A stretch of DNA of 64,000 nucleotides from Agromyces flavus (lineage in GTDB: Bacteria > Actinomycetota > Actinomycetes > Actinomycetales > Microbacteriaceae): NCBI RefSeq assembly GCF_900104685.1, contig NZ_LT629755.1, positions 1,674,001 through 1,738,000 of the forward strand, given 5' to 3'. Numbering within the stretch: position 1 is the stretch's first letter; each line of letters opens with the position of its first letter. This document shows positions 1 to 64,000 of this stretch, in pieces. Under the pieces are notes generated by a model. That model was given only the letters and a program-made list of their open reading frames with translations, was not told the DNA's origin and did not search any database. The translations under genes were made by a program, and so were the position numbers.

Positions 1-175
1 ACGGGTCGTCGGACGGTGGGAAGAAGACGGTGCCGAACACGAGTGTGGCGGCCGAGGCGTAGAGGAAGAACTCGTACCACTCGACCACGGTGCCGGCCAT
101 CGACGCGGTGACGACCCGGCGCAGGCCCGAGGTGGGGGTGGCGTCGGTCGTGTCCCGGACGGGTGCCTGGGTCAT
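1..175 (-). CDS. MHS-family MFS transporter, N-terminus only
   Basis: Partial gene: the start codon is at 173-175 on the minus strand and the gene runs off the left edge, leaving about 58 residues. The visible part is a polar leader followed by a first membrane segment containing '[19 protein letters not shown]', the hallmark of the metabolite:H+ symporter (MHS) family of the major facilitator superfamily (ShiA, ProP, KgtP relatives). Such proteins import organic acids or osmolytes with protons across the cytoplasmic membrane. The substrate cannot be told from this fragment. It is divergent from the LysR gene at 303, which makes that regulator its likely controller. Confidence 0.85.
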
Positions 176-284
176 TCGATGCTCCTTTGCATGACGACGT
201 TGGGGGATGTCGGACGCTCTCGCGTCAACGACCGAGTCTGTCGTGCAACCTTCTGCATTCCAATGGCCACATGCGCGACCATGT

Positions 285-300
285 TGTGCGAAACTGCACA
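285..300. promoter_or_regulatory. Candidate LysR operator, inverted repeat TGTGC-N6-GCACA
   Basis: A perfect 5-bp inverted repeat with 6-bp spacer ends two bases before the GTG start of the LysR gene and lies about 110 bp upstream of the divergent transporter. It fits the T-N11-A pattern that LysR-type proteins bind. Autoregulation plus control of the transporter is the simplest reading; this is inference. Confidence 0.4.
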
Positions 301-302
301 CC

Positions 303-1229
303 GTGTCACCGATCCCCACGCGTCGCCCGCCGAGCGCCGATGACCTCATCGTGCTGCTCGCCGTCGCCCGTGAAGGCCGCTTCACGGGGGCTGCCGAGCA
401 GCTCGGCCTGAACCACACGACGATCGCGCGTCGCATCGAGGCGCTCGAGCAGGCGCTCGGCGGACGCGTCCTCGCGCGCGGCGCCGCGGGCTGGGTGCTG
501 ACGCCGCTCGGCGAGCACGCGCTCGCGGCGGCCGAGGACGTCGAGCGCGCGATGCGGCGCCTCTCCCCCGACGACGCGCCGGTGCTCGCGGGGGTCGTGC
601 GGCTCTCGGCGACCGACGGGTTCAGCGGGTTCATCGCGGCGCCCGCGATGGCCGCGCTGCGGTCGCGCCATCCGGATGTCTCGCTCGAGATCGTCGCGGC
701 GACCCGTCGCGCCGCGCAGCAGCGCGTGGGGGTCGATCTGGAGGTCGTCGTCGGGCGCCCGCACGTCCAGCGTGCCGAGGCCATCCACCTGGGCGACTAC
801 GTCCTCGGCCTCTACGCCGGCCGGGACTTCCTCGACCGCAACGGCACGCCGGCGTCGATGGCGGAGCTCTCGGGTGCACCGCTCGTCTACTTCATCGAGT
901 CGATGCTGCAGGTCGATGCGCTCGACGAGGCGCGCCGGCCGACCCGCGGCATGGTCGACGCCGTCTCGAGCACGAACGTGTACGTGCACGTGGATGCCAC
1001 GCGCGCGGGCGCGGGCTACGGACTGCTTCCGGCGTTCCTCGCCGACCCGCACGACGACCTCGTGCGGCTGTTCCCCGACGAGGTCGAGGAGCGCCTGCCG
1101 TACTGGCTCGTCTGCCGCCCGGAGGCCCTCCGCCAACCGACCGCGGTCGCCTACATCGCGGCGCTGCGGGCGCGGATGACGGAGGCGGCCGACGCCCTGC
1201 TCGGGCGCGGCCGCCTCACCGCGGCGTGA
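303..1229 (+). CDS. LysR-family transcriptional regulator
   Basis: About 308 residues, the usual LysR length. An N-terminal winged helix-turn-helix occupies roughly residues 13-75 (motif '[20 protein letters not shown]'), followed by a periplasmic-binding-like effector domain. The frame is open further upstream to an ATG at 207, but the GTG at 303 puts the HTH at the normal distance from the N-terminus and leaves room for a divergent promoter. It faces the MHS transporter at the left edge, so it probably senses the transported compound or a product of it. The ligand is unknown. It converges on rbfA with a gap of about 20 bases. Confidence 0.88.
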
Positions 1230-1250
1230 CCGAAGGGTGCGGAAGCGGGC

Positions 1251-1724
1251 TCAGGCCCGCAAGTCCTCGTCGCGGTCGTCGAGGTCGTCGTCGTCGGCGT
1301 CGAGGTCGCGCGGCTTGACGTACGGGTCGGCATCGCCGGCGTAGTCCGCCGTCGCGGCGACGGCCGAGGTCTCGGCGTCGCGCTCACGCGCCTCGCGCAG
1401 GAGGTCCTCGATGTGCTTCGCGTTCTCGGGAACCGCGTCGGCGATGAACTCGAGCGTGGGCGTCAGCCGCGCCGTGATGTTGCGCCCGACCTCGCTGCGG
1501 AGCATGCCGGTCGCGGCCTTGAGCGCGAGCGCCGAGTCCCGGCGCTCCTCGTCGGTGCCGTACACGGTGTAGAAGATGCTCGCGTGCTGCAGGTCGCCCG
1601 TCACGCGGACGTCGGTGATCGTCACGAACCCGAGCCGCGGGTCGCGAAGCCCCTTGTCGAGGCGTCGCGCGACGATCTCCTTGATGCGGTCGGCCAGCTT
1701 CCTGGCGCGCTGGGGGTCGGCCAT
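1251..1724 (-). CDS. rbfA: 30S ribosome-binding factor RbfA
   Basis: 157 residues. RbfA binds the late pre-30S particle near the 16S 5' helix and is needed for maturation of small subunits, especially in the cold. The KH-like fold is recognisable from 'ADRIKEIVARRL', 'DPRLGFVTITDVRVTGDLQHA' split over residues 12-50, and 'LRSEVGRNITARLTPTLEF'. The C-terminus carries an extra acidic tail (about residues 135-157, mostly Asp and Glu), a common actinobacterial addition. It lies downstream of infB, the classic order, but is separated from it by a strong hairpin. The usual next gene, truB, is not present; the LysR gene converges here instead. Confidence 0.97.
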   Translation of the reverse strand: MADPQRARKLADRIKEIVARRLDKGLRDPRLGFVTITDVRVTGDLQHASIFYTVYGTDEERRDSALALKAATGMLRSEVGRNITARLTPTLEFIADAVPENAKHIEDLLREARERDAETSAVAATADYAGDADPYVKPRDLDADDDDLDDRDEDLRA

Positions 1725-1747
1725 GGGGACTCCTTTCGAAGCATGAG

Positions 1748-1775
1748 CCGAGGGGGCGGAGCACCGCCCCCTCGG
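1748..1775 (-). terminator. Hairpin between infB and rbfA
   Basis: Perfect 12-bp inverted repeat (left arm 1748-1759, right arm 1764-1775, 4-base loop), almost entirely G/C, filling the 60-base gap between the infB stop and the rbfA start. There is no U-tract, as is normal for high-GC actinobacteria. It may partly terminate or stabilise the infB mRNA and so lower rbfA output. Confidence 0.65.
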
Positions 1776-1784
1776 ACCGGGACA

Positions 1785-4565
1785 CTAGGCCCGCGGCTTC
1801 TCGCGCATCTCGATGGTCTCGATCTCGTCGCCGACCTGGATGTCGTTGTACTTGCCGAGGCCGATGCCCGCCTCGAAGTCCGTGCGGACCTCGGTGACGT
1901 CGTCCTTGAACCGGCGGAGCGACTCGATCGCGAGGTTGTCGCCGACGACCACGCCATCGCGGATGACGCGTGCCTTGGCGTTGCGCGTGATCGTTCCCGA
2001 CCGCACGATGACACCGGCGATGTTGCCGAACTTGGAGGAGCGGAACACCTCGCGGATCTCGGCGACACCCGACTGCACCTCTTCGAACTCGGGCTTGAGC
2101 ATGCCCTTGAGCGAGTTCTCGATGTCGTCGATCGCGTTGTAGATGACGTTGTAGAAGCGGACGTCGACACCCTCGCGGGCGGCGCGCTCGCGAGCCTTGA
2201 CGTCGGGCCGGACGTTGAACCCGATGACGATCGCGTTGTCGATCGTCGCCAGGTCGATGTCGCTCTCGGTGACGGCGCCCACACCGCGGTGGAGGATGCG
2301 CAGCTGCACCGACTCGTCGACCTCGATCTTCATGAGCGATTCCTCGAGCGCCTCGACGGCACCCGACACGTCGCCCTTGATGATGAGGTTGAGCGCCTCG
2401 ACCTTGCCCTCTTCCAGCGCACGCGTGAAGTCCTCGAGCGAGATGCGCTTGCGGGCCTTGGCCAGCTGCGCGTTGCGTTCGGCGGCTTCGCGCTTCTCGG
2501 CGATCTGGCGGGCCGTGCGGTCCTCCTCGGTGACGAGGAAGGTGTCGCCGGCGCGCGGGACGCTCGAGAGGCCCTGCACCTGGACGGGACGCGACGGGGT
2601 CGCGGCGGCCACGGGCTCGCCGTTCTCGTCGCTCATCGCCCGGACGCGGCCGTAGGCCGTGCCCGCGACGATCGCGTCGCCGACCTTGAGCGTGCCCGAC
2701 TGGATGAGCACGGTCGCCACGGCGCCGCGGCCCTTGTCGAGCTTGGCCTCGATGGCCACGCCTCGCGCGTCCTTGTCGGGGTTGGCCCGCAGGTCGAGCC
2801 CGGCGTCAGCGGTCAGGAGCACCGCGTCGAGCAGGTCCTGGATGCCGATGTTCTCGCGCGCCGAGACGTCGACGAACATGACGTCGCCGCCGTACTCCTC
2901 GGCCACGAGGCCGAACTCGGTGAGCTGCTGGCGCACCTTGCCGGGATTCGCGTCGGGCTTGTCGATCTTGTTCACCGCGACCACGATCGGCACGTCGGCC
3001 GACTGCGCGTGGTTCAGCGCCTCGATCGTCTGCGGCATGATGCCGTCGTCGGCGGCGACCACGAGGATCGCGATGTCGGTCACCTGCGCGCCACGGGCAC
3101 GCATGGCGGTGAACGCCTCGTGACCCGGGGTGTCGATGAAGGTGATCGCCCGGTCGACGCCCTCGTGCTCGGTGTGCACCTGGTACGCACCGATGTGCTG
3201 GGTGATGCCGCCGGCCTCGCCCGCCACGACGTTCGCGTTGCGGATGGCGTCGAGCAGTCGCGTCTTACCGTGGTCGACGTGACCCATGACGGTCACGACC
3301 GGCGGACGCGCCTGGAGCTCCTCGTCGGTCTCGTCCTCGAGCTCCTGGTCGAGGTCGATGTCGAAGCCCTCGAGGAGCTCTCGGTCCTCGTCTTCAGGAG
3401 AGACGACCTGGATCTTGTAGCCGAGCTCGGCGCCGAGCACCTCGAACGTCGCCTCGTCGAGCGACTCGGTCGCGGTCGCCATCTCACCGAGGTGGAACAG
3501 CACCGTGACGAGCGAACCGGGGTTCGCGTCGATCTTGTCGGCGAAGTCGGAGATCGAGGCGCCGCGGCGCAGTCGGATGACGGTGTTGCCGTCGCCGCGG
3601 GGGACGCTCACGCCGCCGAGCGACGGCGCCTCCCGCATCTCGAATTCCTGCCGCTTCGTGCGCTTCGACTTGCGGGCCTTGGACTTGCCGCCGCCACGAC
3701 CGAACGCACCCGCCGTGCCGCCGCCGGGGCCGCGACCACGACCGCCGCCGCCCGCGGGGCGCGGGCCGCCGAAGCCGCCGCCGGGCGCTCCGCCCGGACG
3801 GAAGCCGCCGCCGGCGCCGCCGGGACGAGGACCGCCGCCACCGCCGCCGGGGCGCTGGAAGCCGCCGCCGCCGGGACGACCGCCGCCGCCCGGTCGCGGC
3901 GCCCCGGGACGCGGGGCGCCGGGACGCGGCGGCTGGGGCCGCGGGATGTTGCCGGGCGTCGGGCGCTGGCCCATGCCCTGCGAGCTCGCGAACGGGTTGT
4001 TGCCCGGACGCGGCTGGCTGGGCCGCTGGCCCATGCCCTGCGAGCTCGAGTAGGGGTTGTTGCCGGGACGCGGCGCGCCGGGGCGCGGCGCGGGACGCGG
4101 GATGCTCTGGCCGGGCTTGGGCGCGGCGGGGCGCGCGACGTCGCCGGGCTTGGGGCCGGCGGCCGCGGGCTTGGGCGCTTCGGGAGCAGCCGGCGCGGGC
4201 GCGTCGGACGTCGAGGCCGCAGCCTTCTCGGCCGCCGCCTGGGCGGCCTTCTGCTCGGCCTGCGCCTGGCGTTCGGCGACGCTCATGGGCGCGTCGGCCG
4301 GCGCCGCGGGTGCGGCGGGGGCGGTCGGGGCCTTCGGGCCGGGCTTGGGGCCCGGCTTCGCCGCGGCCGGCTTCGGCGCGTCGGCGGTCTTCGCCGCGCC
4401 GCCGGCCGCCTCGAGGGCGGCGCGCAGGCGGCGCGCGACGGGGGGTTCGATCGAGGACGACGGGCCCTTGACGTATTCGCCCATCTCCTTCAGCTTCTCG
4501 AGCGCGAGCTTGCTGTCGACGCCGAGTTCGCTGGCGATCTCGTGTACGCGTGGTTTGGCAGCCAC
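1785..4565 (-). CDS. infB: Translation initiation factor IF-2
   Basis: 926 residues. IF-2 is the GTPase that brings fMet-tRNA to the 30S subunit and promotes 50S joining. An IF2_N motif is at about residues 1-50, then a long Ala/Pro/Gly/Arg-rich linker (about 60-310) that includes two near-identical copies of an '[17 protein letters not shown]' unit. The G domain starts near residue 425 with GHVDHGKT (G1), DTPGHEAF (G3, near 477) and NKID (G4, near 530). Domains II-IV follow and end '[13 protein letters not shown]'. It sits in the standard nusA-rnpM-infB-rbfA string. The Gly/Pro-rich linker produces very GC-rich low-complexity DNA at about 3700-4150. Confidence 0.98.
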
Positions 4566-4650
4566 TTCTCTCCTGTTCCGGGTCCTCCCCGAAACAGGGG
4601 GACCATCAATGGCGGACGGGTCTCATTTCGAGCCGCTCATGAGTTGTCCA

Positions 4651-4896
4651 TTAGCCGTTCAACCTTTTTTCCAGATCGGATGTGTCCAGCTCGCCCTGCA
4701 AGCGGAGCGCGCGCCCGAAGGCGCGCCGCCGCTGGGCGAGTCGGAAGCACTCGAGCGTCGGATGCAGCCACGCGCCGCGCCCGTCGAGCACCGCCGATTC
4801 GTCGGCGAGGACTCGTGATTGCTGGGCGACGACCCTCAGAAGCGAGGACCGTGGAGCGCGCGAACGGCATCCGATGCACGTTCTGACGGGTTCCAT
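4651..4896 (-). CDS. rnpM: YlxR/RnpM family RNA-binding protein
   Basis: 81 residues, DUF448/YlxR family. The signature 'RTCIGCR' lies at residues 5-11 and 'GRGAWLHPTLECFRLAQRRRAF' is the conserved basic core (positions 39-60). YlxR of Bacillus has been reported to modulate RNase P and was renamed RnpM; earlier work treated it as a nucleoid-associated or RNA-binding factor. It is a small cytosolic protein encoded between nusA and infB in most Gram-positives, as here. The C-terminal coding region contains a run of six A on the coding strand, unusual in this GC-rich DNA. Confidence 0.93.
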   Translation of the reverse strand: MEPVRTCIGCRSRAPRSSLLRVVAQQSRVLADESAVLDGRGAWLHPTLECFRLAQRRRAFGRALRLQGELDTSDLEKRLNG

Positions 4897-4950
4897 CCTA
4901 CACCTCCGCCCCGTGCGCCTCGGCGCGCGGGAGCGCGGCGCGGCCCGGGA

Positions 4951-5949
4951 TCACGCCTGGTCGAGGATCGAGTCGGGCTGGATGTCGATCTTCGCGCCGG
5001 TGAGCTTCGCGGCGAGACGGGCGTTCTGGCCCTCCTTGCCGATCGCGAGCGAGAGCTGGTAGTCGGGGACGAGTGCGCGCACCGCGCGGGTGTTCTCGTC
5101 GATCACGAACGCGCTCGTGACCTTGGCGGGCGACAGGGCGCTCGCGACGAAGGTCGCGAGGTCCTCGTTCCAGTCGACGATGTCGATCTTCTCGTTGCCG
5201 AGCTCGGCGGTCACCGCGCGCACGCGCTGGCCGAGCTCGCCGATGCACGCGCCCTTGGCGTTCACGCCGGGCTGGGTGGCGCGGACCGCGATCTTCGAGC
5301 GGTGACCCGCCTCGCGTGCGAGCGACACGATCTCGACGACGCCGGACGCGATCTCGGGCACCTCGAGGGCGAACAGCTTGCGGACGAGGGCCGGGTGCGT
5401 TCGCGACACCGTGATCGAGGGCCCCTTGGCGCCCTTCGCGACGCTGGTCACGTAGACGCGGATCCGCTGCCCGTGCGGGTACTCCTCGCCGGGCACCTGC
5501 TCCTCGGGCGGCAGGATCGCCTCGACCGTGCCGAGGTCGATGTGCACCATCCGCGGGTTCGGCCCCTGCTGGATGACCCCCGCGACGATGTCGCCCTCGC
5601 GACCGCGGAACTCGCCGAGCACGGCGTCGTCGGCGATGTCGCGCAGGCGCTGGTTGATGACCTGCTTCGCCGCGAACGCGGCGATCCGGCCGAAGTCGCT
5701 CGGGCTGTCCTCGGCCTCGCCGATGACGTCGCCGTTCTCGTCGTACTCGGGGACGTAGATCGAGACGTGACCCGTCTTGCGATCGAGGTGCGCACGGGCG
5801 CCCTTGGGGTTGGCGTGGCCGTGCTGGCCGGGATTGGTGTGCTTGAGGTAGGCCATCAGGATCGCCTGCTCGATGATCTGCACCAGTTCGTCGAACGGGA
5901 TCTCCTTCTCGCGCTCCATCATGCGGAGCACGGTGAGGTCGATGTCCAT
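4951..5949 (-). CDS. nusA: Transcription termination/antitermination factor NusA
   Basis: 332 residues, the short actinobacterial form without C-terminal acidic repeats. NusA binds RNA polymerase and nascent RNA and modulates pausing, termination and antitermination. The N-terminal polymerase-binding domain begins '[18 protein letters not shown]'. An S1 domain follows (about 110-190, containing '[20 protein letters not shown]'), then two KH domains (about 200-325, with '[10 protein letters not shown]' and '[20 protein letters not shown]'). A clear AGGAGG lies 6 bases before the ATG. The gene normally preceding nusA, rimP, is absent: a PhoX-family gene ends just upstream, so nusA must have its own promoter. 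Confidence 0.97.
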
Positions 5950-6004
5950 TACGGCCTCCTCTATTCAGCTCTCAATCCGCCTCCCCTCGTCGGCGGAACA
6001 CTCA

Positions 6005-6010
6005 AGCGTA
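6005..6010 (-). promoter_or_regulatory. Possible nusA -10 box TACGCT
   Basis: Reading on the minus strand, TACGCT matches the actinobacterial TANNNT -10 pattern and would give a leader of roughly 50 nt before nusA. No convincing -35 is visible. The call rests mainly on the need for a promoter between the PhoX-family gene terminator and nusA. Confidence 0.35.
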
Positions 6011-6022
6011 GCGGATGCCGCG

Positions 6023-6055
6023 GAGGGCGGGGAATGCCGCGGCGCCCCCGCCCTC
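6023..6055 (-). terminator. Terminator hairpin after the PhoX-family gene
   Basis: 10-bp GC-rich inverted repeat (6023-6032 and 6046-6055) starting 17 bases downstream of the PhoX-family stop codon. It separates that gene from nusA, which reads in the same direction. Confidence 0.6.
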
Positions 6056-6071
6056 GCGGTCGATCCCGGGC

Positions 6072-8114
6072 TCAGCCGCGCCAGACCTGGACGACGGACG
6101 GGCGAGGTGCCGCGACCGTTCCGTCGCCGTGCTCGGCGACGTAGTCCGGGAAGAACGAGGTCTGGGCACCGACGGCTCCGTTCTCGCCCGGGTGCTGGAC
6201 GGCGACGAAGACGAGGCCCTCGCGGTCGTGGATCACCGGGCCGCACGTCTCGGCCTCGCGCGGCACCGACAGGAACTGCTGCACGTTCCCGCGTTCGGGC
6301 CCCTCGAGGGGCACGCGGAACAGGCCGTCGTTGTAGCCGATGGTGCTCGGAGCGCCATCCGTCGAGATCCAGAGGTTGCCCTCGGAGTCGAACGCGACGT
6401 TGTCGGGGCACGAGATCGGCGACACGAGCTCCTTCGGGAATCCCGCGAAGTAGGTGGAGGCGGTCGTCGCCGGGTCGCCGCAGAGCAGGAGGATGCTCCA
6501 CCCGAACGTCTCCCCCGCCTGGCCGGCGGTCTCGGTGAGCTCGACCACGTGGCCGTAGCGGTTGCCCGTGATGGGGTTCGCCTCGTCCAGCGGGGCGGTC
6601 CGGCCGCGGTTGCTGTTGTTCGTGAGCGCGAGGTACACCTTGCCGGTCAGCGGGCTCGGCTCGACGTCCTCGGGTCGGTCCATCTTCGTGGCGCCGACCA
6701 GGTCGGCGGCGAGGCGGGTGTACACCAGCACCTGCTGCGTCGACATCCCGGGCACGACGCTCTCGCCGTCGCGCGTCAGTGCGATCCACTCGCCCACGCC
6801 GTCGAACGCGCCGTCGCTGGGCAGGGCACGGGTGCCCGTGATCTCTGCGGCCGGTGAATTGCCGGTGAAGCGCGCCACGAACAGGTCGCCCTCGCTGAGC
6901 AGCTCCATGTTCCTGCGGCGCGCGCCGGTCGAGGTCGCCGCCGTGTACCGGCCCTTCGACACGAACTTGTACAGGTAGTCGTTGCGCTCGTCGTCGCCCA
7001 TGTACGCCACGACCCGGCCGTCCTCCGCGATCGTCACGTTGGCGCCCTCGTGCTTGAAGCGTCCCATCGCGGTGTGCTTCCTCGGCGTCGAGGTCGGGTC
7101 GCTGGGGTCGATCTCGACGATGTACCCGAAGCGGTTCGGCTCGTTCACGAAGCGGGGGTCGTGCGCGTCGAACCGCGCGTCGTACTGCTCCCACCCCGTC
7201 TCGGTCGTCGTGGTCGCCGTGCCGCTGTAGCGCTTCTGCGCCGCGGTGTCGGCGGCCCAGGCGAAGTAGCCGTTGAAGTTCTCCTCACCCGAGAGGACGG
7301 TGCCCCACGGCGTCGTGCCGCCCGCGCAGTTGCCGAGGGTCCCCTTGACCCAGCGCCCCTCGGGGTCGTCCGCGGTCGTCACGAGGTCGGAGCCGGCGGC
7401 CGGACCCGTGAGTTCGAACACCGTCTCGACGGTCACCCGCCGGTTGCGTCGTCCGTCGACGACGTAGTGCCACGGCTCGCCCACGCGCCTCCGCTCCACC
7501 TCGACGACGGCCATGCCCATCGCGGCCTTGGAGATCTCGCCTCGGCGGCGGAGCTCAGCGGCATCGGCGGTGGGGGTGAACATCAGGTTCGGGTTGACGT
7601 ACTCGTGGTTGGTCACGAGCACGCCCGTCTTGCCGCTCGGATCGGCGATGATATCGAGGTAGTCGTTGTTGTAGCCGAACTGGCCGGCCTGCGCCTCGGC
7701 CGTCTGCGCGTCGAAGTCGAACGACGGAATCGACGAGAACAGCGGGTCGCCCCAACGGATGATGGGCTGCCAGCGGTACCCGGCCGGCACCGTGAACTCG
7801 TCGACCAGGCGGCCGACCGGCGCGATCGGATCGAACGCGAGCCCTGCCGTCCCCGGCTTCGCCGCGAACGCCGGGCTGACCTGCCCGCGCCCGGCGGCGT
7901 CGCCGAGGATGAGGCCGATCGCGCCGGCCACGCCGAGGCCGAGCACGGAGCGGCGCGAGATCGCCGACGACGCGATGTCCCGGAAGTGCGGGTTCGCAGA
8001 CGTGTTGCACTCAGGTCCGAGGCACGCGTCGGCGCACTTCAGGCGGCAGGTGACGGGCGAACGCTTGCCGACGGCGTGGGAGACGGGCGTGATGCGGAGT
8101 TCGGGGATCGTCAT
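6072..8114 (-). CDS. PhoX-family (DUF839) Tat-exported protein, putative alkaline phosphatase
   Basis: 680 residues from the ATG at 8114, which has GAGGAG 6 bases upstream; the frame is open further but without a ribosome-binding site. PhoX enzymes are secreted Ca/Fe phosphatases with a beta-propeller core. The N-terminus has four cysteines (residues 23, 27, 31, 36) before a twin-arginine motif 'SRRSVLGLG' at 53-61. Typical PhoX blocks follow: 'GKTGVLVTNHEYVNP', 'TPWGTVLSGEENFNGYF', 'VAYMGDDERNDYLYKFVS', and 'DRPEDVEPSPLTGKVYLALTNN'. The family also includes members of unproven activity, so phosphatase function is an inference. It is flanked by unrelated genes and has its own terminator. Confidence 0.9.
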   Translation of the reverse strand: MTIPELRITPVSHAVGKRSPVTCRLKCADACLGPECNTSANPHFRDIASSAISRRSVLGLGVAGAIGLILGDAAGRGQVSPAFAAKPGTAGLAFDPIAPVGRLVDEFTVPAGYRWQPIIRWGDPLFSSIPSFDFDAQTAEAQAGQFGYNNDYLDIIADPSGKTGVLVTNHEYVNPNLMFTPTADAAELRRRGEISKAAMGMAVVEVERRRVGEPWHYVVDGRRNRRVTVETVFELTGPAAGSDLVTTADDPEGRWVKGTLGNCAGGTTPWGTVLSGEENFNGYFAWAADTAAQKRYSGTATTTTETGWEQYDARFDAHDPRFVNEPNRFGYIVEIDPSDPTSTPRKHTAMGRFKHEGANVTIAEDGRVVAYMGDDERNDYLYKFVSKGRYTAATSTGARRRNMELLSEGDLFVARFTGNSPAAEITGTRALPSDGAFDGVGEWIALTRDGESVVPGMSTQQVLVYTRLAADLVGATKMDRPEDVEPSPLTGKVYLALTNNSNRGRTAPLDEANPITGNRYGHVVELTETAGQAGETFGWSILLLCGDPATTASTYFAGFPKELVSPISCPDNVAFDSEGNLWISTDGAPSTIGYNDGLFRVPLEGPERGNVQQFLSVPREAETCGPVIHDREGLVFVAVQHPGENGAVGAQTSFFPDYVAEHGDGTVAAPRPSVVQVWRG

Positions 8115-8346
8115 GGCAGCTCCTCGTTCAGTGCGCGGATCTCTGCGCGTTCGGGCCGGAGGGGACGCGCCGAGCCTCCCGAGGGGGCATGGCCCAGTGG
8201 CGGCGCGACGGTGTCCGGCGAGTGAACGGCGTCGGTCCGGTGTGCGAATCACGATGTGCGCCCGCGCCCTACCACCGCCGAAGCGCGTCGCGCAAGCGGA
8301 GGCAAGGCCCTTGCCGAGGTCGGTTCACGAGCGGCACGCTGAGCGC

Positions 8347-9156
8347 ATGACCACGGCTTCCGGTAAGGCCGCCGCCAGCGCGGCGCAGAACTCGACGATC
8401 CTCCGCACGCTCGCGCGCGTCGGATACGTCGTCCTCGGCATCGTCCACATCGTGATCGGTGCGATCGCCATCTCCGTCGCCCAGGGCGCGGGCGGAGAGG
8501 CCGACCAGGGTGGCGCCATGCAGCAGGTCGCGAGCTGGCCCTTCGGCGGGGTGCTGCTCTGGGTCATCGCGCTCGGATTGTTCGCATTGGGCATCTGGCA
8601 GATCGTCCAGGCGTTCCTCGAGCGGAACCCCGACACCAAGAAGAAGTGGGGCTACCGCGTCAAGTACCTCGGCACCGCGGTCGCCTACATCGCGATCGGC
8701 GTCACCGCGCTCGTCTACGCGCTCGGCGGGCGTCAGGACTCGTCGCAGTCGTCCCAGACGCTCAGCGCGCAGCTGCTCGCCACACCGGGCGGCGTGTTCC
8801 TGCTCGTGCTCGTCGGGCTCGTCATCCTCGGCGTCGGCATCGCGTTCGTGTATCGCGGCGCCAAGCGCTCGTTCGAGAAGCACCTCGACCTCCCAGGCAG
8901 TCCGGCCCCCCGCAAGGGCATCGTCACCTTCGGTGTCGTCGGCTACATCGCCAAGGGCATCGCGGTCGCCGTGGTGGGCGTGCTCTTCGTCATCGCCGCC
9001 CTCACGCACGACCCCGAGAAGGCGGGTGGACTCGACGCTGCGCTCAAGAGCCTCGTCGCGCTGCCCTTCGGCACGTTCATCCTGTGGCTGATCGGCGCGG
9101 GCCTGATCGTCTACGGCATCTTCTGCTTCGCCCGGGCCCGCTACGCGCGTATGTGA
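8347..9156 (+). CDS. DUF1206 integral membrane protein
   Basis: 269 residues. The frame is open far upstream, but 'MTTASGKAAASAAQN' at 8347 leads straight into the conserved DUF1206 start 'LARVGYVVLGIVHIVIG'. The protein is three repeats of a two-helix unit, each beginning with an aromatic-Gly pattern: 'RVGYVVLGIVH' (about 21), 'VKYLGTAVAYIAIGVTAL' (about 100) and 'VVGYIAKGIAVAVVG' (about 199). That predicts six membrane helices. The function of DUF1206 is unknown; it is common in actinobacteria and some Bacteroidetes. A CACGCT sequence 6 bases before the ATG could be a weak leaderless -10. It is divergent from the PhoX-family gene and converges on proS. Confidence 0.88.
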   Translation: MTTASGKAAASAAQNSTILRTLARVGYVVLGIVHIVIGAIAISVAQGAGGEADQGGAMQQVASWPFGGVLLWVIALGLFALGIWQIVQAFLERNPDTKKKWGYRVKYLGTAVAYIAIGVTALVYALGGRQDSSQSSQTLSAQLLATPGGVFLLVLVGLVILGVGIAFVYRGAKRSFEKHLDLPGSPAPRKGIVTFGVVGYIAKGIAVAVVGVLFVIAALTHDPEKAGGLDAALKSLVALPFGTFILWLIGAGLIVYGIFCFARARYARM

Positions 9157-9164
9157 TCCCACGA

Positions 9165-9215
9165 ACGACGACGCCCCCGATGCTCCGCGCGCGGAGCGGT
9201 CGGGGGCGTCGTCGT
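9165..9215. terminator. Bidirectional terminator between DUF1206 gene and proS
   Basis: Perfect 16-bp inverted repeat (9165-9180 and 9200-9215) whose loop itself contains a small GCTCCGC/GCGGAGC hairpin. It fills the gap between two converging genes and should stop transcription from both sides. Confidence 0.8.
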
Positions 9216-9225
9216 CGAGGCGGGC

Positions 9226-10992
9226 TCAGCGGCCGAGGGCCTGCCGCACTCCCTCGATCGGGACGCTCGAGCGCTCCCCGGACTCGCGGTCCCATACCTC
9301 GACGACGCCGTCGGCGACGCCGCGTCCGGCGATCACGATCTTCGGCACGCCGATGAGCTCGGCATCGGCGAACTTCACGCCGGGTGAGAGCTTGGGCCGG
9401 TCGTCGTAGAGCACCTCGAACCCGGCCGACTCGAGGTCGGCGACCACGCGCTCGGCGGCGTCGAACGCCGCGGCGTCCTTGCCCGTCGCGAGCACGTGCA
9501 CGTCGAACGGCGCGACGGCCGCGGGCCACACGAGGCCCTTGTCGTCGTTGTGCAGTTCGGCGATGATCGCGAGGATGCGCGTGACTCCGATGCCGTACGA
9601 GCCCATCGTCACGGTCGCGAGCTTGCCGTTCTCGTCGAGCACCTTCAGGCCCAGCGCCTCGGCGTACTTGCGGCCGAGCTGGAACACGTGGCCGATCTCC
9701 ATGCCGCGGGCCAGCTCGACGGGTCCCGAGCCATCCGGTGCCGGGTCGCCATCGCGCACGTTCGCGGCCTCGATCGTGCCGTCGGCCGTGAAGTCGCGGC
9801 CCGCGACGAGCCCGAACACGTGCTGCTCGTCGACGTTCGCGCCGGTGATCCACTCGGTGCCATCGACGACGCGCGGGTCGAGGAAGAAGCGGAGGCCCGT
9901 GGAGGACTCGGCGCCGAAGACGGGCCCCTCGGGCGACCAGGGCCCGATGTAGCCCTTCACGAGGCCCGGGTGCTTCGCGAAGTCGGCCTCGGTCGCCGCC
10001 TCGACCTCAGCGGGAGCGAACGCCACCTCGACGCGCTTGGCGTCGATCTCGCGGTCGCCGGGAATGCCGACGACGACGACCTCGCGCGTGTGGTCGGGGT
10101 GCGTGAGCGCGAGCACCACGTTCTTCAGCGTGTCCGCGGCGGTCCAGTCGCGGCCGTCGGGGCGCGGGTACTCGAGGTTCGCGAGGTCGACGAGCGTGGC
10201 GATCGTCGGCGTGTTGGGCGAATCGAGCACCTCGGGTGCCGGCAGTCCGTCGAACGGGATGGGCTCGGGCGCGACGGTCGTGAACGCCTCCACGTTCGCC
10301 GCATAGCCGCCGGCCGAACGGACGAACGTGTCCTCGCCCACCGGGGTGGGGTGCAGGAACTCCTCGGACTTCGAGCCGCCCATCGCACCGGCATCGGCCT
10401 GCACGATCACGTAGTCGAGTCCGAGCCGCTCGAAGATGCGCTCGTACGCCTCGCGCTGCGCCTGGTAGCTGGCGTCGAGTCCGTCGTCGGTGACGTCGAA
10501 CGAGTACGCGTCCTTCATCGTGAACTCGCGCCCACGCAGCAGGCCGGCACGCGGCCGCGCCTCGTCGCGGTACTTGTCCTGGATCTGGTAGATCGTGAGG
10601 GGCAGCTCCTTGTACGACGAGTAGAGGTCCTTCACGAGCAGCGTGAAGACCTCCTCGTGCGTGGGTGCGAGGAGGTAGTCCGCCTCCTTGCGGTCCTTGA
10701 GGCGGAAGAGCGCGTCGCCGTACTCCGTCCAGCGCCCCGTCTGCTCGTACGGCTCGCGCGGCAGGAGCGCCGGGAAGTGCACCTCGTGCGCACCGGCGCG
10801 CTCCATCTCCTCGCGGATGACGCGCTCGATCTTCGCCTTCACGCGCAGGCCGAGCGGCAGCCAGGCGAACACGCCGGGCGCCTGGCGCCGGATGTAGCCG
10901 GCGCGGACGAGCAGCTTGTGGCTCGTGACCTCGGCGTCGGCCGGGTCTTCGCGGAGCGTGCGGAGGAAGAAGTTCGTCAGGCGAGTGGGCAC
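9226..10992 (-). CDS. proS: Prolyl-tRNA synthetase
   Basis: 588 residues, bacterial-type class II ProRS. It charges tRNA-Pro with proline in the cytosol. Class II motif 1 and 2 regions are clear ('[21 protein letters not shown]' within residues 59-79; '[21 protein letters not shown]' within 142-162). An editing (YbaK-like) insertion lies between about 230 and 390. Motif 3 is '[16 protein letters not shown]', followed by the anticodon-binding domain ending '[13 protein letters not shown]'. In actinobacteria it usually sits near ispG and rseP, as here, though now separated by other genes. Its start is close to the divergent RNB-domain gene. Confidence 0.98.
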
Positions 10993-11078
10993 CGGAGAAT
11001 TCTACTGAGATGCGGATGACGCGTCCGCGCGCTCGACGGAAGCCCGCCGCGTCCGGCGGCGCGGGGAACGAGCGCGCC

Positions 11079-11084
11079 TAGGCT
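11079..11084 (+). promoter_or_regulatory. Leaderless -10 box TAGGCT for the RNB gene
   Basis: TAGGCT is followed by exactly 6 bases and then the ATG at 11091, so transcription would begin at or beside the start codon. This is the classic actinobacterial leaderless arrangement. No ribosome-binding site is visible before the ATG. Confidence 0.65.
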
Positions 11085-11090
11085 GGGGCC

Positions 11091-12524
11091 ATGCCCCGAC
11101 GCCGACCGCACGTCGCCGGCTCCGCCGCACAGGGCGAGCTCGCCGCGGCGCTCGCCGAGCTCCGGCAGCAGATGGACCTTCCCGACGGATTCCCCGACGC
11201 CGTGCTCGCCGAGGCGGAGGGCACGACATCCGCGGCACCCCCGCCCTCGGCCGATCGACGGGACCTCGGCTTCGTCACGATCGATCCGGCCGGCTCGCGC
11301 GACCTCGACCAGGCACTCCACCTGGCCCGCCGACCCGGCGGGTACACCGTCGACTACGCGATCGCCGACGTGCCGGGGTTCGTCCGTCCGGACGGCGCGA
11401 TCGACATGGAGGCCCGCGAACGCGGCCAGACGCTCTACGCCGCCGACGGACGCGTGCCGTTGCATCCGCCCGTGCTCGGCGAGGACCGGGCGTCGCTCCT
11501 GCCCGGCGTCGACCGGAGCGCGTACGTGTGGTCGTTCGACCTCGACGAGGCGGGTGCGGTCGCCGCGACCCGCCTCGAGCGCGCGCTGGTCCGTTCGCGC
11601 GAACAGCTCGACTACGTCGAGGCGCAGCGCCGCGTGGACTCGGAGTCCCCGGACGGGTCGCTCGCGCTCCTCCGCGAGATCGGCGAGTTGCGCGCCGAGC
11701 AGGAGCGTGCGCGCGGCGGCGCCAGTCTCAACATCCCCGAGGAGCAGATCGTGCGCACGCCCGCGGGCGGCTACGCGTTGGAACGCCGACGCCTGCTGCC
11801 CGTCGAGGACTGGAACGCGCAACTCTCGCTGATGACCGGCATGGCCGCGGCCGAGCTCATGATCGCGGCGCGCGTGGGCATCCTCCGCACGATGCCGAAG
11901 CCCTCCGATGAGGACGTCGCGTCGTTCCGTCGCCAGGCCGAGGCCCTCGGGCGGCCGTGGCCCGATTCGATCGGCTACGGGGAATACCTGCGCGGGCTGC
12001 CCCGCGACGAACCGGCGTCGCTCGCGATCCTCCAGGCGGCAGGCGGCCTGTTCCGGGGCGCGGGCTATGCGGCGATGGACGGGACCGTGCCGAACGATCC
12101 CGTGCAGTCGGCGCTCGCGGCGCCGTACGCGCACGTCACGGCACCCCTTCGCCGTCTCGTCGACCGGTGGGGCCTCGTGGTCTGCGCGGCCGTCGCCGGC
12201 GGCCATGAGGTGCCCGGGTGGGCGCGCGCATCGCTCGCGCAGCTGCCGTCGCTCATGGGCGCCTCGTCGCAGCGGGCCGCGCAGCTCGACGCCGCTTCGA
12301 TCGCACGGGTCGAGGCGGCGGTGCTCGCCGAGCGCGTCGGCGAGCGGTTCGAGGCGACGGTGCTGCAGCTGCGGAACGGATGGGCGGTCATCCAGCTCAC
12401 CGACCCGGCCGTCACGGCGATGTGCGAGGCGACCGCGGCCGCACGTCCCGGCGCGGTGCTGGCGGTCGTCCTCGAGCGGGCCGACATCCGCACGGGCACG
12501 GTGGAGTTCCGGGCGGCCGCCTGA
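11091..12524 (+). CDS. RNB-domain (RNase II/R-type) exoribonuclease
   Basis: 477 residues, a minimal RNase II-like protein. RNB enzymes degrade RNA processively 3' to 5' with Mg2+ held by clustered aspartates. The conserved 'TIDPAGSRDLDQALHLA' (about residues 63-79) carries the RNB metal-binding Asp cluster; 'PYAHVTAPLRRLVDRWG' (near 345) is the C-terminal RNB motif. Compared with RNase II and RNase R (over 640 residues) the N-terminal cold-shock domains are missing and only a short C-terminal OB-like tail remains. This short form is common in Micrococcales. It is probably transcribed as a leaderless mRNA from TAGGCT at 11079. Confidence 0.92.
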   Translation: MPRRRPHVAGSAAQGELAAALAELRQQMDLPDGFPDAVLAEAEGTTSAAPPPSADRRDLGFVTIDPAGSRDLDQALHLARRPGGYTVDYAIADVPGFVRPDGAIDMEARERGQTLYAADGRVPLHPPVLGEDRASLLPGVDRSAYVWSFDLDEAGAVAATRLERALVRSREQLDYVEAQRRVDSESPDGSLALLREIGELRAEQERARGGASLNIPEEQIVRTPAGGYALERRRLLPVEDWNAQLSLMTGMAAAELMIAARVGILRTMPKPSDEDVASFRRQAEALGRPWPDSIGYGEYLRGLPRDEPASLAILQAAGGLFRGAGYAAMDGTVPNDPVQSALAAPYAHVTAPLRRLVDRWGLVVCAAVAGGHEVPGWARASLAQLPSLMGASSQRAAQLDAASIARVEAAVLAERVGERFEATVLQLRNGWAVIQLTDPAVTAMCEATAAARPGAVLAVVLERADIRTGTVEFRAAA

Positions 12525-12525
12525 A

Positions 12526-12548
12526 GCTCGCCGGCGAACCCGGCGAGC
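12526..12548. terminator. Bidirectional hairpin after the RNB gene
   Basis: Perfect 9-bp inverted repeat with 5-base loop, directly after the RNB stop codon and before the stop of the converging small acidic gene. Confidence 0.6.
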
Positions 12549-12559
12549 CCGGCGAACGG

Positions 12560-12721
12560 TCAGACGTCCTCGTCGTCGTCCTCGTCGTCCTCCATGGCGA
12601 AGTGGTCGACCTCGGCCTCGGCCTCGTCGGCCGCGTCCTCGGTGCCCTCGTGGAGGGTACCCATGCCATCGGGGTATCCGGCCTCGTCGGGATACTCGAA
12701 CTGCGCGCCGTCTCCGTTCAT
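12560..12721 (-). CDS. Small acidic protein of unknown function
   Basis: 53 residues, shorter than common gene-calling limits. An ATG at 12719-12721 is preceded by GAGAGGGG with about 5 bases spacing, a good ribosome-binding site, and the frame ends in TGA at 12560. It begins MNGDGAQFEYPDEAGYPDGM and ends in an almost pure Asp/Glu tail. There are only four basic or near-basic residues (two of them His) and no membrane segment. It lies 71 bases downstream of ispG on the same strand, so it may be co-transcribed with it. No family recognised. Codon use and the ribosome-binding site support it as real. Confidence 0.65.
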   Translation of the reverse strand: MNGDGAQFEYPDEAGYPDGMGTLHEGTEDAADEAEAEVDHFAMEDDEDDDEDV

Positions 12722-12792
12722 CGCGGTCCCCTCTCGCGATCGGATGCCGCGTACGCGGTCATCCCGTACGGCTCACCCTACTCGCGGACGGC

Positions 12793-13944
12793 TCAGGACG
12801 TGACGACCTGCGGCGCGCCGACCGGCGCATCCGCGCCCATCTCGTCGGCGATCCGGTTGGCCTCGGCGATGAGCGTCTCGACGATCTCGGATTCCGGCAC
12901 CGTCTTGATGACCTCGCCCTTGACGAAGATCTGGCCCTTGCCGTTGCCGGATGCCACGCCGAGGTCGGCCTCGCGCGCCTCGCCGGGGCCGTTCACGACG
13001 CAGCCCATCACCGCGACGCGGAGCGGCACGCTCATGCCCTCGAGGCCGTCGGTCACGTCGTTCGCGAGCTTGTACACGTCGACCTGCGCGCGACCGCACG
13101 ACGGGCACGAGACGATCTCGAGCTTGCGCTCGCGCAGGTTCAGCGACTGCAGGATCTGCAGGCCGACCTTGACCTCCTCGACCGGCGGGGCCGACAGCGA
13201 GACGCGGATCGTGTCGCCGATGCCCTCGCCGAGCAGGATGCCGAACGCCGTCGCCGACTTGATCGTGCCCTGGAAGGCCGGGCCCGCCTCGGTCACGCCG
13301 AGGTGGAGCGGCCAGTCGCCGCGCTCGGCGAGCATGCGGTAGGCCTTCACCATCACGATCGGGTCGTTGTGCTTGACCGAGATCTTGAAGTCGTGGAAGT
13401 CGTGCTCCTCGAAGAGGCTCGCCTCCCACACGGCCGACTCGACGAGCGCCTCGGGCGTCGCCTTGCCGTACTTCTCGAGCAGGCGCGGGTCGAGCGATCC
13501 GGCATTCACGCCGATGCGGAGCGAGACGCCTGCGGCCTTCGCGCGCGCGGCGATCTCCCCCACGCGGTCGTCGAACTTCCGGATGTTGCCGGGATTCACG
13601 CGCACCGCGGCGCAGCCCGCGTCGATCGCGGCGAACACGTAGTTCGGCTGGAAGTGGATGTCGGCGATGACCGGGATCTGGCTCTTCTTGGCGATGATCG
13701 GCAGCGCCTCGGCGTCGTCGCGGCTCGGCACCGCGACGCGGACGATGTCGCAGCCCGATGCCGTCAGCTCGGCGATCTGCTGGAGGGTCGCATTGATGTT
13801 GGGCGTGGGGGTCGTGGTCATCGACTGCACGCTGACGGGGGCGTCACCGCCGACGAGCACCTTGCCCACTTTGATCTGACGGGACTTCCGGCGGGGAGCC
13901 AGGACTTCCGGCACCTTGGGCATTCCGAGATTCACTGCAGGCAC
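12793..13944 (-). CDS. ispG: 4-hydroxy-3-methylbut-2-en-1-yl diphosphate synthase (IspG/GcpE)
   Basis: 383 residues. IspG is the [4Fe-4S] enzyme that makes HMBPP from MEcPP in the non-mevalonate isoprenoid pathway. The TIM-barrel start is '[22 protein letters not shown]' split around residues 38-60. The cluster ligands are visible as 'SCPSCGR' and '[10 protein letters not shown]' in the C-terminal third. The preceding pathway enzyme Dxr is encoded in the same window at 35631. In related genomes dxr, rseP and ispG are close together; here about 20 kb separates ispG from rseP. Confidence 0.98.
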
Positions 13945-13999
13945 CGTGCAAGTCTACGGCCGGGCCGCTGGGCGGCTCCTCCATCGAACGGATGGCTCG

Positions 14000-15088
14000 T
14001 CAGCCGTGGCGCGAATCCTCCTCGGCGGCCTCGCGCGCCGCCTCGCCGGCGTGCGCCTCGCGGATCTTCCGACCGAGCTCGATGTCCTCCTTCTCCTTCT
14101 CCTCGGCCTTGTCGATCTTGCGGGTGTCGCGCGGTGGAAGCTGGATCCGCTCCTCGGCCGGGATGCCCGCTTCGAGCTCGCGACCGCGCTCGAGCTCGGC
14201 GTCGAACTCGGCGCCGAAGAGCAGCGCGTTGTTCGCGATCCAGAGCCAGAGCAGGAAGACGATCGCACCGGCGAGCGAGCCGTACGTGCGGTCGTAGTTC
14301 GAGAAGTTCGCCACGTAGAGCGCGAACCCAGCCGACGCGATGACGAGCACGAGGATCGCCACCAGCGCGCCGAGGCTGATCCAGCGGAACTTCGGCTGCT
14401 TGGCGTTGGGGGTCGCGTGGTATAGCAGCGCGATGAGGACGATCACGATGATCGCCAGGAGCGGCCACTTCGCGATCTCCCACACGACGCGGACGGCCTC
14501 GCCCAGTCCGAGCGCCTCGCCGATCGCATCCGTGATCGGCCCGGACACCACCAGGATGACGGCGACGATGGCGACGGCCACGACGGCGGCGACCGTGACG
14601 CCGAGCTGCACGGGTCGCAGCTTCCAGAACGGCCGACCCTCCTCGATCTCGTAGATGCGGTTCATGGCGCGACCGAACGCGCCGACGTAGCCGGACGCCG
14701 ACCACAGCGCGATGACGAGGCCCGTGACGAAGCCGAGGCCCGCCGCCGGGGAGTCGGCGAACCGCTGCAGCGGCTCGCTCAGCACCTGGAGCACCTCGGG
14801 CGGCGCGATGCCCTCGAGCACCCCGAGCAGCGCGTCGATCGCCTTCCCGCCCTGGCCGACGAGCGCGAGCAGGGAGGTCAGGGCGAGCAGGCCCGGGAAG
14901 ATCGCCAGCACGCCGTAGTACGTGAGGGCGGCCGCGCTGTCCTGGCATTCGTCGTCGACGAACTCGCGGAACGTCTTGCGGAGGATGTACTTCCACGACC
15001 GCTTCGAGACCTCGGGCGGCGTGTCGGGCTTGCGCGGATCCTCCGGGTCGGGAGCGACGCGGTCGTCGTGGACGGCGCGATCGGTCAT
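14000..15088 (-). CDS. YihY/BrkB-family inner membrane protein
   Basis: 362 residues from the ATG at 15088, chosen over an ATG 18 codons upstream because GAGGCATC precedes it and the family N-terminus fits. The core 'DDECQDSAAALTYYGVLAIFPGLL' is spread over residues 44-67 and followed by six predicted membrane helices. 'RPVQLGVTVAAVVAVAIVAVI' and 'TYGSLAGAIVFLLWLWIANNA' regions mark the third and last helices. The C-terminal 70 residues are charged and cytosolic. The family was once annotated as ribonuclease BN in error; its real role is unknown, perhaps transport. It lies upstream of ispG on the same strand with a 55-base gap. Confidence 0.9.
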   Translation of the reverse strand: MTDRAVHDDRVAPDPEDPRKPDTPPEVSKRSWKYILRKTFREFVDDECQDSAAALTYYGVLAIFPGLLALTSLLALVGQGGKAIDALLGVLEGIAPPEVLQVLSEPLQRFADSPAAGLGFVTGLVIALWSASGYVGAFGRAMNRIYEIEEGRPFWKLRPVQLGVTVAAVVAVAIVAVILVVSGPITDAIGEALGLGEAVRVVWEIAKWPLLAIIVIVLIALLYHATPNAKQPKFRWISLGALVAILVLVIASAGFALYVANFSNYDRTYGSLAGAIVFLLWLWIANNALLFGAEFDAELERGRELEAGIPAEERIQLPPRDTRKIDKAEEKEKEDIELGRKIREAHAGEAAREAAEEDSRHG

Positions 15089-15319
15089 GATGCCTCCTCG
15101 GCACCCGCCCCCCGGTCGTCTTTCCATCATGCGAACCGTCACCGACGGCCGGGAGGGACTGGCGTCAGCGCCGCATGGCGCCTATCCTGCGTCGGCGTGC
15201 GTGCCGGCGCCCGCGCGAATCACGACGAGAAGGGGCTGGGTCGGACCTCCGGCGTCCCGGCCGCAGTATCCTGTGAATGAGGGAAGGCGGCGCCGAGGGG
15301 CCGGCCGGCCAGCGGCGGA

Positions 15320-15676
15320 ATGGCGCGCATGGTGCGGGAGTCTGCGGAGGCAGTGGTGGTGTTCGACGCCGGCGCGCCGCCGGGTGCGATATTGCAGCAG
15401 GTGCGCCAGCACGCCGTCGTGCTCCAATGGCTTCCGCCCCGGATCGCGATCGTCCGCCTGCGGGCCGGGCTCCCACCCGCCCGGACCGTGGCCGGGACCA
15501 GTTGGTACGACGGCGCCGTACCCGCGTCCGTGGATCTCGCGCCCACGGAGCGGCTCTTCGTCGACGCCTGGCTGTCCCGGCGCGAGACCAAGGACCGGCC
15601 CGCGGATGGCCTGCACTGGGACGCTCCCGGCAAGGAACCCCCCGACTGGCCCGACGAAGCAGCGCATCACCCGTGA
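15320..15676 (+). CDS. Unknown small protein upstream of the metalloprotease-propeller gene
   Basis: 118 residues with a protein-like composition: a first half rich in Val, Ile, Leu and Ala ('EAVVVFDAGAPPGAILQQV', 'VVLQWLPPRIAIVRLRAG') and a polar Asp/Pro-rich tail ending 'PPDWPDEAAHHP'. No family recognised, no signal peptide, no membrane helix. An in-frame ATG 9 bases further in is an alternative start. A TATCCT at 15267 could be its -10 box. It lies 136 bases before the metalloprotease gene on the same strand and may be its partner, for example an inhibitor or recognition subunit; that is speculation. Confidence 0.55.
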   Translation: MARMVRESAEAVVVFDAGAPPGAILQQVRQHAVVLQWLPPRIAIVRLRAGLPPARTVAGTSWYDGAVPASVDLAPTERLFVDAWLSRRETKDRPADGLHWDAPGKEPPDWPDEAAHHP

Positions 15677-15812
15677 CATCCGAACGCCGGCGAACCCTCA
15701 TTCCCGGATCGGTCCGATGCGTCCGAGTGTCCTGAGTTCCCGCACTCCCGTGACGCCGCGGTGACGCATCCGGGTGCAGGCTTCGTGCTGTCCTTTGGGT
15801 GAGGAGAGAGCG

Positions 15813-17993
15813 ATGGCCGGCGATCTGGACGTCATGGAACTCGCGGTCCTGGATGACTTCCCCGGACTGCGGAGTGGGGCGGATCCGACGCCGCCGATCC
15901 ACCAATACGGGCGTGTCCGGATCTCCGCAGTGCCCGAGGGAACCGAGCTTCCGGAGGACGCACTCGCTCCGGACGCGGTCCCGTCGGACCTGACCGAGAC
16001 TGAGCGGCTCGGCCTGGCAGCCCTGGAGCTGCGAGGCTCCGAGGACTTCCGTGCCGCGAAGCAGAACCGGCCGCGGCAGGGCGAGGAATGGGACATGGGC
16101 GGCGGGTGCACCGACATCGTGCCGATGGGCCTCGAGGAGGCGGACGCCCGGGCCTCGGCCTTCGCTGCCGCCCCCACCAGCAGCTACCTCGAGGGGACGG
16201 TGGCAGTGGGAATCGTCATCGTCCAAGGCCCGACGGCGGCGCTCAGGTTCTCCGACGCCGAGGTCCTGAAGGTGGTGGCCGAGGTCCAGAACGGGCTGGG
16301 GTACTTCGCCACGAACAACCCGATCGCCGGCATCACGTTCGCCTACGACATCCAGAACGTCACGCTCGCCACCCCGGCGGATCCCGCCGACCCGGACTTG
16401 GAGGGCCTCTGGCGGAACCCGGCTATGGGAGCGATCGGCTACAGCGCCGATTGGAACGGCGTGGTGACCTACGTGGAGGACCTTCGCACCCGCTTCGGCA
16501 CGCGGTGGACCTACTGCGGCTTCTTCACCAAGTACCCGCTGGGGCATTTCGCCTACGCCTCCATCGGCGGACCGCGGGTCGTCATGGACTACAACAACGA
16601 CGGCTGGGGTCCGGACAACATCGACCGGGTCTTCGCCCACGAGACCGGACACATCTTCGGTTGCCCGGACGAATACGCCGTCAGCGGCTGCAACTGCGGC
16701 GGCAGCTGGGGACGCTACGGAACGGTCAACGGCAACTGCGAGAACTGCTCCGCCGGGGGCGGCGTCGCCTGCCTGATGAAGGGCAACACCTTCACGCTCT
16801 GCGGCTACACCCCGGCGCACCTCGGTTGGTCCCCGCAGCTCCTGGTCCGCAACTACGGCGCGACCGCAGGGGGCTGGCAGGTGGGACGCCATCCGCGCCT
16901 CCTGGCGGACACGACCGCGGACGGCCGGGCGGACATCGTGGGGTTCGGCGATGCAGGCGTGTACGTTTCCCGCGCGCAATCGGACGGCCGCTTCGAAGTA
17001 CCCCATCTCGCGGTGAACGACTTCGGCTACGTCGCCGGCGGTTGGAGGGTGGAGCGGCATCCGCGGTTCCTGGCCGACACGACCGGCGACGGCCGGGCCG
17101 ACATCGTGGGGTTCGGCGACGCGGGCGTGTACGTGTCCCGGGCGCAGCCGGACGGGACGTTCGATGCGCTCCGCCGCGTCGTCGACAACTTCGCGTACGT
17201 GGCGGGCGGCTGGCGGGTGGAGAGCCATCCGCGATTCCTGGCCGACACGACGGGCGACGGCCGGGCCGACATCGTGGGGTTCGGCAACGCCGGGGTGTAC
17301 GTGTCACGGGCACAGGCGAACGGCGGCTACGACGCGCTGAGGCTGGTGGTGGCCGACTTCGGTTACGACGCCGGCGGTTGGCGGGTGGATCGACACCCCC
17401 GGTTCCTGGCGGACACCACAGGCGATGGGCGGGCCGACATCGTCGGCTTCGGCGACGCCGGCGTGTACATCTGCCGGGCGCAGTCCGACGGAAGCTACGA
17501 GGCCCTGCGCCGGGTGGTGGACGACTTCGGCTACGTGGCGGGGGGCTGGCGCGTCGAGAGGCACCCGCGATTCGTCGTCGACCTCACGGGCGACGGCCGG
17601 GCGGACATCCTGGGCTTCGGGGACGCCGGCGTGTACGTGTCGCTCGCCCGGGCGGACGGCAGCTACGGCCCGATGACCCTGGCGTTGGCCGACTTCGGCT
17701 ACGTCGGTGGCGGATGGAGGGTGGAGCGGCATCCGCGGTTCCTCGCCGACACCACGGGCGACGGCCTGCCGGACATCGTGGGGTTCGGCGATGCCGGCGT
17801 CTACGTCTCCAGGAACCTGGGCGGCGGCGCGTTCGAGTCCGCCGGCCTGGTCGACGTCCATTTCGGATATGCGAACACGGCCGGCGGCTGGCGGGTCGAG
17901 CGGCATCCGAGGTTCATGGCCGACGTGACCGGAGGCGGCAGGGCCGACATCGTCGGCTTCGGCGAAGCAGGCGTGTACGTGGCCCGGGCCTAG
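15813..17993 (+). CDS. Metzincin-like zinc metalloprotease fused to a seven-bladed beta-propeller
   Basis: 726 residues from the ATG at 15813, preceded by GAGGAGAG. Residues 1-350 form a protease-like part: HETGHIFGCPD at 276-286 is HExxHxxGxxD, the zinc site of clan MA(M) enzymes with an Asp third ligand, as in snapalysin. A Cys-rich segment ('CNCGGSWG', 'NCENC', 'CLMKGN') follows. Residues 353-726 are seven copies of a 56-residue unit with the FG-GAP/VCBS core 'HPRFLADTTGDGRADIVGFG'. 'PQLLVRNYGATA' just before repeat 1 matches the end strand of a unit, so the ring can close. No signal peptide is visible. The propeller resembles PVL-type fungal lectins (from memory). The upstream small gene may be coupled. 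Confidence 0.8.
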   Translation: MAGDLDVMELAVLDDFPGLRSGADPTPPIHQYGRVRISAVPEGTELPEDALAPDAVPSDLTETERLGLAALELRGSEDFRAAKQNRPRQGEEWDMGGGCTDIVPMGLEEADARASAFAAAPTSSYLEGTVAVGIVIVQGPTAALRFSDAEVLKVVAEVQNGLGYFATNNPIAGITFAYDIQNVTLATPADPADPDLEGLWRNPAMGAIGYSADWNGVVTYVEDLRTRFGTRWTYCGFFTKYPLGHFAYASIGGPRVVMDYNNDGWGPDNIDRVFAHETGHIFGCPDEYAVSGCNCGGSWGRYGTVNGNCENCSAGGGVACLMKGNTFTLCGYTPAHLGWSPQLLVRNYGATAGGWQVGRHPRLLADTTADGRADIVGFGDAGVYVSRAQSDGRFEVPHLAVNDFGYVAGGWRVERHPRFLADTTGDGRADIVGFGDAGVYVSRAQPDGTFDALRRVVDNFAYVAGGWRVESHPRFLADTTGDGRADIVGFGNAGVYVSRAQANGGYDALRLVVADFGYDAGGWRVDRHPRFLADTTGDGRADIVGFGDAGVYICRAQSDGSYEALRRVVDDFGYVAGGWRVERHPRFVVDLTGDGRADILGFGDAGVYVSLARADGSYGPMTLALADFGYVGGGWRVERHPRFLADTTGDGLPDIVGFGDAGVYVSRNLGGGAFESAGLVDVHFGYANTAGGWRVERHPRFMADVTGGGRADIVGFGEAGVYVARA
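16869..17990 (+). repeat. Tandem 168-bp coding repeat, seven copies
   Basis: Seven in-frame units of 168 bp starting at GGC/GGG-Gly-Trp codons (16869, 17037, 17205, then every 168; the last is shifted by 6 bases and truncated). DNA identity between units is high in the 'ACACGACGGGCGACGGC...GACATCGT' core, so unit number could vary by recombination. Each unit encodes one blade of the propeller. Confidence 0.9.
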
Positions 17994-18009
17994 CACCCGC
18001 CCGGGCATG

Positions 18010-18043
18010 GATGCGGGGTACGCCGTCCGGCGCACCCCGCATC
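18010..18043. terminator. Bidirectional terminator between the metalloprotease gene and the hydrolase operon
   Basis: 10-bp perfect arms (18010-18019, 18034-18043) with a further CGCCG/CGGCG stem inside, placed between two converging stop codons. Confidence 0.75.
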
Positions 18044-18058
18044 ACGAAACGATATCGA

Positions 18059-19141
18059 TCAGCGCTCCACGACCGATATCCCGACCTGTTCGAGGAGCGC
18101 GGCGCGGAACTCGTCGGGCCGCTCGAGGTGCGGCGAGTGCCCGCAGCCCTCGAGGCGGAGCTCGCGGTAGGTGCCGCCCTCGGCCGCGTAGCGGTCGAGC
18201 ACCGCGCGGGTCTGCGCGATCATCGGCTGCGGCGGTGCGACGTCCTCGCCCGGCCATCCGGGGATGATGCCGGCCTTGCCGAGCATGTTGAGGTCGAAGT
18301 ACGAGGCGTCGCCGACGATCGCGTCGAGCTCGCCGTGGATCCACGTGATGGGTGGCTTCGAGGACAGGTCGACGATGCCGCTGACGTCGAAGTTGATGGG
18401 CGCCATGGTGTTGAGCACGCCGCTGCGGCCGGCGGCGAAGCCGGGCCATGACTTCGACGCCACCGAGTCGCCCGGGTAGTTTCCCGGTCCGGTCGCGGTC
18501 GTGAGCATCGACTCCACCCAGAGGTCCTCGTACTCCGACGTGAAGCCGGGCGCCACGTAGCTCGAGCGGTACACCGCCCGCGGCGACGTGCCCTCGTCCT
18601 CGCTGCGATCGCCCGAGGCGAGGCGGGCCACGAACTCGGGGTTCGCTCCCCCGCCGCCCGTGCCCGCGGCATCCGGCGTGAGCGGCGACCCATCCAGCCG
18701 GGTGCCGCCGAAGCCGTACGGGGAGACCGGCGACTCGAGCGTCAGGCTCGCCACGAGGTCGGGGCGATCGAGGAGGAGCTGCATGACGACGCCGGCCCCC
18801 ATGCTCCAGCCGACGAGGTGCACCGCGCCGAGGCCGAGTTCGTCGAGCACCGAGGCGACGTCGTCGCTGAAGTCGCGCAGGCCGCGCGTCGCGTCGACCG
18901 GCAGCGTCTCGCTGCCGCCGAAGCCGCGCAGGTCCACGGCGAGCGCACGCACGCTGGCCGGCAGCGACGACATCAACGGGAGGAAGAACAGCGAGCTCGA
19001 CACGTTGCCGTGCACGAACACGATGGTCGCGTCGGGCGCGGCGGCGTCATCCGCGGGACGCTCGAAGACCTGGGCGGACAGCCGCGAGGTCGTCACGAGT
19101 CGCGACGAGACCGACGGGAACGCGGTGCGGATGTCGGTCAC
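18059..19141 (-). CDS. Alpha/beta hydrolase, last gene of the 3-hydroxybutyrate-type operon
   Basis: 360 residues. The GTG start at 19141 overlaps the scoB stop (GTGA), which fixes the start and implies translational coupling; the frame is open upstream only as a shadow of scoB. The catalytic triad is visible: nucleophile in '[10 protein letters not shown]', acid in '[11 protein letters not shown]'-like '[12 protein letters not shown]', and His in '[11 protein letters not shown]'. The oxyanion loop is '[12 protein letters not shown]'. No signal peptide, so it acts in the cytosol. In this operon it could open esters or oligomers of 3-hydroxybutyrate after import, or hydrolyse an acyl-CoA; the substrate is not evident from sequence. 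Confidence 0.88.
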
Positions 19142-19788
19142 GCGAGCACCTCGACGGCACTGGTGTCGAGCTTCGGCTGCGTCTTCTCGACGACCTCGTC
19201 GACCGTGACGCCGGGCGCGACCTCGACGAGCTTCAACCCGTCGGGCGTCACGTCGATCACGGCGAGGTCGGTGATGATGCGGTCGACGACGCCCTTGCCG
19301 GTGAGCGGCAGCGAGCACGAGTCGACGATCTTCGGCGAGCCGTCCTTCGCGACGTGCTCCATGAGCACGATGCGGCGGCGCGCGCCGTGCACGAGGTCCA
19401 TCGCACCGCCGGGACCCTTGACCATCTTGCCGGGGATCATCCAGTTGGCGAGGTCGCCGTGCTCCGACACCTGCATGGCGCCGAGGATGGCGGCGTCGAC
19501 CTTGCCCCCGCGGATCATGCCGAAGCTCGTGGCGGAGTCGAAGTACGCGGCCCCGGGCAGCACCGTCACCGTCTCCTTGCCGGCGTTGATCAAGTCGGGA
19601 TCGACCTCGGCCTCGGTGGGGTACGGCCCGACGCCGAGGATGCCGTTCTCGGACTGCAGCACGACCGTGACACCCTCGGGCACGTAGTTCGGCACGAGGG
19701 TGGGCAGGCCGATGCCGAGGTTGACGTACGAGCCGTCGGCGAGCTCCTTCGCGGCACGCGCCGCCATCTCCAGTCGGGTGAGCGCCAT
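19138..19788 (-). CDS. scoB: 3-oxoacid CoA-transferase subunit B
   Basis: 216 residues. Together with subunit A it moves CoA from succinyl-CoA (or another donor) to acetoacetate, forming acetoacetyl-CoA. The catalytic Glu is E47 in '[12 protein letters not shown]', a signature of family I CoA-transferase beta subunits. The start is 2 bases after the scoA stop and the stop overlaps the hydrolase start by 4 bases. Placed beside a 3-hydroxybutyrate dehydrogenase and a thiolase, acetoacetate is the most likely acceptor, although other 3-oxoacids such as 3-oxoadipate use close homologues. Confidence 0.94.
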
Positions 19789-19790
19789 GG

Positions 19791-20564
19791 TCAGTTCCCC
19801 TCTCGCACGGTGCGCCGTTCGATGCGCTTCTCGATTCCGGTGCCGACCTCGACGATGCGGTCGACGAAGATGCCGGGCAGGTGCACGGCGTCGGGGTCGA
19901 GCACGCCGGGCTCGACGAGCTCCTCCACCTGGGCGATGCAGACCCGTCCCGCCATCGCGGCGAGCGGCGAGAAGTTGCGCGCCGACTTGTCGAAGACAAG
20001 GTTGCCGTGCCGGTCGCCCTTCAGCGCGTGCACGAGCGCGAAGTCGGTCGTGATGGCCTCCTCGAGCACGAACTCGTGTTCCTCGCCGCGCACCGTGAAG
20101 GTCTGCACCGGCTTGGGGGCGCTCGCGACCGCGATCGATCCGTCAGCGCCGTACCGCTGCGGCAGCCCGCCCTCGGCCACCTGCGTGCCCACGCCCGTCT
20201 GCGTGAAGAACGCGGCGATACCCGCTCCACCGGCGCGCAGCTTCTCGGCGAGCGTGCCCTGCGGGGTCAGCTCGAGCTCGAGCTCGCCCGAGAGGTACTG
20301 GCGCTCGAACTCCTTGTTCTCGCCGACGTACGACGAGGTCATCTTGCGGATGCGCCCGGCGGCGAGCAGCACGCCCAGACCCCAGTCGTCGACGCCGCAG
20401 TTGTTCGACACGACCGAGAGGTCGCCGACCCCGCGCTCGAGCAGCGCGTCGATCAGCACCATGGGGATGCCGCAGAGGCCGAACCCGCCGACGGCGAGCG
20501 ACGCGCCGTCGGGGATGTCGGCCACCGCCCCGGCGGGAGTGGCGACGGTCTTGTCCAGTGTCAT
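19791..20564 (-). CDS. scoA: 3-oxoacid CoA-transferase subunit A
   Basis: 257 residues, alpha subunit of the succinyl-CoA:3-ketoacid CoA-transferase. The CoA-binding motif '[16 protein letters not shown]' is at about residues 19-34, and '[15 protein letters not shown]' and '[25 protein letters not shown]' (positions 54-68 and 80-104) are conserved blocks of the family. The start codon overlaps the stop of the upstream alpha/beta hydrolase (ATGA). It works as a heterotetramer with the scoB product and needs no cofactor except the acyl-CoA donor. Confidence 0.95.
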
Positions 20565-21490
20565 CGTGTGACCTCCTTGTCAGCGACTGCGTGCTCGTCG
20601 GCGAATCGTGGCGCCACGACCGCGGCGACCTGCGCCGCCCCGGCCGCCGTCATGACGATCGTGTAGTGGTTGAGCTCCGCGACCTCGGTGACGCGGAGCG
20701 CCGGCATCCGTTCTGCGAGTGCCGCCACCCGTTCGCGAGGGTACAGGGCCTCGGGCTGGTCGAGCAGCCCCCGCTCGGCGCGGAGGAAGTCGACCGGAGC
20801 GGGCAGCGAGGCGAGATCCTCGGCGTACCCGTCGCTGCCGTCCAGCTCGAGGACGTTCTGGGCGACGGCCTCCGCGATCGAGGACGAGCGCAGCTCGGGC
20901 GGTGTGCCGACGAGATCGTAGGCGACGTAGTCGGCGAGGTGATCGTCCCACGCGGGGCCGATCGCCGGGTGCGCCTTCCAGAAGTCGACGTAGGCCGACG
21001 GATCGGCGAACCGCATCTCGAGGCGCGCGAGTGCAGGCCCGAGCACCGCCGCCGCGACCTCGTCGGGCGCGAGCCCCTCGGGGTGCGGGAGCGGCAGGCC
21101 GCCGTCGACGAGCACGACCCCGGCGGCGCGGTCGGGGTGGGCCGCCGCGAGCCGGACCGTGACGAACGCGCCCATCGAGTGACCGAGCACCACGGCCCGG
21201 TCGATGCCGAGCGCGTCGAGCAGGCGGACCTGGTCATCGGCGTGGTCGCGCAGCGACCACGGGCCGGGCAGCCCGTTCGAGCGTCCGCGACCGCGCAGGT
21301 CGGGTGCGACGATGCGCCGTTCGGGCAGCGCATCGGCGACGTGGTGCCAGGCCCGGTGGGTCGCGGTGATGCCGTGCAGGGCGAGGATCGGCGTGCCCGC
21401 GGCATCCGCCCGCCATTGGCCACCGGCCAGGTCGCCGCCGCGAACAGGCACGGTGAACGGCGCGGGATCGCGCATCGGGTCGTGGGTCAT
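20561..21490 (-). CDS. Alpha/beta hydrolase, lipase/esterase-like
   Basis: 309 residues from the ATG at 21490, which overlaps the upstream dehydrogenase stop by 4 bases. '[18 protein letters not shown]' forms the oxyanion region, '[20 protein letters not shown]' holds the nucleophile Ser, and 'ELNHYTIVM' the catalytic His. There is no signal peptide. It is flanked by bdhA and scoA, so the pathway intermediate it acts on is likely a 3-hydroxyacyl or acetoacetyl ester or a 3-hydroxybutyrate oligomer. That substrate is an inference from context; the family is broad. Confidence 0.87.
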
Positions 21491-22260
21491 CGGGCGCTCC
21501 ATCCGCCGTCCATGGTGTAGCTCGCCCCGGTGACCATGCGGGCGTCGTCGCTCGCGAGCCAGCGCACCAGGCTCGCGACCTCGCCCGGCTCGACGAGCCG
21601 CTTGATGGCCGACTCGGTCAGCATGACCTTCTCCACGACGTCCTCCTCGGGGATGCCGTGCACCTTCGCCTGGTCGGCGATCTGCTTCTCGACGAGCGGC
21701 GTGCGCACGTACCCGGGGTTGACGCAGTTCGAGGTCACCCCGTGCGGTCCGCCCTCGAGCGCCGTGACCTTCGAGAGTCCCTCGAGGCCGTGCTTGGCCG
21801 ACACGTACGCCGACTTGTACGGCGAAGCCCGCAGGCCGTGCACGCTCGAGACGTTGATCACCCGGCCGAAGCCGCGTTCGTACATGCCGGGCAGTGCGGC
21901 CCGGATGAGCAGGAAGGGCGCCTCGAGCATCACGCGCAGCAGCAGCGAGAATCGCGCCGGCTCGAACTCCTCGATGGGGCGCACGTGCTGCAGCCCGGCG
22001 TTGTTGACGAGGATGTCGGCTTCGAGCGACAGGTCGGCGAGCGCCGCGGTGTCGCCGAGGTCGACCGTCCACGCCTCGCCGCCGATGCGCTGGGCGACGG
22101 ATGCCGCGGCCTCTCCGTCGAGGTCGGCGATCGTCACGTGCGCGCCGGCGACGGCGAGCGCCTCGGCGCACGCGAGCCCGATCCCGCTCGCGCCGCCGGT
22201 CACGATCGCCCGGCGCCCGGCCAGGCCGCCCGGCCCCGTCGATCCGGTCAGTCCCGTCAT
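21487..22260 (-). CDS. bdhA: 3-hydroxybutyrate dehydrogenase (SDR family)
   Basis: 257 residues, classical short-chain dehydrogenase. Nucleotide-binding TGGASGIG is at 21-28, NNAG at 86-89, and the Ser139-Tyr152-Lys156 triad is present ('NVSSVHG', 'YVSAK'). The extra signature 'NAGLQHVRPIEEF' is typical of D-beta-hydroxybutyrate dehydrogenases (EC 1.1.1.30), which oxidise (R)-3-hydroxybutyrate to acetoacetate with NAD. Overlaps by 4 bases with both tetR upstream and the hydrolase downstream. Its product would be the acceptor for the CoA-transferase encoded next but one. Confidence 0.92.
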   Translation of the reverse strand: MTGLTGSTGPGGLAGRRAIVTGGASGIGLACAEALAVAGAHVTIADLDGEAAASVAQRIGGEAWTVDLGDTAALADLSLEADILVNNAGLQHVRPIEEFEPARFSLLLRVMLEAPFLLIRAALPGMYERGFGRVINVSSVHGLRASPYKSAYVSAKHGLEGLSKVTALEGGPHGVTSNCVNPGYVRTPLVEKQIADQAKVHGIPEEDVVEKVMLTESAIKRLVEPGEVASLVRWLASDDARMVTGASYTMDGGWSAR

Positions 22261-22919
22261 GAATCCTCCTCATCGCTGCGACGCGCGCCCCTCCCCAGGG
22301 CGCCGCCGATGAACCGCATCATCTCGTCGAGCACGTGGTCGGGCACCGCGCTGGTGCCCGAGGCGAGCGGGTCGGCCGCGTCGCCGGCCCCGTTCGCGCC
22401 GTCGCCCCAGAGCACCCACCGCATGCCGATCATCTCGCCGATGCCCATGAGCGCCCATGCGGCGACGGTCGGGTCGATATCGCCGATCTCGTCGTCGAGC
22501 TGCGCCAGTCGGAGCCCGTCGATGTAGCCCTCGACGATGCGCGTGTAGTGCAGGCGCAGCGCCTCGGGCGACACGAACTCGGCCTCGCGCACGATCCGGT
22601 ACAGCGCCGGATGCTCGGCCGTGAAGCGGAAGAACGCGGCGAAGCCGGCGCGTTCGGCGTCGAGGCGCGTCGTCGCTCCGGCCGCGCCCTCGCTCATGGC
22701 GTGGCGGACGCGGTGGTTGAGGTCCTCGACGAGTTCCTCGAAGAGCTCGAGCTTGGAGTCGAAGTACAGGTAGAACGTGCCCTGGCCGACGCCGGCGCGG
22801 TCGGTGATGCGCGAGACGGATGCCTCGGTGTAGCCGTGCTCGGAGAACACGTGCTCGGCGGCCTCGAGCAGCCGGCGTCGGGTCTTCTCGCCTCGGGCGG
22901 TGCGCGGTGCCGCGCTCAT
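22257..22919 (-). CDS. TetR-family transcriptional regulator of the 3-hydroxybutyrate-type operon
   Basis: 220 residues from the ATG at 22919, which overlaps the upstream ligase stop (ATGA). The HTH is in residues 1-55 ('SVSRITDRAGVGQGTFYLYF'). The C-terminal ligand domain is helical and has 'FAAFFRFTAEHPALYRIVREAEFV', a pattern shared with TetR proteins that sense fatty-acyl-CoA-like ligands. Being inside the operon, it should be autoregulated; the palindrome at 29210-29229 is the best candidate target. Ligand is unknown; an acyl-CoA made by the adjacent ligase is a natural guess. Confidence 0.92.
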   Translation of the reverse strand: MSAAPRTARGEKTRRRLLEAAEHVFSEHGYTEASVSRITDRAGVGQGTFYLYFDSKLELFEELVEDLNHRVRHAMSEGAAGATTRLDAERAGFAAFFRFTAEHPALYRIVREAEFVSPEALRLHYTRIVEGYIDGLRLAQLDDEIGDIDPTVAAWALMGIGEMIGMRWVLWGDGANGAGDAADPLASGTSAVPDHVLDEMMRFIGGALGRGARRSDEEDS

Positions 22920-24478
22920 GCGTCGATCCCCTCGGGCCGGGCCGCCTCGTCGAGCCGCGCGGCACGTTCGGCGAGGACCCGCCGCAGCGTCTTGGTCGCG
23001 GCGCCGCGCGGGATCTCGTCGATGAAGTGGATGTCGCGCGGCACCTTGTAGCCGGCGAGCGAGCCGCGTGCGAACTCCGTCAGCTCCGCGCCATCCGTGA
23101 TCGCACCGGGCCGCAGCACCACCCAGGCCGAGCCCGCCTCGCCCCAGCGGTCGTCGGGCACGCCGACGACCGCGACATCGGCGACCGCGGGGTGCGCGAT
23201 GAGCACCGACTCGACCTCGGCCGGCGAGACCCCCTCGCCCCCGGAGATGTAGACGTCGGTGAGCCGGTCGACGACGGTGAAGTAGCCGTCGGCGTCGCGG
23301 CGGACGAGGTCGCCGGTGTGCAGCCATCCGCCGCTGAGCGCGGCCGCCGTCGCCTCGGGGTCGCGGAAGTATCCCGCGAACACGCCGGGACCCGAGACCA
23401 GCAGCTCGCCCTCGGCGGGGCCGTCGAGGAGCTCGCCGGTGGCCGGGTCGGCGACGGCGACGTCGACGTGCGCGTACGGCAGGCCCGCCGACCCCACGCG
23501 CGACGTGGCCTCGCGGTCGGGCAGGCACAGCACGTTGGGCGAGGCCTCGGTGAGCCCGTAGCCCTGGGTGAGCGCGACGCCGCGCGCATGCCACAGGCGC
23601 AGCAGCGCGGGCGGCATGGGCGCGCCGCCGACGACCGCCTGCCCGAGGCTCGACAGGTCGGCACGCGAGAAGTCGGGGTGCTGCGCCAGGAACAGGTAGT
23701 TCGCGGGCACGCCCATCATGGTCGTGATCCGTCGCTCGGCGATGAGGTGCAGCACGCGGCCGGGGTCGAACGTGCGCTCGAGCACCACCGTCGCACCCGC
23801 CCACCAGCCCAGCAGCGGCTGGATGTTCCAGCCCCCCACGTGGAACTGCGGCATGACCGCGAGCACCACGTCGTGCTCGGCGATCGGGATGGTCTTCGAC
23901 AGCGACAGGTTCGTCCAGAAGCAGTTCGCGTGCGTGAGCACCGCGCCCTTGGGCCGCGAGGTCGTGCCCGACGTGAAGACGATGAGCAGGGCGTCGTCGT
24001 CGCGCACGTCGCGCCGTGTCACGGTCGCATCGGTGCGCAGCGCCGGATGCGGCACGTGCTGCTCGACCCCGTGCGCGCCGAGCGGGGCGACCGGGATGCG
24101 CCGCGCGAGGCGGTCGCGGGCGGCCCGGGCGACCGACGCGAACTCGTCCTCGACGAGCAGCAGCGCGGGCTCGGCGATCTCGAGCTGCTCGGCGAGCTCG
24201 CGCGGCGAGAGCCGCCACGACAGCGGGACGAGCACCAGGCCGGCCTTGGCGCACGCGAAGAACAGCACGACCTGGTCGGCGCTGTTGCCCGTGATCGTCG
24301 CCACGCGGTCGCCGATCGCGTAGCCGGCGGCGCGGAACGACTCGGCGAGCCGGGCGGCCCGCTCGTCGAGCTCGCGGTACGTGACGACGACGCCGCGGTC
24401 GTCGATTGCGACCGCGTCCGGAGCCGTGCGCGCGCGGTCGGCGGTCCACCGCCCCAGCGTGCTGGGTCCGTCAGGCAT
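22916..24478 (-). CDS. AMP-forming acyl-CoA synthetase
   Basis: 520 residues, ANL-superfamily ligase. It activates a carboxylic acid with ATP to an acyl-adenylate and then to acyl-CoA. Motifs: P-loop 'FTSGTTSRPKGAVLTH', 'YGLTEASPN', 'GGWLHTGD' and the C-terminal 'PRGAATKTLRRVL' with the catalytic Lys. The start ATG at 24478 overlaps the livM stop by 8 bases. In the operon it sits right after the importer genes, so it probably activates the imported acid, or short fatty acids released by the hydrolases. Specificity cannot be read from the sequence alone. Confidence 0.92.
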   Translation of the reverse strand: MPDGPSTLGRWTADRARTAPDAVAIDDRGVVVTYRELDERAARLAESFRAAGYAIGDRVATITGNSADQVVLFFACAKAGLVLVPLSWRLSPRELAEQLEIAEPALLLVEDEFASVARAARDRLARRIPVAPLGAHGVEQHVPHPALRTDATVTRRDVRDDDALLIVFTSGTTSRPKGAVLTHANCFWTNLSLSKTIPIAEHDVVLAVMPQFHVGGWNIQPLLGWWAGATVVLERTFDPGRVLHLIAERRITTMMGVPANYLFLAQHPDFSRADLSSLGQAVVGGAPMPPALLRLWHARGVALTQGYGLTEASPNVLCLPDREATSRVGSAGLPYAHVDVAVADPATGELLDGPAEGELLVSGPGVFAGYFRDPEATAAALSGGWLHTGDLVRRDADGYFTVVDRLTDVYISGGEGVSPAEVESVLIAHPAVADVAVVGVPDDRWGEAGSAWVVLRPGAITDGAELTEFARGSLAGYKVPRDIHFIDEIPRGAATKTLRRVLAERAARLDEAARPEGIDA

Positions 24479-25559
24479 CGACGGCCTCCTCCGGCTCCAC
24501 CGGATGCTGCTTCCGCCCGGTGGCGATGCGGCCGGGGAGCCCGGCGATGCCCCCGGGGAGGAACAGCACCACGAGCACGAACAGCGTGCCCAGGATGAAC
24601 AGCGGCTCGGACAGCGGAACGCGGAGCACGTCGGGCAGCGCGGCGATCGCGTCGGAACCGGCGAGCGCCGTGAGGCGCTGGTCGAGCAGTGTGTAGACGA
24701 TACCGCCGACGATGGCGCCCCAGCGCGCACCCACACCGCCCAGCACGACGATCACGAGCAGCGTGAGCGTGAAGTCCGCGGTGGCGATGCGCGGCGCCGC
24801 GCCCGACTGCAGCAGCAGGTACCCCATCCCGGCGACCGCGGCGAGCACGGACGCGACGATGAAGACGAGCAGCTTGACGTCGTACGGCCGCTGGCCGATG
24901 ACGCGTACGCGCAGCTCGTTCTCGCGGATCGCCTCGGCGACGTGGCCGGCTCGGCTCTTCTCGACCCAGAGCACGACGAGGTAGACGACGACCAGGATGC
25001 CGAGCGCCATCCAGTACAGGTTGCGCGTGTCGACGACGCCGACGAGCTCGGTCGGCACGTGCGCCGTGTCGAGCGAGAGTCCCTCGTCGCCACCCGTGGC
25101 GCTGCCCGGGTTCCGGCGGATCAGGACCGACCCGGCCTGCGCGAAGGCGAGCGTGACCATCGCGAACGAGATCCCGGTGACCCGCAGGGCGAGCGAGCCG
25201 ACCGTGGCGGCGAGCACGAGGCCGAGCACGAGCGTGATGCCGATCGAGAGGATGAACACCACCGGACTCGGCCAGTCCGAGGGGCCGAACGCCTCGAGCG
25301 TCATGCCGAGCCCGTACGCGCCCGCGGCGAAGAAGAGCGCGTGCCCGAACGACAGCAGCCCCGCGAGTCCGAACATCATGCGGTAGCTGAGCGCCAGCGC
25401 CGCGATGAGCAGCGCGAACGCGAGCAGCTGGAGCGTGCCGGGCGTGTATGTCGGGCCGGGCAGCACGCCCGGGATGTCGATCGCGAACAGCGGCAGCACG
25501 GCGAGCACGACGACGAGCAGGATGCCGCCGACGAGCAGGCGGAGCGACTTGGCGGTCAT
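24471..25559 (-). CDS. livM: Branched-chain amino acid-type ABC permease LivM
   Basis: 362 residues from the ATG at 25559, which overlaps the livH stop (ATGA). The second permease of a HAAT-family (Liv) importer, with about nine membrane helices. The conserved 'YRMMFGLAGLLSFGHALFFAAGAY' region (residues 59-82) and 'AIRENELRVRVIGQRPYDVKLLVF' (around 215) identify it. The C-terminal cytosolic tail is short. Pairs with LivH and the two ATPases. HAAT importers carry amino acids but also urea, amides and small organic acids, so a 3-hydroxyacid substrate is possible. Confidence 0.93.
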   Translation of the reverse strand: MTAKSLRLLVGGILLVVVLAVLPLFAIDIPGVLPGPTYTPGTLQLLAFALLIAALALSYRMMFGLAGLLSFGHALFFAAGAYGLGMTLEAFGPSDWPSPVVFILSIGITLVLGLVLAATVGSLALRVTGISFAMVTLAFAQAGSVLIRRNPGSATGGDEGLSLDTAHVPTELVGVVDTRNLYWMALGILVVVYLVVLWVEKSRAGHVAEAIRENELRVRVIGQRPYDVKLLVFIVASVLAAVAGMGYLLLQSGAAPRIATADFTLTLLVIVVLGGVGARWGAIVGGIVYTLLDQRLTALAGSDAIAALPDVLRVPLSEPLFILGTLFVLVVLFLPGGIAGLPGRIATGRKQHPVEPEEAVDA

Positions 25560-26431
25560 GCGGCCTTCCCCATGAGTCCACGCGGGCGGATGAGCAGCAC
25601 GGCGGCGAGGAGCACGACCACGACGAGGTCGCCGGTGCCGCCGAGGAAGAAGTTGGCGAACTGCTGCAGGACCGCCACGAGCACCGAGGCGATCGCCGCG
25701 CCCGTGAGCGACCCGAGCCCGCCGATCACGGTGACGATGAACGCGAAGATCAGGAGCACCGAGCCGAGGTGGGCCGACACGTAGCCGTAGTAGACCGAGG
25801 CGAGCACGCCGCCCAGCCCGGCCGCGGCGCCGCCGATCGCGAACACGAGGGTGAACGAGCGGCGCACGTCGATGCCGAGGGCGGTCACCATGTGCCGGTT
25901 CTCGACGCCGGCGCGGATGATGAGGCCGTACCGGGTCTTCCGCAGGAACAGCACGATGCCGCCGAGGACGAGCGCCGCGCAGGCGATGAGCAGGAAGCGG
26001 TCGTTCGGGATGCGCGCGCCGAGAATCACGGTGGTCTGCGTGAGCCACTCGGGACGGTCGGTGTAGATCGGGTCGGTGCCCCAGATGCCCTCGAACAGCG
26101 CGACCGCGGCGAGCGAGATGCCGACGGTGACGAGCGCCTGCTCGATGTGCCGTTCGTAGAGGCGGCGGATGACGAGCACCTCGGTGAGCACGGCGACCGT
26201 CGCACCGACGAGGATGCCGACGAGTGCGGAGATCAGGAGGCCCGTCCAGGTTCCGTCCGAGATCCGGCGCCCCGCCTCCCAGCCGAGGAAGGCGGCGATC
26301 GTGAGGAAGGCACCGTGCGCGAAGTTCAGCACGCCCATGAGGCCGTAGATGAGCGAGAGCCCGCTCGCCACGAGGAAGTACAGCGCGCCCAGGCCGAGGC
26401 CGGTGACGAGCAGCAGGATCACGGTGTCCAT
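25556..26431 (-). CDS. livH: Branched-chain amino acid-type ABC permease LivH
   Basis: 291 residues, first permease of the importer. 'GLSLIYGLMGVLNFAHGAFLTIAAF' (split over residues 25-49) and 'ALGIDVRRSFTLVFAIGGAAAGLGGVL' (about 185-211) are LivH hallmarks. Seven to eight membrane helices. Its ATG shares one base with the livF stop (TGATG) and its stop overlaps the livM start, so the importer subunits are translationally coupled. Confidence 0.94.
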   Translation of the reverse strand: MDTVILLLVTGLGLGALYFLVASGLSLIYGLMGVLNFAHGAFLTIAAFLGWEAGRRISDGTWTGLLISALVGILVGATVAVLTEVLVIRRLYERHIEQALVTVGISLAAVALFEGIWGTDPIYTDRPEWLTQTTVILGARIPNDRFLLIACAALVLGGIVLFLRKTRYGLIIRAGVENRHMVTALGIDVRRSFTLVFAIGGAAAGLGGVLASVYYGYVSAHLGSVLLIFAFIVTVIGGLGSLTGAAIASVLVAVLQQFANFFLGGTGDLVVVVLLAAVLLIRPRGLMGKAA

Positions 26432-27162
26432 CAGGCGGCCTCCCGCTCGTCGTGCACGCCGAGGTAGCGCTGCACGCGGTCGTGGTCGTCGAGGAGCTCG
26501 TCGGCCGATCCGGTGAACACGACGCGACCCGACGAGAGCACGACGACCCGATCGGCGAGGCGACGCACCACCAGGAGGTTCTGCTCGACGAGGAGGATCG
26601 GCGTGGTGCGCGCGGCCTCGGCGAGCGCGTCGGCGACCTCGTCGACGATGCGCGGGGCGAGGCCCTTGGTGGGCTCGTCAACCAGCAGGAGCCGGTTCTC
26701 GTTCACGAGGGCGCGGGCGAGCGAGACCATCTGCTGCTGGCCGCCCGAGAGCGTGCCGGCGCGCTGCTCGAGGCGGGCCTGCAGGTCGGGGAACAGGGAT
26801 GCCACGACGTCGCGTCGCGGCATCCGGTCGCGTTCGGCCAGCCGGAGGTTCTCGGCGACCGTGAGCGTGCCGAACACCTCGCGGTCCTCGGGCACGTAGG
26901 CCACGCCGCGTTGCACGATGCGGTGCGTGGGCAGGCGGTCGATGCGCTCGCCCGCGAGGCGGACCTCGCCCGATCGGTCGATGAGGCCGAGCACCGACTT
27001 GATCGTCGAGGTCTTGCCGACGCCGTTGCGGCCGAGGAGCGCGGTGACGCCCGTCGCCGGGACGTCGAAGGTGACGTCCTCGACGACCTGCTGGCCGGCG
27101 ATGCGGCCGAAGAGGTTGCGGATGCTGAGGATGGGCTCGGCACCGGGCTGTTCGCCGCTCAT
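26431..27162 (-). CDS. livF: Branched-chain amino acid-type ABC ATPase LivF
   Basis: 243 residues. Walker A GRNGVGKT is near residue 43, the signature 'LSGGQQQMVSLARAL' near 139 and Walker B 'LLLVDEPTKGLAP' near 158, with H-loop region 'ILLVEQNLLVV'. The 'GVAYVPEDREVFGTLTV' block is specific to LivF. Forms the cytosolic ATPase heterodimer with LivG. Overlaps livG by 4 bases upstream and livH by 1 base downstream. Confidence 0.95.
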   Translation of the reverse strand: MSGEQPGAEPILSIRNLFGRIAGQQVVEDVTFDVPATGVTALLGRNGVGKTSTIKSVLGLIDRSGEVRLAGERIDRLPTHRIVQRGVAYVPEDREVFGTLTVAENLRLAERDRMPRRDVVASLFPDLQARLEQRAGTLSGGQQQMVSLARALVNENRLLLVDEPTKGLAPRIVDEVADALAEAARTTPILLVEQNLLVVRRLADRVVVLSSGRVVFTGSADELLDDHDRVQRYLGVHDEREAA

Positions 27163-27914
27163 GCGGCGCTGCCGAGGTACGCGGACTGCACGGTGGGGTT
27201 CGCCATGACGGCCTCCGGGGAATCGGCGGCGAGCAGCTCGCCGTGGTGCATGACGGCGACCCGGTCGGCGAGGCCGAGGACGACGTCCATGTGGTGCTCG
27301 ACCATGAGCACGGTGCGGCCACCGCGGTGGAGCCCGCGGATCACCTCGGTGAGGGCGGGGACGTCGGCCGAGCCGACGCCCGCCATGGGCTCGTCGAGGA
27401 GGATCACGCGGGGCTCCATCGCGATGAGCATCGCGATCTCGACCTTCCGCTTCTCGCCGTGCGCGAGACCCGAGGCGGTCGCGCCCGCGCGATGGGCCAT
27501 GCCGACCTCCTCGAGCGCCGCGGCCGCGCGCCGGGTGGCGGCATCCGTGCGCCGTGGGGTGCGGAACACGGATGCCGCGCGGCCCTCACGGGCCTGGGCG
27601 GCGAGCCGCACGTTCTCGAGCACGTCGAGCGCCGGGAACAGGCTCGACGTCTGGAACGTGCGACCCAGCCCTGCGGCGGCACGTCGATGCACCGGATGAC
27701 GGGTGACGTCCGTGCCGCCGAGCCGGACCGCCCCCTCCGTCGGGCGGAGGACCCCCGAGGCGACGTTGAACAGCGTCGTCTTGCCGGCGCCGTTCGGGCC
27801 GATGACGCCGAGCATCTCGCCCTCGGGCACCGCGAGGGAGACGTCCTTGAGCAGGAGCGCCCCGCCGATGCGGAGGGTGACGTGCTCGAGCTCGAGCGCG
27901 ACGTGGTCGGTCAT
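27159..27914 (-). CDS. livG: Branched-chain amino acid-type ABC ATPase LivG
   Basis: 251 residues. Walker A GPNGAGKTT is near residue 39, the LivG block 'GLGRTFQTSSLFPALDVLENV' near 80-100, and Walker B 'ILLDEPMAGVG' near 173. The usual LSGGQ signature is replaced by 'LAHGEKRKVEIAMLI', with the Ser-Gly of the motif reading Ala-His; LivG proteins often have 'LSYGQQR', so this copy is somewhat divergent. Starts 52 bases after livK and overlaps livF by 4 bases. Confidence 0.93.
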   Translation of the reverse strand: MTDHVALELEHVTLRIGGALLLKDVSLAVPEGEMLGVIGPNGAGKTTLFNVASGVLRPTEGAVRLGGTDVTRHPVHRRAAAGLGRTFQTSSLFPALDVLENVRLAAQAREGRAASVFRTPRRTDAATRRAAAALEEVGMAHRAGATASGLAHGEKRKVEIAMLIAMEPRVILLDEPMAGVGSADVPALTEVIRGLHRGGRTVLMVEHHMDVVLGLADRVAVMHHGELLAADSPEAVMANPTVQSAYLGSAA

Positions 27915-27966
27915 GTGCAGGTCTTCCCGTCCGTGAGTGCGATCGGTGGTCGGTCGTCTGCCGGAG

Positions 27967-29172
27967 CTAGTCGACGACCGGCGGCGCGACGGTCTCGGCG
28001 TCGATGGTCTCGACGAGCTCGGGCTCCCACCCGGCGTCGCCCTCGACGAGCGAGACCTGGTACATCGGCTGGATGAGCGCGTGGTCCTCGGCTCGCACCG
28101 TGACCTCGCCCTTCACCGACTCGAACGACCAGCCCTCGAGCGCGTCGATCATCGACTCGACGTCGTCACCGCCCTCGCGCACGGCCTGCACGATCATCTG
28201 CGCGGCCACGAAGCCGTCGACCGAGAAGAGGTCGGGCTCGGCGCCGTTCTCCTCGAGGTGGGCGATCATCGCCTCCTCGACGTCGGTGCCGCCGGCCCCG
28301 CCGAAGTAGTGGTTGAGGAACGAGATGTTCCCCGACGCATCGCCGTACGCCTGGTACGTCGCGACGTCGCCGAGTCCCGTGACGACGGGCGCGGCGTCGA
28401 AGACGCCCTGCTGCTCCAGCGCGGTCCACATCGCGCCCGACGAGGCGCCCGCCCACGCGACGAAGATGAGGTCGGGCTGCGCCGAGACGAGCTGCTGCGC
28501 GAAGGGGGTGAACTCGGTCGCGTCCTCGGCGACGAGCACGCCCTCGACGGTCGCGCCCTGCCCGCCGAGCACGGCCTGCACGCCGGCGAGGTTGCCCTGG
28601 CCGAAGGCGGTGTCCTGCGCGAAGACGACGACCTTCTTGCCCTCGGGGTCGCCGATGAAGGTACCGGCGGTCGCGACGTCCTGGTAGGTCTGGCGACCCG
28701 AGCGGAACGTGTAGTCGTTGACGCCCGTGATCGCGTCGGTGGCGGCCGGGCCCGAGATGTAGAGGATCTCGTTCTGCGCCGCCTGCTCGGCGAGCGAGGT
28801 CGCGATGCCGGAGACCACGGTGCCGGCGAGCACCTTCGTGCCCTGGCCGATGAGGTCCTTGGCCTTGGCGACCGCGGTGTCGGGGTTGCCCTGGTCGTCC
28901 TCCCACGTGATGTCGAGCTCACGACCGTCGACCTCGCCGGTGCCCTCGGTGGCGTAGTCGAGGCCGGCCTCGAAGCCGGCGGTGTAGGCCTCGCCGTAGG
29001 CCGCGAGCGGCCCGGTCTGCGAGGTGATCATGCCGATCGCGACGGGTGCGGCGTCCGCCTCGTCGGCGTCGCCTCCCCCGCCCGCGGTGGTCGGTGCGCA
29101 ACCGGCCAGCGTGATGGCCGTGGCCGCGGCGGCGACGAGCGCCGGCGCGAGGTACTTCGGTGTAACTCGCAT
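27967..29172 (-). CDS. livK: Liv-type substrate-binding lipoprotein
   Basis: 401 residues. A lipoprotein signal peptide ends with the lipobox 'LAGC' (Cys25), so the protein is anchored on the outer face of the membrane. The type I periplasmic-binding fold starts 'PVAIGMITSQTGPLAAYGEA' (around residue 43). 'TKVLAGTVVSGIATSLAEQAAQNEI' is the typical Liv/Leu-binding core, split around residues 97-121. It is the first gene of the eleven-gene operon, which makes it the substrate-defining part of the importer. Ligand not evident; the surrounding genes point to a short-chain hydroxyacid or ester rather than an amino acid. Confidence 0.92.
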   Translation of the reverse strand: MRVTPKYLAPALVAAAATAITLAGCAPTTAGGGGDADEADAAPVAIGMITSQTGPLAAYGEAYTAGFEAGLDYATEGTGEVDGRELDITWEDDQGNPDTAVAKAKDLIGQGTKVLAGTVVSGIATSLAEQAAQNEILYISGPAATDAITGVNDYTFRSGRQTYQDVATAGTFIGDPEGKKVVVFAQDTAFGQGNLAGVQAVLGGQGATVEGVLVAEDATEFTPFAQQLVSAQPDLIFVAWAGASSGAMWTALEQQGVFDAAPVVTGLGDVATYQAYGDASGNISFLNHYFGGAGGTDVEEAMIAHLEENGAEPDLFSVDGFVAAQMIVQAVREGGDDVESMIDALEGWSFESVKGEVTVRAEDHALIQPMYQVSLVEGDAGWEPELVETIDAETVAPPVVD

Positions 29173-29209
29173 GCTGTGAGCCTCTCTGGGTGACGTCGGT
29201 GTCCGGAGA

Positions 29210-29229
29210 ACCTGACAGGTGGTTCAGGT
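29210..29229. promoter_or_regulatory. Candidate TetR operator in the livK-thiolase divergent promoter
   Basis: Overlapping palindromes: ACCTG-A-CAGGT at 29210-29220 and ACCTGA-N8-TCAGGT over the full 20 bp. It lies just downstream of the predicted livK start point and covers the likely -35 region (TTCAGG at 29223) of the divergent thiolase gene, whose -10 would be TAGAGT at 29245. One site could thus control both transcripts. The TetR protein encoded in the operon is the obvious binder; this is inference. Confidence 0.5.
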
Positions 29230-29240
29230 CTCAGGAACGT

Positions 29241-29270
29241 AGACTAGAGTCGAAACCGCACGAGGCGCAA
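29241..29270 (-). promoter_or_regulatory. Predicted livK operon promoter
   Basis: On the minus strand, -35 TTGCGC (29265-29270) and -10 TAGTCT (29241-29246) are 18 bases apart. Transcription would start near 29234, immediately before the palindrome at 29210-29229. Confidence 0.45.
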
Positions 29271-29325
29271 GCCCAGTCGCCGGCGCCCACGATCGTGCAC
29301 AACGAGACGAAGGAGTCCCACCGAA

Positions 29326-30510
29326 ATGAGCTTTCCCGACGTCGTCCTGGTCGCCGGAGCCCGCACCCCGTTCGGCCGGATCATGGGCAACCTCGCCGCG
29401 CGCTCGGCCGTCGAGCTCGGCACCGTGGCGATCCGCGGTGCCATCGAGAAGGCCGGCATCTCCCCCGACGACGTGGATGCGGTCATCATGGGCCAGGTGC
29501 TCCAGGCCGGCGCGGGCCAGAACCCCGCCAAGCAGTCCGCCGTCGCGGCCGGCATCCCGTGGCGCGTGCCCGCGACGACCATCAACAAGGTCTGCCTGTC
29601 CGGCCTCGTGGCGATCGCGGATGCCGCGCGGCTGATCCGCCTCGGCGAGGCGCGGGTCGTCGTGGCCGGCGGCCAGGAGTCGATGACCAACGCGCCGCAC
29701 GTGCTGCCCTCGTCCCGCAAGGGCCACCTGTACGGCGGGATCGAACTCGTCGACGTCACCGCGCACGACGGCCTGACCGACGCGTTCGACCACGAGTCGA
29801 TGGGCGCGTCGACCGAGCGCTTCAACGAGCGGTACGGCCTCGGCCGCGCCGAACAGGACGAGATCGCCGCGGCGTCGCACGTGCGAGCCGGAGCGGCCCA
29901 GGCCGAGGGGCTCTTCGACGCCGAGATCGTGCCCGTCGAGATCCCGCAGCGCAAGGGCGACCCGGTCGTCGTCTCGGGCGACGAGGGCGTGCGGCCCGAC
30001 TCGACCGTCGAGACGCTCGGCAAGCTGCGTCCCGCCTTCGCCGAGGGCGGTGCGATCACCGCCGGCAACTCGTCGCCGATCTCCGACGGCGCGGCCGCGG
30101 TCGTGGTCGCCGACCGCGCGTGGGCCGAGGAGCGCGGGCTGCCGTGGCTGGCGCTCATCGGAGCCTCCGGCCAGGTCGCCGGGCCCGACAACTCGCTGCA
30201 CTCGCAGCCGTCGAACGCCATCGCCGCGGCGCTCGAGCGCGACGGCTGGACGGCGTCCGACCTCGACCTCGTCGAGATCAACGAGGCGTTCGCCGCCGTG
30301 TCGCTGCAGTCGATGAAGGACCTCGCACTCGACCGCGAGAAGGTCAACGTCCACGGCGGCGCGATCGCGCTCGGCCACCCGATCGGCGCGTCCGGAGCGC
30401 GGCTCGCGCTGCACGCCGCGCTCGAGCTCTCCCGACGAGGCGGTGGCAAGGCGGCCGTCGCCCTCTGCGGCGGCGGCGGGCAGGGCGAGGCGCTGCTGCT
30501 CTCGCGCTAG
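29326..30510 (+). CDS. Acetyl-CoA C-acetyltransferase (thiolase)
   Basis: 394 residues, degradative/biosynthetic thiolase II type. It cleaves acetoacetyl-CoA with CoA into two acetyl-CoA. Nucleophile Cys90 is in 'INKVCLSGL'; 'NEAFAAVS' and 'GGAIALGHPIGASGARL' carry the other catalytic His/Asn; the second Cys is in 'VALCGGGGQGEALL'. A GAAGGAG ribosome-binding site precedes the ATG. It is divergent from livK and completes the route from acetoacetyl-CoA made by ScoAB. It shares the intergenic operator with that operon. Confidence 0.95.
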   Translation: MSFPDVVLVAGARTPFGRIMGNLAARSAVELGTVAIRGAIEKAGISPDDVDAVIMGQVLQAGAGQNPAKQSAVAAGIPWRVPATTINKVCLSGLVAIADAARLIRLGEARVVVAGGQESMTNAPHVLPSSRKGHLYGGIELVDVTAHDGLTDAFDHESMGASTERFNERYGLGRAEQDEIAAASHVRAGAAQAEGLFDAEIVPVEIPQRKGDPVVVSGDEGVRPDSTVETLGKLRPAFAEGGAITAGNSSPISDGAAAVVVADRAWAEERGLPWLALIGASGQVAGPDNSLHSQPSNAIAAALERDGWTASDLDLVEINEAFAAVSLQSMKDLALDREKVNVHGGAIALGHPIGASGARLALHAALELSRRGGGKAAVALCGGGGQGEALLLSR

Positions 30511-30537
30511 TCGTCGCCCACCCCCGAGCGGCCGTGT

Positions 30538-30567
30538 CGAGGCTGGTGCAGAATTGCACCAGCCTCG
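30538..30567 (+). terminator. Terminator hairpin after the thiolase gene
   Basis: Perfect 13-bp inverted repeat (30538-30550, 30555-30567) with a GAAT loop, starting 28 bases after the thiolase stop and ending before the LtrA-like gene on the same strand. No U-tract. It probably isolates the two transcripts. Confidence 0.75.
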
Positions 30568-30593
30568 GGCGGGCCGGGCGGAGAGGTGTGCGC

Positions 30594-31868
30594 ATGAGCG
30601 AGACCACGACCCGACGTGGCGGTGCGCCATCCGTCACCGGACTCGATCACCGGCTGCGACGGATGACGGCCCGGAACCCCGACGAGCCGCACCGGACCGC
30701 CACGCCGCTGGAACTCTTCTTCGACCTCGTGTTCGTCGCGGCCTTCAGCCAGGCCGGCAACCAGACCGCCCACCTCCTCGAGCTCGGGCACTTCGCGTCC
30801 GCCACCTTCGCGTTCGTGTTCGCGGCGTTCGCGATCTCGTGGGCGTGGATCAACTACGCCTGGTTCGCGTCGGCGTACGACAACGACGACGTGTTCTTCC
30901 GCGTCGCCACCATGATGCAGATGATCGGCGTCATCGTGCTGGCGCTGGGGCTTCCCGAGACGTTCCGCTCGATCGACGAGGGCGGCGAGCTCCGGAACGG
31001 CATCGTGGTCATCGGCTACATCATCATGCGCGTCGCCGTGCTGGCGCTCTGGATCCGTGCGGCGATGCACGATCCCGAACACCGGCGCACGGCGATCGCC
31101 TACGTCGTGCTCATCTCGATCTCGCAGATCGGCTGGATCGCGCTCCTGGTGATGAACCTCCCGCTCGACCGGGTCTTCGTCCTGTGGCTCGTGCTCGTCG
31201 CGTTCGAGCTGGCCGGGCCGATCATCGCCGAGCGGATCGGCGGCCGAACGCCCTGGCACGCGCACCACATCGCAGAGCGGTACGGCCTGCTCGTCATCAT
31301 CACGCTCGGCGAGATCGTGCTCGGCACGATCGTGGCGATCTCGGCGGTCGTCGAGGAGCAGGGCTGGGACCTCGAGGCCGTGCTCGTGACCGTCGGCGGC
31401 ACGATGCTGGCCTTCGGACTGTGGTGGGTGTACTTCATCATGCCGTCGGCCAAGGTGCTCGCCCGGCATCGCGAACGCGGCTGGATGTGGGGCTACGGCC
31501 ACATCGTGCTCTTCGGTGCGCTCGCCGCCACGGGCGCGGGCCTGCACGTCGCGGCGTACGTCATCGAGGGGGTCGCGCACATCGACGATTCGCTCGCGCT
31601 GCTCACGGTCGTCGTGCCCGTCAGCGTGTTCTCGGTGGCGCTCTTCACGCTCTACACGCTGCTGCTTCGCGAGTTCGATCCGTTCCACATCCTGCTGTTC
31701 GTCGGCAGCATCGTGCCGCTCGTGGTGGCGGCCTGGCTGGTCGCGGCCGGCGCCAGCATCGGCACCGGGATCGTGATCGCGGCCTTCTCGCCGATCGTGG
31801 TCGCGGTCGGCTACGAGACGATCGGGCACCGGCACCAGGCGGCGGCGCTCGAGCGCGCGCTCGCCTGA
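30594..31868 (+). CDS. Low-temperature-requirement A (LtrA) family membrane protein
   Basis: 424 residues from the ATG at 30594, with GGAGAGG 8 bases upstream. The LtrA signature 'TPLELFFDLVFVAAFSQ' is at residues 37-53 and about eleven to twelve hydrophobic helices follow. 'HAHHIAERYGLLVIITLGEIVLG' (around 222-244) is the second conserved block. The family was named after a Listeria locus needed for growth at low temperature; the biochemical function is unknown. The gene appears to stand alone after the thiolase hairpin. Confidence 0.9.
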   Translation: MSETTTRRGGAPSVTGLDHRLRRMTARNPDEPHRTATPLELFFDLVFVAAFSQAGNQTAHLLELGHFASATFAFVFAAFAISWAWINYAWFASAYDNDDVFFRVATMMQMIGVIVLALGLPETFRSIDEGGELRNGIVVIGYIIMRVAVLALWIRAAMHDPEHRRTAIAYVVLISISQIGWIALLVMNLPLDRVFVLWLVLVAFELAGPIIAERIGGRTPWHAHHIAERYGLLVIITLGEIVLGTIVAISAVVEEQGWDLEAVLVTVGGTMLAFGLWWVYFIMPSAKVLARHRERGWMWGYGHIVLFGALAATGAGLHVAAYVIEGVAHIDDSLALLTVVVPVSVFSVALFTLYTLLLREFDPFHILLFVGSIVPLVVAAWLVAAGASIGTGIVIAAFSPIVVAVGYETIGHRHQAAALERALA

Positions 31869-31890
31869 TCCGGTGCCCGATCGGCCGACG

Positions 31891-32187
31891 CTAGGCGTTC
31901 GGCCGGTTCGCGCGCAGCACCTCGAGTCGCGCGCGGTACTCGGTCTCGTCGATGTCGCCCTTGGCGTAGCGTTCGGCCAGGGTGGACTCGGCGGACGCGC
32001 CGCGCGCCCACGGCGGCCCGTACGCGCCATCCGCCCACGCCCGGCGACGACCGCGCGTGATGAGGAACACGACGAGGCCGATGAGCAGGATCCAGAACAC
32101 CGGAACCAGGAAGAAGAGCCAGCCGTACCCGGCCGCCCAGGGTCCGGCGTGGGTGGCCACCGTGGCGGCGGCGAGTGTCGTGAGCAT
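31891..32187 (-). CDS. Small membrane protein with C-terminal SHOCT domain
   Basis: 98 residues. One strong membrane helix 'GWLFFLVPVFWILLIGLVVFLI' lies at about 22-43, followed by a basic stop and a C-terminal SHOCT motif 'STLAERYAKGDIDETEYRARLEVL' (around 69-92). SHOCT (short C-terminal) segments are thought to mediate oligomerisation or protein contacts. It follows the two-component genes on the same strand with a 130-base gap and is converged on by the LtrA-like gene. AGGAG precedes its ATG. Confidence 0.88.
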   Translation of the reverse strand: MLTTLAAATVATHAGPWAAGYGWLFFLVPVFWILLIGLVVFLITRGRRRAWADGAYGPPWARGASAESTLAERYAKGDIDETEYRARLEVLRANRPNA

Positions 32188-32317
32188 GTCGGTCGCTCCT
32201 TGATCGTGCGGCCCCGGGTCGGACCGTCATGACCATGCTCTGCGCGCGGCCCGTCCGGCGAATCCGCCCGTGGGAGGCACTCGGGATGCTCCCGCGGGAG
32301 CACGCCGTCGGCGCGCG

Positions 32318-32977
32318 CTACTGCCAGCCGGGCGAGACGAGCCCCGACTCGTAGGCGACCACGACGAGCTGCACGCGGTCGCGTGCGTGCAGCTTCGCCA
32401 TGATGCGCGAGACATGCGTCTTCGCCGTGAGCGGGCTTAGGATGAGGCGGCCCGCGATCTCGTCGTTCGTGAGGCCCTGGCCCACGAGCCGCAGCACCTC
32501 GCGCTCGCGGTCGGTGAGCGCCGTCAGGCGGGATGCGTCCGGCTCGCGCAGGCCCGTCGACATGCGCTCGAGCAGCCGGCGCGTGACGCCCGGCGAGAGG
32601 AGCGCGTCGCCCGCCGCGGCGACGCGCACGGCCCGGATGAGGTCGACCGGCTCGGTGTCCTTCACGAGGAACCCGCTCGCCCCGGCCCGCACGGCCCGCG
32701 CGACGTACTCGTCGAGCTCGAACGTCGTGACGACGACGACGTGCACGCCGTCGAGGGTCGGGTCGGCGGCGATCCGCTCCGTGGCCCACAGCCCGTCGCC
32801 GCCCGGCATCCGGATGTCCATGAGCACGACGTCGGGCGGCGTCGCGCGGACGAGCGCGAGCAGCTCTTCGCCGGTCGAGGCCTCGCCCACGACCTCGATG
32901 TCGGGTTCGGCTTCGAGCAGCGCCCGGAAGCCGGCGCGAACCAGCACCTGGTCGTCGGCGAGTGCCACGCGGATCAT
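32318..32977 (-). CDS. NarL/LuxR-family response regulator
   Basis: 219 residues. A receiver domain (1-120) has the acidic pocket 'ADDQ' and phospho-acceptor Asp54 in 'VVLMDIRMPGGDG'; Lys is in 'FLVKDTEP'. A LuxR-type HTH is at about 155-200 ('LTDREREVLRLVGQGLTNDE'). Its ATG overlaps the kinase stop (ATGA), so both are made together. It should activate or repress genes in response to the partner kinase signal, which is unknown. Confidence 0.95.
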   Translation of the reverse strand: MIRVALADDQVLVRAGFRALLEAEPDIEVVGEASTGEELLALVRATPPDVVLMDIRMPGGDGLWATERIAADPTLDGVHVVVVTTFELDEYVARAVRAGASGFLVKDTEPVDLIRAVRVAAAGDALLSPGVTRRLLERMSTGLREPDASRLTALTDREREVLRLVGQGLTNDEIAGRLILSPLTAKTHVSRIMAKLHARDRVQLVVVAYESGLVSPGWQ

Positions 32978-34140
32978 GCGGTCGCTCCCCACGGCAGTCG
33001 GGCGGTCAGTCGCGTTCCGCCGCGCGGCGAGCGGTCGAGCTCGACCGAGCCGCCCAGGAGCGCCGCGCGCTCGCGCATGCCGAGGATGCCGCTGCCCTCC
33101 TCGGCGCCCTGGAGGCCGTGCCCGTCGTCGTCGACCGTGAGGCGCAGCTCGTCGCCGAGCCGTTGGACCGTGACCGCGGCCTTCGTCGCTCCGGCGTGGC
33201 GGACGACGTTCGTGAGGGCCTCCTGCGCGATCCGATAGGCCGCGAACTGGACGGCCCGGCCCGGAGGATCTTCGATCCGGTCCACGAGCTCCACCTCGAA
33301 CCCGGGCGAGCGGAGGCCCTCCGCGAGCCGCGGCAGCTCGGCGAGCTCCGCCAGGGGCGCGAGCGGCGCGTCGGCGTCGCCGCGGATGACGCCGAGCACG
33401 CTGCGCACCTCCTCGAGCGCCGTCTTCGAGGTGGTCTTGATGTGCTCGAGCGCGGTCCTGGCCTGGCCGGGATCGCGCTCCATGAGGTGCAGCCCGACGC
33501 TCGCCTGGACGTTGATCTGCGACAGCGCGTGGCCGATCACGTCGTGCAGTTCGCGGGCGATGCGCACCCGCTCGCGCTCCTCGGCGGTGCGCCGGCGGCG
33601 GACGGCCTCGGCGCGGTAGGCGGCGGCACGCTCGCGGCGGACGCGGACGAACGCGCCGATGCCGAAGCACGCGGCCAGGAGCGCGGTCGTGAGCGCGATG
33701 CGGAACGGATGCCACGACACGCCGAGCGTCGAACCGAGCGACAGTGCGGCGACCCATGCGGCCACCACCGAGACCACGGCCCACACGAGCGCGCCACGGG
33801 CGACCGCGAGCACGATGGCGAAGGCCAGCGCGAGGTACGGCGGCCCGACATCGGGACCGGAGAGCAGGTCGACGAGGGCGAGTGCCGAGACGACCGCCAC
33901 GGTCGGTCCGGGTGCGCGACGGGAGCCGAGCAGCGCGAGGGGTCCGGCGGCCGCGAGGGCGACCTGGCCGAGTCCGGCGGCCCAGCCAACGTGCAGCCAC
34001 GCCGCGATGCCGATCGCCGCGGGAACCTGCACGAGGAGGCAGACCACCACGGGCGCGAGGAGCGTGAACGTCGGCGATGGACGGAAGCGCTCGGGCCGAC
34101 CGTCCCAGTGGGGCGGTCCGTCCCACGGTGACGCGGGCAT
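32974..34140 (-). CDS. Sensor histidine kinase (HisKA_3 / NarX-DesK type)
   Basis: 388 residues. About five N-terminal membrane helices (residues 24-165) form the sensor, followed by a short coiled region and a HisKA_3 dimerisation domain with phospho-acceptor His199 in 'RIARELHDVIGHALSQINVQ'. The ATPase domain has N box 'AQEALTNVVRHAGA' and G boxes 'VDDDGHGLQGAEEGSGILGM'. No large extracellular loop, so it probably senses the membrane or an intramembrane ligand. Cognate regulator is encoded by the overlapping next gene. Confidence 0.93.
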   Translation of the reverse strand: MPASPWDGPPHWDGRPERFRPSPTFTLLAPVVVCLLVQVPAAIGIAAWLHVGWAAGLGQVALAAAGPLALLGSRRAPGPTVAVVSALALVDLLSGPDVGPPYLALAFAIVLAVARGALVWAVVSVVAAWVAALSLGSTLGVSWHPFRIALTTALLAACFGIGAFVRVRRERAAAYRAEAVRRRRTAEERERVRIARELHDVIGHALSQINVQASVGLHLMERDPGQARTALEHIKTTSKTALEEVRSVLGVIRGDADAPLAPLAELAELPRLAEGLRSPGFEVELVDRIEDPPGRAVQFAAYRIAQEALTNVVRHAGATKAAVTVQRLGDELRLTVDDDGHGLQGAEEGSGILGMRERAALLGGSVELDRSPRGGTRLTARLPWGATA

Positions 34141-34223
34141 CCCCCGATGCTAGCGCCGCAGCCGCCGCACCGGATCGTCTGCACGGAGGGACCGCGCGTA
34201 CTCCGTAGGGAGTAGCCCGCGGC

Positions 34224-35549
34224 TCACAACAGCGAGACGGGCTTGACGATGTCGGCGTAGATCAGCAGGGCGCTCATGCCGCCGAGGATCACGACGACCG
34301 CGAACGTCAGCGGCATGAGCTTGGCGAGGTCGACGGGGCCGGGATCGGGCCGACGGCGCAGCTTCGCCCAGCCGCGGCGGATCGCCTCCCACAGGGCTCC
34401 GGCGATGTGCCCGCCGTCGAGCGGAAGCAGCGGGATCAGGTTGAACACGAAGAGGGCGATGTTCAGCGAGGCGAGGATGCCGACCAGTCCGGCGGCCTTC
34501 GACGCGAGCGGCACCTCGTCGAGGCTCGCGATCTCGCCGGCGACGCGCCCGACGCCCACGACCGAGATCGGACCGTTGGGGTCGCGCTCCTCGGGGCCGA
34601 AGGCGGCCTCGGCCACGTCGACGATGCGCTGGGGCAGGTTGACGATGATGCCCGCGACCGCCTGCACGTTCTCGCCGACCATGGGCAGCACGGCCGTCAC
34701 CGGCTGGCGCACGGTCTCGGTCGCGGGACCGATGCCGACGAAGCCGGCCTGGACGGTGACCGGGTCGCCCGAGGCATCCGTCACGACCTGGCCCCGCTCG
34801 TCGGTCACGTACCGCTCGCTGAGCAACGGCGTGACCTCGAGGGTGACCTCCTCGCCGTCGCGGAGCACGACCATGTCGATCGGCTCGTCGGGGTGGTCGC
34901 GGATGATCGCGGTGGACTCGTTCCACGAGTCGATGGGCTCGCCCGCGACGACCACGATGGTGTCGCCGGGCTGCAGTCCCGCCTCCGCGCCGGGTGCGGC
35001 CGGGTCGCCGGACTCGCAGGTCTGGCGCTCGCTCGTGGCCGGCAGCGCGCACTCGGACACGCTGCCGATGGTCGTCGAGGCCTGGGCGACGCCGAACCCC
35101 ATGAGGAGCACCCCGAACAGCACGATCGCGAGCACCAGGTTCATGAAGGGGCCGCCGAACATCACGACGATACGCTTCCACACCGGGAGGCGGTAGAACG
35201 CGCGGTCCTCGTCGCCGGGCGTGATCGACTCGGCGCTGGAGTCGCGCGCGTCCTGCACGAGACCGCGGAAGAAGCTCGTGCTGCCGGCGGTGGCGGCCTC
35301 GCCCTTGGCCGGCGGGAACATGCCGATCATCGCGATGTACCCGCCGAGCGGGATCGCCTTGACGCCGTACTCGGTCTCGCCTTTCCGCTTCGACCAGACC
35401 GTGGGTCCGAAGCCGATCATGTACTGCGTCACCTTGACGCCGAACAGCTTCGCGGGCACCAGGTGCCCGATCTCGTGCAGGCCGATCGAGACGGCGAGGC
35501 CGACGACGATGATCGCGACGCCGATCACGAATGCGAGCACGGAATCCAC
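34224..35549 (-). CDS. rseP: Site-2 metalloprotease, RseP/M50 family
   Basis: 441 residues, GTG start. The zinc-binding HEIGH is at 25-29 inside the first membrane helix; the third metal ligand is in 'NLIPLLPLDGGHIAGAL' near residue 365. A PDZ domain lies between (about 145-230; 'AGLQPGDTIVVVAGEPIDSW'). These enzymes cut transmembrane anchors of anti-sigma factors and other proteins. It directly follows dxr with an 81-base gap, the conserved actinobacterial order. Compared with Rip1-like proteins the length is normal. Confidence 0.95.
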   Translation of the reverse strand: MDSVLAFVIGVAIIVVGLAVSIGLHEIGHLVPAKLFGVKVTQYMIGFGPTVWSKRKGETEYGVKAIPLGGYIAMIGMFPPAKGEAATAGSTSFFRGLVQDARDSSAESITPGDEDRAFYRLPVWKRIVVMFGGPFMNLVLAIVLFGVLLMGFGVAQASTTIGSVSECALPATSERQTCESGDPAAPGAEAGLQPGDTIVVVAGEPIDSWNESTAIIRDHPDEPIDMVVLRDGEEVTLEVTPLLSERYVTDERGQVVTDASGDPVTVQAGFVGIGPATETVRQPVTAVLPMVGENVQAVAGIIVNLPQRIVDVAEAAFGPEERDPNGPISVVGVGRVAGEIASLDEVPLASKAAGLVGILASLNIALFVFNLIPLLPLDGGHIAGALWEAIRRGWAKLRRRPDPGPVDLAKLMPLTFAVVVILGGMSALLIYADIVKPVSLL

Positions 35550-35630
35550 CCCGTCATCGTAGGGGCGATCCCTTGGTGCGCGCTGTCCGCCGGCTGGGAG
35601 ACGGATGGCGCGGCGTGGGGGTCGGCGCTA

Positions 35631-36713
35631 TTACTTCGCGATGCGCACGTCGGCGGCCCGCCGCGCGTTGCGCTCGGCCTCGGCGAGCGTGTCGACGGTG
35701 AGCGTGCCCGAAGACGCCTCGTGCGCATCGACGACGTCGCGGACGATGTCGACGATGCCGGTGAATCCGATGCGCCCGGCGTGGAACGCGGCGACCGCCT
35801 GCTCGTTCGCCGCGTTGAAGACGGCGGGGTACTCGCCGCCGGCGCGCCCGACCTGCTTGGCCAGGCGGACGGCCGGGAACGCCGCGTCGTCGAGCGGTTC
35901 GAACGTCCACTCCGTCGCGCGCGTCCAGTCGAGGGGTCGGCCGACGGCCGCGACGCGATGCGGCCAGTCGAGACCGAGCGAGATCGGCAGGCGCATGTCG
36001 GGCGGAGAGGCCTGCGCGATGGTCGATCCGTCGACGAACTCGACCATCGAGTGCACGATCGACTGCGGGTGCACGACCACGTCGATCCGGTCGTAGTCGA
36101 CGTCGAACAGCAGGTGCGCCTCGATGACCTCGAGGCCCTTGTTGACGAGGGTCGCGGAGTTCGTCGTGACGACGAGGCCCATGTCCCAGGTCGGGTGCGC
36201 CAGTGCGTCGGCCGGCGTCACGCCCGCGAGGTCGTCGCGCGAGCGCCCGCGGAACGGCCCGCCCGAGGCGGTGAGCACGAGCCGGCGCACCTCGTCGTGG
36301 GTGCCCGAGCGCAGCGCCTGGGCGATCGCCGAGTGCTCGGAGTCGACGGGAACGATCTGGCCGGGACCCGCGAGTCGGGTGACGAGGTCGCCGCCGACGA
36401 TGAGCGACTCCTTGTTGGCCAGCGCGAGCGTCATGCCGCGCTCGAGCGTCGCGATCGTGGGTCGGAGGCCCACCGATCCGGTGATGCCGTTCAGCACCAC
36501 GTCGGCGTCGACGCCTCGGACCAGCTGGACCGCCTCCTCGACGCCGACGGCGGTGTGCTCGACGCCGAACTCCGCGGCCTGCGCGTCGAGCGCGGCACGG
36601 TTCGAGCCGACCGCGAGGCCCACCACCTCGAAGCGGTTGGGGTTGGCCCGGACGACGTCGAGCGCCTGCGTGCCGATGGAACCCGTGGAGCCGAGGATGA
36701 TGACGCTGCGCAC
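35631..36713 (-). CDS. dxr: 1-deoxy-D-xylulose-5-phosphate reductoisomerase
   Basis: 360 residues, GTG start. Dxr makes MEP from DXP with NADPH, the first committed step of the non-mevalonate isoprenoid pathway. NADPH-binding '[16 protein letters not shown]' is at 6-21, '[13 protein letters not shown]' in the middle, and the catalytic/metal region '[14 protein letters not shown]' and '[10 protein letters not shown]' follow. It pairs functionally with ispG at 12793. No stray features. Confidence 0.98.
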
Positions 36714-36751
36714 CCGACCACTCTAGGCCGCGGCCTCCCCCGGCCGGGGGC

Positions 36752-37405
36752 TCAGGGGCGCGGCAGCACCGCGACGGAGGCGGCGACGCGGCCCGGCACC
36801 GGCACGTCGTAGAGCCGGATCTCGTCCCAGCGGGAGCCGAACTCGGGAACGGTCCGCTCGATGCGGCCGATGCCGTCGTCCTTCCCCGGCATGCTGAGCG
36901 CGAGCCGCGACGGCTCGATGACGCCGGCGTGCCCGAGCGCGCGCAGCAGCGCCGCCTTGCGCGCCCACAGCGTCGCGCGCACGAGCGGCCGGGCCGCCGC
37001 ATCCAGCGCCTCGAGCCGGCGACGCTCGTCGGGATGCAGCGCGACCTCGTCGACATCAGGACCGACCTCGCCCACGGCCGCCTCGACTCCCACGCCGAGC
37101 GGATGGCGCGGCCCGACGGCGGCGACCACGACCCCCGCGGCGACCGCGGCGTCGGCGAACCAGTGCGCCCCGGACGGCGTCGTCGGATACCGCACCGTCG
37201 GGCTTCCGTGCCGGGCGCCGCATTCCGGGCACGCGTGGTCGAGCTCGACGTCGTCGGCCGGCACTTCCGCGGTCGCGGCCAGGTGCGCGCGCAGCACCGC
37301 GTCGACGCCGCCGCGGCGACCCGCGACCGCGACCACGGCGTGCGCGCCAGTGTCGCCGAGTCGCACGGCGTCGGCGGAGAGGTCCATGCGCCCATGATGG
37401 CGCAC
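36752..37405 (-). CDS. 4'-phosphopantetheinyl transferase-like protein with lost metal ligands
   Basis: 217 residues from a GTG at 37405, chosen because GGAGG sits 4 bases upstream; an ATG at 37387 is the alternative. The fold looks Sfp-like: 'HACPECGARHGSPTVRY' corresponds to the conserved CxxCGxxHGxP block, and 'TLWARKAALLRALGH' to the W-x-x-KEAxxKAxG helix. However the Mg-binding 'GxDxE' motif reads 'LGVGVEA' and the 'KEA' Glu is Ala, so two of the three metal ligands are gone. It may be inactive or use another chemistry. It is divergent from the acyltransferase gene and shares an inverted repeat with it. Confidence 0.7.
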   Translation of the reverse strand: MRHHGRMDLSADAVRLGDTGAHAVVAVAGRRGGVDAVLRAHLAATAEVPADDVELDHACPECGARHGSPTVRYPTTPSGAHWFADAAVAAGVVVAAVGPRHPLGVGVEAAVGEVGPDVDEVALHPDERRRLEALDAAARPLVRATLWARKAALLRALGHAGVIEPSRLALSMPGKDDGIGRIERTVPEFGSRWDEIRLYDVPVPGRVAASVAVLPRP

Positions 37406-37433
37406 CATGCCTCCTTCTCGTGCCCACGTGATA

Positions 37434-37470
37434 TTCCGACGGCCGCATACCGCATGACGTACCGTCGGAA
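37434..37470. promoter_or_regulatory. Inverted repeat and leaderless promoter between PPTase-like and acyltransferase genes
   Basis: Perfect 9-bp inverted repeat TTCCGACGG (37434-37442) and CCGTCGGAA (37462-37470). The right arm overlaps a -10 box TACCGT (37460-37465) that lies 6 bases before the GTG at 37472, so a bound regulator would block the leaderless acyltransferase transcript. The left arm lies in the leader of the divergent gene. Confidence 0.5.
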
Positions 37471-37471
37471 C

Positions 37472-38233
37472 GTGAGTGAGATCGAGGCCGACGCCGTGCC
37501 AGCCCAGCCGTCGAAGCCCGGGCCGGTCTACGGTCTCGTCCGAGGCGTCCTCCGCCCGCTCGTCCGCGTGGTGTACCGGCCGACCATCACCGGCGCCGAG
37601 CACGTGCCGCGTCACGGTCCCGTCATCCTCGCCTCGAACCACCTGTCGTTCGTCGACAGCATCGTCATCCCGCTCGCGGCACCGCGTCCGGTGCAGTTCC
37701 TCGCGAAGTCGCACTACTTCACGGGCACCGGGCTGAAGGGCTGGGTCTCGCGCACGTTCTTCACGGCGATCGGCGCGGTGGGCGTCGAGCGCGGTGCCGG
37801 CGCCGCCGCGCAGGCCGCGCTCGACCAGGGCCGTCGGATCCTGGAGGCCGGCAACGCCTTCGCGCTCTATCCCGAGGGCACGCGCTCGCTCGACGGCCGC
37901 CTCTACAAGGGCCGGACCGGCGTCGCGTGGCTCGCACTGACCACGGGCGCCGTCGTCGTGCCCGTCGGGCTCGTCGGCACGCAGGAGATCCAGCCGGTGG
38001 GGTCCTCGATGCCGCGGGTCCGACCGGTCACCGTGCGGTTCGGGGCGCCGATCGACGTGAGCCGACACGGGACGGCCGAGTCGGGGCGGGCGCGCCGAGC
38101 CGCCACCGACGAGATCATGGCCGCGATCCACGCGCTGTCGGGGCAGGAGCTCGCCAACGCCTACAACGAGGTGCCGCCGCACGGCGCGCTCGCGAAGATC
38201 GCCGACCGCGTGGCCCCGCGCGAGCGCGTCTGA
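37472..38233 (+). CDS. 1-acyl-sn-glycerol-3-phosphate acyltransferase (PlsC family)
   Basis: 253 residues from the GTG at 37472, supported by a leaderless -10 box 6 bases before it; an in-frame ATG at 37454 has no ribosome-binding site. Acyltransferase motif I 'NHLSFVDS' (HxxxxD, His57 and Asp62) and motif III 'YPEGTRS' are intact, with 'VPVGLVGTQEI' as motif IV. It transfers an acyl chain to lysophosphatidate in membrane lipid synthesis. It is typical of the short actinobacterial PlsC proteins. It reads towards the lipoprotein gene 41 bases away. Confidence 0.92.
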   Translation: MSEIEADAVPAQPSKPGPVYGLVRGVLRPLVRVVYRPTITGAEHVPRHGPVILASNHLSFVDSIVIPLAAPRPVQFLAKSHYFTGTGLKGWVSRTFFTAIGAVGVERGAGAAAQAALDQGRRILEAGNAFALYPEGTRSLDGRLYKGRTGVAWLALTTGAVVVPVGLVGTQEIQPVGSSMPRVRPVTVRFGAPIDVSRHGTAESGRARRAATDEIMAAIHALSGQELANAYNEVPPHGALAKIADRVAPRERV

Positions 38234-38261
38234 TTCCCAGCCACGCGCGGGCTCGTGCCGG

Positions 38262-38267
38262 TATCGT
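38262..38267 (+). promoter_or_regulatory. Leaderless -10 box TATCGT for the lipoprotein gene
   Basis: TATCGT is followed by 7 bases and the ATG at 38275, without a ribosome-binding site, implying a leaderless transcript separate from the upstream acyltransferase mRNA. Confidence 0.5.
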
Positions 38268-38274
38268 CGGCCCG

Positions 38275-39198
38275 ATGAGGACGACGGCGCGCTCGTGGAT
38301 CGCCGCGCTCGCGGCATCCGTCGCACTGGCGCTGGCAGGCTGCAGCGCGCCCGCCGGCTTCGATCGAGCGGACGCATCGGAGGGCGACCGGCGCATCCCG
38401 TCGGCCGATCGGTTCGATCCCGGCTTCATCGTGAGCGACGACGCGTTCTTCGACTCGGGCGCGATGACCGAGGACGAGATCCAGGACTTCCTCGAGTCGC
38501 GCGACTGCCGGCCGGAGGCCGGGGTGGCGTGCCTCGACGAGTACGTCGAGGACGTCGACGACGTGCCCGCGGCCGGGCCGCGGCACTGTCGCCGCATCGC
38601 CGGGCAGGCCGACATGCCCGCCAGCCGGATCATCGCCGAGGTCGCCGAGGCGTGCGGCATCAGCCCGCGCACGTTCCTCGTGCTGCTGCAGAAGGAGCAA
38701 TCGCTGCTCACCCGGCCAACGGCCCGCGGGTACGAGCGCGCGACCGGCTACGGCTGCCCGGACACCGCGGACTGCGACGCGCGCTACTTCGGCTTCTTCA
38801 ACCAGGTGTACCGGGCCGGATGGCAGTTCCGGCAGTACACGGCCCAACCCGATCGGCAGTTCCAGGTCGGCCGCATCGACGTGCCGTTCAACCCGGATGC
38901 CGCGTGCGGCGCGTCGAAGGTCCGGATCCGCAACCAGGCGACCGCGAACCTGTACAACTACACGCCCTATCAGCCGAACGACGCCGTGATCGCCGACCCG
39001 TCGGGCGGGGACGACTGCTCGGCCTACGGGAACCTGAACTTCTGGCGGCTGTGGCACCGGTGGTTCGGCGACCCCCAGGACGAGCGGTTGCCCGCGTACT
39101 TCCCGCCGTGCTCACGGCTCGTGGGCGGGTACCCGTGTCCGCCCGCGGCACCGCCAGCACCCGATGCGCCCGGTGCACCGCCGCTGCCCGTCAGCTGA
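38275..39198 (+). CDS. Cys-rich lipoprotein with lysozyme-like core, function unknown
   Basis: 307 residues. A lipoprotein signal ends at the lipobox 'LAGC' (Cys23), so the protein is surface anchored. The core 'FLVLLQKEQSLLTRP', 'YGCPDTADCDARYFGFFNQVY', 'QATANLYNYTPYQPN' and 'CSAYGNLNFWRLWHRWFG' matches a family common in Microbacteriaceae and often labelled 'hemagglutinin'. The Glu in 'QKEQS' within a helix-rich context resembles a lytic transglycosylase active site, suggesting action on peptidoglycan; that is an inference. Ten or so cysteines in the mature part imply disulfides. The tail is Pro/Ala-rich. Confidence 0.8.
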   Translation: MRTTARSWIAALAASVALALAGCSAPAGFDRADASEGDRRIPSADRFDPGFIVSDDAFFDSGAMTEDEIQDFLESRDCRPEAGVACLDEYVEDVDDVPAAGPRHCRRIAGQADMPASRIIAEVAEACGISPRTFLVLLQKEQSLLTRPTARGYERATGYGCPDTADCDARYFGFFNQVYRAGWQFRQYTAQPDRQFQVGRIDVPFNPDAACGASKVRIRNQATANLYNYTPYQPNDAVIADPSGGDDCSAYGNLNFWRLWHRWFGDPQDERLPAYFPPCSRLVGGYPCPPAAPPAPDAPGAPPLPVS

Positions 39199-39210
39199 GC
39201 ACCGCGCGAC

Positions 39211-39705
39211 TCACTCGGCCGGAGCCGCCTCGTCGCGCACGAGCGTGACCGGCTCATGGTGCACCGGGAAGTTGACGGACGCCGCGATGAAGCACTTCTC
39301 GGATGCCTCGTGGTGCAATGACGCCGCGACCTCGCGCATCGCGGGCTCGGCGACCGTGACGCGCGGGTGCAGCACGGCCTCGACCAGCCGCCCGCCGCCC
39401 CGGCCGTCCTCGAGCATGCGCGCGGTCGCGGCATCCGAGTAGCCGACCACGACCACGCCGTGCTGGGTCGCCACGTGGAGGTACGAGAGCATGTGGCACT
39501 CGCTGAGCGCGGCCAGCACGAGCTCCTCGGGATTCCAGCGGTCGCGATCGCCGTGGAAGACGCGGTCGCTCGAGCCGGCGATCTCGTGGAGCTTGCCCTC
39601 GGCCCGGACGGCGTGCTGGCGCCCGTAGGCGCGGTACGAGCTCGTGCCCTCGCCCCGGTCGCCCTCCCATTCGAGCTCGATCGCGTAGTGGTGCTCGCCG
39701 AGCAT
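39211..39705 (-). CDS. OsmC-family peroxiredoxin-like protein
   Basis: 164 residues from the ATG at 39705, which has GGAGGGG 8 bases upstream. OsmC/Ohr proteins reduce organic or lipid hydroperoxides with two cysteines. Both are present: 'ALSECHMLSYLH' and 'ASEKCFIAASVNF'. The N-terminal 'YAIELEWEGDRGEGTSSYRAYG' (positions 7-28) identifies the OsmC/YhfA subgroup. It is cytosolic and divergent from gabT. Confidence 0.92.
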   Translation of the reverse strand: MLGEHHYAIELEWEGDRGEGTSSYRAYGRQHAVRAEGKLHEIAGSSDRVFHGDRDRWNPEELVLAALSECHMLSYLHVATQHGVVVVGYSDAATARMLEDGRGGGRLVEAVLHPRVTVAEPAMREVAASLHHEASEKCFIAASVNFPVHHEPVTLVRDEAAPAE

Positions 39706-39804
39706 CCGCAGTCCCCTCCCCATCGCGTCCGGCGCCGCGGCGTCCCTGCGGCACCCTCGTCGATTCTGCACCCAGCCGCCCACAGCGGCTCCGCGCCGCG
39801 GGGA

Positions 39805-39810
39805 TAGGCT
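39805..39810 (+). promoter_or_regulatory. -10 box TAGGCT for gabT
   Basis: TAGGCT lies 9 bases before the gabT ATG, giving a leader of only a few bases or none. The same hexamer is used at 11079 for the RNB gene. Confidence 0.5.
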
Positions 39811-39819
39811 GGGGGCACC

Positions 39820-41208
39820 ATGACTGACACCCAGATCCCCGTCGAATCCCTGCCCGCCGAGTCCGCCGCCGCGGCGCCCGCCGTGCCCCAGGAGCGACGG
39901 ATCGTCACGGCCATTCCCGGCCCGCGCTCGCAGGAGCTCCACGCGCGCCGCGCCGCCGTCGTCTCATCCGGCGTCTCGAGCGTCCTGCCCGTGTACATCG
40001 AGCGTGCCAACGGAGCCGTGCTGGTCGACGTCGACGGCAACCACTTCGTGGACTTCGGCGCCGGCATCGGCGTCACGACCGCCGGCCACACGCCCACGCG
40101 CGTGGTCGAGGCCGCGGTCGACCAGGCCCGCGACGTGCTGCACACGCTGTTCACGATCACGCCGTACGAGGAGTACGTCCGCGTCGCCGAGCTGCTCGCC
40201 CAGCACACGCCCGGCGACTTCGCCAAGAAGTCGGTGCTCGTGAACTCGGGCGCGGAAGCGGTCGAGAACGGCGTCAAGATCGCGCGCAAGTTCACCGGTC
40301 GCCGCGCCGTGGCGGTGCTCGACCACGCCTATCACGGCCGCACGAACCTGACGATGGCGATGAACTACAAGGCGATGCCGTACGCGACCGGCTTCGGCCC
40401 GCTCGCCGGCGACGTCTATCACGCCCCGAGCTCCTACCCCTATCGCGACGGGCTCTCCGGTGCCGAAGCGGCCGAGCGGACCATCGGCTACCTCGAGAAG
40501 GTCGTCGGCGCGACCGACCTGGCGTGCCTCGTCGTCGAGCCCATCCAGGGCGAGGGCGGCTTCATGGTGCCCGCCGACGGCTTCCTCCCCGCCCTGCAGG
40601 AGTGGTGCACCGCCAACGGCGTCGTCATGATCGCCGACGAGATCCAGTCGGGCATGGCCCGCACCGGTCGCTACTACGCCGCCGAGCACTTCGGCTGGAC
40701 GCCCGACCTCGTGCTCTCGGCCAAGGGCATCGCGGCAGGCCTGCCGCTCGCCGCGGTCACCGGGCGTGCCGAGATCATGGATGCCTCGCAGCCCGGCGGG
40801 CTCGGCGGCACGTTCGGCGGCAACCCCGTGGCGTGCGCCGCCGCCATCGCGGTGTTCGAGGCCATCGACGAAGAGGACCTCCTCGCCGAGGGGCAGCGCA
40901 TCGAGGCCACGCTCACGGCCGGCCTCGAGCGCCTGCGCGAGAAGTACGACGTCATCGGCGACATCCGCGGCCGCGGTGCCATGATCGCGATCGAGCTGGT
41001 GCGCCCGGGCACGGGCGCGACGAGCAAGGAGCCGAATCCCGAGGCGGTCGGGAAGGTCGTCTCGTACGCGGCCGAGCAGGGCGTCCTGTTCCTCAGCGCC
41101 GGCACCTGGGGCAACGTGCTCCGGTTCCTGCCGAGCCTGCGGATGACCGACGCGCTCATCGAGGACGCCCTCAGCGTGCTCGACGAGGCCTTCGCGACGC
41201 TCGCCTGA
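39820..41208 (+). CDS. gabT: 4-aminobutyrate--2-oxoglutarate transaminase
   Basis: 462 residues, class III PLP aminotransferase. It converts GABA to succinate semialdehyde with 2-oxoglutarate as acceptor. 'GSGAEAVENGVKIARKFTGR'-type block reads 'NSGAEAVENGVKIARKFTGR' (about 145-164); 'VVEPIQGEGGFMVP' and 'IADEIQSGMARTG' hold the PLP contacts; the Schiff-base Lys is K302 in 'SAKGIAAGLPL'. It is followed 2 bases later by an asparaginase gene and lies near a polyamine importer, consistent with putrescine and GABA use. Confidence 0.94.
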   Translation: MTDTQIPVESLPAESAAAAPAVPQERRIVTAIPGPRSQELHARRAAVVSSGVSSVLPVYIERANGAVLVDVDGNHFVDFGAGIGVTTAGHTPTRVVEAAVDQARDVLHTLFTITPYEEYVRVAELLAQHTPGDFAKKSVLVNSGAEAVENGVKIARKFTGRRAVAVLDHAYHGRTNLTMAMNYKAMPYATGFGPLAGDVYHAPSSYPYRDGLSGAEAAERTIGYLEKVVGATDLACLVVEPIQGEGGFMVPADGFLPALQEWCTANGVVMIADEIQSGMARTGRYYAAEHFGWTPDLVLSAKGIAAGLPLAAVTGRAEIMDASQPGGLGGTFGGNPVACAAAIAVFEAIDEEDLLAEGQRIEATLTAGLERLREKYDVIGDIRGRGAMIAIELVRPGTGATSKEPNPEAVGKVVSYAAEQGVLFLSAGTWGNVLRFLPSLRMTDALIEDALSVLDEAFATLA

Positions 41209-41210
41209 AC

Positions 41211-42200
41211 GTGGGCGCGACCTTCCCGGCCTCCGCCGCGGCCGAGCTCGCCGTGGTCGAGCGCGGCGGCTTCGTCGAATCCCGGCACGTCGGCTCGGCG
41301 GTCGTCCTCGCCCCGGGCGGCGATGTCGCCCGCGTGCTCGGCGACCCGGCTGCTCCCGTACTGCCCCGATCCAGCATGAAGCCGTTCCAGGCGATCGCCG
41401 TGATGACCTCGGGGGTGACGCTCCGCGGCGAGGACGCCGCGATCGCGACGGCGAGCCATACCGGGACCCCGCGCCATGTCGCGCTCGTCCGCGGCCTGCT
41501 CGCACGCGAGTCGCTGCCCGCCACGGCGCTGCGCTGCCCGCCCGAGTATCCGACCGATCGCGCCTCACGTGATCAGCTCGTCCGTGCGGGCGAGCGACCC
41601 GAGGCCATCACGATGAACTGCTCGGGCAAGCACGCCGCCATGCTGCTCGCCTGCCGCGCGAACGGCTGGTCGCTCGACGACTACCTCGATCCCGAGCACG
41701 CCCTGCAGAAGCGCGTGCTCGACGTGCTCGAGCGCCTGACGGGCGAGCGTCCCGTCGCGACCGTCGTCGACGGGTGCGGAGCGCCGGTGCACGCCCTCAG
41801 CCTCACGGGCCTCGCGCGCGGGATCCAGAAGATCGCGTCCTCGTCGACGAGCTCGCCGTTCGCCCTGTTCCGCGAGGCGGCCGCCGTCGGCGACGGCGTG
41901 CGATCCAACGGATGGGCGGTGGCCGGTCCGGGTCGGCCCGACTCGGTCGTCATCGACCGGCTCGGGGTGTTCGCGAAGTTCGGTGCCGAGGGCGTCCAGG
42001 TGATGGCCGCACCCGACGGAACCACCGTTGCACTGAAGATGCTCGACGGCTCACCTCGCGCGTCCGCGATCGTCGCCGCGCGCCTGCTCGCCGGCGTCGG
42101 CGCGATCGACTCGGCCGCGGTCGACGCGGTCGAGCCCGACCTCGGACTCGACGTGCTCGGCGGCGGCGCCGTGGTCGGTCGCATCCGCGCGACGGTCTGA
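41211..42200 (+). CDS. Asparaginase (PF06089 type)
   Basis: 329 residues, GTG start 2 bases after the gabT stop. This is the 'L-asparaginase II' family found in actinobacteria and rhizobia (Rhizobium AnsA-like), unrelated to E. coli type I/II enzymes. Recognisable blocks: 'VERGGFVESRHVGSAVVLAP', 'PRSSMKPFQAIAVM', 'SHTGTPRHV', 'MNCSGKHAAMLLACRANGW' and 'DGCGAPVHALSLTGLARG'. It would release ammonia and aspartate from asparagine in the cytosol. Co-transcription with gabT is very likely. Confidence 0.9.
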   Translation: MGATFPASAAAELAVVERGGFVESRHVGSAVVLAPGGDVARVLGDPAAPVLPRSSMKPFQAIAVMTSGVTLRGEDAAIATASHTGTPRHVALVRGLLARESLPATALRCPPEYPTDRASRDQLVRAGERPEAITMNCSGKHAAMLLACRANGWSLDDYLDPEHALQKRVLDVLERLTGERPVATVVDGCGAPVHALSLTGLARGIQKIASSSTSSPFALFREAAAVGDGVRSNGWAVAGPGRPDSVVIDRLGVFAKFGAEGVQVMAAPDGTTVALKMLDGSPRASAIVAARLLAGVGAIDSAAVDAVEPDLGLDVLGGGAVVGRIRATV

Positions 42201-42221
42201 TCGTCCGGCGGCTCGTCGACG

Positions 42222-42262
42222 GCGGATGCCGCGGGCCCGGTGTCGGCGCCCGCGGCATCCGC
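42222..42262. terminator. Bidirectional terminator between asparaginase gene and potC
   Basis: Perfect 15-bp inverted repeat (42222-42236, 42248-42262) with an 11-base loop in the gap between two converging genes. Both arms contain the frequent word GGATGCC/GGCATCC. Confidence 0.8.
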
Positions 42263-42273
42263 TCTCGATCGGC

Positions 42274-43176
42274 TCAGCCCGCCGCGGCCGCGAGGCGCTT
42301 CGCGCGGGCGGCCCGCGACACCTGCGCGACCACGACGATCACGAGCGCCACGATGAACACCGCCGAGGCGATCACGTTCGCCTCGGCCGGGATGCCGCGC
42401 GACGCCGAGATGTAGATGTACTTCGGGAACGTCGACACCGAACCGGAGTTGAAGTTCGTGATGATGAAGTCGTCGAAGCTCAGGGCGAAGGCGAGCAGTG
42501 CCGCCGCCATGATGCCGGGCAGCAGCAGCGGGAACGTGATCCGCCAGAAGACCTCGCGGGGCGAGCCGTAGAGGTCGCGACCTGCCTCCTCGAGCGCCGG
42601 ATCCAGGCTCGCGACGCGCGCCTTGACCGTCACCACGACGAAGCTGATGCAGAACATCGTGTGCGCCAGGATGATCGTCAGCATGTCCTTCGGAACGCCG
42701 ACCGCGAGGAACTGGGCGGCCAGCCCGGCACCCAGCACGACCTCGGGCGTGGCCATGGGCAGGAACAGCAGCAGGCTGATCGCCGAGCGCGCGCGGAATC
42801 GGTAGCGGACCAGGGCGATCGCGATCATCGTCCCGAGCGCCGTCGCGACGACCGTCGCGACCAGGCCGATCACGATGCTGTTGCCGAACGCCTCGCACAC
42901 CGCGCCGCCTTCGACGTTGCACACGTTCAGCCACTTGTCGAAGGTGAACCCGCGCCAGGCGATGTTCGACTTGATCGAGTCGTTGAACGAGAACACGAAC
43001 GTGTAGACGATCGGGATCAACAGGAAGATGAACGCGAGCGTGACGTAGACCGGCAGCAGCCAGTCGCCGAGCCCGAGCCTTCGCCCACGCGGACGCTGCC
43101 GGCGACGGCGGTCCTCGACTTCCTCGCTCTCGCTGAACCCGCCGAGCACGGCGGCGGCCTGCACCTCACCGCTCAC
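42274..43176 (-). CDS. potC: Polyamine ABC importer permease PotC
   Basis: 300 residues, six membrane helices, binding-protein-dependent permease of the spermidine/putrescine class. The EAA loop is 'ALEEAGRDLYGSPREVFWRITFPLLLPGI' in two parts around 193-221. N-terminal 30 residues are basic and Arg/Glu-rich before the first helix. The start overlaps the potB stop (ATGA). Last gene of potDABC. Confidence 0.92.
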   Translation of the reverse strand: MSGEVQAAAVLGGFSESEEVEDRRRRQRPRGRRLGLGDWLLPVYVTLAFIFLLIPIVYTFVFSFNDSIKSNIAWRGFTFDKWLNVCNVEGGAVCEAFGNSIVIGLVATVVATALGTMIAIALVRYRFRARSAISLLLFLPMATPEVVLGAGLAAQFLAVGVPKDMLTIILAHTMFCISFVVVTVKARVASLDPALEEAGRDLYGSPREVFWRITFPLLLPGIMAAALLAFALSFDDFIITNFNSGSVSTFPKYIYISASRGIPAEANVIASAVFIVALVIVVVAQVSRAARAKRLAAAAG

Positions 43177-44084
43177 AGCAGGTCCTCCGTTCCGGATCGC
43201 TTCACGTAGACGCCCACGAGCACGAGGATCGCGGCCATCAGGATGATCGAGAGCGCCGCGGCCGCCGGGTAGTTCAGCAGCACGAGGAAGTTCGCCTCGA
43301 TGACGTTGCCCATCATCTGCGTGTCCGGTCCTCCGAGGAAGTCGCGACTCGCGTTGACGTAATCGCCCGCCGCGGGGATGAACGTGAGCAGCGTTCCCGC
43401 GACGATGCCGGGCATCGACAGCGGCACGGTGACCTTGCGGAAGACCGTGAAGGCGTTCGCGTAGAGGTCGCTGCCCGCCTCGAGGTACCGCGTGTCGAGC
43501 CGCTCCAGCGTCGTGTAGAGCGGCAGCGTCATGAACGGGATGAAGTTGTACGTCAGGCCGAAGATCACCGCGAACGGCGTGCCGGCGAAGTACGCATCGG
43601 GTCCGAGCAGGCCGATCGCCTTGAGCGAGGTGATGATGAGCGACTCGTCGGACAGGATCTGCTTCCAGGCGAGGGTGCGCAGCAGGAAGCTGATGAAGAA
43701 CGGGGCGATCACCAGCACGAGCAGCAGGCTCTGCAGCAGCGGCCAGCGGCGGGCCTTCACGCCGATGAAGTAGGCCAGCGGATAGCTGAACAACAGCGCG
43801 AACACGGTCGCGGCGAGCGCGTAGCCGAATGAGCGCAGGATATGCGGCCAGTACTGCTCGACCACCGTGACGTAGTTCTGCCAGTTGAAGGCGTAGTCGT
43901 ACACGCCGATGTCGCCGAACTCGTTCGGCGCCTGCAGCGACGTGAGGATCAGCGAGATCAGCGGCGTGAGGAAGAACAGGACGAGGTAGAGGATGCCGGG
44001 CAGGAGCAGAAAGAGCGCGATCGGGCTCCTCCGTTTGGGGGCCTGCGGCTGCGCCTCCGTCGTCGCGAATGCTGCGAAGGCCAT
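43173..44084 (-). CDS. potB: Polyamine ABC importer permease PotB
   Basis: 303 residues from the ATG at 44084, placed 2 bases after the potA stop. 'LFLLLPGILYLVLFFLTPLISLI' is the first helix (about 23-46), the EAA loop 'YLEAGSDLYANAFTVFRKVTVPLSMPGIVAG' is in two parts around 199-229. Works with PotC as the membrane channel for spermidine or putrescine. Frame is open upstream as a shadow of potA and was trimmed. Confidence 0.92.
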   Translation of the reverse strand: MAFAAFATTEAQPQAPKRRSPIALFLLLPGILYLVLFFLTPLISLILTSLQAPNEFGDIGVYDYAFNWQNYVTVVEQYWPHILRSFGYALAATVFALLFSYPLAYFIGVKARRWPLLQSLLLVLVIAPFFISFLLRTLAWKQILSDESLIITSLKAIGLLGPDAYFAGTPFAVIFGLTYNFIPFMTLPLYTTLERLDTRYLEAGSDLYANAFTVFRKVTVPLSMPGIVAGTLLTFIPAAGDYVNASRDFLGGPDTQMMGNVIEANFLVLLNYPAAAALSIILMAAILVLVGVYVKRSGTEDLL

Positions 44085-44086
44085 GC

Positions 44087-45286
44087 TCAGTTGCCCTCGA
44101 GCTCCGAGATCAGCGCCTCGCGACGCTGCACGGCGATCGACTGCGTGTCGGCGTCGGCCGGGAATCGGCTCGACTCGTCGGGCTCGTCGGCGAGGCCGAA
44201 GCCGTGCTCGACGTCCCAGCTGACCCACACCTCGGCCCCCTCGGTGGCGACCGGACCGAAGCCCATGTTCTGGGAGAAGATCGAGATCGTGCCGACCCCC
44301 GGGATGGCGACGATGTACTCGGTGCTCACGCCGGCGAACGACACGTCGATGACGCGACCCGGTCCGAGGATGTTGCGGTCGGCCGTCTCGGCGGGCTGCT
44401 CGAGGTGCAGTGCGACCTTCTCGGGCCGCACCCCGACCGTGACGAGGCCCTGGTGGCGCTGGGCGCGCGAGGTCGGCACGGTGATGCGGTTGCCGCCGGC
44501 ATCGACGGTGACCGAGGTGCTCGTGGTGCCGGTCACGTCGCCCGTGAAGAGGTTCGACTTGCCGAGGAAGTTGGCGACGAACGCCGTGCGCGGCAGCTCG
44601 TAGAGCTCTTCGGGCGCGCCCATCTGCTCGATCGCGCCCTTGTTCATCACGGCGACGGTGTCGGCCATGGTCATGGCCTCCTCCTGGTCGTGCGTGACGT
44701 GGAGGAAGGTCAGGCCGACCTCCTCCTGGATCGTCTTGAGCTCGAGCTGCATCTGGCGACGCAGCTTGAGGTCGAGCGCGCCGAGCGGCTCGTCGAGCAG
44801 GAGGAGCGCCGGTCGGTTCACGATCGCGCGGGCGAGCGCCACGCGCTGCTGCTGTCCGCCCGAGAGCTGCGCGGGTCGGCGCTGCGCGAGGTGGTCGAGC
44901 TCGACCAGCTTCAGCGCCTCGTGGGCCTTGCCCTGCGCATCGTCGATGCGCCGCCGCTTCAGCCCGAACGAGACGTTGTCGATGATCGACATGTGCGGGA
45001 ACAGCGCGTAGCTCTGGAAGACGGTGTTGACCGGACGCTGGTGCGCCTTGGCGTCCGTGACGTCCTTGCCGCCGATGAGGATGCGTCCCTTGGTGGGCTC
45101 CTCGAGCCCGGCGACGAGTCGGAGCGTGGTCGTCTTGCCGCACCCGGAGGGGCCGAGCAGGGCGAAGAAGGATCCCGCGGGGATGGTCAGGTCGAGCTCT
45201 TCGATGGCCGTGAAGCCGGGGAATCGCTTCTGGATGCCGACCAGTTCGAGGTCGGCACCGCGTTCGGCGAATTCGCGGACCGACAT
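44087..45286 (-). CDS. potA: Polyamine ABC importer ATPase PotA
   Basis: 399 residues. Walker A GPSGCGKTTT, signature 'LSGGQQQRVALARAIV' and Walker B 'LLLLDEPLGALDLKLR' are intact, followed by a C-terminal TOBE domain ('TVGVRPEKVALHLEQP', then 'GAEVWVSWDVEHGFGL') that usually has a regulatory or substrate-sensing role. The ATG shares one base with the potD stop (TGATG). Length is normal for PotA. Confidence 0.94.
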   Translation of the reverse strand: MSVREFAERGADLELVGIQKRFPGFTAIEELDLTIPAGSFFALLGPSGCGKTTTLRLVAGLEEPTKGRILIGGKDVTDAKAHQRPVNTVFQSYALFPHMSIIDNVSFGLKRRRIDDAQGKAHEALKLVELDHLAQRRPAQLSGGQQQRVALARAIVNRPALLLLDEPLGALDLKLRRQMQLELKTIQEEVGLTFLHVTHDQEEAMTMADTVAVMNKGAIEQMGAPEELYELPRTAFVANFLGKSNLFTGDVTGTTSTSVTVDAGGNRITVPTSRAQRHQGLVTVGVRPEKVALHLEQPAETADRNILGPGRVIDVSFAGVSTEYIVAIPGVGTISIFSQNMGFGPVATEGAEVWVSWDVEHGFGLADEPDESSRFPADADTQSIAVQRREALISELEGN

Positions 45287-46500
45287 CACGATCCCAGGAG
45301 GATCTGCTGGAACTGCGCCTGGTACTTCTGCTCCTCGGCGCCGGACAGGGCGCGGAAGATGTGCGCGGTCGAGAGCGTCTCCTCGTTCGGGAAGATGAGC
45401 TGGTTCTCGGCGAGCTCGGGGTCGATGGCCATGGCGGCCTCCTGTGCGCCGACCACCGGCGTGATGTAGTTCACCCACGCGGCGACCTCGGCGGCGACCT
45501 CGGGGTCGTAGTAGTAGTTGATCAGCGTCTCGGCGTTGGTCTTGCGAGGCGAGCCGATCGGGATCAGGAAGTTGTCGTTCCACAGCGTGCCGCCCGCGTC
45601 GGGAATGGCGAACTGCCACTTGTCGCCGGCCTCGGCGTTGATGACCGTGATGTCACCCGACCAGCAGATCGCGGCGAGCGTGTCCTCGCTCTTGAGGTCC
45701 TCCAGGTACGAGTTGCCCTTGATGTTGCGGATCTGGCCGTTCGCGACCTGCTCGTCGAGGACCTCGATCGCGGCGTCGTACTCGGCGTCGCCCCACTCGC
45801 CCGAGATGTCGACGCCGTTCTGGAGCATGATGAGCCCCATGGTGTCGCGCATCTCGGAGAGCACGCCGACGCGGCCCTTGAGCTCGGGGTTCCAGAGGTC
45901 CTCGACGGAGGCGAGTCCGCCGGGCACCTTCTCGACGTTCCAGCAGATGCCGGCGAAGCCACCCTGCCACGGGAGCGAGTGCTCGCGACCCGGGTCGAAG
46001 TCGGGGTTGGCGAGCGCCGGTGCGAGGTTCGCCATGTTCGGGATGTTCGCGTGGTCGAGCGGCTGGGTGTAGCCCAGCCGGATCCAGCGGGAGACCATCC
46101 AGTCGGTGAGGCACACGGTGTCGGCGCCGATGTCCTTGCCGAGCGCGAGCTGGTCCTTGACCTTGCCGTAGTAGGTGTTGTTGTCGTCGACGGCCACCTC
46201 GTAGTTGACCGCGATGCCGGTCTCCTCCTGGAAGCGGTCGAGCGTGGGGTAGTTGCCCGCGTCGTCCTCGTCGATGTAGGCGGCCCAGTTCGCCCAGTTC
46301 AGGGTCTTGTCGTTGGCCGACTCGTCGGCGGCCGCGGTCGGCTTGGCCTGTCCGCCGCCGGTGGAACACGCCGCCAGGGCGAGCGCGGACGCGCCGGCTC
46401 CGGCGCCGGCGAGGAGTCCGCGGCGAGTCATCTGCGACTGCCGGGCTCGGGCGATGAGGGCGCGGACGATGGGGTCCTGGGGAAGGGGTCGGCTGCTCAC
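45286..46500 (-). CDS. potD: Polyamine-binding lipoprotein PotD, Tat-type signal
   Basis: 404 residues from a GTG at 46500 with AGGAG 7 bases before it; an ATG 18 codons upstream lacks a site. Twin arginine 'MTRRGLLAGAGAG' (26-27) and lipobox 'LAAC' (Cys45) mark a Tat-exported lipoprotein. The mature part has 'LNWANWAAYIDEDD', 'VNYEVAVDDNNTYYGKVKD' and 'AGICWNVEKVP', typical PotD/PotF blocks. First gene of potDABC; the 160 bases upstream are the most AT-rich in the area and should hold the promoter, though no clear boxes were found. Confidence 0.92.
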   Translation of the reverse strand: MSSRPLPQDPIVRALIARARQSQMTRRGLLAGAGAGASALALAACSTGGGQAKPTAAADESANDKTLNWANWAAYIDEDDAGNYPTLDRFQEETGIAVNYEVAVDDNNTYYGKVKDQLALGKDIGADTVCLTDWMVSRWIRLGYTQPLDHANIPNMANLAPALANPDFDPGREHSLPWQGGFAGICWNVEKVPGGLASVEDLWNPELKGRVGVLSEMRDTMGLIMLQNGVDISGEWGDAEYDAAIEVLDEQVANGQIRNIKGNSYLEDLKSEDTLAAICWSGDITVINAEAGDKWQFAIPDAGGTLWNDNFLIPIGSPRKTNAETLINYYYDPEVAAEVAAWVNYITPVVGAQEAAMAIDPELAENQLIFPNEETLSTAHIFRALSGAEEQKYQAQFQQILLGS

Positions 46501-46660
46501 GAGGGCGCTCCTGTCGGTCTGCTGCGCTGTGCAGGGGTGCGAAGATGATGACACACTGCGTGGCTGAAATCACGAGTTGATGTCCGAATCGTTAATTTCT
46601 GCGAACGCTACGCACGGAATCAGTGCTCCGAATAGGGCTTCGTGCGCGGAATCCGTCGTC

Positions 46661-49624
46661 TCAGCGCGTCAACCATGCGCGTCTCGCGGGCGCATGCTCA
46701 GGATGGGCGATCCAGCACTGGGCCGTCGGATCGTCGAGCAGCGGCGGGAGCGCCGTCGCCCGCGCCAGGGAGCGGAACTCGGCGTGGCCCCCATGCACGA
46801 CGATCGTCGCTCGGGACCGTGCTGCGTGCGCGAGCGACCAGTTCGCCGCCCAATCCTCGGCATCTCCGACGATCAGGCGAATCGCATGCGACTCGGTGCC
46901 GCTCCCCGCGGCGACGGACTCGAGGGCATCCATCGCCTGCACCGCGGTCCCGGGCGTCGATCCCAGCCGGATGACCTCCGCACCGGGCAGGTGTGCTCGC
47001 AGGGCCGTCGCGTCGGCCTCGGGCGTCGCCGAGGCGACCGCCGCGATCTCGAGCCCGTCGAACGCCACCGGTTCGATCGGGTGCTCGGCGGCGTCCGGGC
47101 GAAGATCGGAATGGAGGAACTGGGCCCGCAGGCCGCGCCACTGCCCGGAGCCGGGTGGCTCATGGGCGCCCCAGTGGGTGCCCGCTCCGCCGGCGTGGAC
47201 CAGATCGGAGCGCGAGGCGTGCCGGAGGAACGCGGTCGTCGTGAATCCGTCGCGGATCCCTGCGCCCATCCCGTTCGACCTGACCGCGGACGCTGCGACC
47301 GCGACGCCCGAGCGGCGTGAGATCCGGAGCAGTTCCTCGACCCGCAGCAACGCCGCGAGGCGATACTCGTCGGGCCAGGACGCGAACCGCGTGTCGAGGT
47401 CGTCGAGGACCACCAGCGCGGGCCGTCCGGCGCCGGCGTCGATTCCGCCCGAGGCCTCGAGCGCATCCCAGACGGCGCTCCGCGAGCCCTCGACCCGAAG
47501 CACCGACGAAAGGCCATGCCTCGCCTCCACCTGCCTCGCGATCGCCGCGAGCAGGCCGGAACGGCCCGAGTGCGGCGTTCCGAGCACGATCAGGGGTCCG
47601 TCGTGCGCGGGTCGCCACGCGGCGGGCGACCGACGCTGCCGATCGGGCTCGTCGACGACGCCGAGCAGGATCGCCTCGCCGTCGTCGGCCCCCCGACCGG
47701 CGATGCCTCGAGCGCCGCTCCGTCCGTGGGCGAGCACGGCGTCGACCGTGTCGAGCGTCACCAGCTCGGGAAGCGGATCCAGCCAGGGCCGCCGCGGCGG
47801 AGCGGCTTCGGCGTGGCAGGACGCGACGGCCTCGATCGCCTCCTCGTCGGCGATGGCCGACTGGAAGCGGATCCTCCGTCCGTCGCCGCCGTCGGCGATG
47901 CCCAGGCCCGGTCGGCCGGGCTCGAGCAGTGCCGCGCCGTCGGTCCCGACGACGGCCAGGCTGTCGGCGCGCTGCAGCACCCGCAGCGAGACCCGGATCC
48001 CGCAGTTCGCCATCACCTGCTCGCGCACGACGCCGTTCGGTCGCTGGGAGGCCAGGACCAGGTGCACGCCGAGCGACCGCCCGCGGGCAGCCAGGTCGGC
48101 GATGACGTCGCCGAGTTCGGGGAATCGCTCGACCATCGCCTGGAACTCGTCGACGACCACCACGAGACGAGGCAGTTCGATGCCGTCGGGAAGCGTCGCG
48201 AGGTCGCGCGCGCCCGCCGCCCGCAGCACCAGCTCGCGATGGCGGACTTCGGCACGCAGGCTCGCGACCGCCCGTGCCGCCTGGGTGTCGTCGAGGTCGG
48301 TCACGATCCCCGTGACGTGCGGGAGCGACGCGACCGGGGCGAATGCGGCGCCGCCCTTGAAGTCCACGAGGAGGAAGGCGACCCGGTCGGGCGGATGGGC
48401 GAGCGCGAGCGACGTGATCCACGCGAGCAGGAACTCGCTCTTGCCGCTGCCGGTCGTGCCCGCGACGAGCGCGTGCGGGCCGGACGTGAGCTCGAGCTCG
48501 ACGGGGCCGTCGTCGGCGATTCCGACCACGGCCGGGAGACGCGTCCGGTCGCCCGGACGGGCCGTCGCCGGAAGGGGAAGCGACGAGAACGGCACGCGAC
48601 GAGGCAGGTCGCGATCCGGACCGGCCAATCCGGCCCGCCTGGCGGCCTGCTCGAGCCGCGCGGCCCACGCCGACGCCTCGGCGACCGCGAGCAGTTCGGG
48701 CTCCACTTCGATCGGCCGTCGAGCCGTCCGATGCAGGACGCCCGTCCGCGGGCTCGCGAGGTGCAGCACCGAGCCGATCCCCGGTGGCAGCGCGGCGGGA
48801 TCGCGAGCGACCGCGATGCGGAATGCGGCACGCTGGCGTGCGCCCGCCGCGTCCGGCCCGTCGAGCCGCGTGGTGCGGGAGGGCTCGTGGACGACGAGCG
48901 TCGGCGACGGCGGGCCACCACGGCGATGCGGGAGCACCGTCGCCCACTCCCAATCGCGATCGGGGACCTGCAGGGCGAGTTCGGCGGGACCCACGGCGTC
49001 GGCGCACTGCACGAGCACGGCTCGCGCCGCGGCCCGGGCGAGCACCGGGTCGCCGACGAACCCGATGCCGTGGCGCACGTCGACGCGGACCGGTGCGCCG
49101 TCGAGCCGTGCGGTGTCGTCGACCAGCGCGGTATCCGCGTCGTCGACCGCGACACCGTCGAGCCTGAGCTCGCTGGCCACGGGACCGCGTCCGACCACGA
49201 TCGGGGGTGGCGCGGCGTGTCGCCACATCGGCACGGCGCGATCGACCGCAGCGCGCGCGGACGGCGAGCGGCGCCAGGCGGCATCGCGCTCGGTCGCATG
49301 GCGTGCCTCGACCTCGATGCGCAGTCGCGCGATCGCGTCGGCCCGATCGGCCAGGGCGCGCCGCCGGGCGCGCGCACCGATGCGACGGGCGTCGAGCATC
49401 GTGGCGAACGCGACGACAGGACCGAGCGCCGCGAAGACGAGCGCGAACGCGGAACCAGTGATCGCCCAGATCGCGATCGCCGCCGCAACCGGCGCGGTCG
49501 AGGCGATCCACGGGAATCCGGCTCGAGCGGGCTCGGCTGCGGCGGGTGGCAGCACGAGCGTCGCCGGGCCGGCGGGGCGATCGCGATCGGGCACCGGTCC
49601 AGCGGACCATACGCCGACGTCCAC
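46661..49624 (-). CDS. FtsK/SpoIIIE (EccC/EssC-like) membrane ATPase
   Basis: About 987 residues from a GTG at 49624; the start is uncertain. Two membrane helices near 41-78 precede two P-loop domains. Domain 1: Walker A 'AGTTGSGKSEFLL' near 386, 'LVDFKGGAAFAPV', Walker B 'LVVVVDEFQAMVERFP' near 486 and 'LASQRPNGVV'. Domain 2: degenerate 'LGTPHSGRSGLL' near 681 and 'LVVLDDLDTRF' near 735. 'DFKGGA' is the mark of type VII secretion ATPases (EccC/EssC) rather than chromosome translocases. Last gene of the kinase/FN3/MoxR/DUF58 block, 71 bases after the zinc-ribbon FHA gene. No WXG100 substrate gene is in the window. Confidence 0.85.
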   Translation of the reverse strand: MDVGVWSAGPVPDRDRPAGPATLVLPPAAAEPARAGFPWIASTAPVAAAIAIWAITGSAFALVFAALGPVVAFATMLDARRIGARARRRALADRADAIARLRIEVEARHATERDAAWRRSPSARAAVDRAVPMWRHAAPPPIVVGRGPVASELRLDGVAVDDADTALVDDTARLDGAPVRVDVRHGIGFVGDPVLARAAARAVLVQCADAVGPAELALQVPDRDWEWATVLPHRRGGPPSPTLVVHEPSRTTRLDGPDAAGARQRAAFRIAVARDPAALPPGIGSVLHLASPRTGVLHRTARRPIEVEPELLAVAEASAWAARLEQAARRAGLAGPDRDLPRRVPFSSLPLPATARPGDRTRLPAVVGIADDGPVELELTSGPHALVAGTTGSGKSEFLLAWITSLALAHPPDRVAFLLVDFKGGAAFAPVASLPHVTGIVTDLDDTQAARAVASLRAEVRHRELVLRAAGARDLATLPDGIELPRLVVVVDEFQAMVERFPELGDVIADLAARGRSLGVHLVLASQRPNGVVREQVMANCGIRVSLRVLQRADSLAVVGTDGAALLEPGRPGLGIADGGDGRRIRFQSAIADEEAIEAVASCHAEAAPPRRPWLDPLPELVTLDTVDAVLAHGRSGARGIAGRGADDGEAILLGVVDEPDRQRRSPAAWRPAHDGPLIVLGTPHSGRSGLLAAIARQVEARHGLSSVLRVEGSRSAVWDALEASGGIDAGAGRPALVVLDDLDTRFASWPDEYRLAALLRVEELLRISRRSGVAVAASAVRSNGMGAGIRDGFTTTAFLRHASRSDLVHAGGAGTHWGAHEPPGSGQWRGLRAQFLHSDLRPDAAEHPIEPVAFDGLEIAAVASATPEADATALRAHLPGAEVIRLGSTPGTAVQAMDALESVAAGSGTESHAIRLIVGDAEDWAANWSLAHAARSRATIVVHGGHAEFRSLARATALPPLLDDPTAQCWIAHPEHAPARRAWLTR

Positions 49625-49694
49625 GCCCGGCGACCCGGGCGGATCCGGCGGTCCGTGCGAACCGCAGGGGGTGTTGAGGAGGGCTGGCGCGCTC

Positions 49695-50303
49695 TCAGGC
49701 GACCGTGAAGGCCTGCTCGCCGATCTCCACGCGGCTGCCCCGGGGAACCTGCACCCGCCGCCCCGGCTCGCAGCGGAGGCCGTCCTCACCCGGACGCCGG
49801 ACGACCGTGCCGTTCGACGAGAAGCGGTCGGCGACCCACAGCCCGCCATCGTGCTCGCCGAACTCGAGGTGCGTCTTCGAGACCGAAAGCCCGCGATCGA
49901 CGATCTGGACGAGATGGGCGAAGGATTCACCGGGTTGCGGCATCGGGCGTCGCCCGATCAGTCCGTCGCCCGAGACGGTGACCACCTCGCCCGTCGTGAA
50001 GGTGAGCACGAACGCGGCCACCTGGGGTGCGACGGGCGAGGGGCCGGTGGACGCCTCGCCGCCCGGAGGCTCCTGCCGCATCGGTTCGCCGGGGTTCGCC
50101 GGCACCTCCGGAACCTCGACGGGCGGGTGGTCCTGGAGCGGCACGCTGATCACGCCGCTCTCCGAGCGATGCAGCACGTACGTGTCGCCGGGTCGCGGGT
50201 CGAGGGGACGGCGCGACTCCGGCGTCGCCGAGGTGGAGCTGCCGCATTCGCCGCAGAACATGGCGCCCTCGGGCAGCTGCGCCCCGCAGATCCTGCAGTT
50301 CAC
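49695..50303 (-). CDS. FHA-domain protein with N-terminal zinc ribbon
   Basis: 202 residues, GTG start. A zinc ribbon with Cys3, Cys6, Cys17 and Cys20 is followed by a Pro-rich linker and a C-terminal FHA domain (about 110-202) with the phosphothreonine-binding residues in 'LIGRRPMP', 'GLSVSKTHLEFGEH' and 'DRFSSNGTVV'. FHA domains bind proteins phosphorylated by Ser/Thr kinases such as the one encoded at 60878. It lies between the transglutaminase-like gene and the FtsK-like gene, so it may recruit the ATPase to phosphorylated partners. Confidence 0.9.
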   Translation of the reverse strand: MNCRICGAQLPEGAMFCGECGSSTSATPESRRPLDPRPGDTYVLHRSESGVISVPLQDHPPVEVPEVPANPGEPMRQEPPGGEASTGPSPVAPQVAAFVLTFTTGEVVTVSGDGLIGRRPMPQPGESFAHLVQIVDRGLSVSKTHLEFGEHDGGLWVADRFSSNGTVVRRPGEDGLRCEPGRRVQVPRGSRVEIGEQAFTVA

Positions 50304-52626
50304 GACCCGGCTCCCTTCCGCGAGCCAGCGTACCCCCGAGGGAACCCAGCGAGATCGCGGCCCGCATCCGCTCGCGCCGGGATCGCGGCTCGGCGAGGCG
50401 CCGCTGGAGTTCCTCCACCGCCGTCCACACGCGATCGTCGTCGCCGTCGCCCGGTCCGCCGGGCGCGTAGACGGCGCGGTCGACCACGGCGGCCAGGACG
50501 AGCGGGCCGAGCCCGCCCACGGTGGCGGCCTGCTCGGCGCGCGTCGCGGTGGGCCCGATGGGATATCCGTAGTCCGCGGCCGTGTCGGTGAACTCCTCCC
50601 AGCCGCCCTCGATGCGCTCGACGGATGTCGCAGCGCGGCGCCGCAGTCGCCGGCGACGCGCCTTGGCCGCGATGATGGCGGCGAAGGGCGCCGCGAGCAG
50701 CGCCATCACGGCCAGCACGATGCCCGCGACACGGAGCACTCCGAGGAGCGCGACGAGCCAGCCGGCGGTGTCGTCGGGATCGTCACGTCCCGGGTCTGGC
50801 TCGGCGGCGAGGTCGTCGACCGGGGTCGGATCGTCGGGCGGTGGCAGCGCCGACTGCGGTCGCGAGACGATGGTCGGCTCGTCGGGCTGGCGCTCGGGGA
50901 TGTCGCGCGGTTCGGGATTCGGGTCGACCTGGATCCAAGCGCCCTCGACCGACTGCACCTCGATCCAGGCCTGGAGGTCGTCGCTGCGGAACACGTGCGT
51001 CTTCTCACCGGCCTCGGCATCGCGCGGCGGGAGGTAGCCGACGACGACGCGCGCCGGGAAGCCGATGCTTCGAGCCATCAACGCGGCGGCGACCGCGTAC
51101 TGCTCCCCGTCGCCGATCATGGGCTTGGCGGTCGCCAGCTCGGCCAGGCGGTCGAGCGCGTGCCCGGACCGGCTCGGCTCATCCTCGTCGAGGCCGTGGC
51201 TCACATAGCCCTCGCGGTGGAAGCCCTCGATGACGGCGGCGAGGCGCTCGCCCTGCGAGGCCGACGCCGGCGCCCAGTCGTCGAGCAGGCGCGAGAGCTC
51301 GTCGGGCAGCTCGGGCGCCTCGGGCAGCACCGCACCGCCGGGGCTGAGGCGGCTGAGGTCCTGGCCCACGGGCGCGGCCATGGACTCCGCCTCGAACCCG
51401 TCGCCCTCGTGGAGCCCGTCGGGGAGGCCGCCGGTCCCGGTGACGTCGTTGTAGTGGAACTCCTCCCCGAGCGACCGCGGAGTGAAGCGGATCTCCTCGA
51501 GCTGGCCGATGCCGGGCACCCACACGTCGTCGTACCCGAGCACGTCCACGTCGATCCGCACCGGCTCGCCCGGCGCGGTGGATTGGTCGAGCCGGTAGGG
51601 CAGGCGCACGAACTGGCCGGACGCGGACGAACCGCCGCCGACCGAATAGACGACCCCGTCGTACGTGTCGAGCGTCGCGATGCGGATGCCGGCGCCCTCG
51701 GGCAGGCCCGTGACCGCGAGCATCTGCTCCGATGCGACGTCAGGCGCGTACGCCGCCCGGAAGCCGGCCAGCGGGCTCACGTACTTGTCGGGCTCGAACG
51801 GCGGCTGCAGCTCGGCGCGCACCACGTCGCGCGGGCCGGGCGGCACGACGAACGCGGCAGCCGTCGCGCCGACGACGGCGACGGCGGTCAGCACGGCCGC
51901 ACTCGCGATGCGGCGTGCGTCGATGAGCACGGCGTCCACGGGACGGTCGAGCATGGCCTTGCGACGCTCGCCGATGGCGATCCGTACGAGCCACGCCACG
52001 GTCGTCAACAGGAACGCCAGGCCGGCCTCGACCGCGAGGTCGTCGTGCACTACGCCGAGCGCGATGCCGGCGACGAAGACGACGGCGGGCGGGATGGCGG
52101 CCGTCGCCGGACGGCGCGTGCGCAGCGCGATGGTCGTGGCGAGCACGGAGGCGACGAGCCCGAGCAGGAACGGCGGGACCAGCAGCGCCTGGTACGTGCC
52201 GACCGGCACGGTGATCGTGACGAGCTGCTTCCACGACAGGGCCGTGGCCGTGACGAGGTCGACGAGTCCCTCTGCGGTCGGGAGCACGCCGAGGTAGGTC
52301 TGGGTCGGGACGGCCAAGGGGACGCCGAGGACGAGGAACGACGCGGCGACGCTGCACGCCACCACCCATGAGGGCCACGCGAAGATCGCACCGAGCAGGC
52401 CGACCACGCAGCCCGCGAGGACGGATCCGACCGCGGCGGCGATGAACTGGGGATGCTCGTACACGGGCCACCACGGGATCATCGCCGCGAGGACCATCGC
52501 GGCGACGAGGACCACCGAGAGCGCGACCGAGAGGGGGTTCCGTCCGTCCAGTCCGCGCGGCCGGCGTCGCAGCAGCCGGGCCGTCGGCGCGGGGCCGCCG
52601 AAGCGCTCGTCCGAGGAGACCGTCAT
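49927..52626 (-). CDS. Transglutaminase-like membrane protein, catalytically degenerate, probable 3' frameshift
   Basis: As read, 899 residues; the true end is probably near 50301. The ATG at 52626 overlaps the DUF58 stop. About six membrane helices (30-270), an extracytoplasmic transglutaminase-fold domain (about 280-600), one more helix near 635 and a cytosolic tail. The active-site segment reads 'GDGEQYAVAAALMARSIG' near 503, where active TgpA-type enzymes have Cys before Glu-Gln, and 'LQAWIEV' near 551 where His is expected: Cys and His are both missing. After 'AISLGSLGG' the frame runs 377 bases into the next gene; one extra G in the G5 run (50333-50337) would end it in GTGA at the FHA start. 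Confidence 0.85.
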   Translation of the reverse strand: MTVSSDERFGGPAPTARLLRRRPRGLDGRNPLSVALSVVLVAAMVLAAMIPWWPVYEHPQFIAAAVGSVLAGCVVGLLGAIFAWPSWVVACSVAASFLVLGVPLAVPTQTYLGVLPTAEGLVDLVTATALSWKQLVTITVPVGTYQALLVPPFLLGLVASVLATTIALRTRRPATAAIPPAVVFVAGIALGVVHDDLAVEAGLAFLLTTVAWLVRIAIGERRKAMLDRPVDAVLIDARRIASAAVLTAVAVVGATAAAFVVPPGPRDVVRAELQPPFEPDKYVSPLAGFRAAYAPDVASEQMLAVTGLPEGAGIRIATLDTYDGVVYSVGGGSSASGQFVRLPYRLDQSTAPGEPVRIDVDVLGYDDVWVPGIGQLEEIRFTPRSLGEEFHYNDVTGTGGLPDGLHEGDGFEAESMAAPVGQDLSRLSPGGAVLPEAPELPDELSRLLDDWAPASASQGERLAAVIEGFHREGYVSHGLDEDEPSRSGHALDRLAELATAKPMIGDGEQYAVAAALMARSIGFPARVVVGYLPPRDAEAGEKTHVFRSDDLQAWIEVQSVEGAWIQVDPNPEPRDIPERQPDEPTIVSRPQSALPPPDDPTPVDDLAAEPDPGRDDPDDTAGWLVALLGVLRVAGIVLAVMALLAAPFAAIIAAKARRRRLRRRAATSVERIEGGWEEFTDTAADYGYPIGPTATRAEQAATVGGLGPLVLAAVVDRAVYAPGGPGDGDDDRVWTAVEELQRRLAEPRSRRERMRAAISLGSLGGTLARGREPGRELQDLRGAAARGRHVLRRMRQLHLGDAGVAPSPRPATRRHVRAASLGERRDQRAAPGPPARRGSGGAGEPRRTDAAGASGRRGVHRPLARRTPGGRVRAHLHDGRGGHRLGRRTDRATPDAATR

Positions 52627-54005
52627 GCGACCGACGCCGTCCTCGCCAGCATCGAGCGGAGGTCGTCCAGGTACCCGATGTCCAGCACGGAGAGTCCGCC
52701 GACCACGCGCGCACTCGCCTCGCCCTCGTCGGAGCAGCGCACCACGACGCCCTCGACGCCGAGCGGGAGGCGGGCGGCCGCCGCCCGCAGGTCCGCGAGG
52801 CTCCTCCCGGCTCCGGTGACCAGGAAGGCGAGGGACACGCCCGTGACCGTCTCGGCGGCCGCCCGGACGGTCTCGGCGAGGCCGCTCATGCGCGTATCGA
52901 CCTCGACGACGCACAGCGCATCGAGCAGCCGATCGCGCGAGGCGGTCGGCAGCTCGCGCATCGCCGCACCCCGCGCGCCGCCGGTTCCCGGTCGCGTCCG
53001 GTCGGGTCGATCCGCGCGCTCGGCGGGCCGGGCTCGCTCTGGTGCCGGCCGGGCGGCCGCGGAGGTCACGAAGCTCAGGGTCCGGGCGTCTCGGATGGCA
53101 CGGGCGCCGAGGGAGGCGGCGGTGCTCACCGCGAGCTCGAAGTCGTCGGGATCCTCGTACGCATCGGCGGCGAGATCGAGCACGACCATGAGGCGGCTCC
53201 GGCGCGTCTCCTCGAACTGGCGCACCATGAAGGTGCCCGTCTTCGCCGAGCTCCGCCAGTGGATGAATCGGCGATCGTCGCCGGGCTGGTACTCACGCAG
53301 CGCATGGAAGGCGATGTCGCTGACCGTGAGATCCCGTGTCGGCGTGCCCTCGAGGTCGCGGAGGAATCCCGTGCTGAGGGGCGAGACGGCGATCGTGCGC
53401 GGGTGCACGTGCAGCATCCGGACTTCCGACCAGACGATCTCGCGCCGCATGAGCCCGACGGGGTCGGCGCGCACGGTTCGAACCGGGCCGACCGGGATGA
53501 CACCGCGACGCGTGGTCGGCACCGCGATCCGCTCGTCGAACGCGCCTCCACGAGGCAACGCGGGGATCATCCTGGTGAGGATCCTGGTGCCGACGGGGAG
53601 CTCGAGGCGGGCGGCGGCGAATCGCCTGCGACCGGGATTGTGCGCCTCGAGGCGAGCCTCGGCCGTCTCGCCGACCGCGACCCGATCGACCGGAAGCGTG
53701 AGCTCGATGCTTCCGGCGCCGCGCCCGGCGAGCCAGGCGGAGGCGAGCGCGACGAGGAGCCCGAGCCCCCACCCGATGACGACGAGCTCACCCCAGCCCC
53801 AGCCGTACCCGACGATCAGCGCCACGACCGCCGCGAAGACGATGCCCCAGCCGAGCGGGGTCACCACGCTCCGGACCGCAGCGGTCCATCGGTCTGCGAC
53901 GGATGCCGCGGCGCGGGCGGCCACGACGGCGCGCTCGATGATCACCGCGAGCAGGCCCTCCTTCGCGGCCTCCTCGGGGATCGTCGAGCGCGTGTGGAAG
54001 GTCAC
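52623..54005 (-). CDS. DUF58 family membrane protein
   Basis: 460 residues. Two membrane helices at about 48-95 precede the DUF58 domain with 'YQPGDDRRFIHWRSSAKTG' near 240-258 followed by a von Willebrand A-like fold ('LMVVLDLAADAYEDP'). DUF58 genes almost always follow MoxR ATPase genes and precede transglutaminase-like genes; the trio is thought to work as a unit, perhaps in metal insertion or folding of an envelope complex. Overlaps both neighbours by 4 bases. Confidence 0.92.
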   Translation of the reverse strand: MTFHTRSTIPEEAAKEGLLAVIIERAVVAARAAASVADRWTAAVRSVVTPLGWGIVFAAVVALIVGYGWGWGELVVIGWGLGLLVALASAWLAGRGAGSIELTLPVDRVAVGETAEARLEAHNPGRRRFAAARLELPVGTRILTRMIPALPRGGAFDERIAVPTTRRGVIPVGPVRTVRADPVGLMRREIVWSEVRMLHVHPRTIAVSPLSTGFLRDLEGTPTRDLTVSDIAFHALREYQPGDDRRFIHWRSSAKTGTFMVRQFEETRRSRLMVVLDLAADAYEDPDDFELAVSTAASLGARAIRDARTLSFVTSAAARPAPERARPAERADRPDRTRPGTGGARGAAMRELPTASRDRLLDALCVVEVDTRMSGLAETVRAAAETVTGVSLAFLVTGAGRSLADLRAAAARLPLGVEGVVVRCSDEGEASARVVGGLSVLDIGYLDDLRSMLARTASVA

Positions 54006-54973
54006 CCGGCCTGCCTCGCGGAGGGCGGCGGCGTCTCGATGAGCACCTGGGCGATGAGGTTGGACGCCGTCACGCCGTCGAACTCGGCCTCGGGGTCGAG
54101 GATGAGGCGGTGCGCGAGCACGGGCTCGGCGAGCGCCTTGACGTCGTCGGGCACCACGTAGTGGCGCCCGCGTCCGGCCGCATGGGTCTTCGCGGTGCGC
54201 ACCAGGGCGAGCGCTCCTCGCACGCTGACGCCGAGGCGCACCTCCTTGGCCGTCCGCGTGGCGTCCACGAGGCGCGACACGTAGTCGTGGATGGTCGGGT
54301 CGACGTAGACCGTGCGCGCGAGCGCGGTCATCTCGACGATCTCCTCGGCGCGCAGGCGCGCTTCGATGCGCTGGTCGTGCGCTCGCTGGTCGGTGCCCTC
54401 GAGGATCCGGATCGTCGAGGCGTGGTCGGGGTAGCCGATGGACGTGCGCATGAGGAACCGGTCCAGCTGCGCCTCGGGGAGCCGATAGGTGCCGGCCTGC
54501 TCGACCGGATTCTGCGTGGCGATCACCATGAAGGGACGGCCGACCGGGTGGGTCTGCCCGTCGACCGTGACCTGGCCCTCCTCCATCACCTCGAGCAGCG
54601 CGGACTGCGTCTTCGGGCTCGCCCGATTGATCTCGTCGGCGAGCACGATGTTGGCGAACACGGGTCCCGGATGGAACTCGAAGACGCCCGACCGCTGGTC
54701 GTACACGGAGACGCCGGTGATGTCGCCCGGCAGCAGGTCGGGAGTGAACTGCACGCGATTGCTCCCGCCGTCGACGGACTGCGCCATCGCACGCGCCAGG
54801 GAGGTCTTGCCGGTGCCGGGGACGTCCTCGAGGAGCAGGTGGCCGTCGCTGAGCAGCGCCGTGAACGCGAGTCGGATGACGCGGTTCTTGCCCAGCAGGA
54901 CCTCCTCGACGGCACCGACGAGCCGGTCGAGGTTGGCGGCGAATCGCGTCGCCTCCTCCGGAGTCATGGTCAT
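54002..54973 (-). CDS. MoxR-family AAA+ ATPase
   Basis: 323 residues. Walker A 'LEDVPGTGKTSLARAMA' (49-65), Walker B 'VLADEINRASPKTQSALLEVMEEG' near 110-133 with the MoxR beta-hairpin 'TVDGQTHPVGRPF', sensor 1 'MVIATQNPVEQAGTYRLPEAQLDRF' in two parts. MoxR ATPases act as chaperones that assemble or activate partners with VWA domains such as the DUF58 protein. Starts 20 bases after the FN3/Ig protein gene. Confidence 0.95.
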   Translation of the reverse strand: MTMTPEEATRFAANLDRLVGAVEEVLLGKNRVIRLAFTALLSDGHLLLEDVPGTGKTSLARAMAQSVDGGSNRVQFTPDLLPGDITGVSVYDQRSGVFEFHPGPVFANIVLADEINRASPKTQSALLEVMEEGQVTVDGQTHPVGRPFMVIATQNPVEQAGTYRLPEAQLDRFLMRTSIGYPDHASTIRILEGTDQRAHDQRIEARLRAEEIVEMTALARTVYVDPTIHDYVSRLVDATRTAKEVRLGVSVRGALALVRTAKTHAAGRGRHYVVPDDVKALAEPVLAHRLILDPEAEFDGVTASNLIAQVLIETPPPSARQAG

Positions 54974-54992
54974 GCGTGCTCCTCCCCTGAGC

Positions 54993-57900
54993 TCATCGGG
55001 CCTCGAACCTCGCGGTCACGCCGGCCACCTCGACATCCAACCAGACCCGGTCGCCGGCCTTGGCACCGGGCACCTGGCACGAGGTCGCGGTCTGCGCCAC
55101 GCGGCCGACGCGGTCGCCGTCGGTGCCGCAGCGGAACGCGGCGGGCAGTCCGTTGTTCGCCGGGGCACCCGTCCACGACCACGTCGTCGTCGCGGCGTCG
55201 TAGGTGCGCCCGGGCAGGGCGAACGTCAACGTCGGGGACTCCCCCGATGGCAGCGTCTGGGACCAGGGACCGCATGAGCCCCACACCGAGCAGGCGCGGA
55301 CCTGGAATCGCGCGGTCTGGCCGAACGGGCGGTTCAGCAGCTGGCGCAGCCAACCCGACCCGTTGAAGTCGCGCGCGGTGCCGACGCGCGCACCGCTCGC
55401 GTCGACCGCGATGATCTGCAGGCGCTGCGATCCGGCGTCGACGTCGTCGATGTAGCGATCCCACGTCTCGGCGTTGAGCCACGCCATCTCGCTCCGCACG
55501 TCGCCCACCCCACCCGGCGCGGGGCGCACGACCGTCCCCGCGACGTCGGTGTGCACGCAACCGGCGCGGTTGAAGCCCCACACGATGAACGAGTACCGCG
55601 CGGATTCGGTGATCGTCCCCGCGAACTGGACGCTCGCGGCATCCGGACCCACCCGCACCATCTCGGCCACGACGCCGCCGACGGCCGGCGCCACGACCGT
55701 CCCGGGTGCGGGAGAGGTCACGGAGCACGCCTGCGCGCCCGTGGGAACCGACGACTCGCCCTCGACGAGTCGCTGCACGAAGTAGCCGGCGATCGGATCG
55801 CCGTTGCCGCCGAACGGAGACCACGACACGACCACCGAACCCGCGGCCGCATCGGCGGTGACCGAGATGTCGCCCGCGACGGGCGAGCCGAACGGCGTGC
55901 CCGTCGTGCTCGCCTCGGTCCACGCGGCGAGGGCCGGGAAGGCGCCGTTGCGCGCGCTGACCGAGACCTCGACCGTGCTGCCGTTCGCGAGTTCCTGCGA
56001 GTCGATCGAGCAGAGCGAGGCCGTGCACGCGCGGGACGCCGGGATCTCGACGGGTGCACCGGCGACGTCGACGACGTACGACTGCACCGCGCTGCCGGCG
56101 CCCGTGCCGACGGGAAGCCACTGCACGCGGAGGCGGCCGTCGAGCGGGAGCGCCTGCAGGCCCGACGCCGGCGCCGGGATCACGTCGGACCACACGGGCG
56201 TCGCGAGCTGCGCGGCATCCGAGAGCCCGATGCCGTTGCGGGCCTGGATGCTCACCTCGACGGCCGCGCCCGGACCGTTCCCGGGGGTCGGGATGGTGCA
56301 CGTCGTCGCGGCGCATTCGCTGGCGCCGATCTCCGCGCCGCTCGACGGGTCGAGCAAGGCGATGCGATACCCCTCGATCGGCGAGTTGTTCGCTGCTCCG
56401 GCGGCGAAGGCCACGTCGATCGCGCCGTCCTGGAAGGCGGTCATGCGCGCGTCGGCGACCGGGTCGGGTCGGTCCTGGACCGAGATCGTGGCCGTGCCCC
56501 ACGAGTAGCGGCTCGGATCGCCGGTCGCGTCGGCCACCTGGTACTGGATCGTCGTGTTCACGGGGGCCGCACCCTCGGACACGGCGACGGCGAGCCGCGA
56601 TCGATCGTCGCTCGGCGTCACGGACACCCCCGCCGGCAGGCTCGAGGCGTCGAGCCCTCGCACGCCGACGACGCGGAGCGGCGTGTCGGGGAACGGGTTG
56701 CCCGCCGCGTCGTTCGCGAGCACATCGACCGTCGTGGTCTGGCCGCGCGGGGCCACGGCGAGGTCGGGCGCGGGCTGGGCGACGGGTCGCGTGGAGGGCA
56801 CGACCTCGAGCTGGATCCGTCCGGCCGTGCCCTCGACGTCGCCGGCCGAGACGGCGATGCCGACCGACGCGCGCGTGCCCTTCGGCGTGGATTCGGACGT
56901 GGTGACCCGCAGCTCCTGGCCGTCGAGCGCGACGTCGAAGCCCGACGGCACCTCGCCGACCACGGCGAACTGCAGCGGGGGGCCGCCCTCGTCGGGCCGG
57001 CTCGTGAGTCGCACGAGGTCGATCGTGCGCGACTCACCCGGTTCGAATGGCAGGACGCCGCCGACGAAGGTCGGCGGCTGCCCCGGCTCGGGGAGCACCT
57101 CGATCGGGATGACGATGGTCCCGGTGCGGCCCTCCGGGTCGTCGACCGACTCGCCGTCGGTCACCGTGAAGGAGATCGACGCCGGGCCGAAGTAGCCCTC
57201 CTCGCTCCGATACCGCACGGTGTCGGCATCGACGACCAGGTCGCTGCCGTCGTCGTGCGATGCCCGCACCGTCGCGGCATCCGTCAAGCGCACGGGCCGA
57301 CCGGACGCCGCGACGACGTAGTCCTCGAGTTCGAGCACCGCCTCCTCGCCGGTGGCGACGCGCACCTCCGGGGCGTCGCGCCGCAGCTGCGGGAGGGCGT
57401 CGTCGCGCCCGGGAACCCAGACGAAGGCGTAGGCCCGGACGCCGGGGTCCTCGGGATGGCCGACGGAGAACGGCACGATGCGCCGACGATCCTGCACTTC
57501 GATGCTGATCGAGCCGTCACCGGTGACGCGTGCGCCGTCGTCGTAGCCGTCGACGAGCGCCACGTCGGCGTCGCCGGCATCGGCGTCGGCGATGAACACG
57601 CCGTCGAGGACGTCGACGTCGACCTGCTCCTCCTCGAGCACGTCGCTGAGGCTGAGCACGACGTCGGAAGCCTCGGGCCGGGAGAGCGGGGCGTCGGCGT
57701 CCGCCTCGATCCGCAGGAACGTCGACGCGGTTCCGAGCCGGGCGTTCTCGATCGCGTAGATGAAGCCGTACTGCCCCTCGCGGTCGGGGACCTCGACCCT
57801 GATCTCGCGACCGCGGTCGCGGATCTTCGCGGTCGCGCCGCCCGTGACCTCCTCGACCGAGACGACCTTGAGCGTCGAGCCGTCGGGGTCGGAGTCGTTC

Positions 57901-60878
57901 TCGAGCACGCGCACCGCGACCGTGCGGCCCGGGCGGACCGTCACGGAATCGTCGACCGCGACCGGTGAGCGCGCGCCGCCGAGTCCCGGTGCGACGCCGA
58001 CCCGGACCGTGCCGGTCGCGCGCGCGCCGAGCGCGTCGACCACGGCGTACGAGAAGGTGTCGGTGCCGGCCGAGTACTCCCCCGCCCGGTACTCGAGCCA
58101 GTCGGGTCCGCGCGAGACGACCGAGCCGCGCTCGGGATTCGACTCCTGACCGAGCAGCTGCACGGAGTCGCCGTCGGGATCGGTGCCGCCGAGCGGGATC
58201 GGGATGCGCACGGTGTCGCCGGACAGCACCCGCGCCGTCGCCGTGCGGGGCACGGGGGCCGCGTTGGTCTGCGCGTCGGCCTCGCGCACGGTGATCGCCA
58301 CGGACGCCGTGGCGAACTGGCCGTCGGGTCCCTCCACGCGGTAGACCGCCTCGAACTCGCCGGGACGATCCGGAGCGTGGTAGCGGAGCCGGTCCCCGGA
58401 GGTGAAGAGGAGCCCCGCCTGCGGCGGGGTCACGAGGTCGGCGGCGAGCGTGAGCGCGTCGCCGTCGGGATGCGTGTCGTTGTCGAGCACGGCGATGTCG
58501 ATCACGTCACCGGTGCGCGCCGAGGCGGTGTCGGCGACCGCGACCGGCGGCTGGAACTGCGCGGGCGTGGGCACCTCGACCACCGTGACCTCGCCCTCGG
58601 CGTCGGCGAGGCCGTTGCTCACGCGGTACCCGAACGTCGCGGAGCCCGTCGGGAGCGGGCGCGTGAGCGTGACGCGCAGCACGCGGTGGTCGACGATCTC
58701 GACGCGCACGCCGGGGTCGTCGGGCGCACGGCCCGGGCCGGTGATGATGAGCACGCCACCGATCGGATCGATGTCCGTCGCGAGGACGTCGACCTCCATC
58801 GGGTGGTCCTGCCGGAGGAACGCCGTGTGCGGCACCGTGATCGGCGTGGTGTCCCGTTCCGGTGGGGCGGACACCTCGACTCGGACGCGACCGGTCGCCG
58901 TCTTCGCACCATCCGTCACGGTGTACTCGAGGTAGTGCGTGCGGATCGCCTCGCCGACGAATCGGAAGGTGCCGCCGTCGAAGTCGGGCGTGATCCTCGC
59001 CTCGGGCTTCGCGGGCACGGCCGACAAGCGCGCCTCGCCAGAGCCGCCTCGAACGTGCCGGAGCGGTTCGAGCACGATCTCCTCGCCGAGGGTCGCGAGC
59101 ACGACGAACGCGTCGGCGACGAGCGGGGCCTCGCCCGTCCGCCGAACCGACATCGTGAGCACGCCGACGCCGTCGGCCCGGCCGTCCGACACGACGAGCG
59201 AGACGGCACGCGTGGAGCCCTCGCCACCGCGTTCGTCGAAGAGGACGACGCCCTCGGCGGTCGACGTCACGGCGTCGGGTTCGTCGACGCCCGCCGCCCG
59301 GAGGAAGACCGGGTCCCCGTCGGGATCGACCCATTCGCCGAGGACCGGGACGGTCGCTCGCCCGGTCACCTCGACGACGGCGCGACCCTCGCGAACCTGC
59401 TTGGGCGGCGAGTTCTCGTCGGGTGCGCGCACGGTCACCGTGATCCTCGCCTGGGCGGTCCCTCCCCGGCCGTCGTCGATCGTGTACCGGAGGCCGAACG
59501 TGCCGGTCGCCGCGTCGTCGAGCGTGAGCTGGACCTGCTGCTGGTTGGCGACCAGGTCGAGATGGGCGCCGTCGGGCAGGTCGCCGTCGACCGACGAGAC
59601 GATGAGCACGTCGCCGTTGGCGTCGTAGTCGTTGAGGAGCACGGGGAGCAGGGTCGAGCGACCGGGGCGCGCGCCGAAGTCGTCGTCGACCGCGACGGGC
59701 GCCACCTGGCTCTTCTCGATGGTCGGGTCGGCCTCGGGATCGTTCTGCTCGATGGTCTCGTCGTCGCGCTCGACCTCGAGCAGGTCGGCCCAGTTGTCGA
59801 TGACGCCGTAGTCCTCGGATGCCGCCCAGCTGCGGCCGGAGCGTCGGTCGTTCACCACGAGCGCATCGCCGTTCGCGAGGAAGGTCAGCGGCGCGCCGCG
59901 GGCGGCGCGGTCCAGTCTCACCGGCTCCCCCTTGGCCTCGCCGCATGCGCGCCACGCGGTGCCGTCGCCCCAGGCGGCGTGCAGGCAGCCGTGGTGGCGC
60001 ACGGGTTGGGCAGGCGTACCGGATGCCTCGTCGTACCGGATCCGGGGCTCCGACCCGTCGAACGGCACCTCGACGAGCCCCCGACGGGTGGCGAGCACCA
60101 CCGCGTCGGCGGCACCGGACGGTCGCTGCAACGCGAGGGTCTCGCCCGGGTCCGCGAAGTCCGACAGGTCGACGTCTGCGGCGCCCTCGCGGTGCAGCAC
60201 CAGGGCGCGCTCGTCGAGCACGGCCCAGCGACCGCCGACCGAGGTCACCTGGGCGGGGGCGCCCTCCTCCAACCGCCCGAGCTCCCACGTCGCATCCGCC
60301 GAATCCGGGTCGTCGGCGGAGACCCGGACCACCTTGCCGGTCGACGGCGTGAACGCGGTGATCCGCCCGGCCTCGTCGACCGCGATGACGGAACCGGCGC
60401 CGAACGTGAACGCCGCATCCTCGTCGCTCTCGAACTCGGCGAACGCCTCGACCGGCACGACCCACAGGGACCCGTCCGCGGTGACGACCACGCGATCTCC
60501 GGCGAGCGCGATGTCGGGCTCGTCGGGCGGGACCGCGACGGTCTCGGAGACGCGCGAGATGGTGGGGTCGACGATGCCGACGCTCGCCCGGCTGCGATCG
60601 AGCACCAGCACGGTCGAGCCCCGCTGCACGACCTCGGCCTGCGCCCCGCCGCCCGTCTCGACCACCGAATTCAGTTCGAGCACCGCGGTGTTCGCACGAC
60701 CGACGGACTGTTCGGTGTCGTTGGCCACCCAGACGGCCGCGTCCCCGAGGTCGACCCGCTGGGCGGTGTACCCGCCGGACGCGATGGCGACGCCGGCCGC
60801 GAGCCCGACCACGGCGGCGATCGAGACGACGGTGAGCACCGCGGACCGGCGCCGCCGCCAGAGTGCCAGGGGGTCCAT
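54993..60878 (-). CDS. Giant surface protein with Ig-like (cadherin-like) repeats and FN3 domains
   Basis: 1961 residues; the ATG at 60878 shares one base with the kinase stop. One membrane helix at about 12-34 leaves nearly the whole protein outside. Residues ~40-375 look like a WD-type propeller. From ~390 to ~1460 there are about eight Ig-like repeats of the 'VLxNDxDPDGDxL' kind ('VAVDDSVTVRPGRTVAVRVL', 'VLDNDTHPDGDALTL'). Three FN3 domains follow at ~1469-1800 with paired cysteines, then a last domain ending 'VEVAGVTARFEAR'. It matches the FN3 member of bifidobacterial PFNA clusters. Role: probably adhesion or cell-wall scaffold contacting the kinase ectodomain. Confidence 0.88.
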   Translation of the reverse strand: MDPLALWRRRRSAVLTVVSIAAVVGLAAGVAIASGGYTAQRVDLGDAAVWVANDTEQSVGRANTAVLELNSVVETGGGAQAEVVQRGSTVLVLDRSRASVGIVDPTISRVSETVAVPPDEPDIALAGDRVVVTADGSLWVVPVEAFAEFESDEDAAFTFGAGSVIAVDEAGRITAFTPSTGKVVRVSADDPDSADATWELGRLEEGAPAQVTSVGGRWAVLDERALVLHREGAADVDLSDFADPGETLALQRPSGAADAVVLATRRGLVEVPFDGSEPRIRYDEASGTPAQPVRHHGCLHAAWGDGTAWRACGEAKGEPVRLDRAARGAPLTFLANGDALVVNDRRSGRSWAASEDYGVIDNWADLLEVERDDETIEQNDPEADPTIEKSQVAPVAVDDDFGARPGRSTLLPVLLNDYDANGDVLIVSSVDGDLPDGAHLDLVANQQQVQLTLDDAATGTFGLRYTIDDGRGGTAQARITVTVRAPDENSPPKQVREGRAVVEVTGRATVPVLGEWVDPDGDPVFLRAAGVDEPDAVTSTAEGVVLFDERGGEGSTRAVSLVVSDGRADGVGVLTMSVRRTGEAPLVADAFVVLATLGEEIVLEPLRHVRGGSGEARLSAVPAKPEARITPDFDGGTFRFVGEAIRTHYLEYTVTDGAKTATGRVRVEVSAPPERDTTPITVPHTAFLRQDHPMEVDVLATDIDPIGGVLIITGPGRAPDDPGVRVEIVDHRVLRVTLTRPLPTGSATFGYRVSNGLADAEGEVTVVEVPTPAQFQPPVAVADTASARTGDVIDIAVLDNDTHPDGDALTLAADLVTPPQAGLLFTSGDRLRYHAPDRPGEFEAVYRVEGPDGQFATASVAITVREADAQTNAAPVPRTATARVLSGDTVRIPIPLGGTDPDGDSVQLLGQESNPERGSVVSRGPDWLEYRAGEYSAGTDTFSYAVVDALGARATGTVRVGVAPGLGGARSPVAVDDSVTVRPGRTVAVRVLENDSDPDGSTLKVVSVEEVTGGATAKIRDRGREIRVEVPDREGQYGFIYAIENARLGTASTFLRIEADADAPLSRPEASDVVLSLSDVLEEEQVDVDVLDGVFIADADAGDADVALVDGYDDGARVTGDGSISIEVQDRRRIVPFSVGHPEDPGVRAYAFVWVPGRDDALPQLRRDAPEVRVATGEEAVLELEDYVVAASGRPVRLTDAATVRASHDDGSDLVVDADTVRYRSEEGYFGPASISFTVTDGESVDDPEGRTGTIVIPIEVLPEPGQPPTFVGGVLPFEPGESRTIDLVRLTSRPDEGGPPLQFAVVGEVPSGFDVALDGQELRVTTSESTPKGTRASVGIAVSAGDVEGTAGRIQLEVVPSTRPVAQPAPDLAVAPRGQTTTVDVLANDAAGNPFPDTPLRVVGVRGLDASSLPAGVSVTPSDDRSRLAVAVSEGAAPVNTTIQYQVADATGDPSRYSWGTATISVQDRPDPVADARMTAFQDGAIDVAFAAGAANNSPIEGYRIALLDPSSGAEIGASECAATTCTIPTPGNGPGAAVEVSIQARNGIGLSDAAQLATPVWSDVIPAPASGLQALPLDGRLRVQWLPVGTGAGSAVQSYVVDVAGAPVEIPASRACTASLCSIDSQELANGSTVEVSVSARNGAFPALAAWTEASTTGTPFGSPVAGDISVTADAAAGSVVVSWSPFGGNGDPIAGYFVQRLVEGESSVPTGAQACSVTSPAPGTVVAPAVGGVVAEMVRVGPDAASVQFAGTITESARYSFIVWGFNRAGCVHTDVAGTVVRPAPGGVGDVRSEMAWLNAETWDRYIDDVDAGSQRLQIIAVDASGARVGTARDFNGSGWLRQLLNRPFGQTARFQVRACSVWGSCGPWSQTLPSGESPTLTFALPGRTYDAATTTWSWTGAPANNGLPAAFRCGTDGDRVGRVAQTATSCQVPGAKAGDRVWLDVEVAGVTARFEAR

Positions 60879-62290
60879 CAGCGTGCCTCGACCTCGGCGC
60901 AGCGCTCGGCGCTCGGGGTGCCGGACTTGCCGTCGCGCGCCACCGCGACCGTGGCGCACACGCGCCCGGATTCGCCGGCCGCCACCGTGAGCGTCGCCTC
61001 CTCCTGCGGAGGCCGTGCGCTTCCGTCGATCGTGACCACGTAGCTGTCGCCTTGCCGCAGCCCGCCCGGATCATCCCACGAGAACACCACGGCCGCGCCA
61101 TCCGTCACCGCCTTGACGTCGGTGACCACCGGGATGCCGCCGGCCCCGCGTACGAGCGTGAGCAGCCCGGCCACCACGAGCGCGACGAACACGGCGGCCG
61201 CGACACCGACGCCGAGCAGCAGCCTCCGCGTCGTCGGCGGCGCGCTCCGGCTTCGTCCGGACATCGAGCCGTGCGAGCGGGAGTCGGCGGTCCGCGTCGA
61301 GGGACGGGCCGCGGTCGAGGCGCGACGGCGACGGCGACGCGACGACGAGGTCTCGACGACCGAACCCGCCCCGAGTCGCGTGCGCTCGTCGAGGTCGACC
61401 GCCGTCGCGATGGCCCAGTCGTCCATCGCCACCTCGAGCGGTGTCTGGGGCAGCGCAAGCTCCTCCTCGACGGCCTGCAGGTCGCGGATGAACTCCAGCG
61501 CGCTCGCCTGGCGAGCCGAGGGCCGCTTCGACATCGAGCGCGCGAGCACCGCCTCGAGGCTCGCGGGCACGTCGGCGCGGCCCGTGGGCGGCACCTTCGC
61601 CTTCTCGATGCGAGTCACGAGCGCCATGGTCCCGTTGTCGCCGCCCGGGACCTCGAAGGGGCTGCGACCCGCGAGCAGCGAGTAGACGGTCGCGCCGAGC
61701 GACCACACCTCGCTCGCGACGGTGCCCGCGACCTCGTCGAGCAGCACCTCGGGCGCCGACCACGGGACGGAGAGGCCCACCGCCTCGCTGGACTCGGCCT
61801 GTCCGAGGGTCGAGGCGATCCCGAAGTCGGACAGCACCGGATGGCCGTACGCCGTGGTCAGGATGTTCGACGGCTTGATGTCGCGGTGGAGGACGCCCTG
61901 ACGGTGCGCGGTCTCGACGGCGCTCGCGATGCGGACGCCGATCGAGAGGACCTCGGCGATGGGGAGCTGGACGGCCCGGTACCGCTGGCCCAGCGTGGCG
62001 GAGCAGTACTCCATGACGAGATAGGGCCGGCCGTCGGCGGCGACGCTGGCCTGGTAGACCGTGAGGATCGACGGATGGCTCGACAGCTGCGCCATGAGGT
62101 TGGCCTCGGCCTGGAACATCTGGCGCACCTCGTCGTTGACGACCTCGGCGAGGAGCACCTTCACCGCCACGAGGCGACGGGGCATGTTCTGCTCGTAGAG
62201 GAACACGTCGGCGAACCCGCCTGATCCGAGCACGCGGATGAAGGAAAACCCGGGCAGGTTCGGCGGCGTGGACGGAAGTCGCCTCGACAC
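60878..62290 (-). CDS. Transmembrane Ser/Thr protein kinase with extracellular FN3-like domain
   Basis: 470 residues from a GTG at 62290 with GGGAGG just before it. PknB-type kinase: P-loop 'LGSGGFADV' (21-29), Lys44, Glu62, catalytic 'HRDIKPSN' (135-142), 'DFG' (155-157) and 'WSAPEV'. A basic Ser/Arg-rich juxtamembrane stretch leads to one helix 'LLLGVGVAAAVFVALVVAGL' near 367-386. The extracellular part is a single FN3-like domain, not PASTA repeats, and it resembles the last domain of the adjacent surface protein. It corresponds to Pkb2 of bifidobacterial PFNA clusters. Preceded by a promoter and a 22-bp palindrome. Confidence 0.93.
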   Translation of the reverse strand: MSRRLPSTPPNLPGFSFIRVLGSGGFADVFLYEQNMPRRLVAVKVLLAEVVNDEVRQMFQAEANLMAQLSSHPSILTVYQASVAADGRPYLVMEYCSATLGQRYRAVQLPIAEVLSIGVRIASAVETAHRQGVLHRDIKPSNILTTAYGHPVLSDFGIASTLGQAESSEAVGLSVPWSAPEVLLDEVAGTVASEVWSLGATVYSLLAGRSPFEVPGGDNGTMALVTRIEKAKVPPTGRADVPASLEAVLARSMSKRPSARQASALEFIRDLQAVEEELALPQTPLEVAMDDWAIATAVDLDERTRLGAGSVVETSSSRRRRRRASTAARPSTRTADSRSHGSMSGRSRSAPPTTRRLLLGVGVAAAVFVALVVAGLLTLVRGAGGIPVVTDVKAVTDGAAVVFSWDDPGGLRQGDSYVVTIDGSARPPQEEATLTVAAGESGRVCATVAVARDGKSGTPSAERCAEVEAR

Positions 62291-62334
62291 GTTCCTCCCA
62301 GCGTCTCCTCGGGTGCCTGGGGTGCGGCGCACCG

Positions 62335-62356
62335 ATCGGACGCCGCGGCGTCCGAT
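62335..62356. promoter_or_regulatory. Perfect 22-bp palindrome in the kinase operon leader
   Basis: The halves 62335-62345 and 62346-62356 are exact reverse complements with no spacer. It lies just downstream of the predicted transcription start and about 45 bases before the kinase start codon. It overlaps a second short palindrome CGATGCATCG (62353-62362). Operator or leader hairpin; the binder is unknown. Confidence 0.6.
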
Positions 62357-62369
62357 GCATCGAACCCCA

Positions 62370-62397
62370 ATTGTAGGGTCGGCGGATGCCGTTGCCA
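62370..62397 (-). promoter_or_regulatory. Predicted promoter of the kinase-FN3-MoxR-DUF58 operon
   Basis: On the minus strand -10 TACAAT (62370-62375) is close to consensus, with -35 TGGCAA (62392-62397) 16 bases upstream. It is the only gap long enough for a promoter between the phosphatase gene and the rest of the block. Confidence 0.55.
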
Positions 62398-62446
62398 CGG
62401 CTGTTGTGGACGGGGTCGCCGCGCCCGACGGGGGCGCTCGCGAGGC

Positions 62447-63256
62447 TCAGCCGTCGGCGTCGGGTGCGCGCTCGGGCCGTGCCACGCGGAGCACGTCGAC
62501 GACCACGACCGTGACGTTGTCGCGACCGCCGTTCCCGACCGCGGCCTCGACGAGCTGGTGCACGGCCTGCTCGGGTCGCCGGCCCGAGATGAGGAAGTGG
62601 CGGATCCCGTACGAGGTCAGCTCCTTCGTGAGCCCGTCGGAGCAGACGAGCAGCCGCATGCCCTCCTCGAGCGCGATCGCCCGGTAGTCGGGGATCGGGG
62701 CCTCGTGGAAGCCCACGGCCCGCGTGATCACGTTGGAGTGGGGATGGGTGTCCGCCTCCTCGCGCGTGATCTGCCCGGCGTCGACCAGCTCCTGCACGAT
62801 CGAGTGGTCGACCGTCAATTGCTCGAGGACGCCGCCGACGAGCCGGTAGACGCGCGAGTCGCCGATGTTGAACACGATCCACGCGGGCTCGTCGCCGATC
62901 AGCCCGAGGGCGACGCCCGTGACGGTCGTCCCGCTCCCCTCGTCGGTGACGCCCGCGCCGCGGCCCATGTCCTGCACCGCGAGCCGCAGCGCGCCGTCGA
63001 TGTCGGGGGTGCCGAGTGCGGGCTTGCCGCCGTGCTCTGCGAGGCGGGTCACGACCGCGGCGCTCGCGAAGTCGCCGGCGGCATGGCCGCCCATGCCGTC
63101 GGCGACGGCGAAGATGGGCGCCTGGGCGACGAAGCTGTCCTCGTTGACGGCTCGACGCAGGCCGGTGTCGGTCGCGGCGGCCCATGAGAGGGTCACCTCG
63201 GTACCGTCGGGCAGGCTGACGCGATGGCGGGTGTTGGCGTTGCCGATCTGGGTCAC
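62447..63256 (-). CDS. PP2C-family Ser/Thr phosphatase
   Basis: 269 residues, soluble. Metal-binding motifs of PP2C/PPM are present: 'NEDSF' (38-42), 'VADGMGGHAAGDFAS' (51-65), 'GSGTTVTGVAL', 'FNIGDSRVYRL', 'CSDGLTKEL' and 'DNVTVVVVDV'. It should reverse the action of the kinase at 60878. The start overlaps the FHA gene stop (ATGA). Unlike mycobacterial PstP it has no membrane helix. Confidence 0.94.
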   Translation of the reverse strand: MTQIGNANTRHRVSLPDGTEVTLSWAAATDTGLRRAVNEDSFVAQAPIFAVADGMGGHAAGDFASAAVVTRLAEHGGKPALGTPDIDGALRLAVQDMGRGAGVTDEGSGTTVTGVALGLIGDEPAWIVFNIGDSRVYRLVGGVLEQLTVDHSIVQELVDAGQITREEADTHPHSNVITRAVGFHEAPIPDYRAIALEEGMRLLVCSDGLTKELTSYGIRHFLISGRRPEQAVHQLVEAAVGNGGRDNVTVVVVDVLRVARPERAPDADG

Positions 63257-64000
63257 GGGACCTCCCCCCGTCCGGCCGCCGCGACCGAGTCGGCGACCTC
63301 GCGGGAAGCGAGGATCTCGACGAGCGCCTCGCCTCCCAGCTCGAGCGTGGTCCCCGGCGAGACCACCACCGATTCCCCCGGACGCAGGCGACGCACGCCC
63401 GCCGTCGAGCGGACGACCGTGCCGTTCGTGGAGCGGAGGTCGGTCGCCACCACGCGGCTGCCCTCGACGCGCAACTCGAGATGTGTCGATGACACGACGC
63501 CCCCGGGCGAGTCGACGCGGACCAGCGAGATCGGCCCGGGCGCCACGCGCGGCGGAGCAGGATTCCGGCCGATGTAGGCCGGCGCATCGATGGTCCTCGG
63601 CTCGCCTCCGCCGATGCGGAAGCGGGCGACGGTCCGGGCCGCCTGGTCGGCGCTCGGCGCTGCCCCGTGCGCGTCACGCTCGGAATCGGGGGCTGCGGCA
63701 TCCGATCGCCCGGCGTCGTCGGCATCGCCTCGGTCGCCCCCGCGAAGCAGGCGCGGCGAGAGCACCGTGTCGGCGTCGGCCGCATCGCCGCGCACGAAGC
63801 GGACGGTGTCGCCCACCACGACCTGGATCGGCACGGTCGTCGGCCCGTCGCCGTCGCTGCGCGTCGCGCGTGCACCCGGGCGTGCGCCCCCGGTCGGCGG
63901 CCGCCGCGCCTCGAGCACGGTGTCGACATCGGGATCGGCGGACTCCGCGCCCGACGGCAGCTCGCGCCACGACCATTCGACGGCCCCGGCCCGGAACGAC
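63253..64000 (-). CDS. FHA-domain protein, N-terminus beyond the window
   Basis: Partial: the frame is open to the right edge (about 248 residues visible). A GTG at 63918 could start a shorter protein but the upstream part ('GAVEWSWRELPSGAES') also looks coding. The FHA domain is at the C-terminal end, with 'AYIGRNPAPP', 'VVSSTHLELRVEGSRVVATDLRSTNG' in two parts and 'VVVSPGTTLELGG'. A motif 'DxDTVLxxR' occurs twice before it ('DVDTVLEAR', 'DADTVLSPR'). FHA proteins of this sort are kinase substrates that then bind partners. Co-transcribed with the PP2C gene. Confidence 0.85.
   Translation of the reverse strand, partial: SFRAGAVEWSWRELPSGAESADPDVDTVLEARRPPTGGARPGARATRSDGDGPTTVPIQVVVGDTVRFVRGDAADADTVLSPRLLRGGDRGDADDAGRSDAAAPDSERDAHGAAPSADQAARTVARFRIGGGEPRTIDAPAYIGRNPAPPRVAPGPISLVRVDSPGGVVSSTHLELRVEGSRVVATDLRSTNGTVVRSTAGVRRLRPGESVVVSPGTTLELGGEALVEILASREVADSVAAAGRGEVP

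Follow-up and report, generated by a model that had tools for sequence, protein, structure and literature searches.

A nine-gene cluster of Agromyces flavus with a shortened type VII secretion motor relative and a probable role in protein export or surface assembly

Organization of the nine-gene cluster

The window, the whole stretch of Agromyces flavus DNA that was analyzed, is 64,000 nucleotides long, and a nine-gene cluster on its minus strand runs from position 46661 to just past 64000. Pfam and NCBIfam profile searches confirmed all nine genes and the families given to them in an earlier sequence-only reading, with the first FHA gene starting beyond the window. The features are:

63253..64000, minus strand: FHA protein (Pfam FHA), phosphothreonine reader, ~396 aa; start beyond the window edge, corresponding to position 64443 as read in the related locus L011
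62447..63256, minus strand: PP2C-type protein phosphatase, 269 aa (Pfam PP2C_2; NCBIfam Stp1 at 194 bits, under the cut-off of 230)
60878..62290, minus strand: transmembrane Ser/Thr kinase (Pfam Pkinase); GTG start chosen in an open frame extending to 62398; single hydrophobic helix at residues 357-375 (hydropathy)
54993..60878, minus strand: Ig-repeat envelope giant, 1961 aa (Pfam, hydropathy, alignments)
54002..54973, minus strand: MoxR AAA+ ATPase, 323 aa (Pfam AAA_3, 3.7e-63)
52623..54005, minus strand: DUF58 membrane protein, 460 aa (Pfam DUF58); N-terminal part with three hydrophobic stretches (hydropathy)
49927..52626, minus strand: TgpA-like polytopic membrane protein (TGM) with a pseudo-transglutaminase domain (Pfam Transglut_core, TgpA_N)
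49695..50303, minus strand: zinc-ribbon FHA protein, 202 aa (Pfam FHA; Zn_Ribbon_1 at 24.7 bits, just below the cut-off of 25)
46661..49624, minus strand: short EccC/EssC-family ATPase, ~987 aa, GTG start inferred (NCBIfam, PDB, alignments, trees, AlphaFold model)

With the starts as chosen, neighbouring genes overlap by 1-4 bases at four of the eight junctions. Gaps of 156, 19 and 70 bases separate them at three others, and at the remaining one the zinc-ribbon FHA gene shares 377 bases with the end of the TGM frame; the genes had been described as mostly overlapping by 1-4 bases, which applies to half of the junctions. Matches to the TGM in relatives mostly stop near residue 775. The giant consists of an N-terminal hydrophobic helix, a conserved N-terminal region of ~400 aa and Big_9/cadherin-like repeats, and simple hydropathy showed one clear helix, at residues 14-32, and one weak internal stretch. 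Of its earlier label as an Ig/FN3 surface protein, the Ig-type repeats were borne out, but no Pfam fn3 match was obtained at E<=0.01, and the C-terminal part is fn3-like by eye only. The gene order of the bifidobacterial PFNA operon, recognized in the same reading, is present. Since the Ig gene, MoxR and DUF58 occur together with the EccC-like ATPase in 28 of 40 host-family neighbourhoods, the cluster is more than a chance assembly.

The genes to the right had been proposed as a place to look for further type VII secretion system (T7SS) components. A family search with EccD profiles outside its set found no T7SS family among the nine genes right of the cluster and the one left of it, and no EccB, EccD, EccE, EssA, EssB or EsaA partner was recognized among these ten genes and the nine of the cluster. 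The WXG100 genes of this genome likewise lie elsewhere: there are two, at 186 kb and 373 kb, while the cluster is at ~1.72-1.74 Mb and has none in its locus.

A shortened EccC/EssC-family ATPase

The cluster ATPase contains two transmembrane helices, a stalk, a D1 domain with intact motifs, a degenerate D2 and a vestigial D3 without P-loop. A DFKGG motif, taken in the sequence-only reading for a type VII mark, lies at residue 421 of this FtsK/SpoIIIE-type protein, and the D1 Walker A and Walker B Asp-Glu are conserved in 27/27 rows. NCBIfam scores were 216 bits for EssC and 208 for EccCa versus 68 for FtsK; the equivalog cut-offs (EssC 778, EccCa 509 bits) were unreached, as they also were by two full-length block-linked ATPases. 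The best PDB match was EccC 4nh0, with B. subtilis YukB and mycobacterial EccC structures among the matches. The EccC/EssC alignment covered the transmembrane region, stalk, D1 and D2 (hhalign, 802 columns, E 2e-128); D2 scored 99.7% against D2, and the C-terminal ~150 aa matched D3 with a probability of only 6.7%. The AlphaFold model (pLDDT 84) ends in a small alpha/beta remnant and matched EccC 4nh0 best (1.6e-31), the best FtsK match being 2.2e-14. Two quick D1 trees were built, the second with six rows added and seven long ones removed (T_G005, W_L080 and five diverged short ATPases). Neither placed the cluster ATPase with FtsK; in the second, the cluster-type ATPases formed a single clade on the side of EccC (SH-aLRT 98), with FtsK separate at 100. 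By sequence and predicted fold, the protein is thus a shortened member of the EccC/EssC family, the motor family of type VII secretion, as the sequence-only reading had suggested. Identity as a DNA translocase was rejected, as profile, structure, tree and model comparisons all placed it nearer EccC than FtsK.

The third ATPase domain of EccC binds the EsxB/WXG100 signal, according to the part of the source consulted (PMC6954902). Pfam gave no FHA match in the cluster ATPase, and FHA sits on separate proteins; the zinc-ribbon FHA protein may be the counterpart of the FHA domain fused to full-length EccC/EssC. In the full-length ATPases, a ubiquitin-like N-terminal domain was recognized by eye only, with no Pfam match at E<=0.01.

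Catalytic and signalling residues

The binding residues R, S, H and N are invariant in both the first FHA protein (24/24 rows) and the zinc-ribbon FHA protein (26/26 rows). PP2C Asp53 and Asp246 are invariant in 26/26 rows, and the kinase has the HRD Asp and DFG Asp in 28/28 rows and the Lys in 27/28, with one gap. In MoxR, Lys56, Asp113 and Glu114 are invariant in 28/28 rows. When the TGM was aligned to TgpA 6g49, the catalytic Cys was replaced by Gly507 and the His by Gln552; across the TGM copies, the Cys was found in 0/54 and the His in 12/54. Active transglutaminase cross-linking was therefore rejected.

Paralogous blocks in T7SS loci

Paralogues of PP2C, FHA, kinase, Ig giant, MoxR, DUF58, TGM and FHA genes were found in one locus with a full-length EccC in 16 fetched cases from seven families (G002, G043, G045, G049, two in G050, G081, G351, G303, G286, G359, G235, G311, G233, G158 and G118). 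A 54-bit T7EccC match in G206 was not counted. All eight block genes were present in 11 of these loci and seven in the other five, the second FHA gene missing in G050 C10, G311, G235 and G118, and PP2C in G050 C4. A WXG100 gene scored over the Pfam cut-off in 11 loci and below it in three (G045, G233, G351), and was not found in two (G081, G303). The order in G158, PP2C-FHA-kinase-(FHA-like)-Ig-MoxR-DUF58-TGM-FHA protein-EccC-WXG100, resembles that of the cluster.

An order-wide search was made with the Ig profile. At least 25 of 73 Ig genes in 119 genomes lay within 30 kb of a listed EccC match, compared with 1.87 expected when kinship and small-genome effects are ignored. This count used EccC matches listed down to ~231 bits and left out six weak Ig fragments, all <51 bits (two in G226; one each in G413, G421, G335 and G430). 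T7SS linkage recurs across the block tree, and the bifidobacterial-type PFNA block falls among T7SS-linked blocks. No EccC was seen near 10 of 20 blocks fetched from outside the host family, and no listed EccC near 39 of 60 out-of-family blocks in the 119-genome count, contig ends included. No EccB, EccD, EccE, EssB or EsaA family turned up in a scan of ten proteins of the block-type T7SS locus L090-L091.

The T7SS link is carried by the block itself and not by the ATPase alone. The sequence-only reading had the FtsK-like ATPase turn the block into a type VII-like system; as worded, this was rejected because the T7SS loci that contain paralogous blocks have another EccC, a full-length one. The broader type VII-like reading gains from those same loci, but the cluster has no linked WXG100, its ATPase has no normal D3, and ATPase and block are separable.

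Separability of ATPase and block in the host family

An ATPase gene follows within 3 kb of the TGM in 68 of 80 named clusters, four of these 68 being weak fragments; three of the 80 clusters are cut off, and nine have no ATPase within 3 kb despite room. Of the two findings that would have broken the earlier secretion idea, absence of the gene from most orthologous clusters and a tree position among chromosome translocases, neither was obtained. The nine comprise five Leifsonia clusters, Okibacterium, Mycetocola, one Frigoribacterium and one Salinibacterium, in which the gene lies further on. Four Frigoribacterium clusters have only a 30-60-bit ATPase fragment. In five Leifsonia loci, no ATPase was found within 10 kb; elsewhere, as in Okibacterium, it stands apart from the block core. 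Conversely, the ATPase occurs with no Ig gene in 20 kb at 12 of 40 family loci, 11 of which contain PP2C. Genome-wide, an Ig gene is present in 48 of 49 family genomes with a cluster-type ATPase versus 22 of 31 without. G059, a 1.6-Mb genome, has retained all nine genes.

Interpretation and alternatives

Because a shortened relative of the T7SS motor is joined by genes whose relatives lie in T7SS loci, the gene set, familiar from gut bifidobacteria as a host-sensing operon, probably belongs to a machine for protein export or surface assembly. Specifically, we favor an envelope complex derived from type VII secretion and controlled through Ser/Thr phosphorylation, with a probability of about 0.55. 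Direct support comes from homology, gene order, the T7SS linkage of paralogous blocks and the catalytic residues lost or kept.

One alternative, which we consider doubtful, is that the cluster is a functional system secreting the conserved orphan WXG100 protein, another subunit having taken over substrate recognition. The orphan gene (373615-373905) has groEL on one side and a gene for an MtrB-like sensor kinase on the other; groEL and sensor kinase neighbours, named by eye throughout, also flank it in seven fetched loci, six from genomes whose only EccC is of the cluster type. In 16 of 17 family genomes of that kind, exactly one WXG100 scored over the cut-off, EccC classes and WXG100 counts in the 80 genomes having been assigned by reading profile listings. 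The count for G003 is one too low and is left out here. Against this, WXG100 is kept in nine of ten genomes with neither EccC type by strict reading (a profile found a diverged short EccC in six of those ten), G066, 97% complete, has WXG100 and no EccC found, and the vestigial D3 argues against WXG100 recognition. Since WXG100 persists without EccC, including in G066, its association with the ATPase is unsupported across the 80 genomes, and the orphan was rejected as a proven partner. The idea of WXG100 export by the A. flavus cluster may be wrong.

An envelope-sensing or wall-homeostasis signalling complex without transport, with the EccC-like protein as scaffold or energy-dependent switch, would agree with the intact kinase, PP2C and FHA sites, with the blocks that have no nearby EccC and with the full set kept by G059, which suggests a housekeeping role. 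We judge it improbable, as the D1 Walker motifs are kept throughout and the block is strongly linked to T7SS. A chance pairing, in which the ATPase lies next to the block without belonging to it and local gene crowding accounts for the paralogues' T7SS linkage, is very unlikely: ATPase and core are indeed separable, but the co-location count exceeds expectation, the linkage spans seven families and similar gene order occurs in distant genomes.

For the favored T7SS-derived envelope complex, the architecture, event order and cargo that we infer are as follows. The two-helix EccC-like ATPase would join DUF58 and the polytopic pseudo-transglutaminase in a membrane complex, remodelled or assembled by MoxR, and the Ig giant would cross the wall as a column or adhesin. 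Kinase and PP2C would set a phosphorylation state read by the two FHA proteins, leading to assembly or docking of the ATPase; the zinc-ribbon FHA protein would act in trans like the fused FHA domain of EssC-like ATPases. ATP hydrolysis by D1 would then power assembly, display or export of a surface protein. With a vestigial D3 and no linked WXG100 gene, the cluster probably handles a cargo other than a WXG100 protein recognized in the known way.

Tentatively, and as a joint proposal, PFNA-type blocks could be the membrane core of an unnamed actinobacterial T7SS subtype, in which MoxR, DUF58, pseudo-transglutaminase and Ig giant would surround an EssC-like ATPase in place of EccB/D/E or EssA/EssB/EsaA, and kinase, PP2C and FHA would act as the gate. 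The bifidobacterial operon and the A. flavus cluster would be daughter systems, the latter with a vestigial D3 and WXG100-independent cargo. If this is right, PFNA would be a secretion or surface-assembly module with a catalytically dead "transglutaminase/cysteine protease", and Micrococcales-type bacteria would have T7SS variants with an export core testable in harmless soil strains. Natural experiments are offered by the Leifsonia loci without an adjoining ATPase, the Okibacterium ATPase apart from the core and the nine genes in a 1.6-Mb genome.

Comparison with known systems

TgpA or MoxR-DUF58-transglutaminase cassettes are a known gene arrangement. TgpA shares the TgpA_N and Transglut_core domains with the cluster TGM, whereas cluster-type copies are without the catalytic Cys. 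T7SSa and T7SSb (ESX, Ess) share the EccC/EssC ATPase family with the cluster.

The bifidobacterial PFNA operon, in the part of its description consulted (PMC8430577), has the same kinase-giant-MoxR-DUF58-TGM order on one strand, with PP2C and FHA genes, and its kinase Pkb2 phosphorylates MoxR of the same operon. That part lists no EccC-like ATPase, gives the giant fibronectin III domains where the cluster giant has Big_9-type repeats, and presents PFNA as confined to bifidobacteria and as sensing cytokines. Seven genomes of f43, by gene order the probable bifidobacterial family, matched the Ig profile at 179-226 bits, and blocks were read in six. The present analysis joins two literatures, on PFNA operons as host cytokine receptors and on actinobacterial T7SS diversity; in the one open-access library searched, MoxR-DUF58-TGM or PFNA was nowhere found tied to T7SS.

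The nearest published system is T7SSd (Garrett, Higginson and Palmer 2024; PMC11217815), whose core, in the portion consulted, has five components, with WXG100, an FHA-ATPase fusion and TsdH among them. Like the cluster, it is actinobacterial and has an EssC-like ATPase, a membrane Ser/Thr kinase, an Ig-like giant proposed to span the envelope and possible phospho-control; kinase, Ig-like giant and ATPase thus share one locus in both. An apparent T7SSd locus was also seen in G432 (L265), with the order WXG100-kinase-147 aa-1798 aa-ATPase-FHA. The T7SSd giant TsdI has a C-terminal transmembrane helix in the same portion of the source; in the cluster giant, simple hydropathy gives a clear N-terminal helix and one weak internal stretch. 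Unlike T7SSd, the cluster is without linked WXG100, carries FHA on separate proteins and has an ATPase without normal D3. The T7SSd main text as consulted nowhere mentions MoxR, DUF58 or transglutaminase (0 occurrences), and the cluster goes beyond that system in having PP2C, MoxR, DUF58 and the pseudo-TGM.

Cluster and its genomic surroundings

Profile annotation bore out the nine-gene set proposed for the minus strand, and all nine genes lie in the proposed interval, 46661..64000, except that the start of the first FHA gene falls beyond the window. Named organisms with the closest relatives of the TGM (a TgpA-like membrane protein with a transglutaminase fold) were Agromyces. The TGM frame overruns the zinc-ribbon FHA gene by 377 bases in another frame (49927-50303), and the query TGM alignment also reaches residues 860 and 869 in two named Agromyces loci.

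Flanking genes of the window cluster and of fetched loci (L handles)
45286-46554, left of cluster: extracellular solute-binding protein (polyamine type by eye)
Right of cluster: aldehyde dehydrogenase, class-III aminotransferase, DUF4192 protein, YaaA-family gene, atp genes
L009, 473-4077, right of cluster: aldehyde dehydrogenase/aminotransferase pair
L045: aldehyde dehydrogenase, upstream neighbour common with the window cluster, by eye
L053: YaaA and atp genes, likewise common upstream neighbours, by eye
L051: DUF4192-like gene, likewise a common upstream neighbour, by eye

The cluster, between the solute-binding-protein gene and the aldehyde dehydrogenase/aminotransferase pair, is placed as if inserted into a polyamine locus. 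A search for WXG100 genes had been suggested to the right of the window; the genome's two copies lie at 186 kb and 373 kb. The former belongs to a separate type VII secretion (T7SS) locus, which has rpoC-like and rpsL-like genes on its two sides (by eye) and includes an EccC frame that bears FHA.

A short EccC-like ATPase

The ATPase proved EccC-like: the EssC (216 bits) and EccCa (208 bits) profiles of NCBIfam outscored FtsK (68 bits), with none of the three equivalog cut-offs reached. In quick D1 trees, window-type ATPases formed one clade on the EccC/EssC side, separate from full-length EccC, from short bifidobacterial-type ATPases and from FtsK, so that the feared grouping with chromosome translocases was not observed. 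The closest solved structure was Thermomonospora curvata EccC. The AlphaFold model (mean pLDDT 84.4, pTM 0.65) likewise retrieved EccC best (1.6e-31; best FtsK 2.2e-14).

Hydropathy indicated two TM helices. In profile-profile comparison, TM, stalk, D1 and D2 aligned to eight full-length EccC over 802 columns (E 2e-128), and the C-terminal ~150 residues barely matched D3 (6.7%); in the model, residues 860-983 form an alpha/beta remnant. Walker A and B of D1 were kept in 27/27 alignment rows, with conservative changes, and the D2 Walker lysine in 13/27. Because EccC binds the EsxB signal through its third domain (PMC6954902), WXG100 recognition of the known type by the window ATPase is unlikely.

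Across window-type loci, the phosphothreonine-binding FHA residues R, S, H and N were invariant (26/26 and 24/24 rows), as were the kinase HRD and DFG Asp (28/28), the PP2C Asp (26/26) and the MoxR Walker residues (28/28). This invariance would fit phospho-gating.

Conservation across relatives

By our own reading of the profile listing, 49 of 80 family genomes carry a window-type ATPase. The Ig gene lay inside 20 kb in 28 of 40 fetched ATPase neighbourhoods; PP2C was retained in 11 of the 12 without it, and the three of these read in detail (L045, L053, L051) share upstream neighbours with the window cluster, by eye. Genomes G002, G033 and G077 have a near-related core at another site.

The ATPase was not missing from most clusters: in 68 of 80 named clusters its gene comes no more than 3 kb after TGM, a count that includes four Frigoribacterium fragments of 30-60 bits and a few clusters that end at contig ends. 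It was missing despite room in nine (one of which, L201, has it farther along), and three were cut. The core was kept in the Frigoribacterium loci with only such remnants (L207, L208, L211, L212) and in Leifsonia loci with no ATPase within 10 kb past TGM (L174, L175, L191, L192, L216); these are apparent natural losses. The 1.6-Mb genome G059 kept all nine genes, and the family-wide EccC profile search found no second EccC in it; G059 has a shorter ATPase frame, of 855 aa, and the match to the profile crosses two stops.

Exactly one WXG100 gene was present in 16 of 17 genomes with the window type as only EccC. Our genome's orphan copy (373615-373905) has groEL on one side and the gene of an MtrB-like sensor kinase on the other (by eye), as in seven fetched loci (L242-L248; six of those 16 genomes and G066), that of G059 among them; in L243 and L246 the gene caller missed the WXG100 frame itself. 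Since profile search found no EccC in G066 (97% complete), the tie to the window-type ATPase is a lead only.

The block within type VII secretion loci

The Ig giant's N-terminal profile matched in 70 of 80 family genomes, in several near a T7SS ATPase. Full-length EccC and the block (PP2C, FHA, kinase, Ig, MoxR, DUF58, TGM, FHA) shared 16 loci in seven families, with eight block genes in 11 and seven in 5. Within the family these were in G002, G043, G045, G049 and G050 (two). In G002, EccC-WXG100-...-LXG-like-...-WXG100 precedes PP2C-FHA-kinase-(FHA-like, by eye)-Ig-MoxR-DUF58-TGM-FHA and then rpsL-rpsG-like genes; its LXG-like protein matches Pfam T7SS_signal. Outside the family, 20 of 22 Ig loci with scores of 130 bits or more were fetched (G197 and G346 left out), and 10 had full-length EccC. 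In six of the ten (G158, G118, G235, G286, G311, G359) a WXG100 match next to EccC exceeded the Pfam cut-off; in two (G233, G351) it fell slightly short, and in two (G081, G303) none was found. The G158 order was PP2C-FHA-kinase-(FHA-like)-Ig-MoxR-DUF58-TGM-FHA protein-EccC-WXG100. Tandem Ig giant genes occurred in L108-L109 (G351), L096 (G053) and G434:C1 (1430268 and 1436656).

Over 119 genomes sampled from the order, 25 of 73 Ig matches lay within 30 kb of EccC versus 1.87 expected under uniform placement (maximum 8 in 20,000 random draws), and outside the family 21 of 60 versus 1.47, figures that treat related genomes as independent and ignore kinship. Window-type clusters from our own genus account for three of the 25, and two genomes supply two tandem matches each. 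EccC matches were listed down to ~231 bits, and the Ig set excludes six weak rows; an Ig match lay within 30 kb of 18 of 32 EccC matches of at least 390 bits and of 5 of 118 weaker ones, among the matches listed.

In a quick, midpoint-rooted tree of 54 blocks (MoxR+TGM+DUF58), T7SS-linked blocks were scattered, with nine changes. The G050 C4 block (full EccC + WXG100) was sister to a window-type block (99), and the PFNA-type clade to a pair containing a T7SS-linked block (99). In G050 C4 (L087-L088), WXG100 and full-length EccC adjoin a window-side block, and in the tree of ATPases this EccC falls together with the T7SSd-like ATPase of G432; the locus is possibly a hybrid. At 842-862 kb (L089) our genome has another PFNA-type block, a paralogue made up of PP2C, FHA, kinase, Ig, MoxR, DUF58, TGM and FHA; the 20 kb fetched there showed no EccC. 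T7SS-linked blocks of G002, G043 and G050 belong to the clade of this paralogue.

Comparison with T7SSd and PFNA

Kinase, Ig-like giant and EssC-like ATPase are already joined in T7SSd of Actinomycetota (PMC11217815). The open literature searched yielded no account of a T7SS that includes the MoxR-DUF58-pseudo-TGM-PP2C-FHA block, of this block's identity with PFNA, or of a short ATPase with vestigial D3. In G432, a locus resembling T7SSd lies within 30 kb of a PFNA block. Probable bifidobacterial genomes have an even shorter EccC-like ATPase away from PFNA (L269-L273; frames of 593-688 aa), which in L270 adjoins WhiB-like and LytR-like genes (by eye).

Family f43 (genomes of 1.8-2.7 Mb, one 0.8 Mb) is probably Bifidobacteriaceae. 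Alignment showed that all 54 block TGMs, six f43 copies among them, lack Cys at the catalytic site; a review presumes the PFNA tgm product to be a cysteine protease, and reports that the PFNA kinase phosphorylates the PFNA MoxR (PMC8430577). All six f43 loci read have the order kinase-Ig-MoxR-DUF58-TGM, followed in L262, L263 and L267 by PP2C and FHA (FHA on the opposite strand in two), and this f43 order is close to the PFNA order given in that review (PMC8430577).
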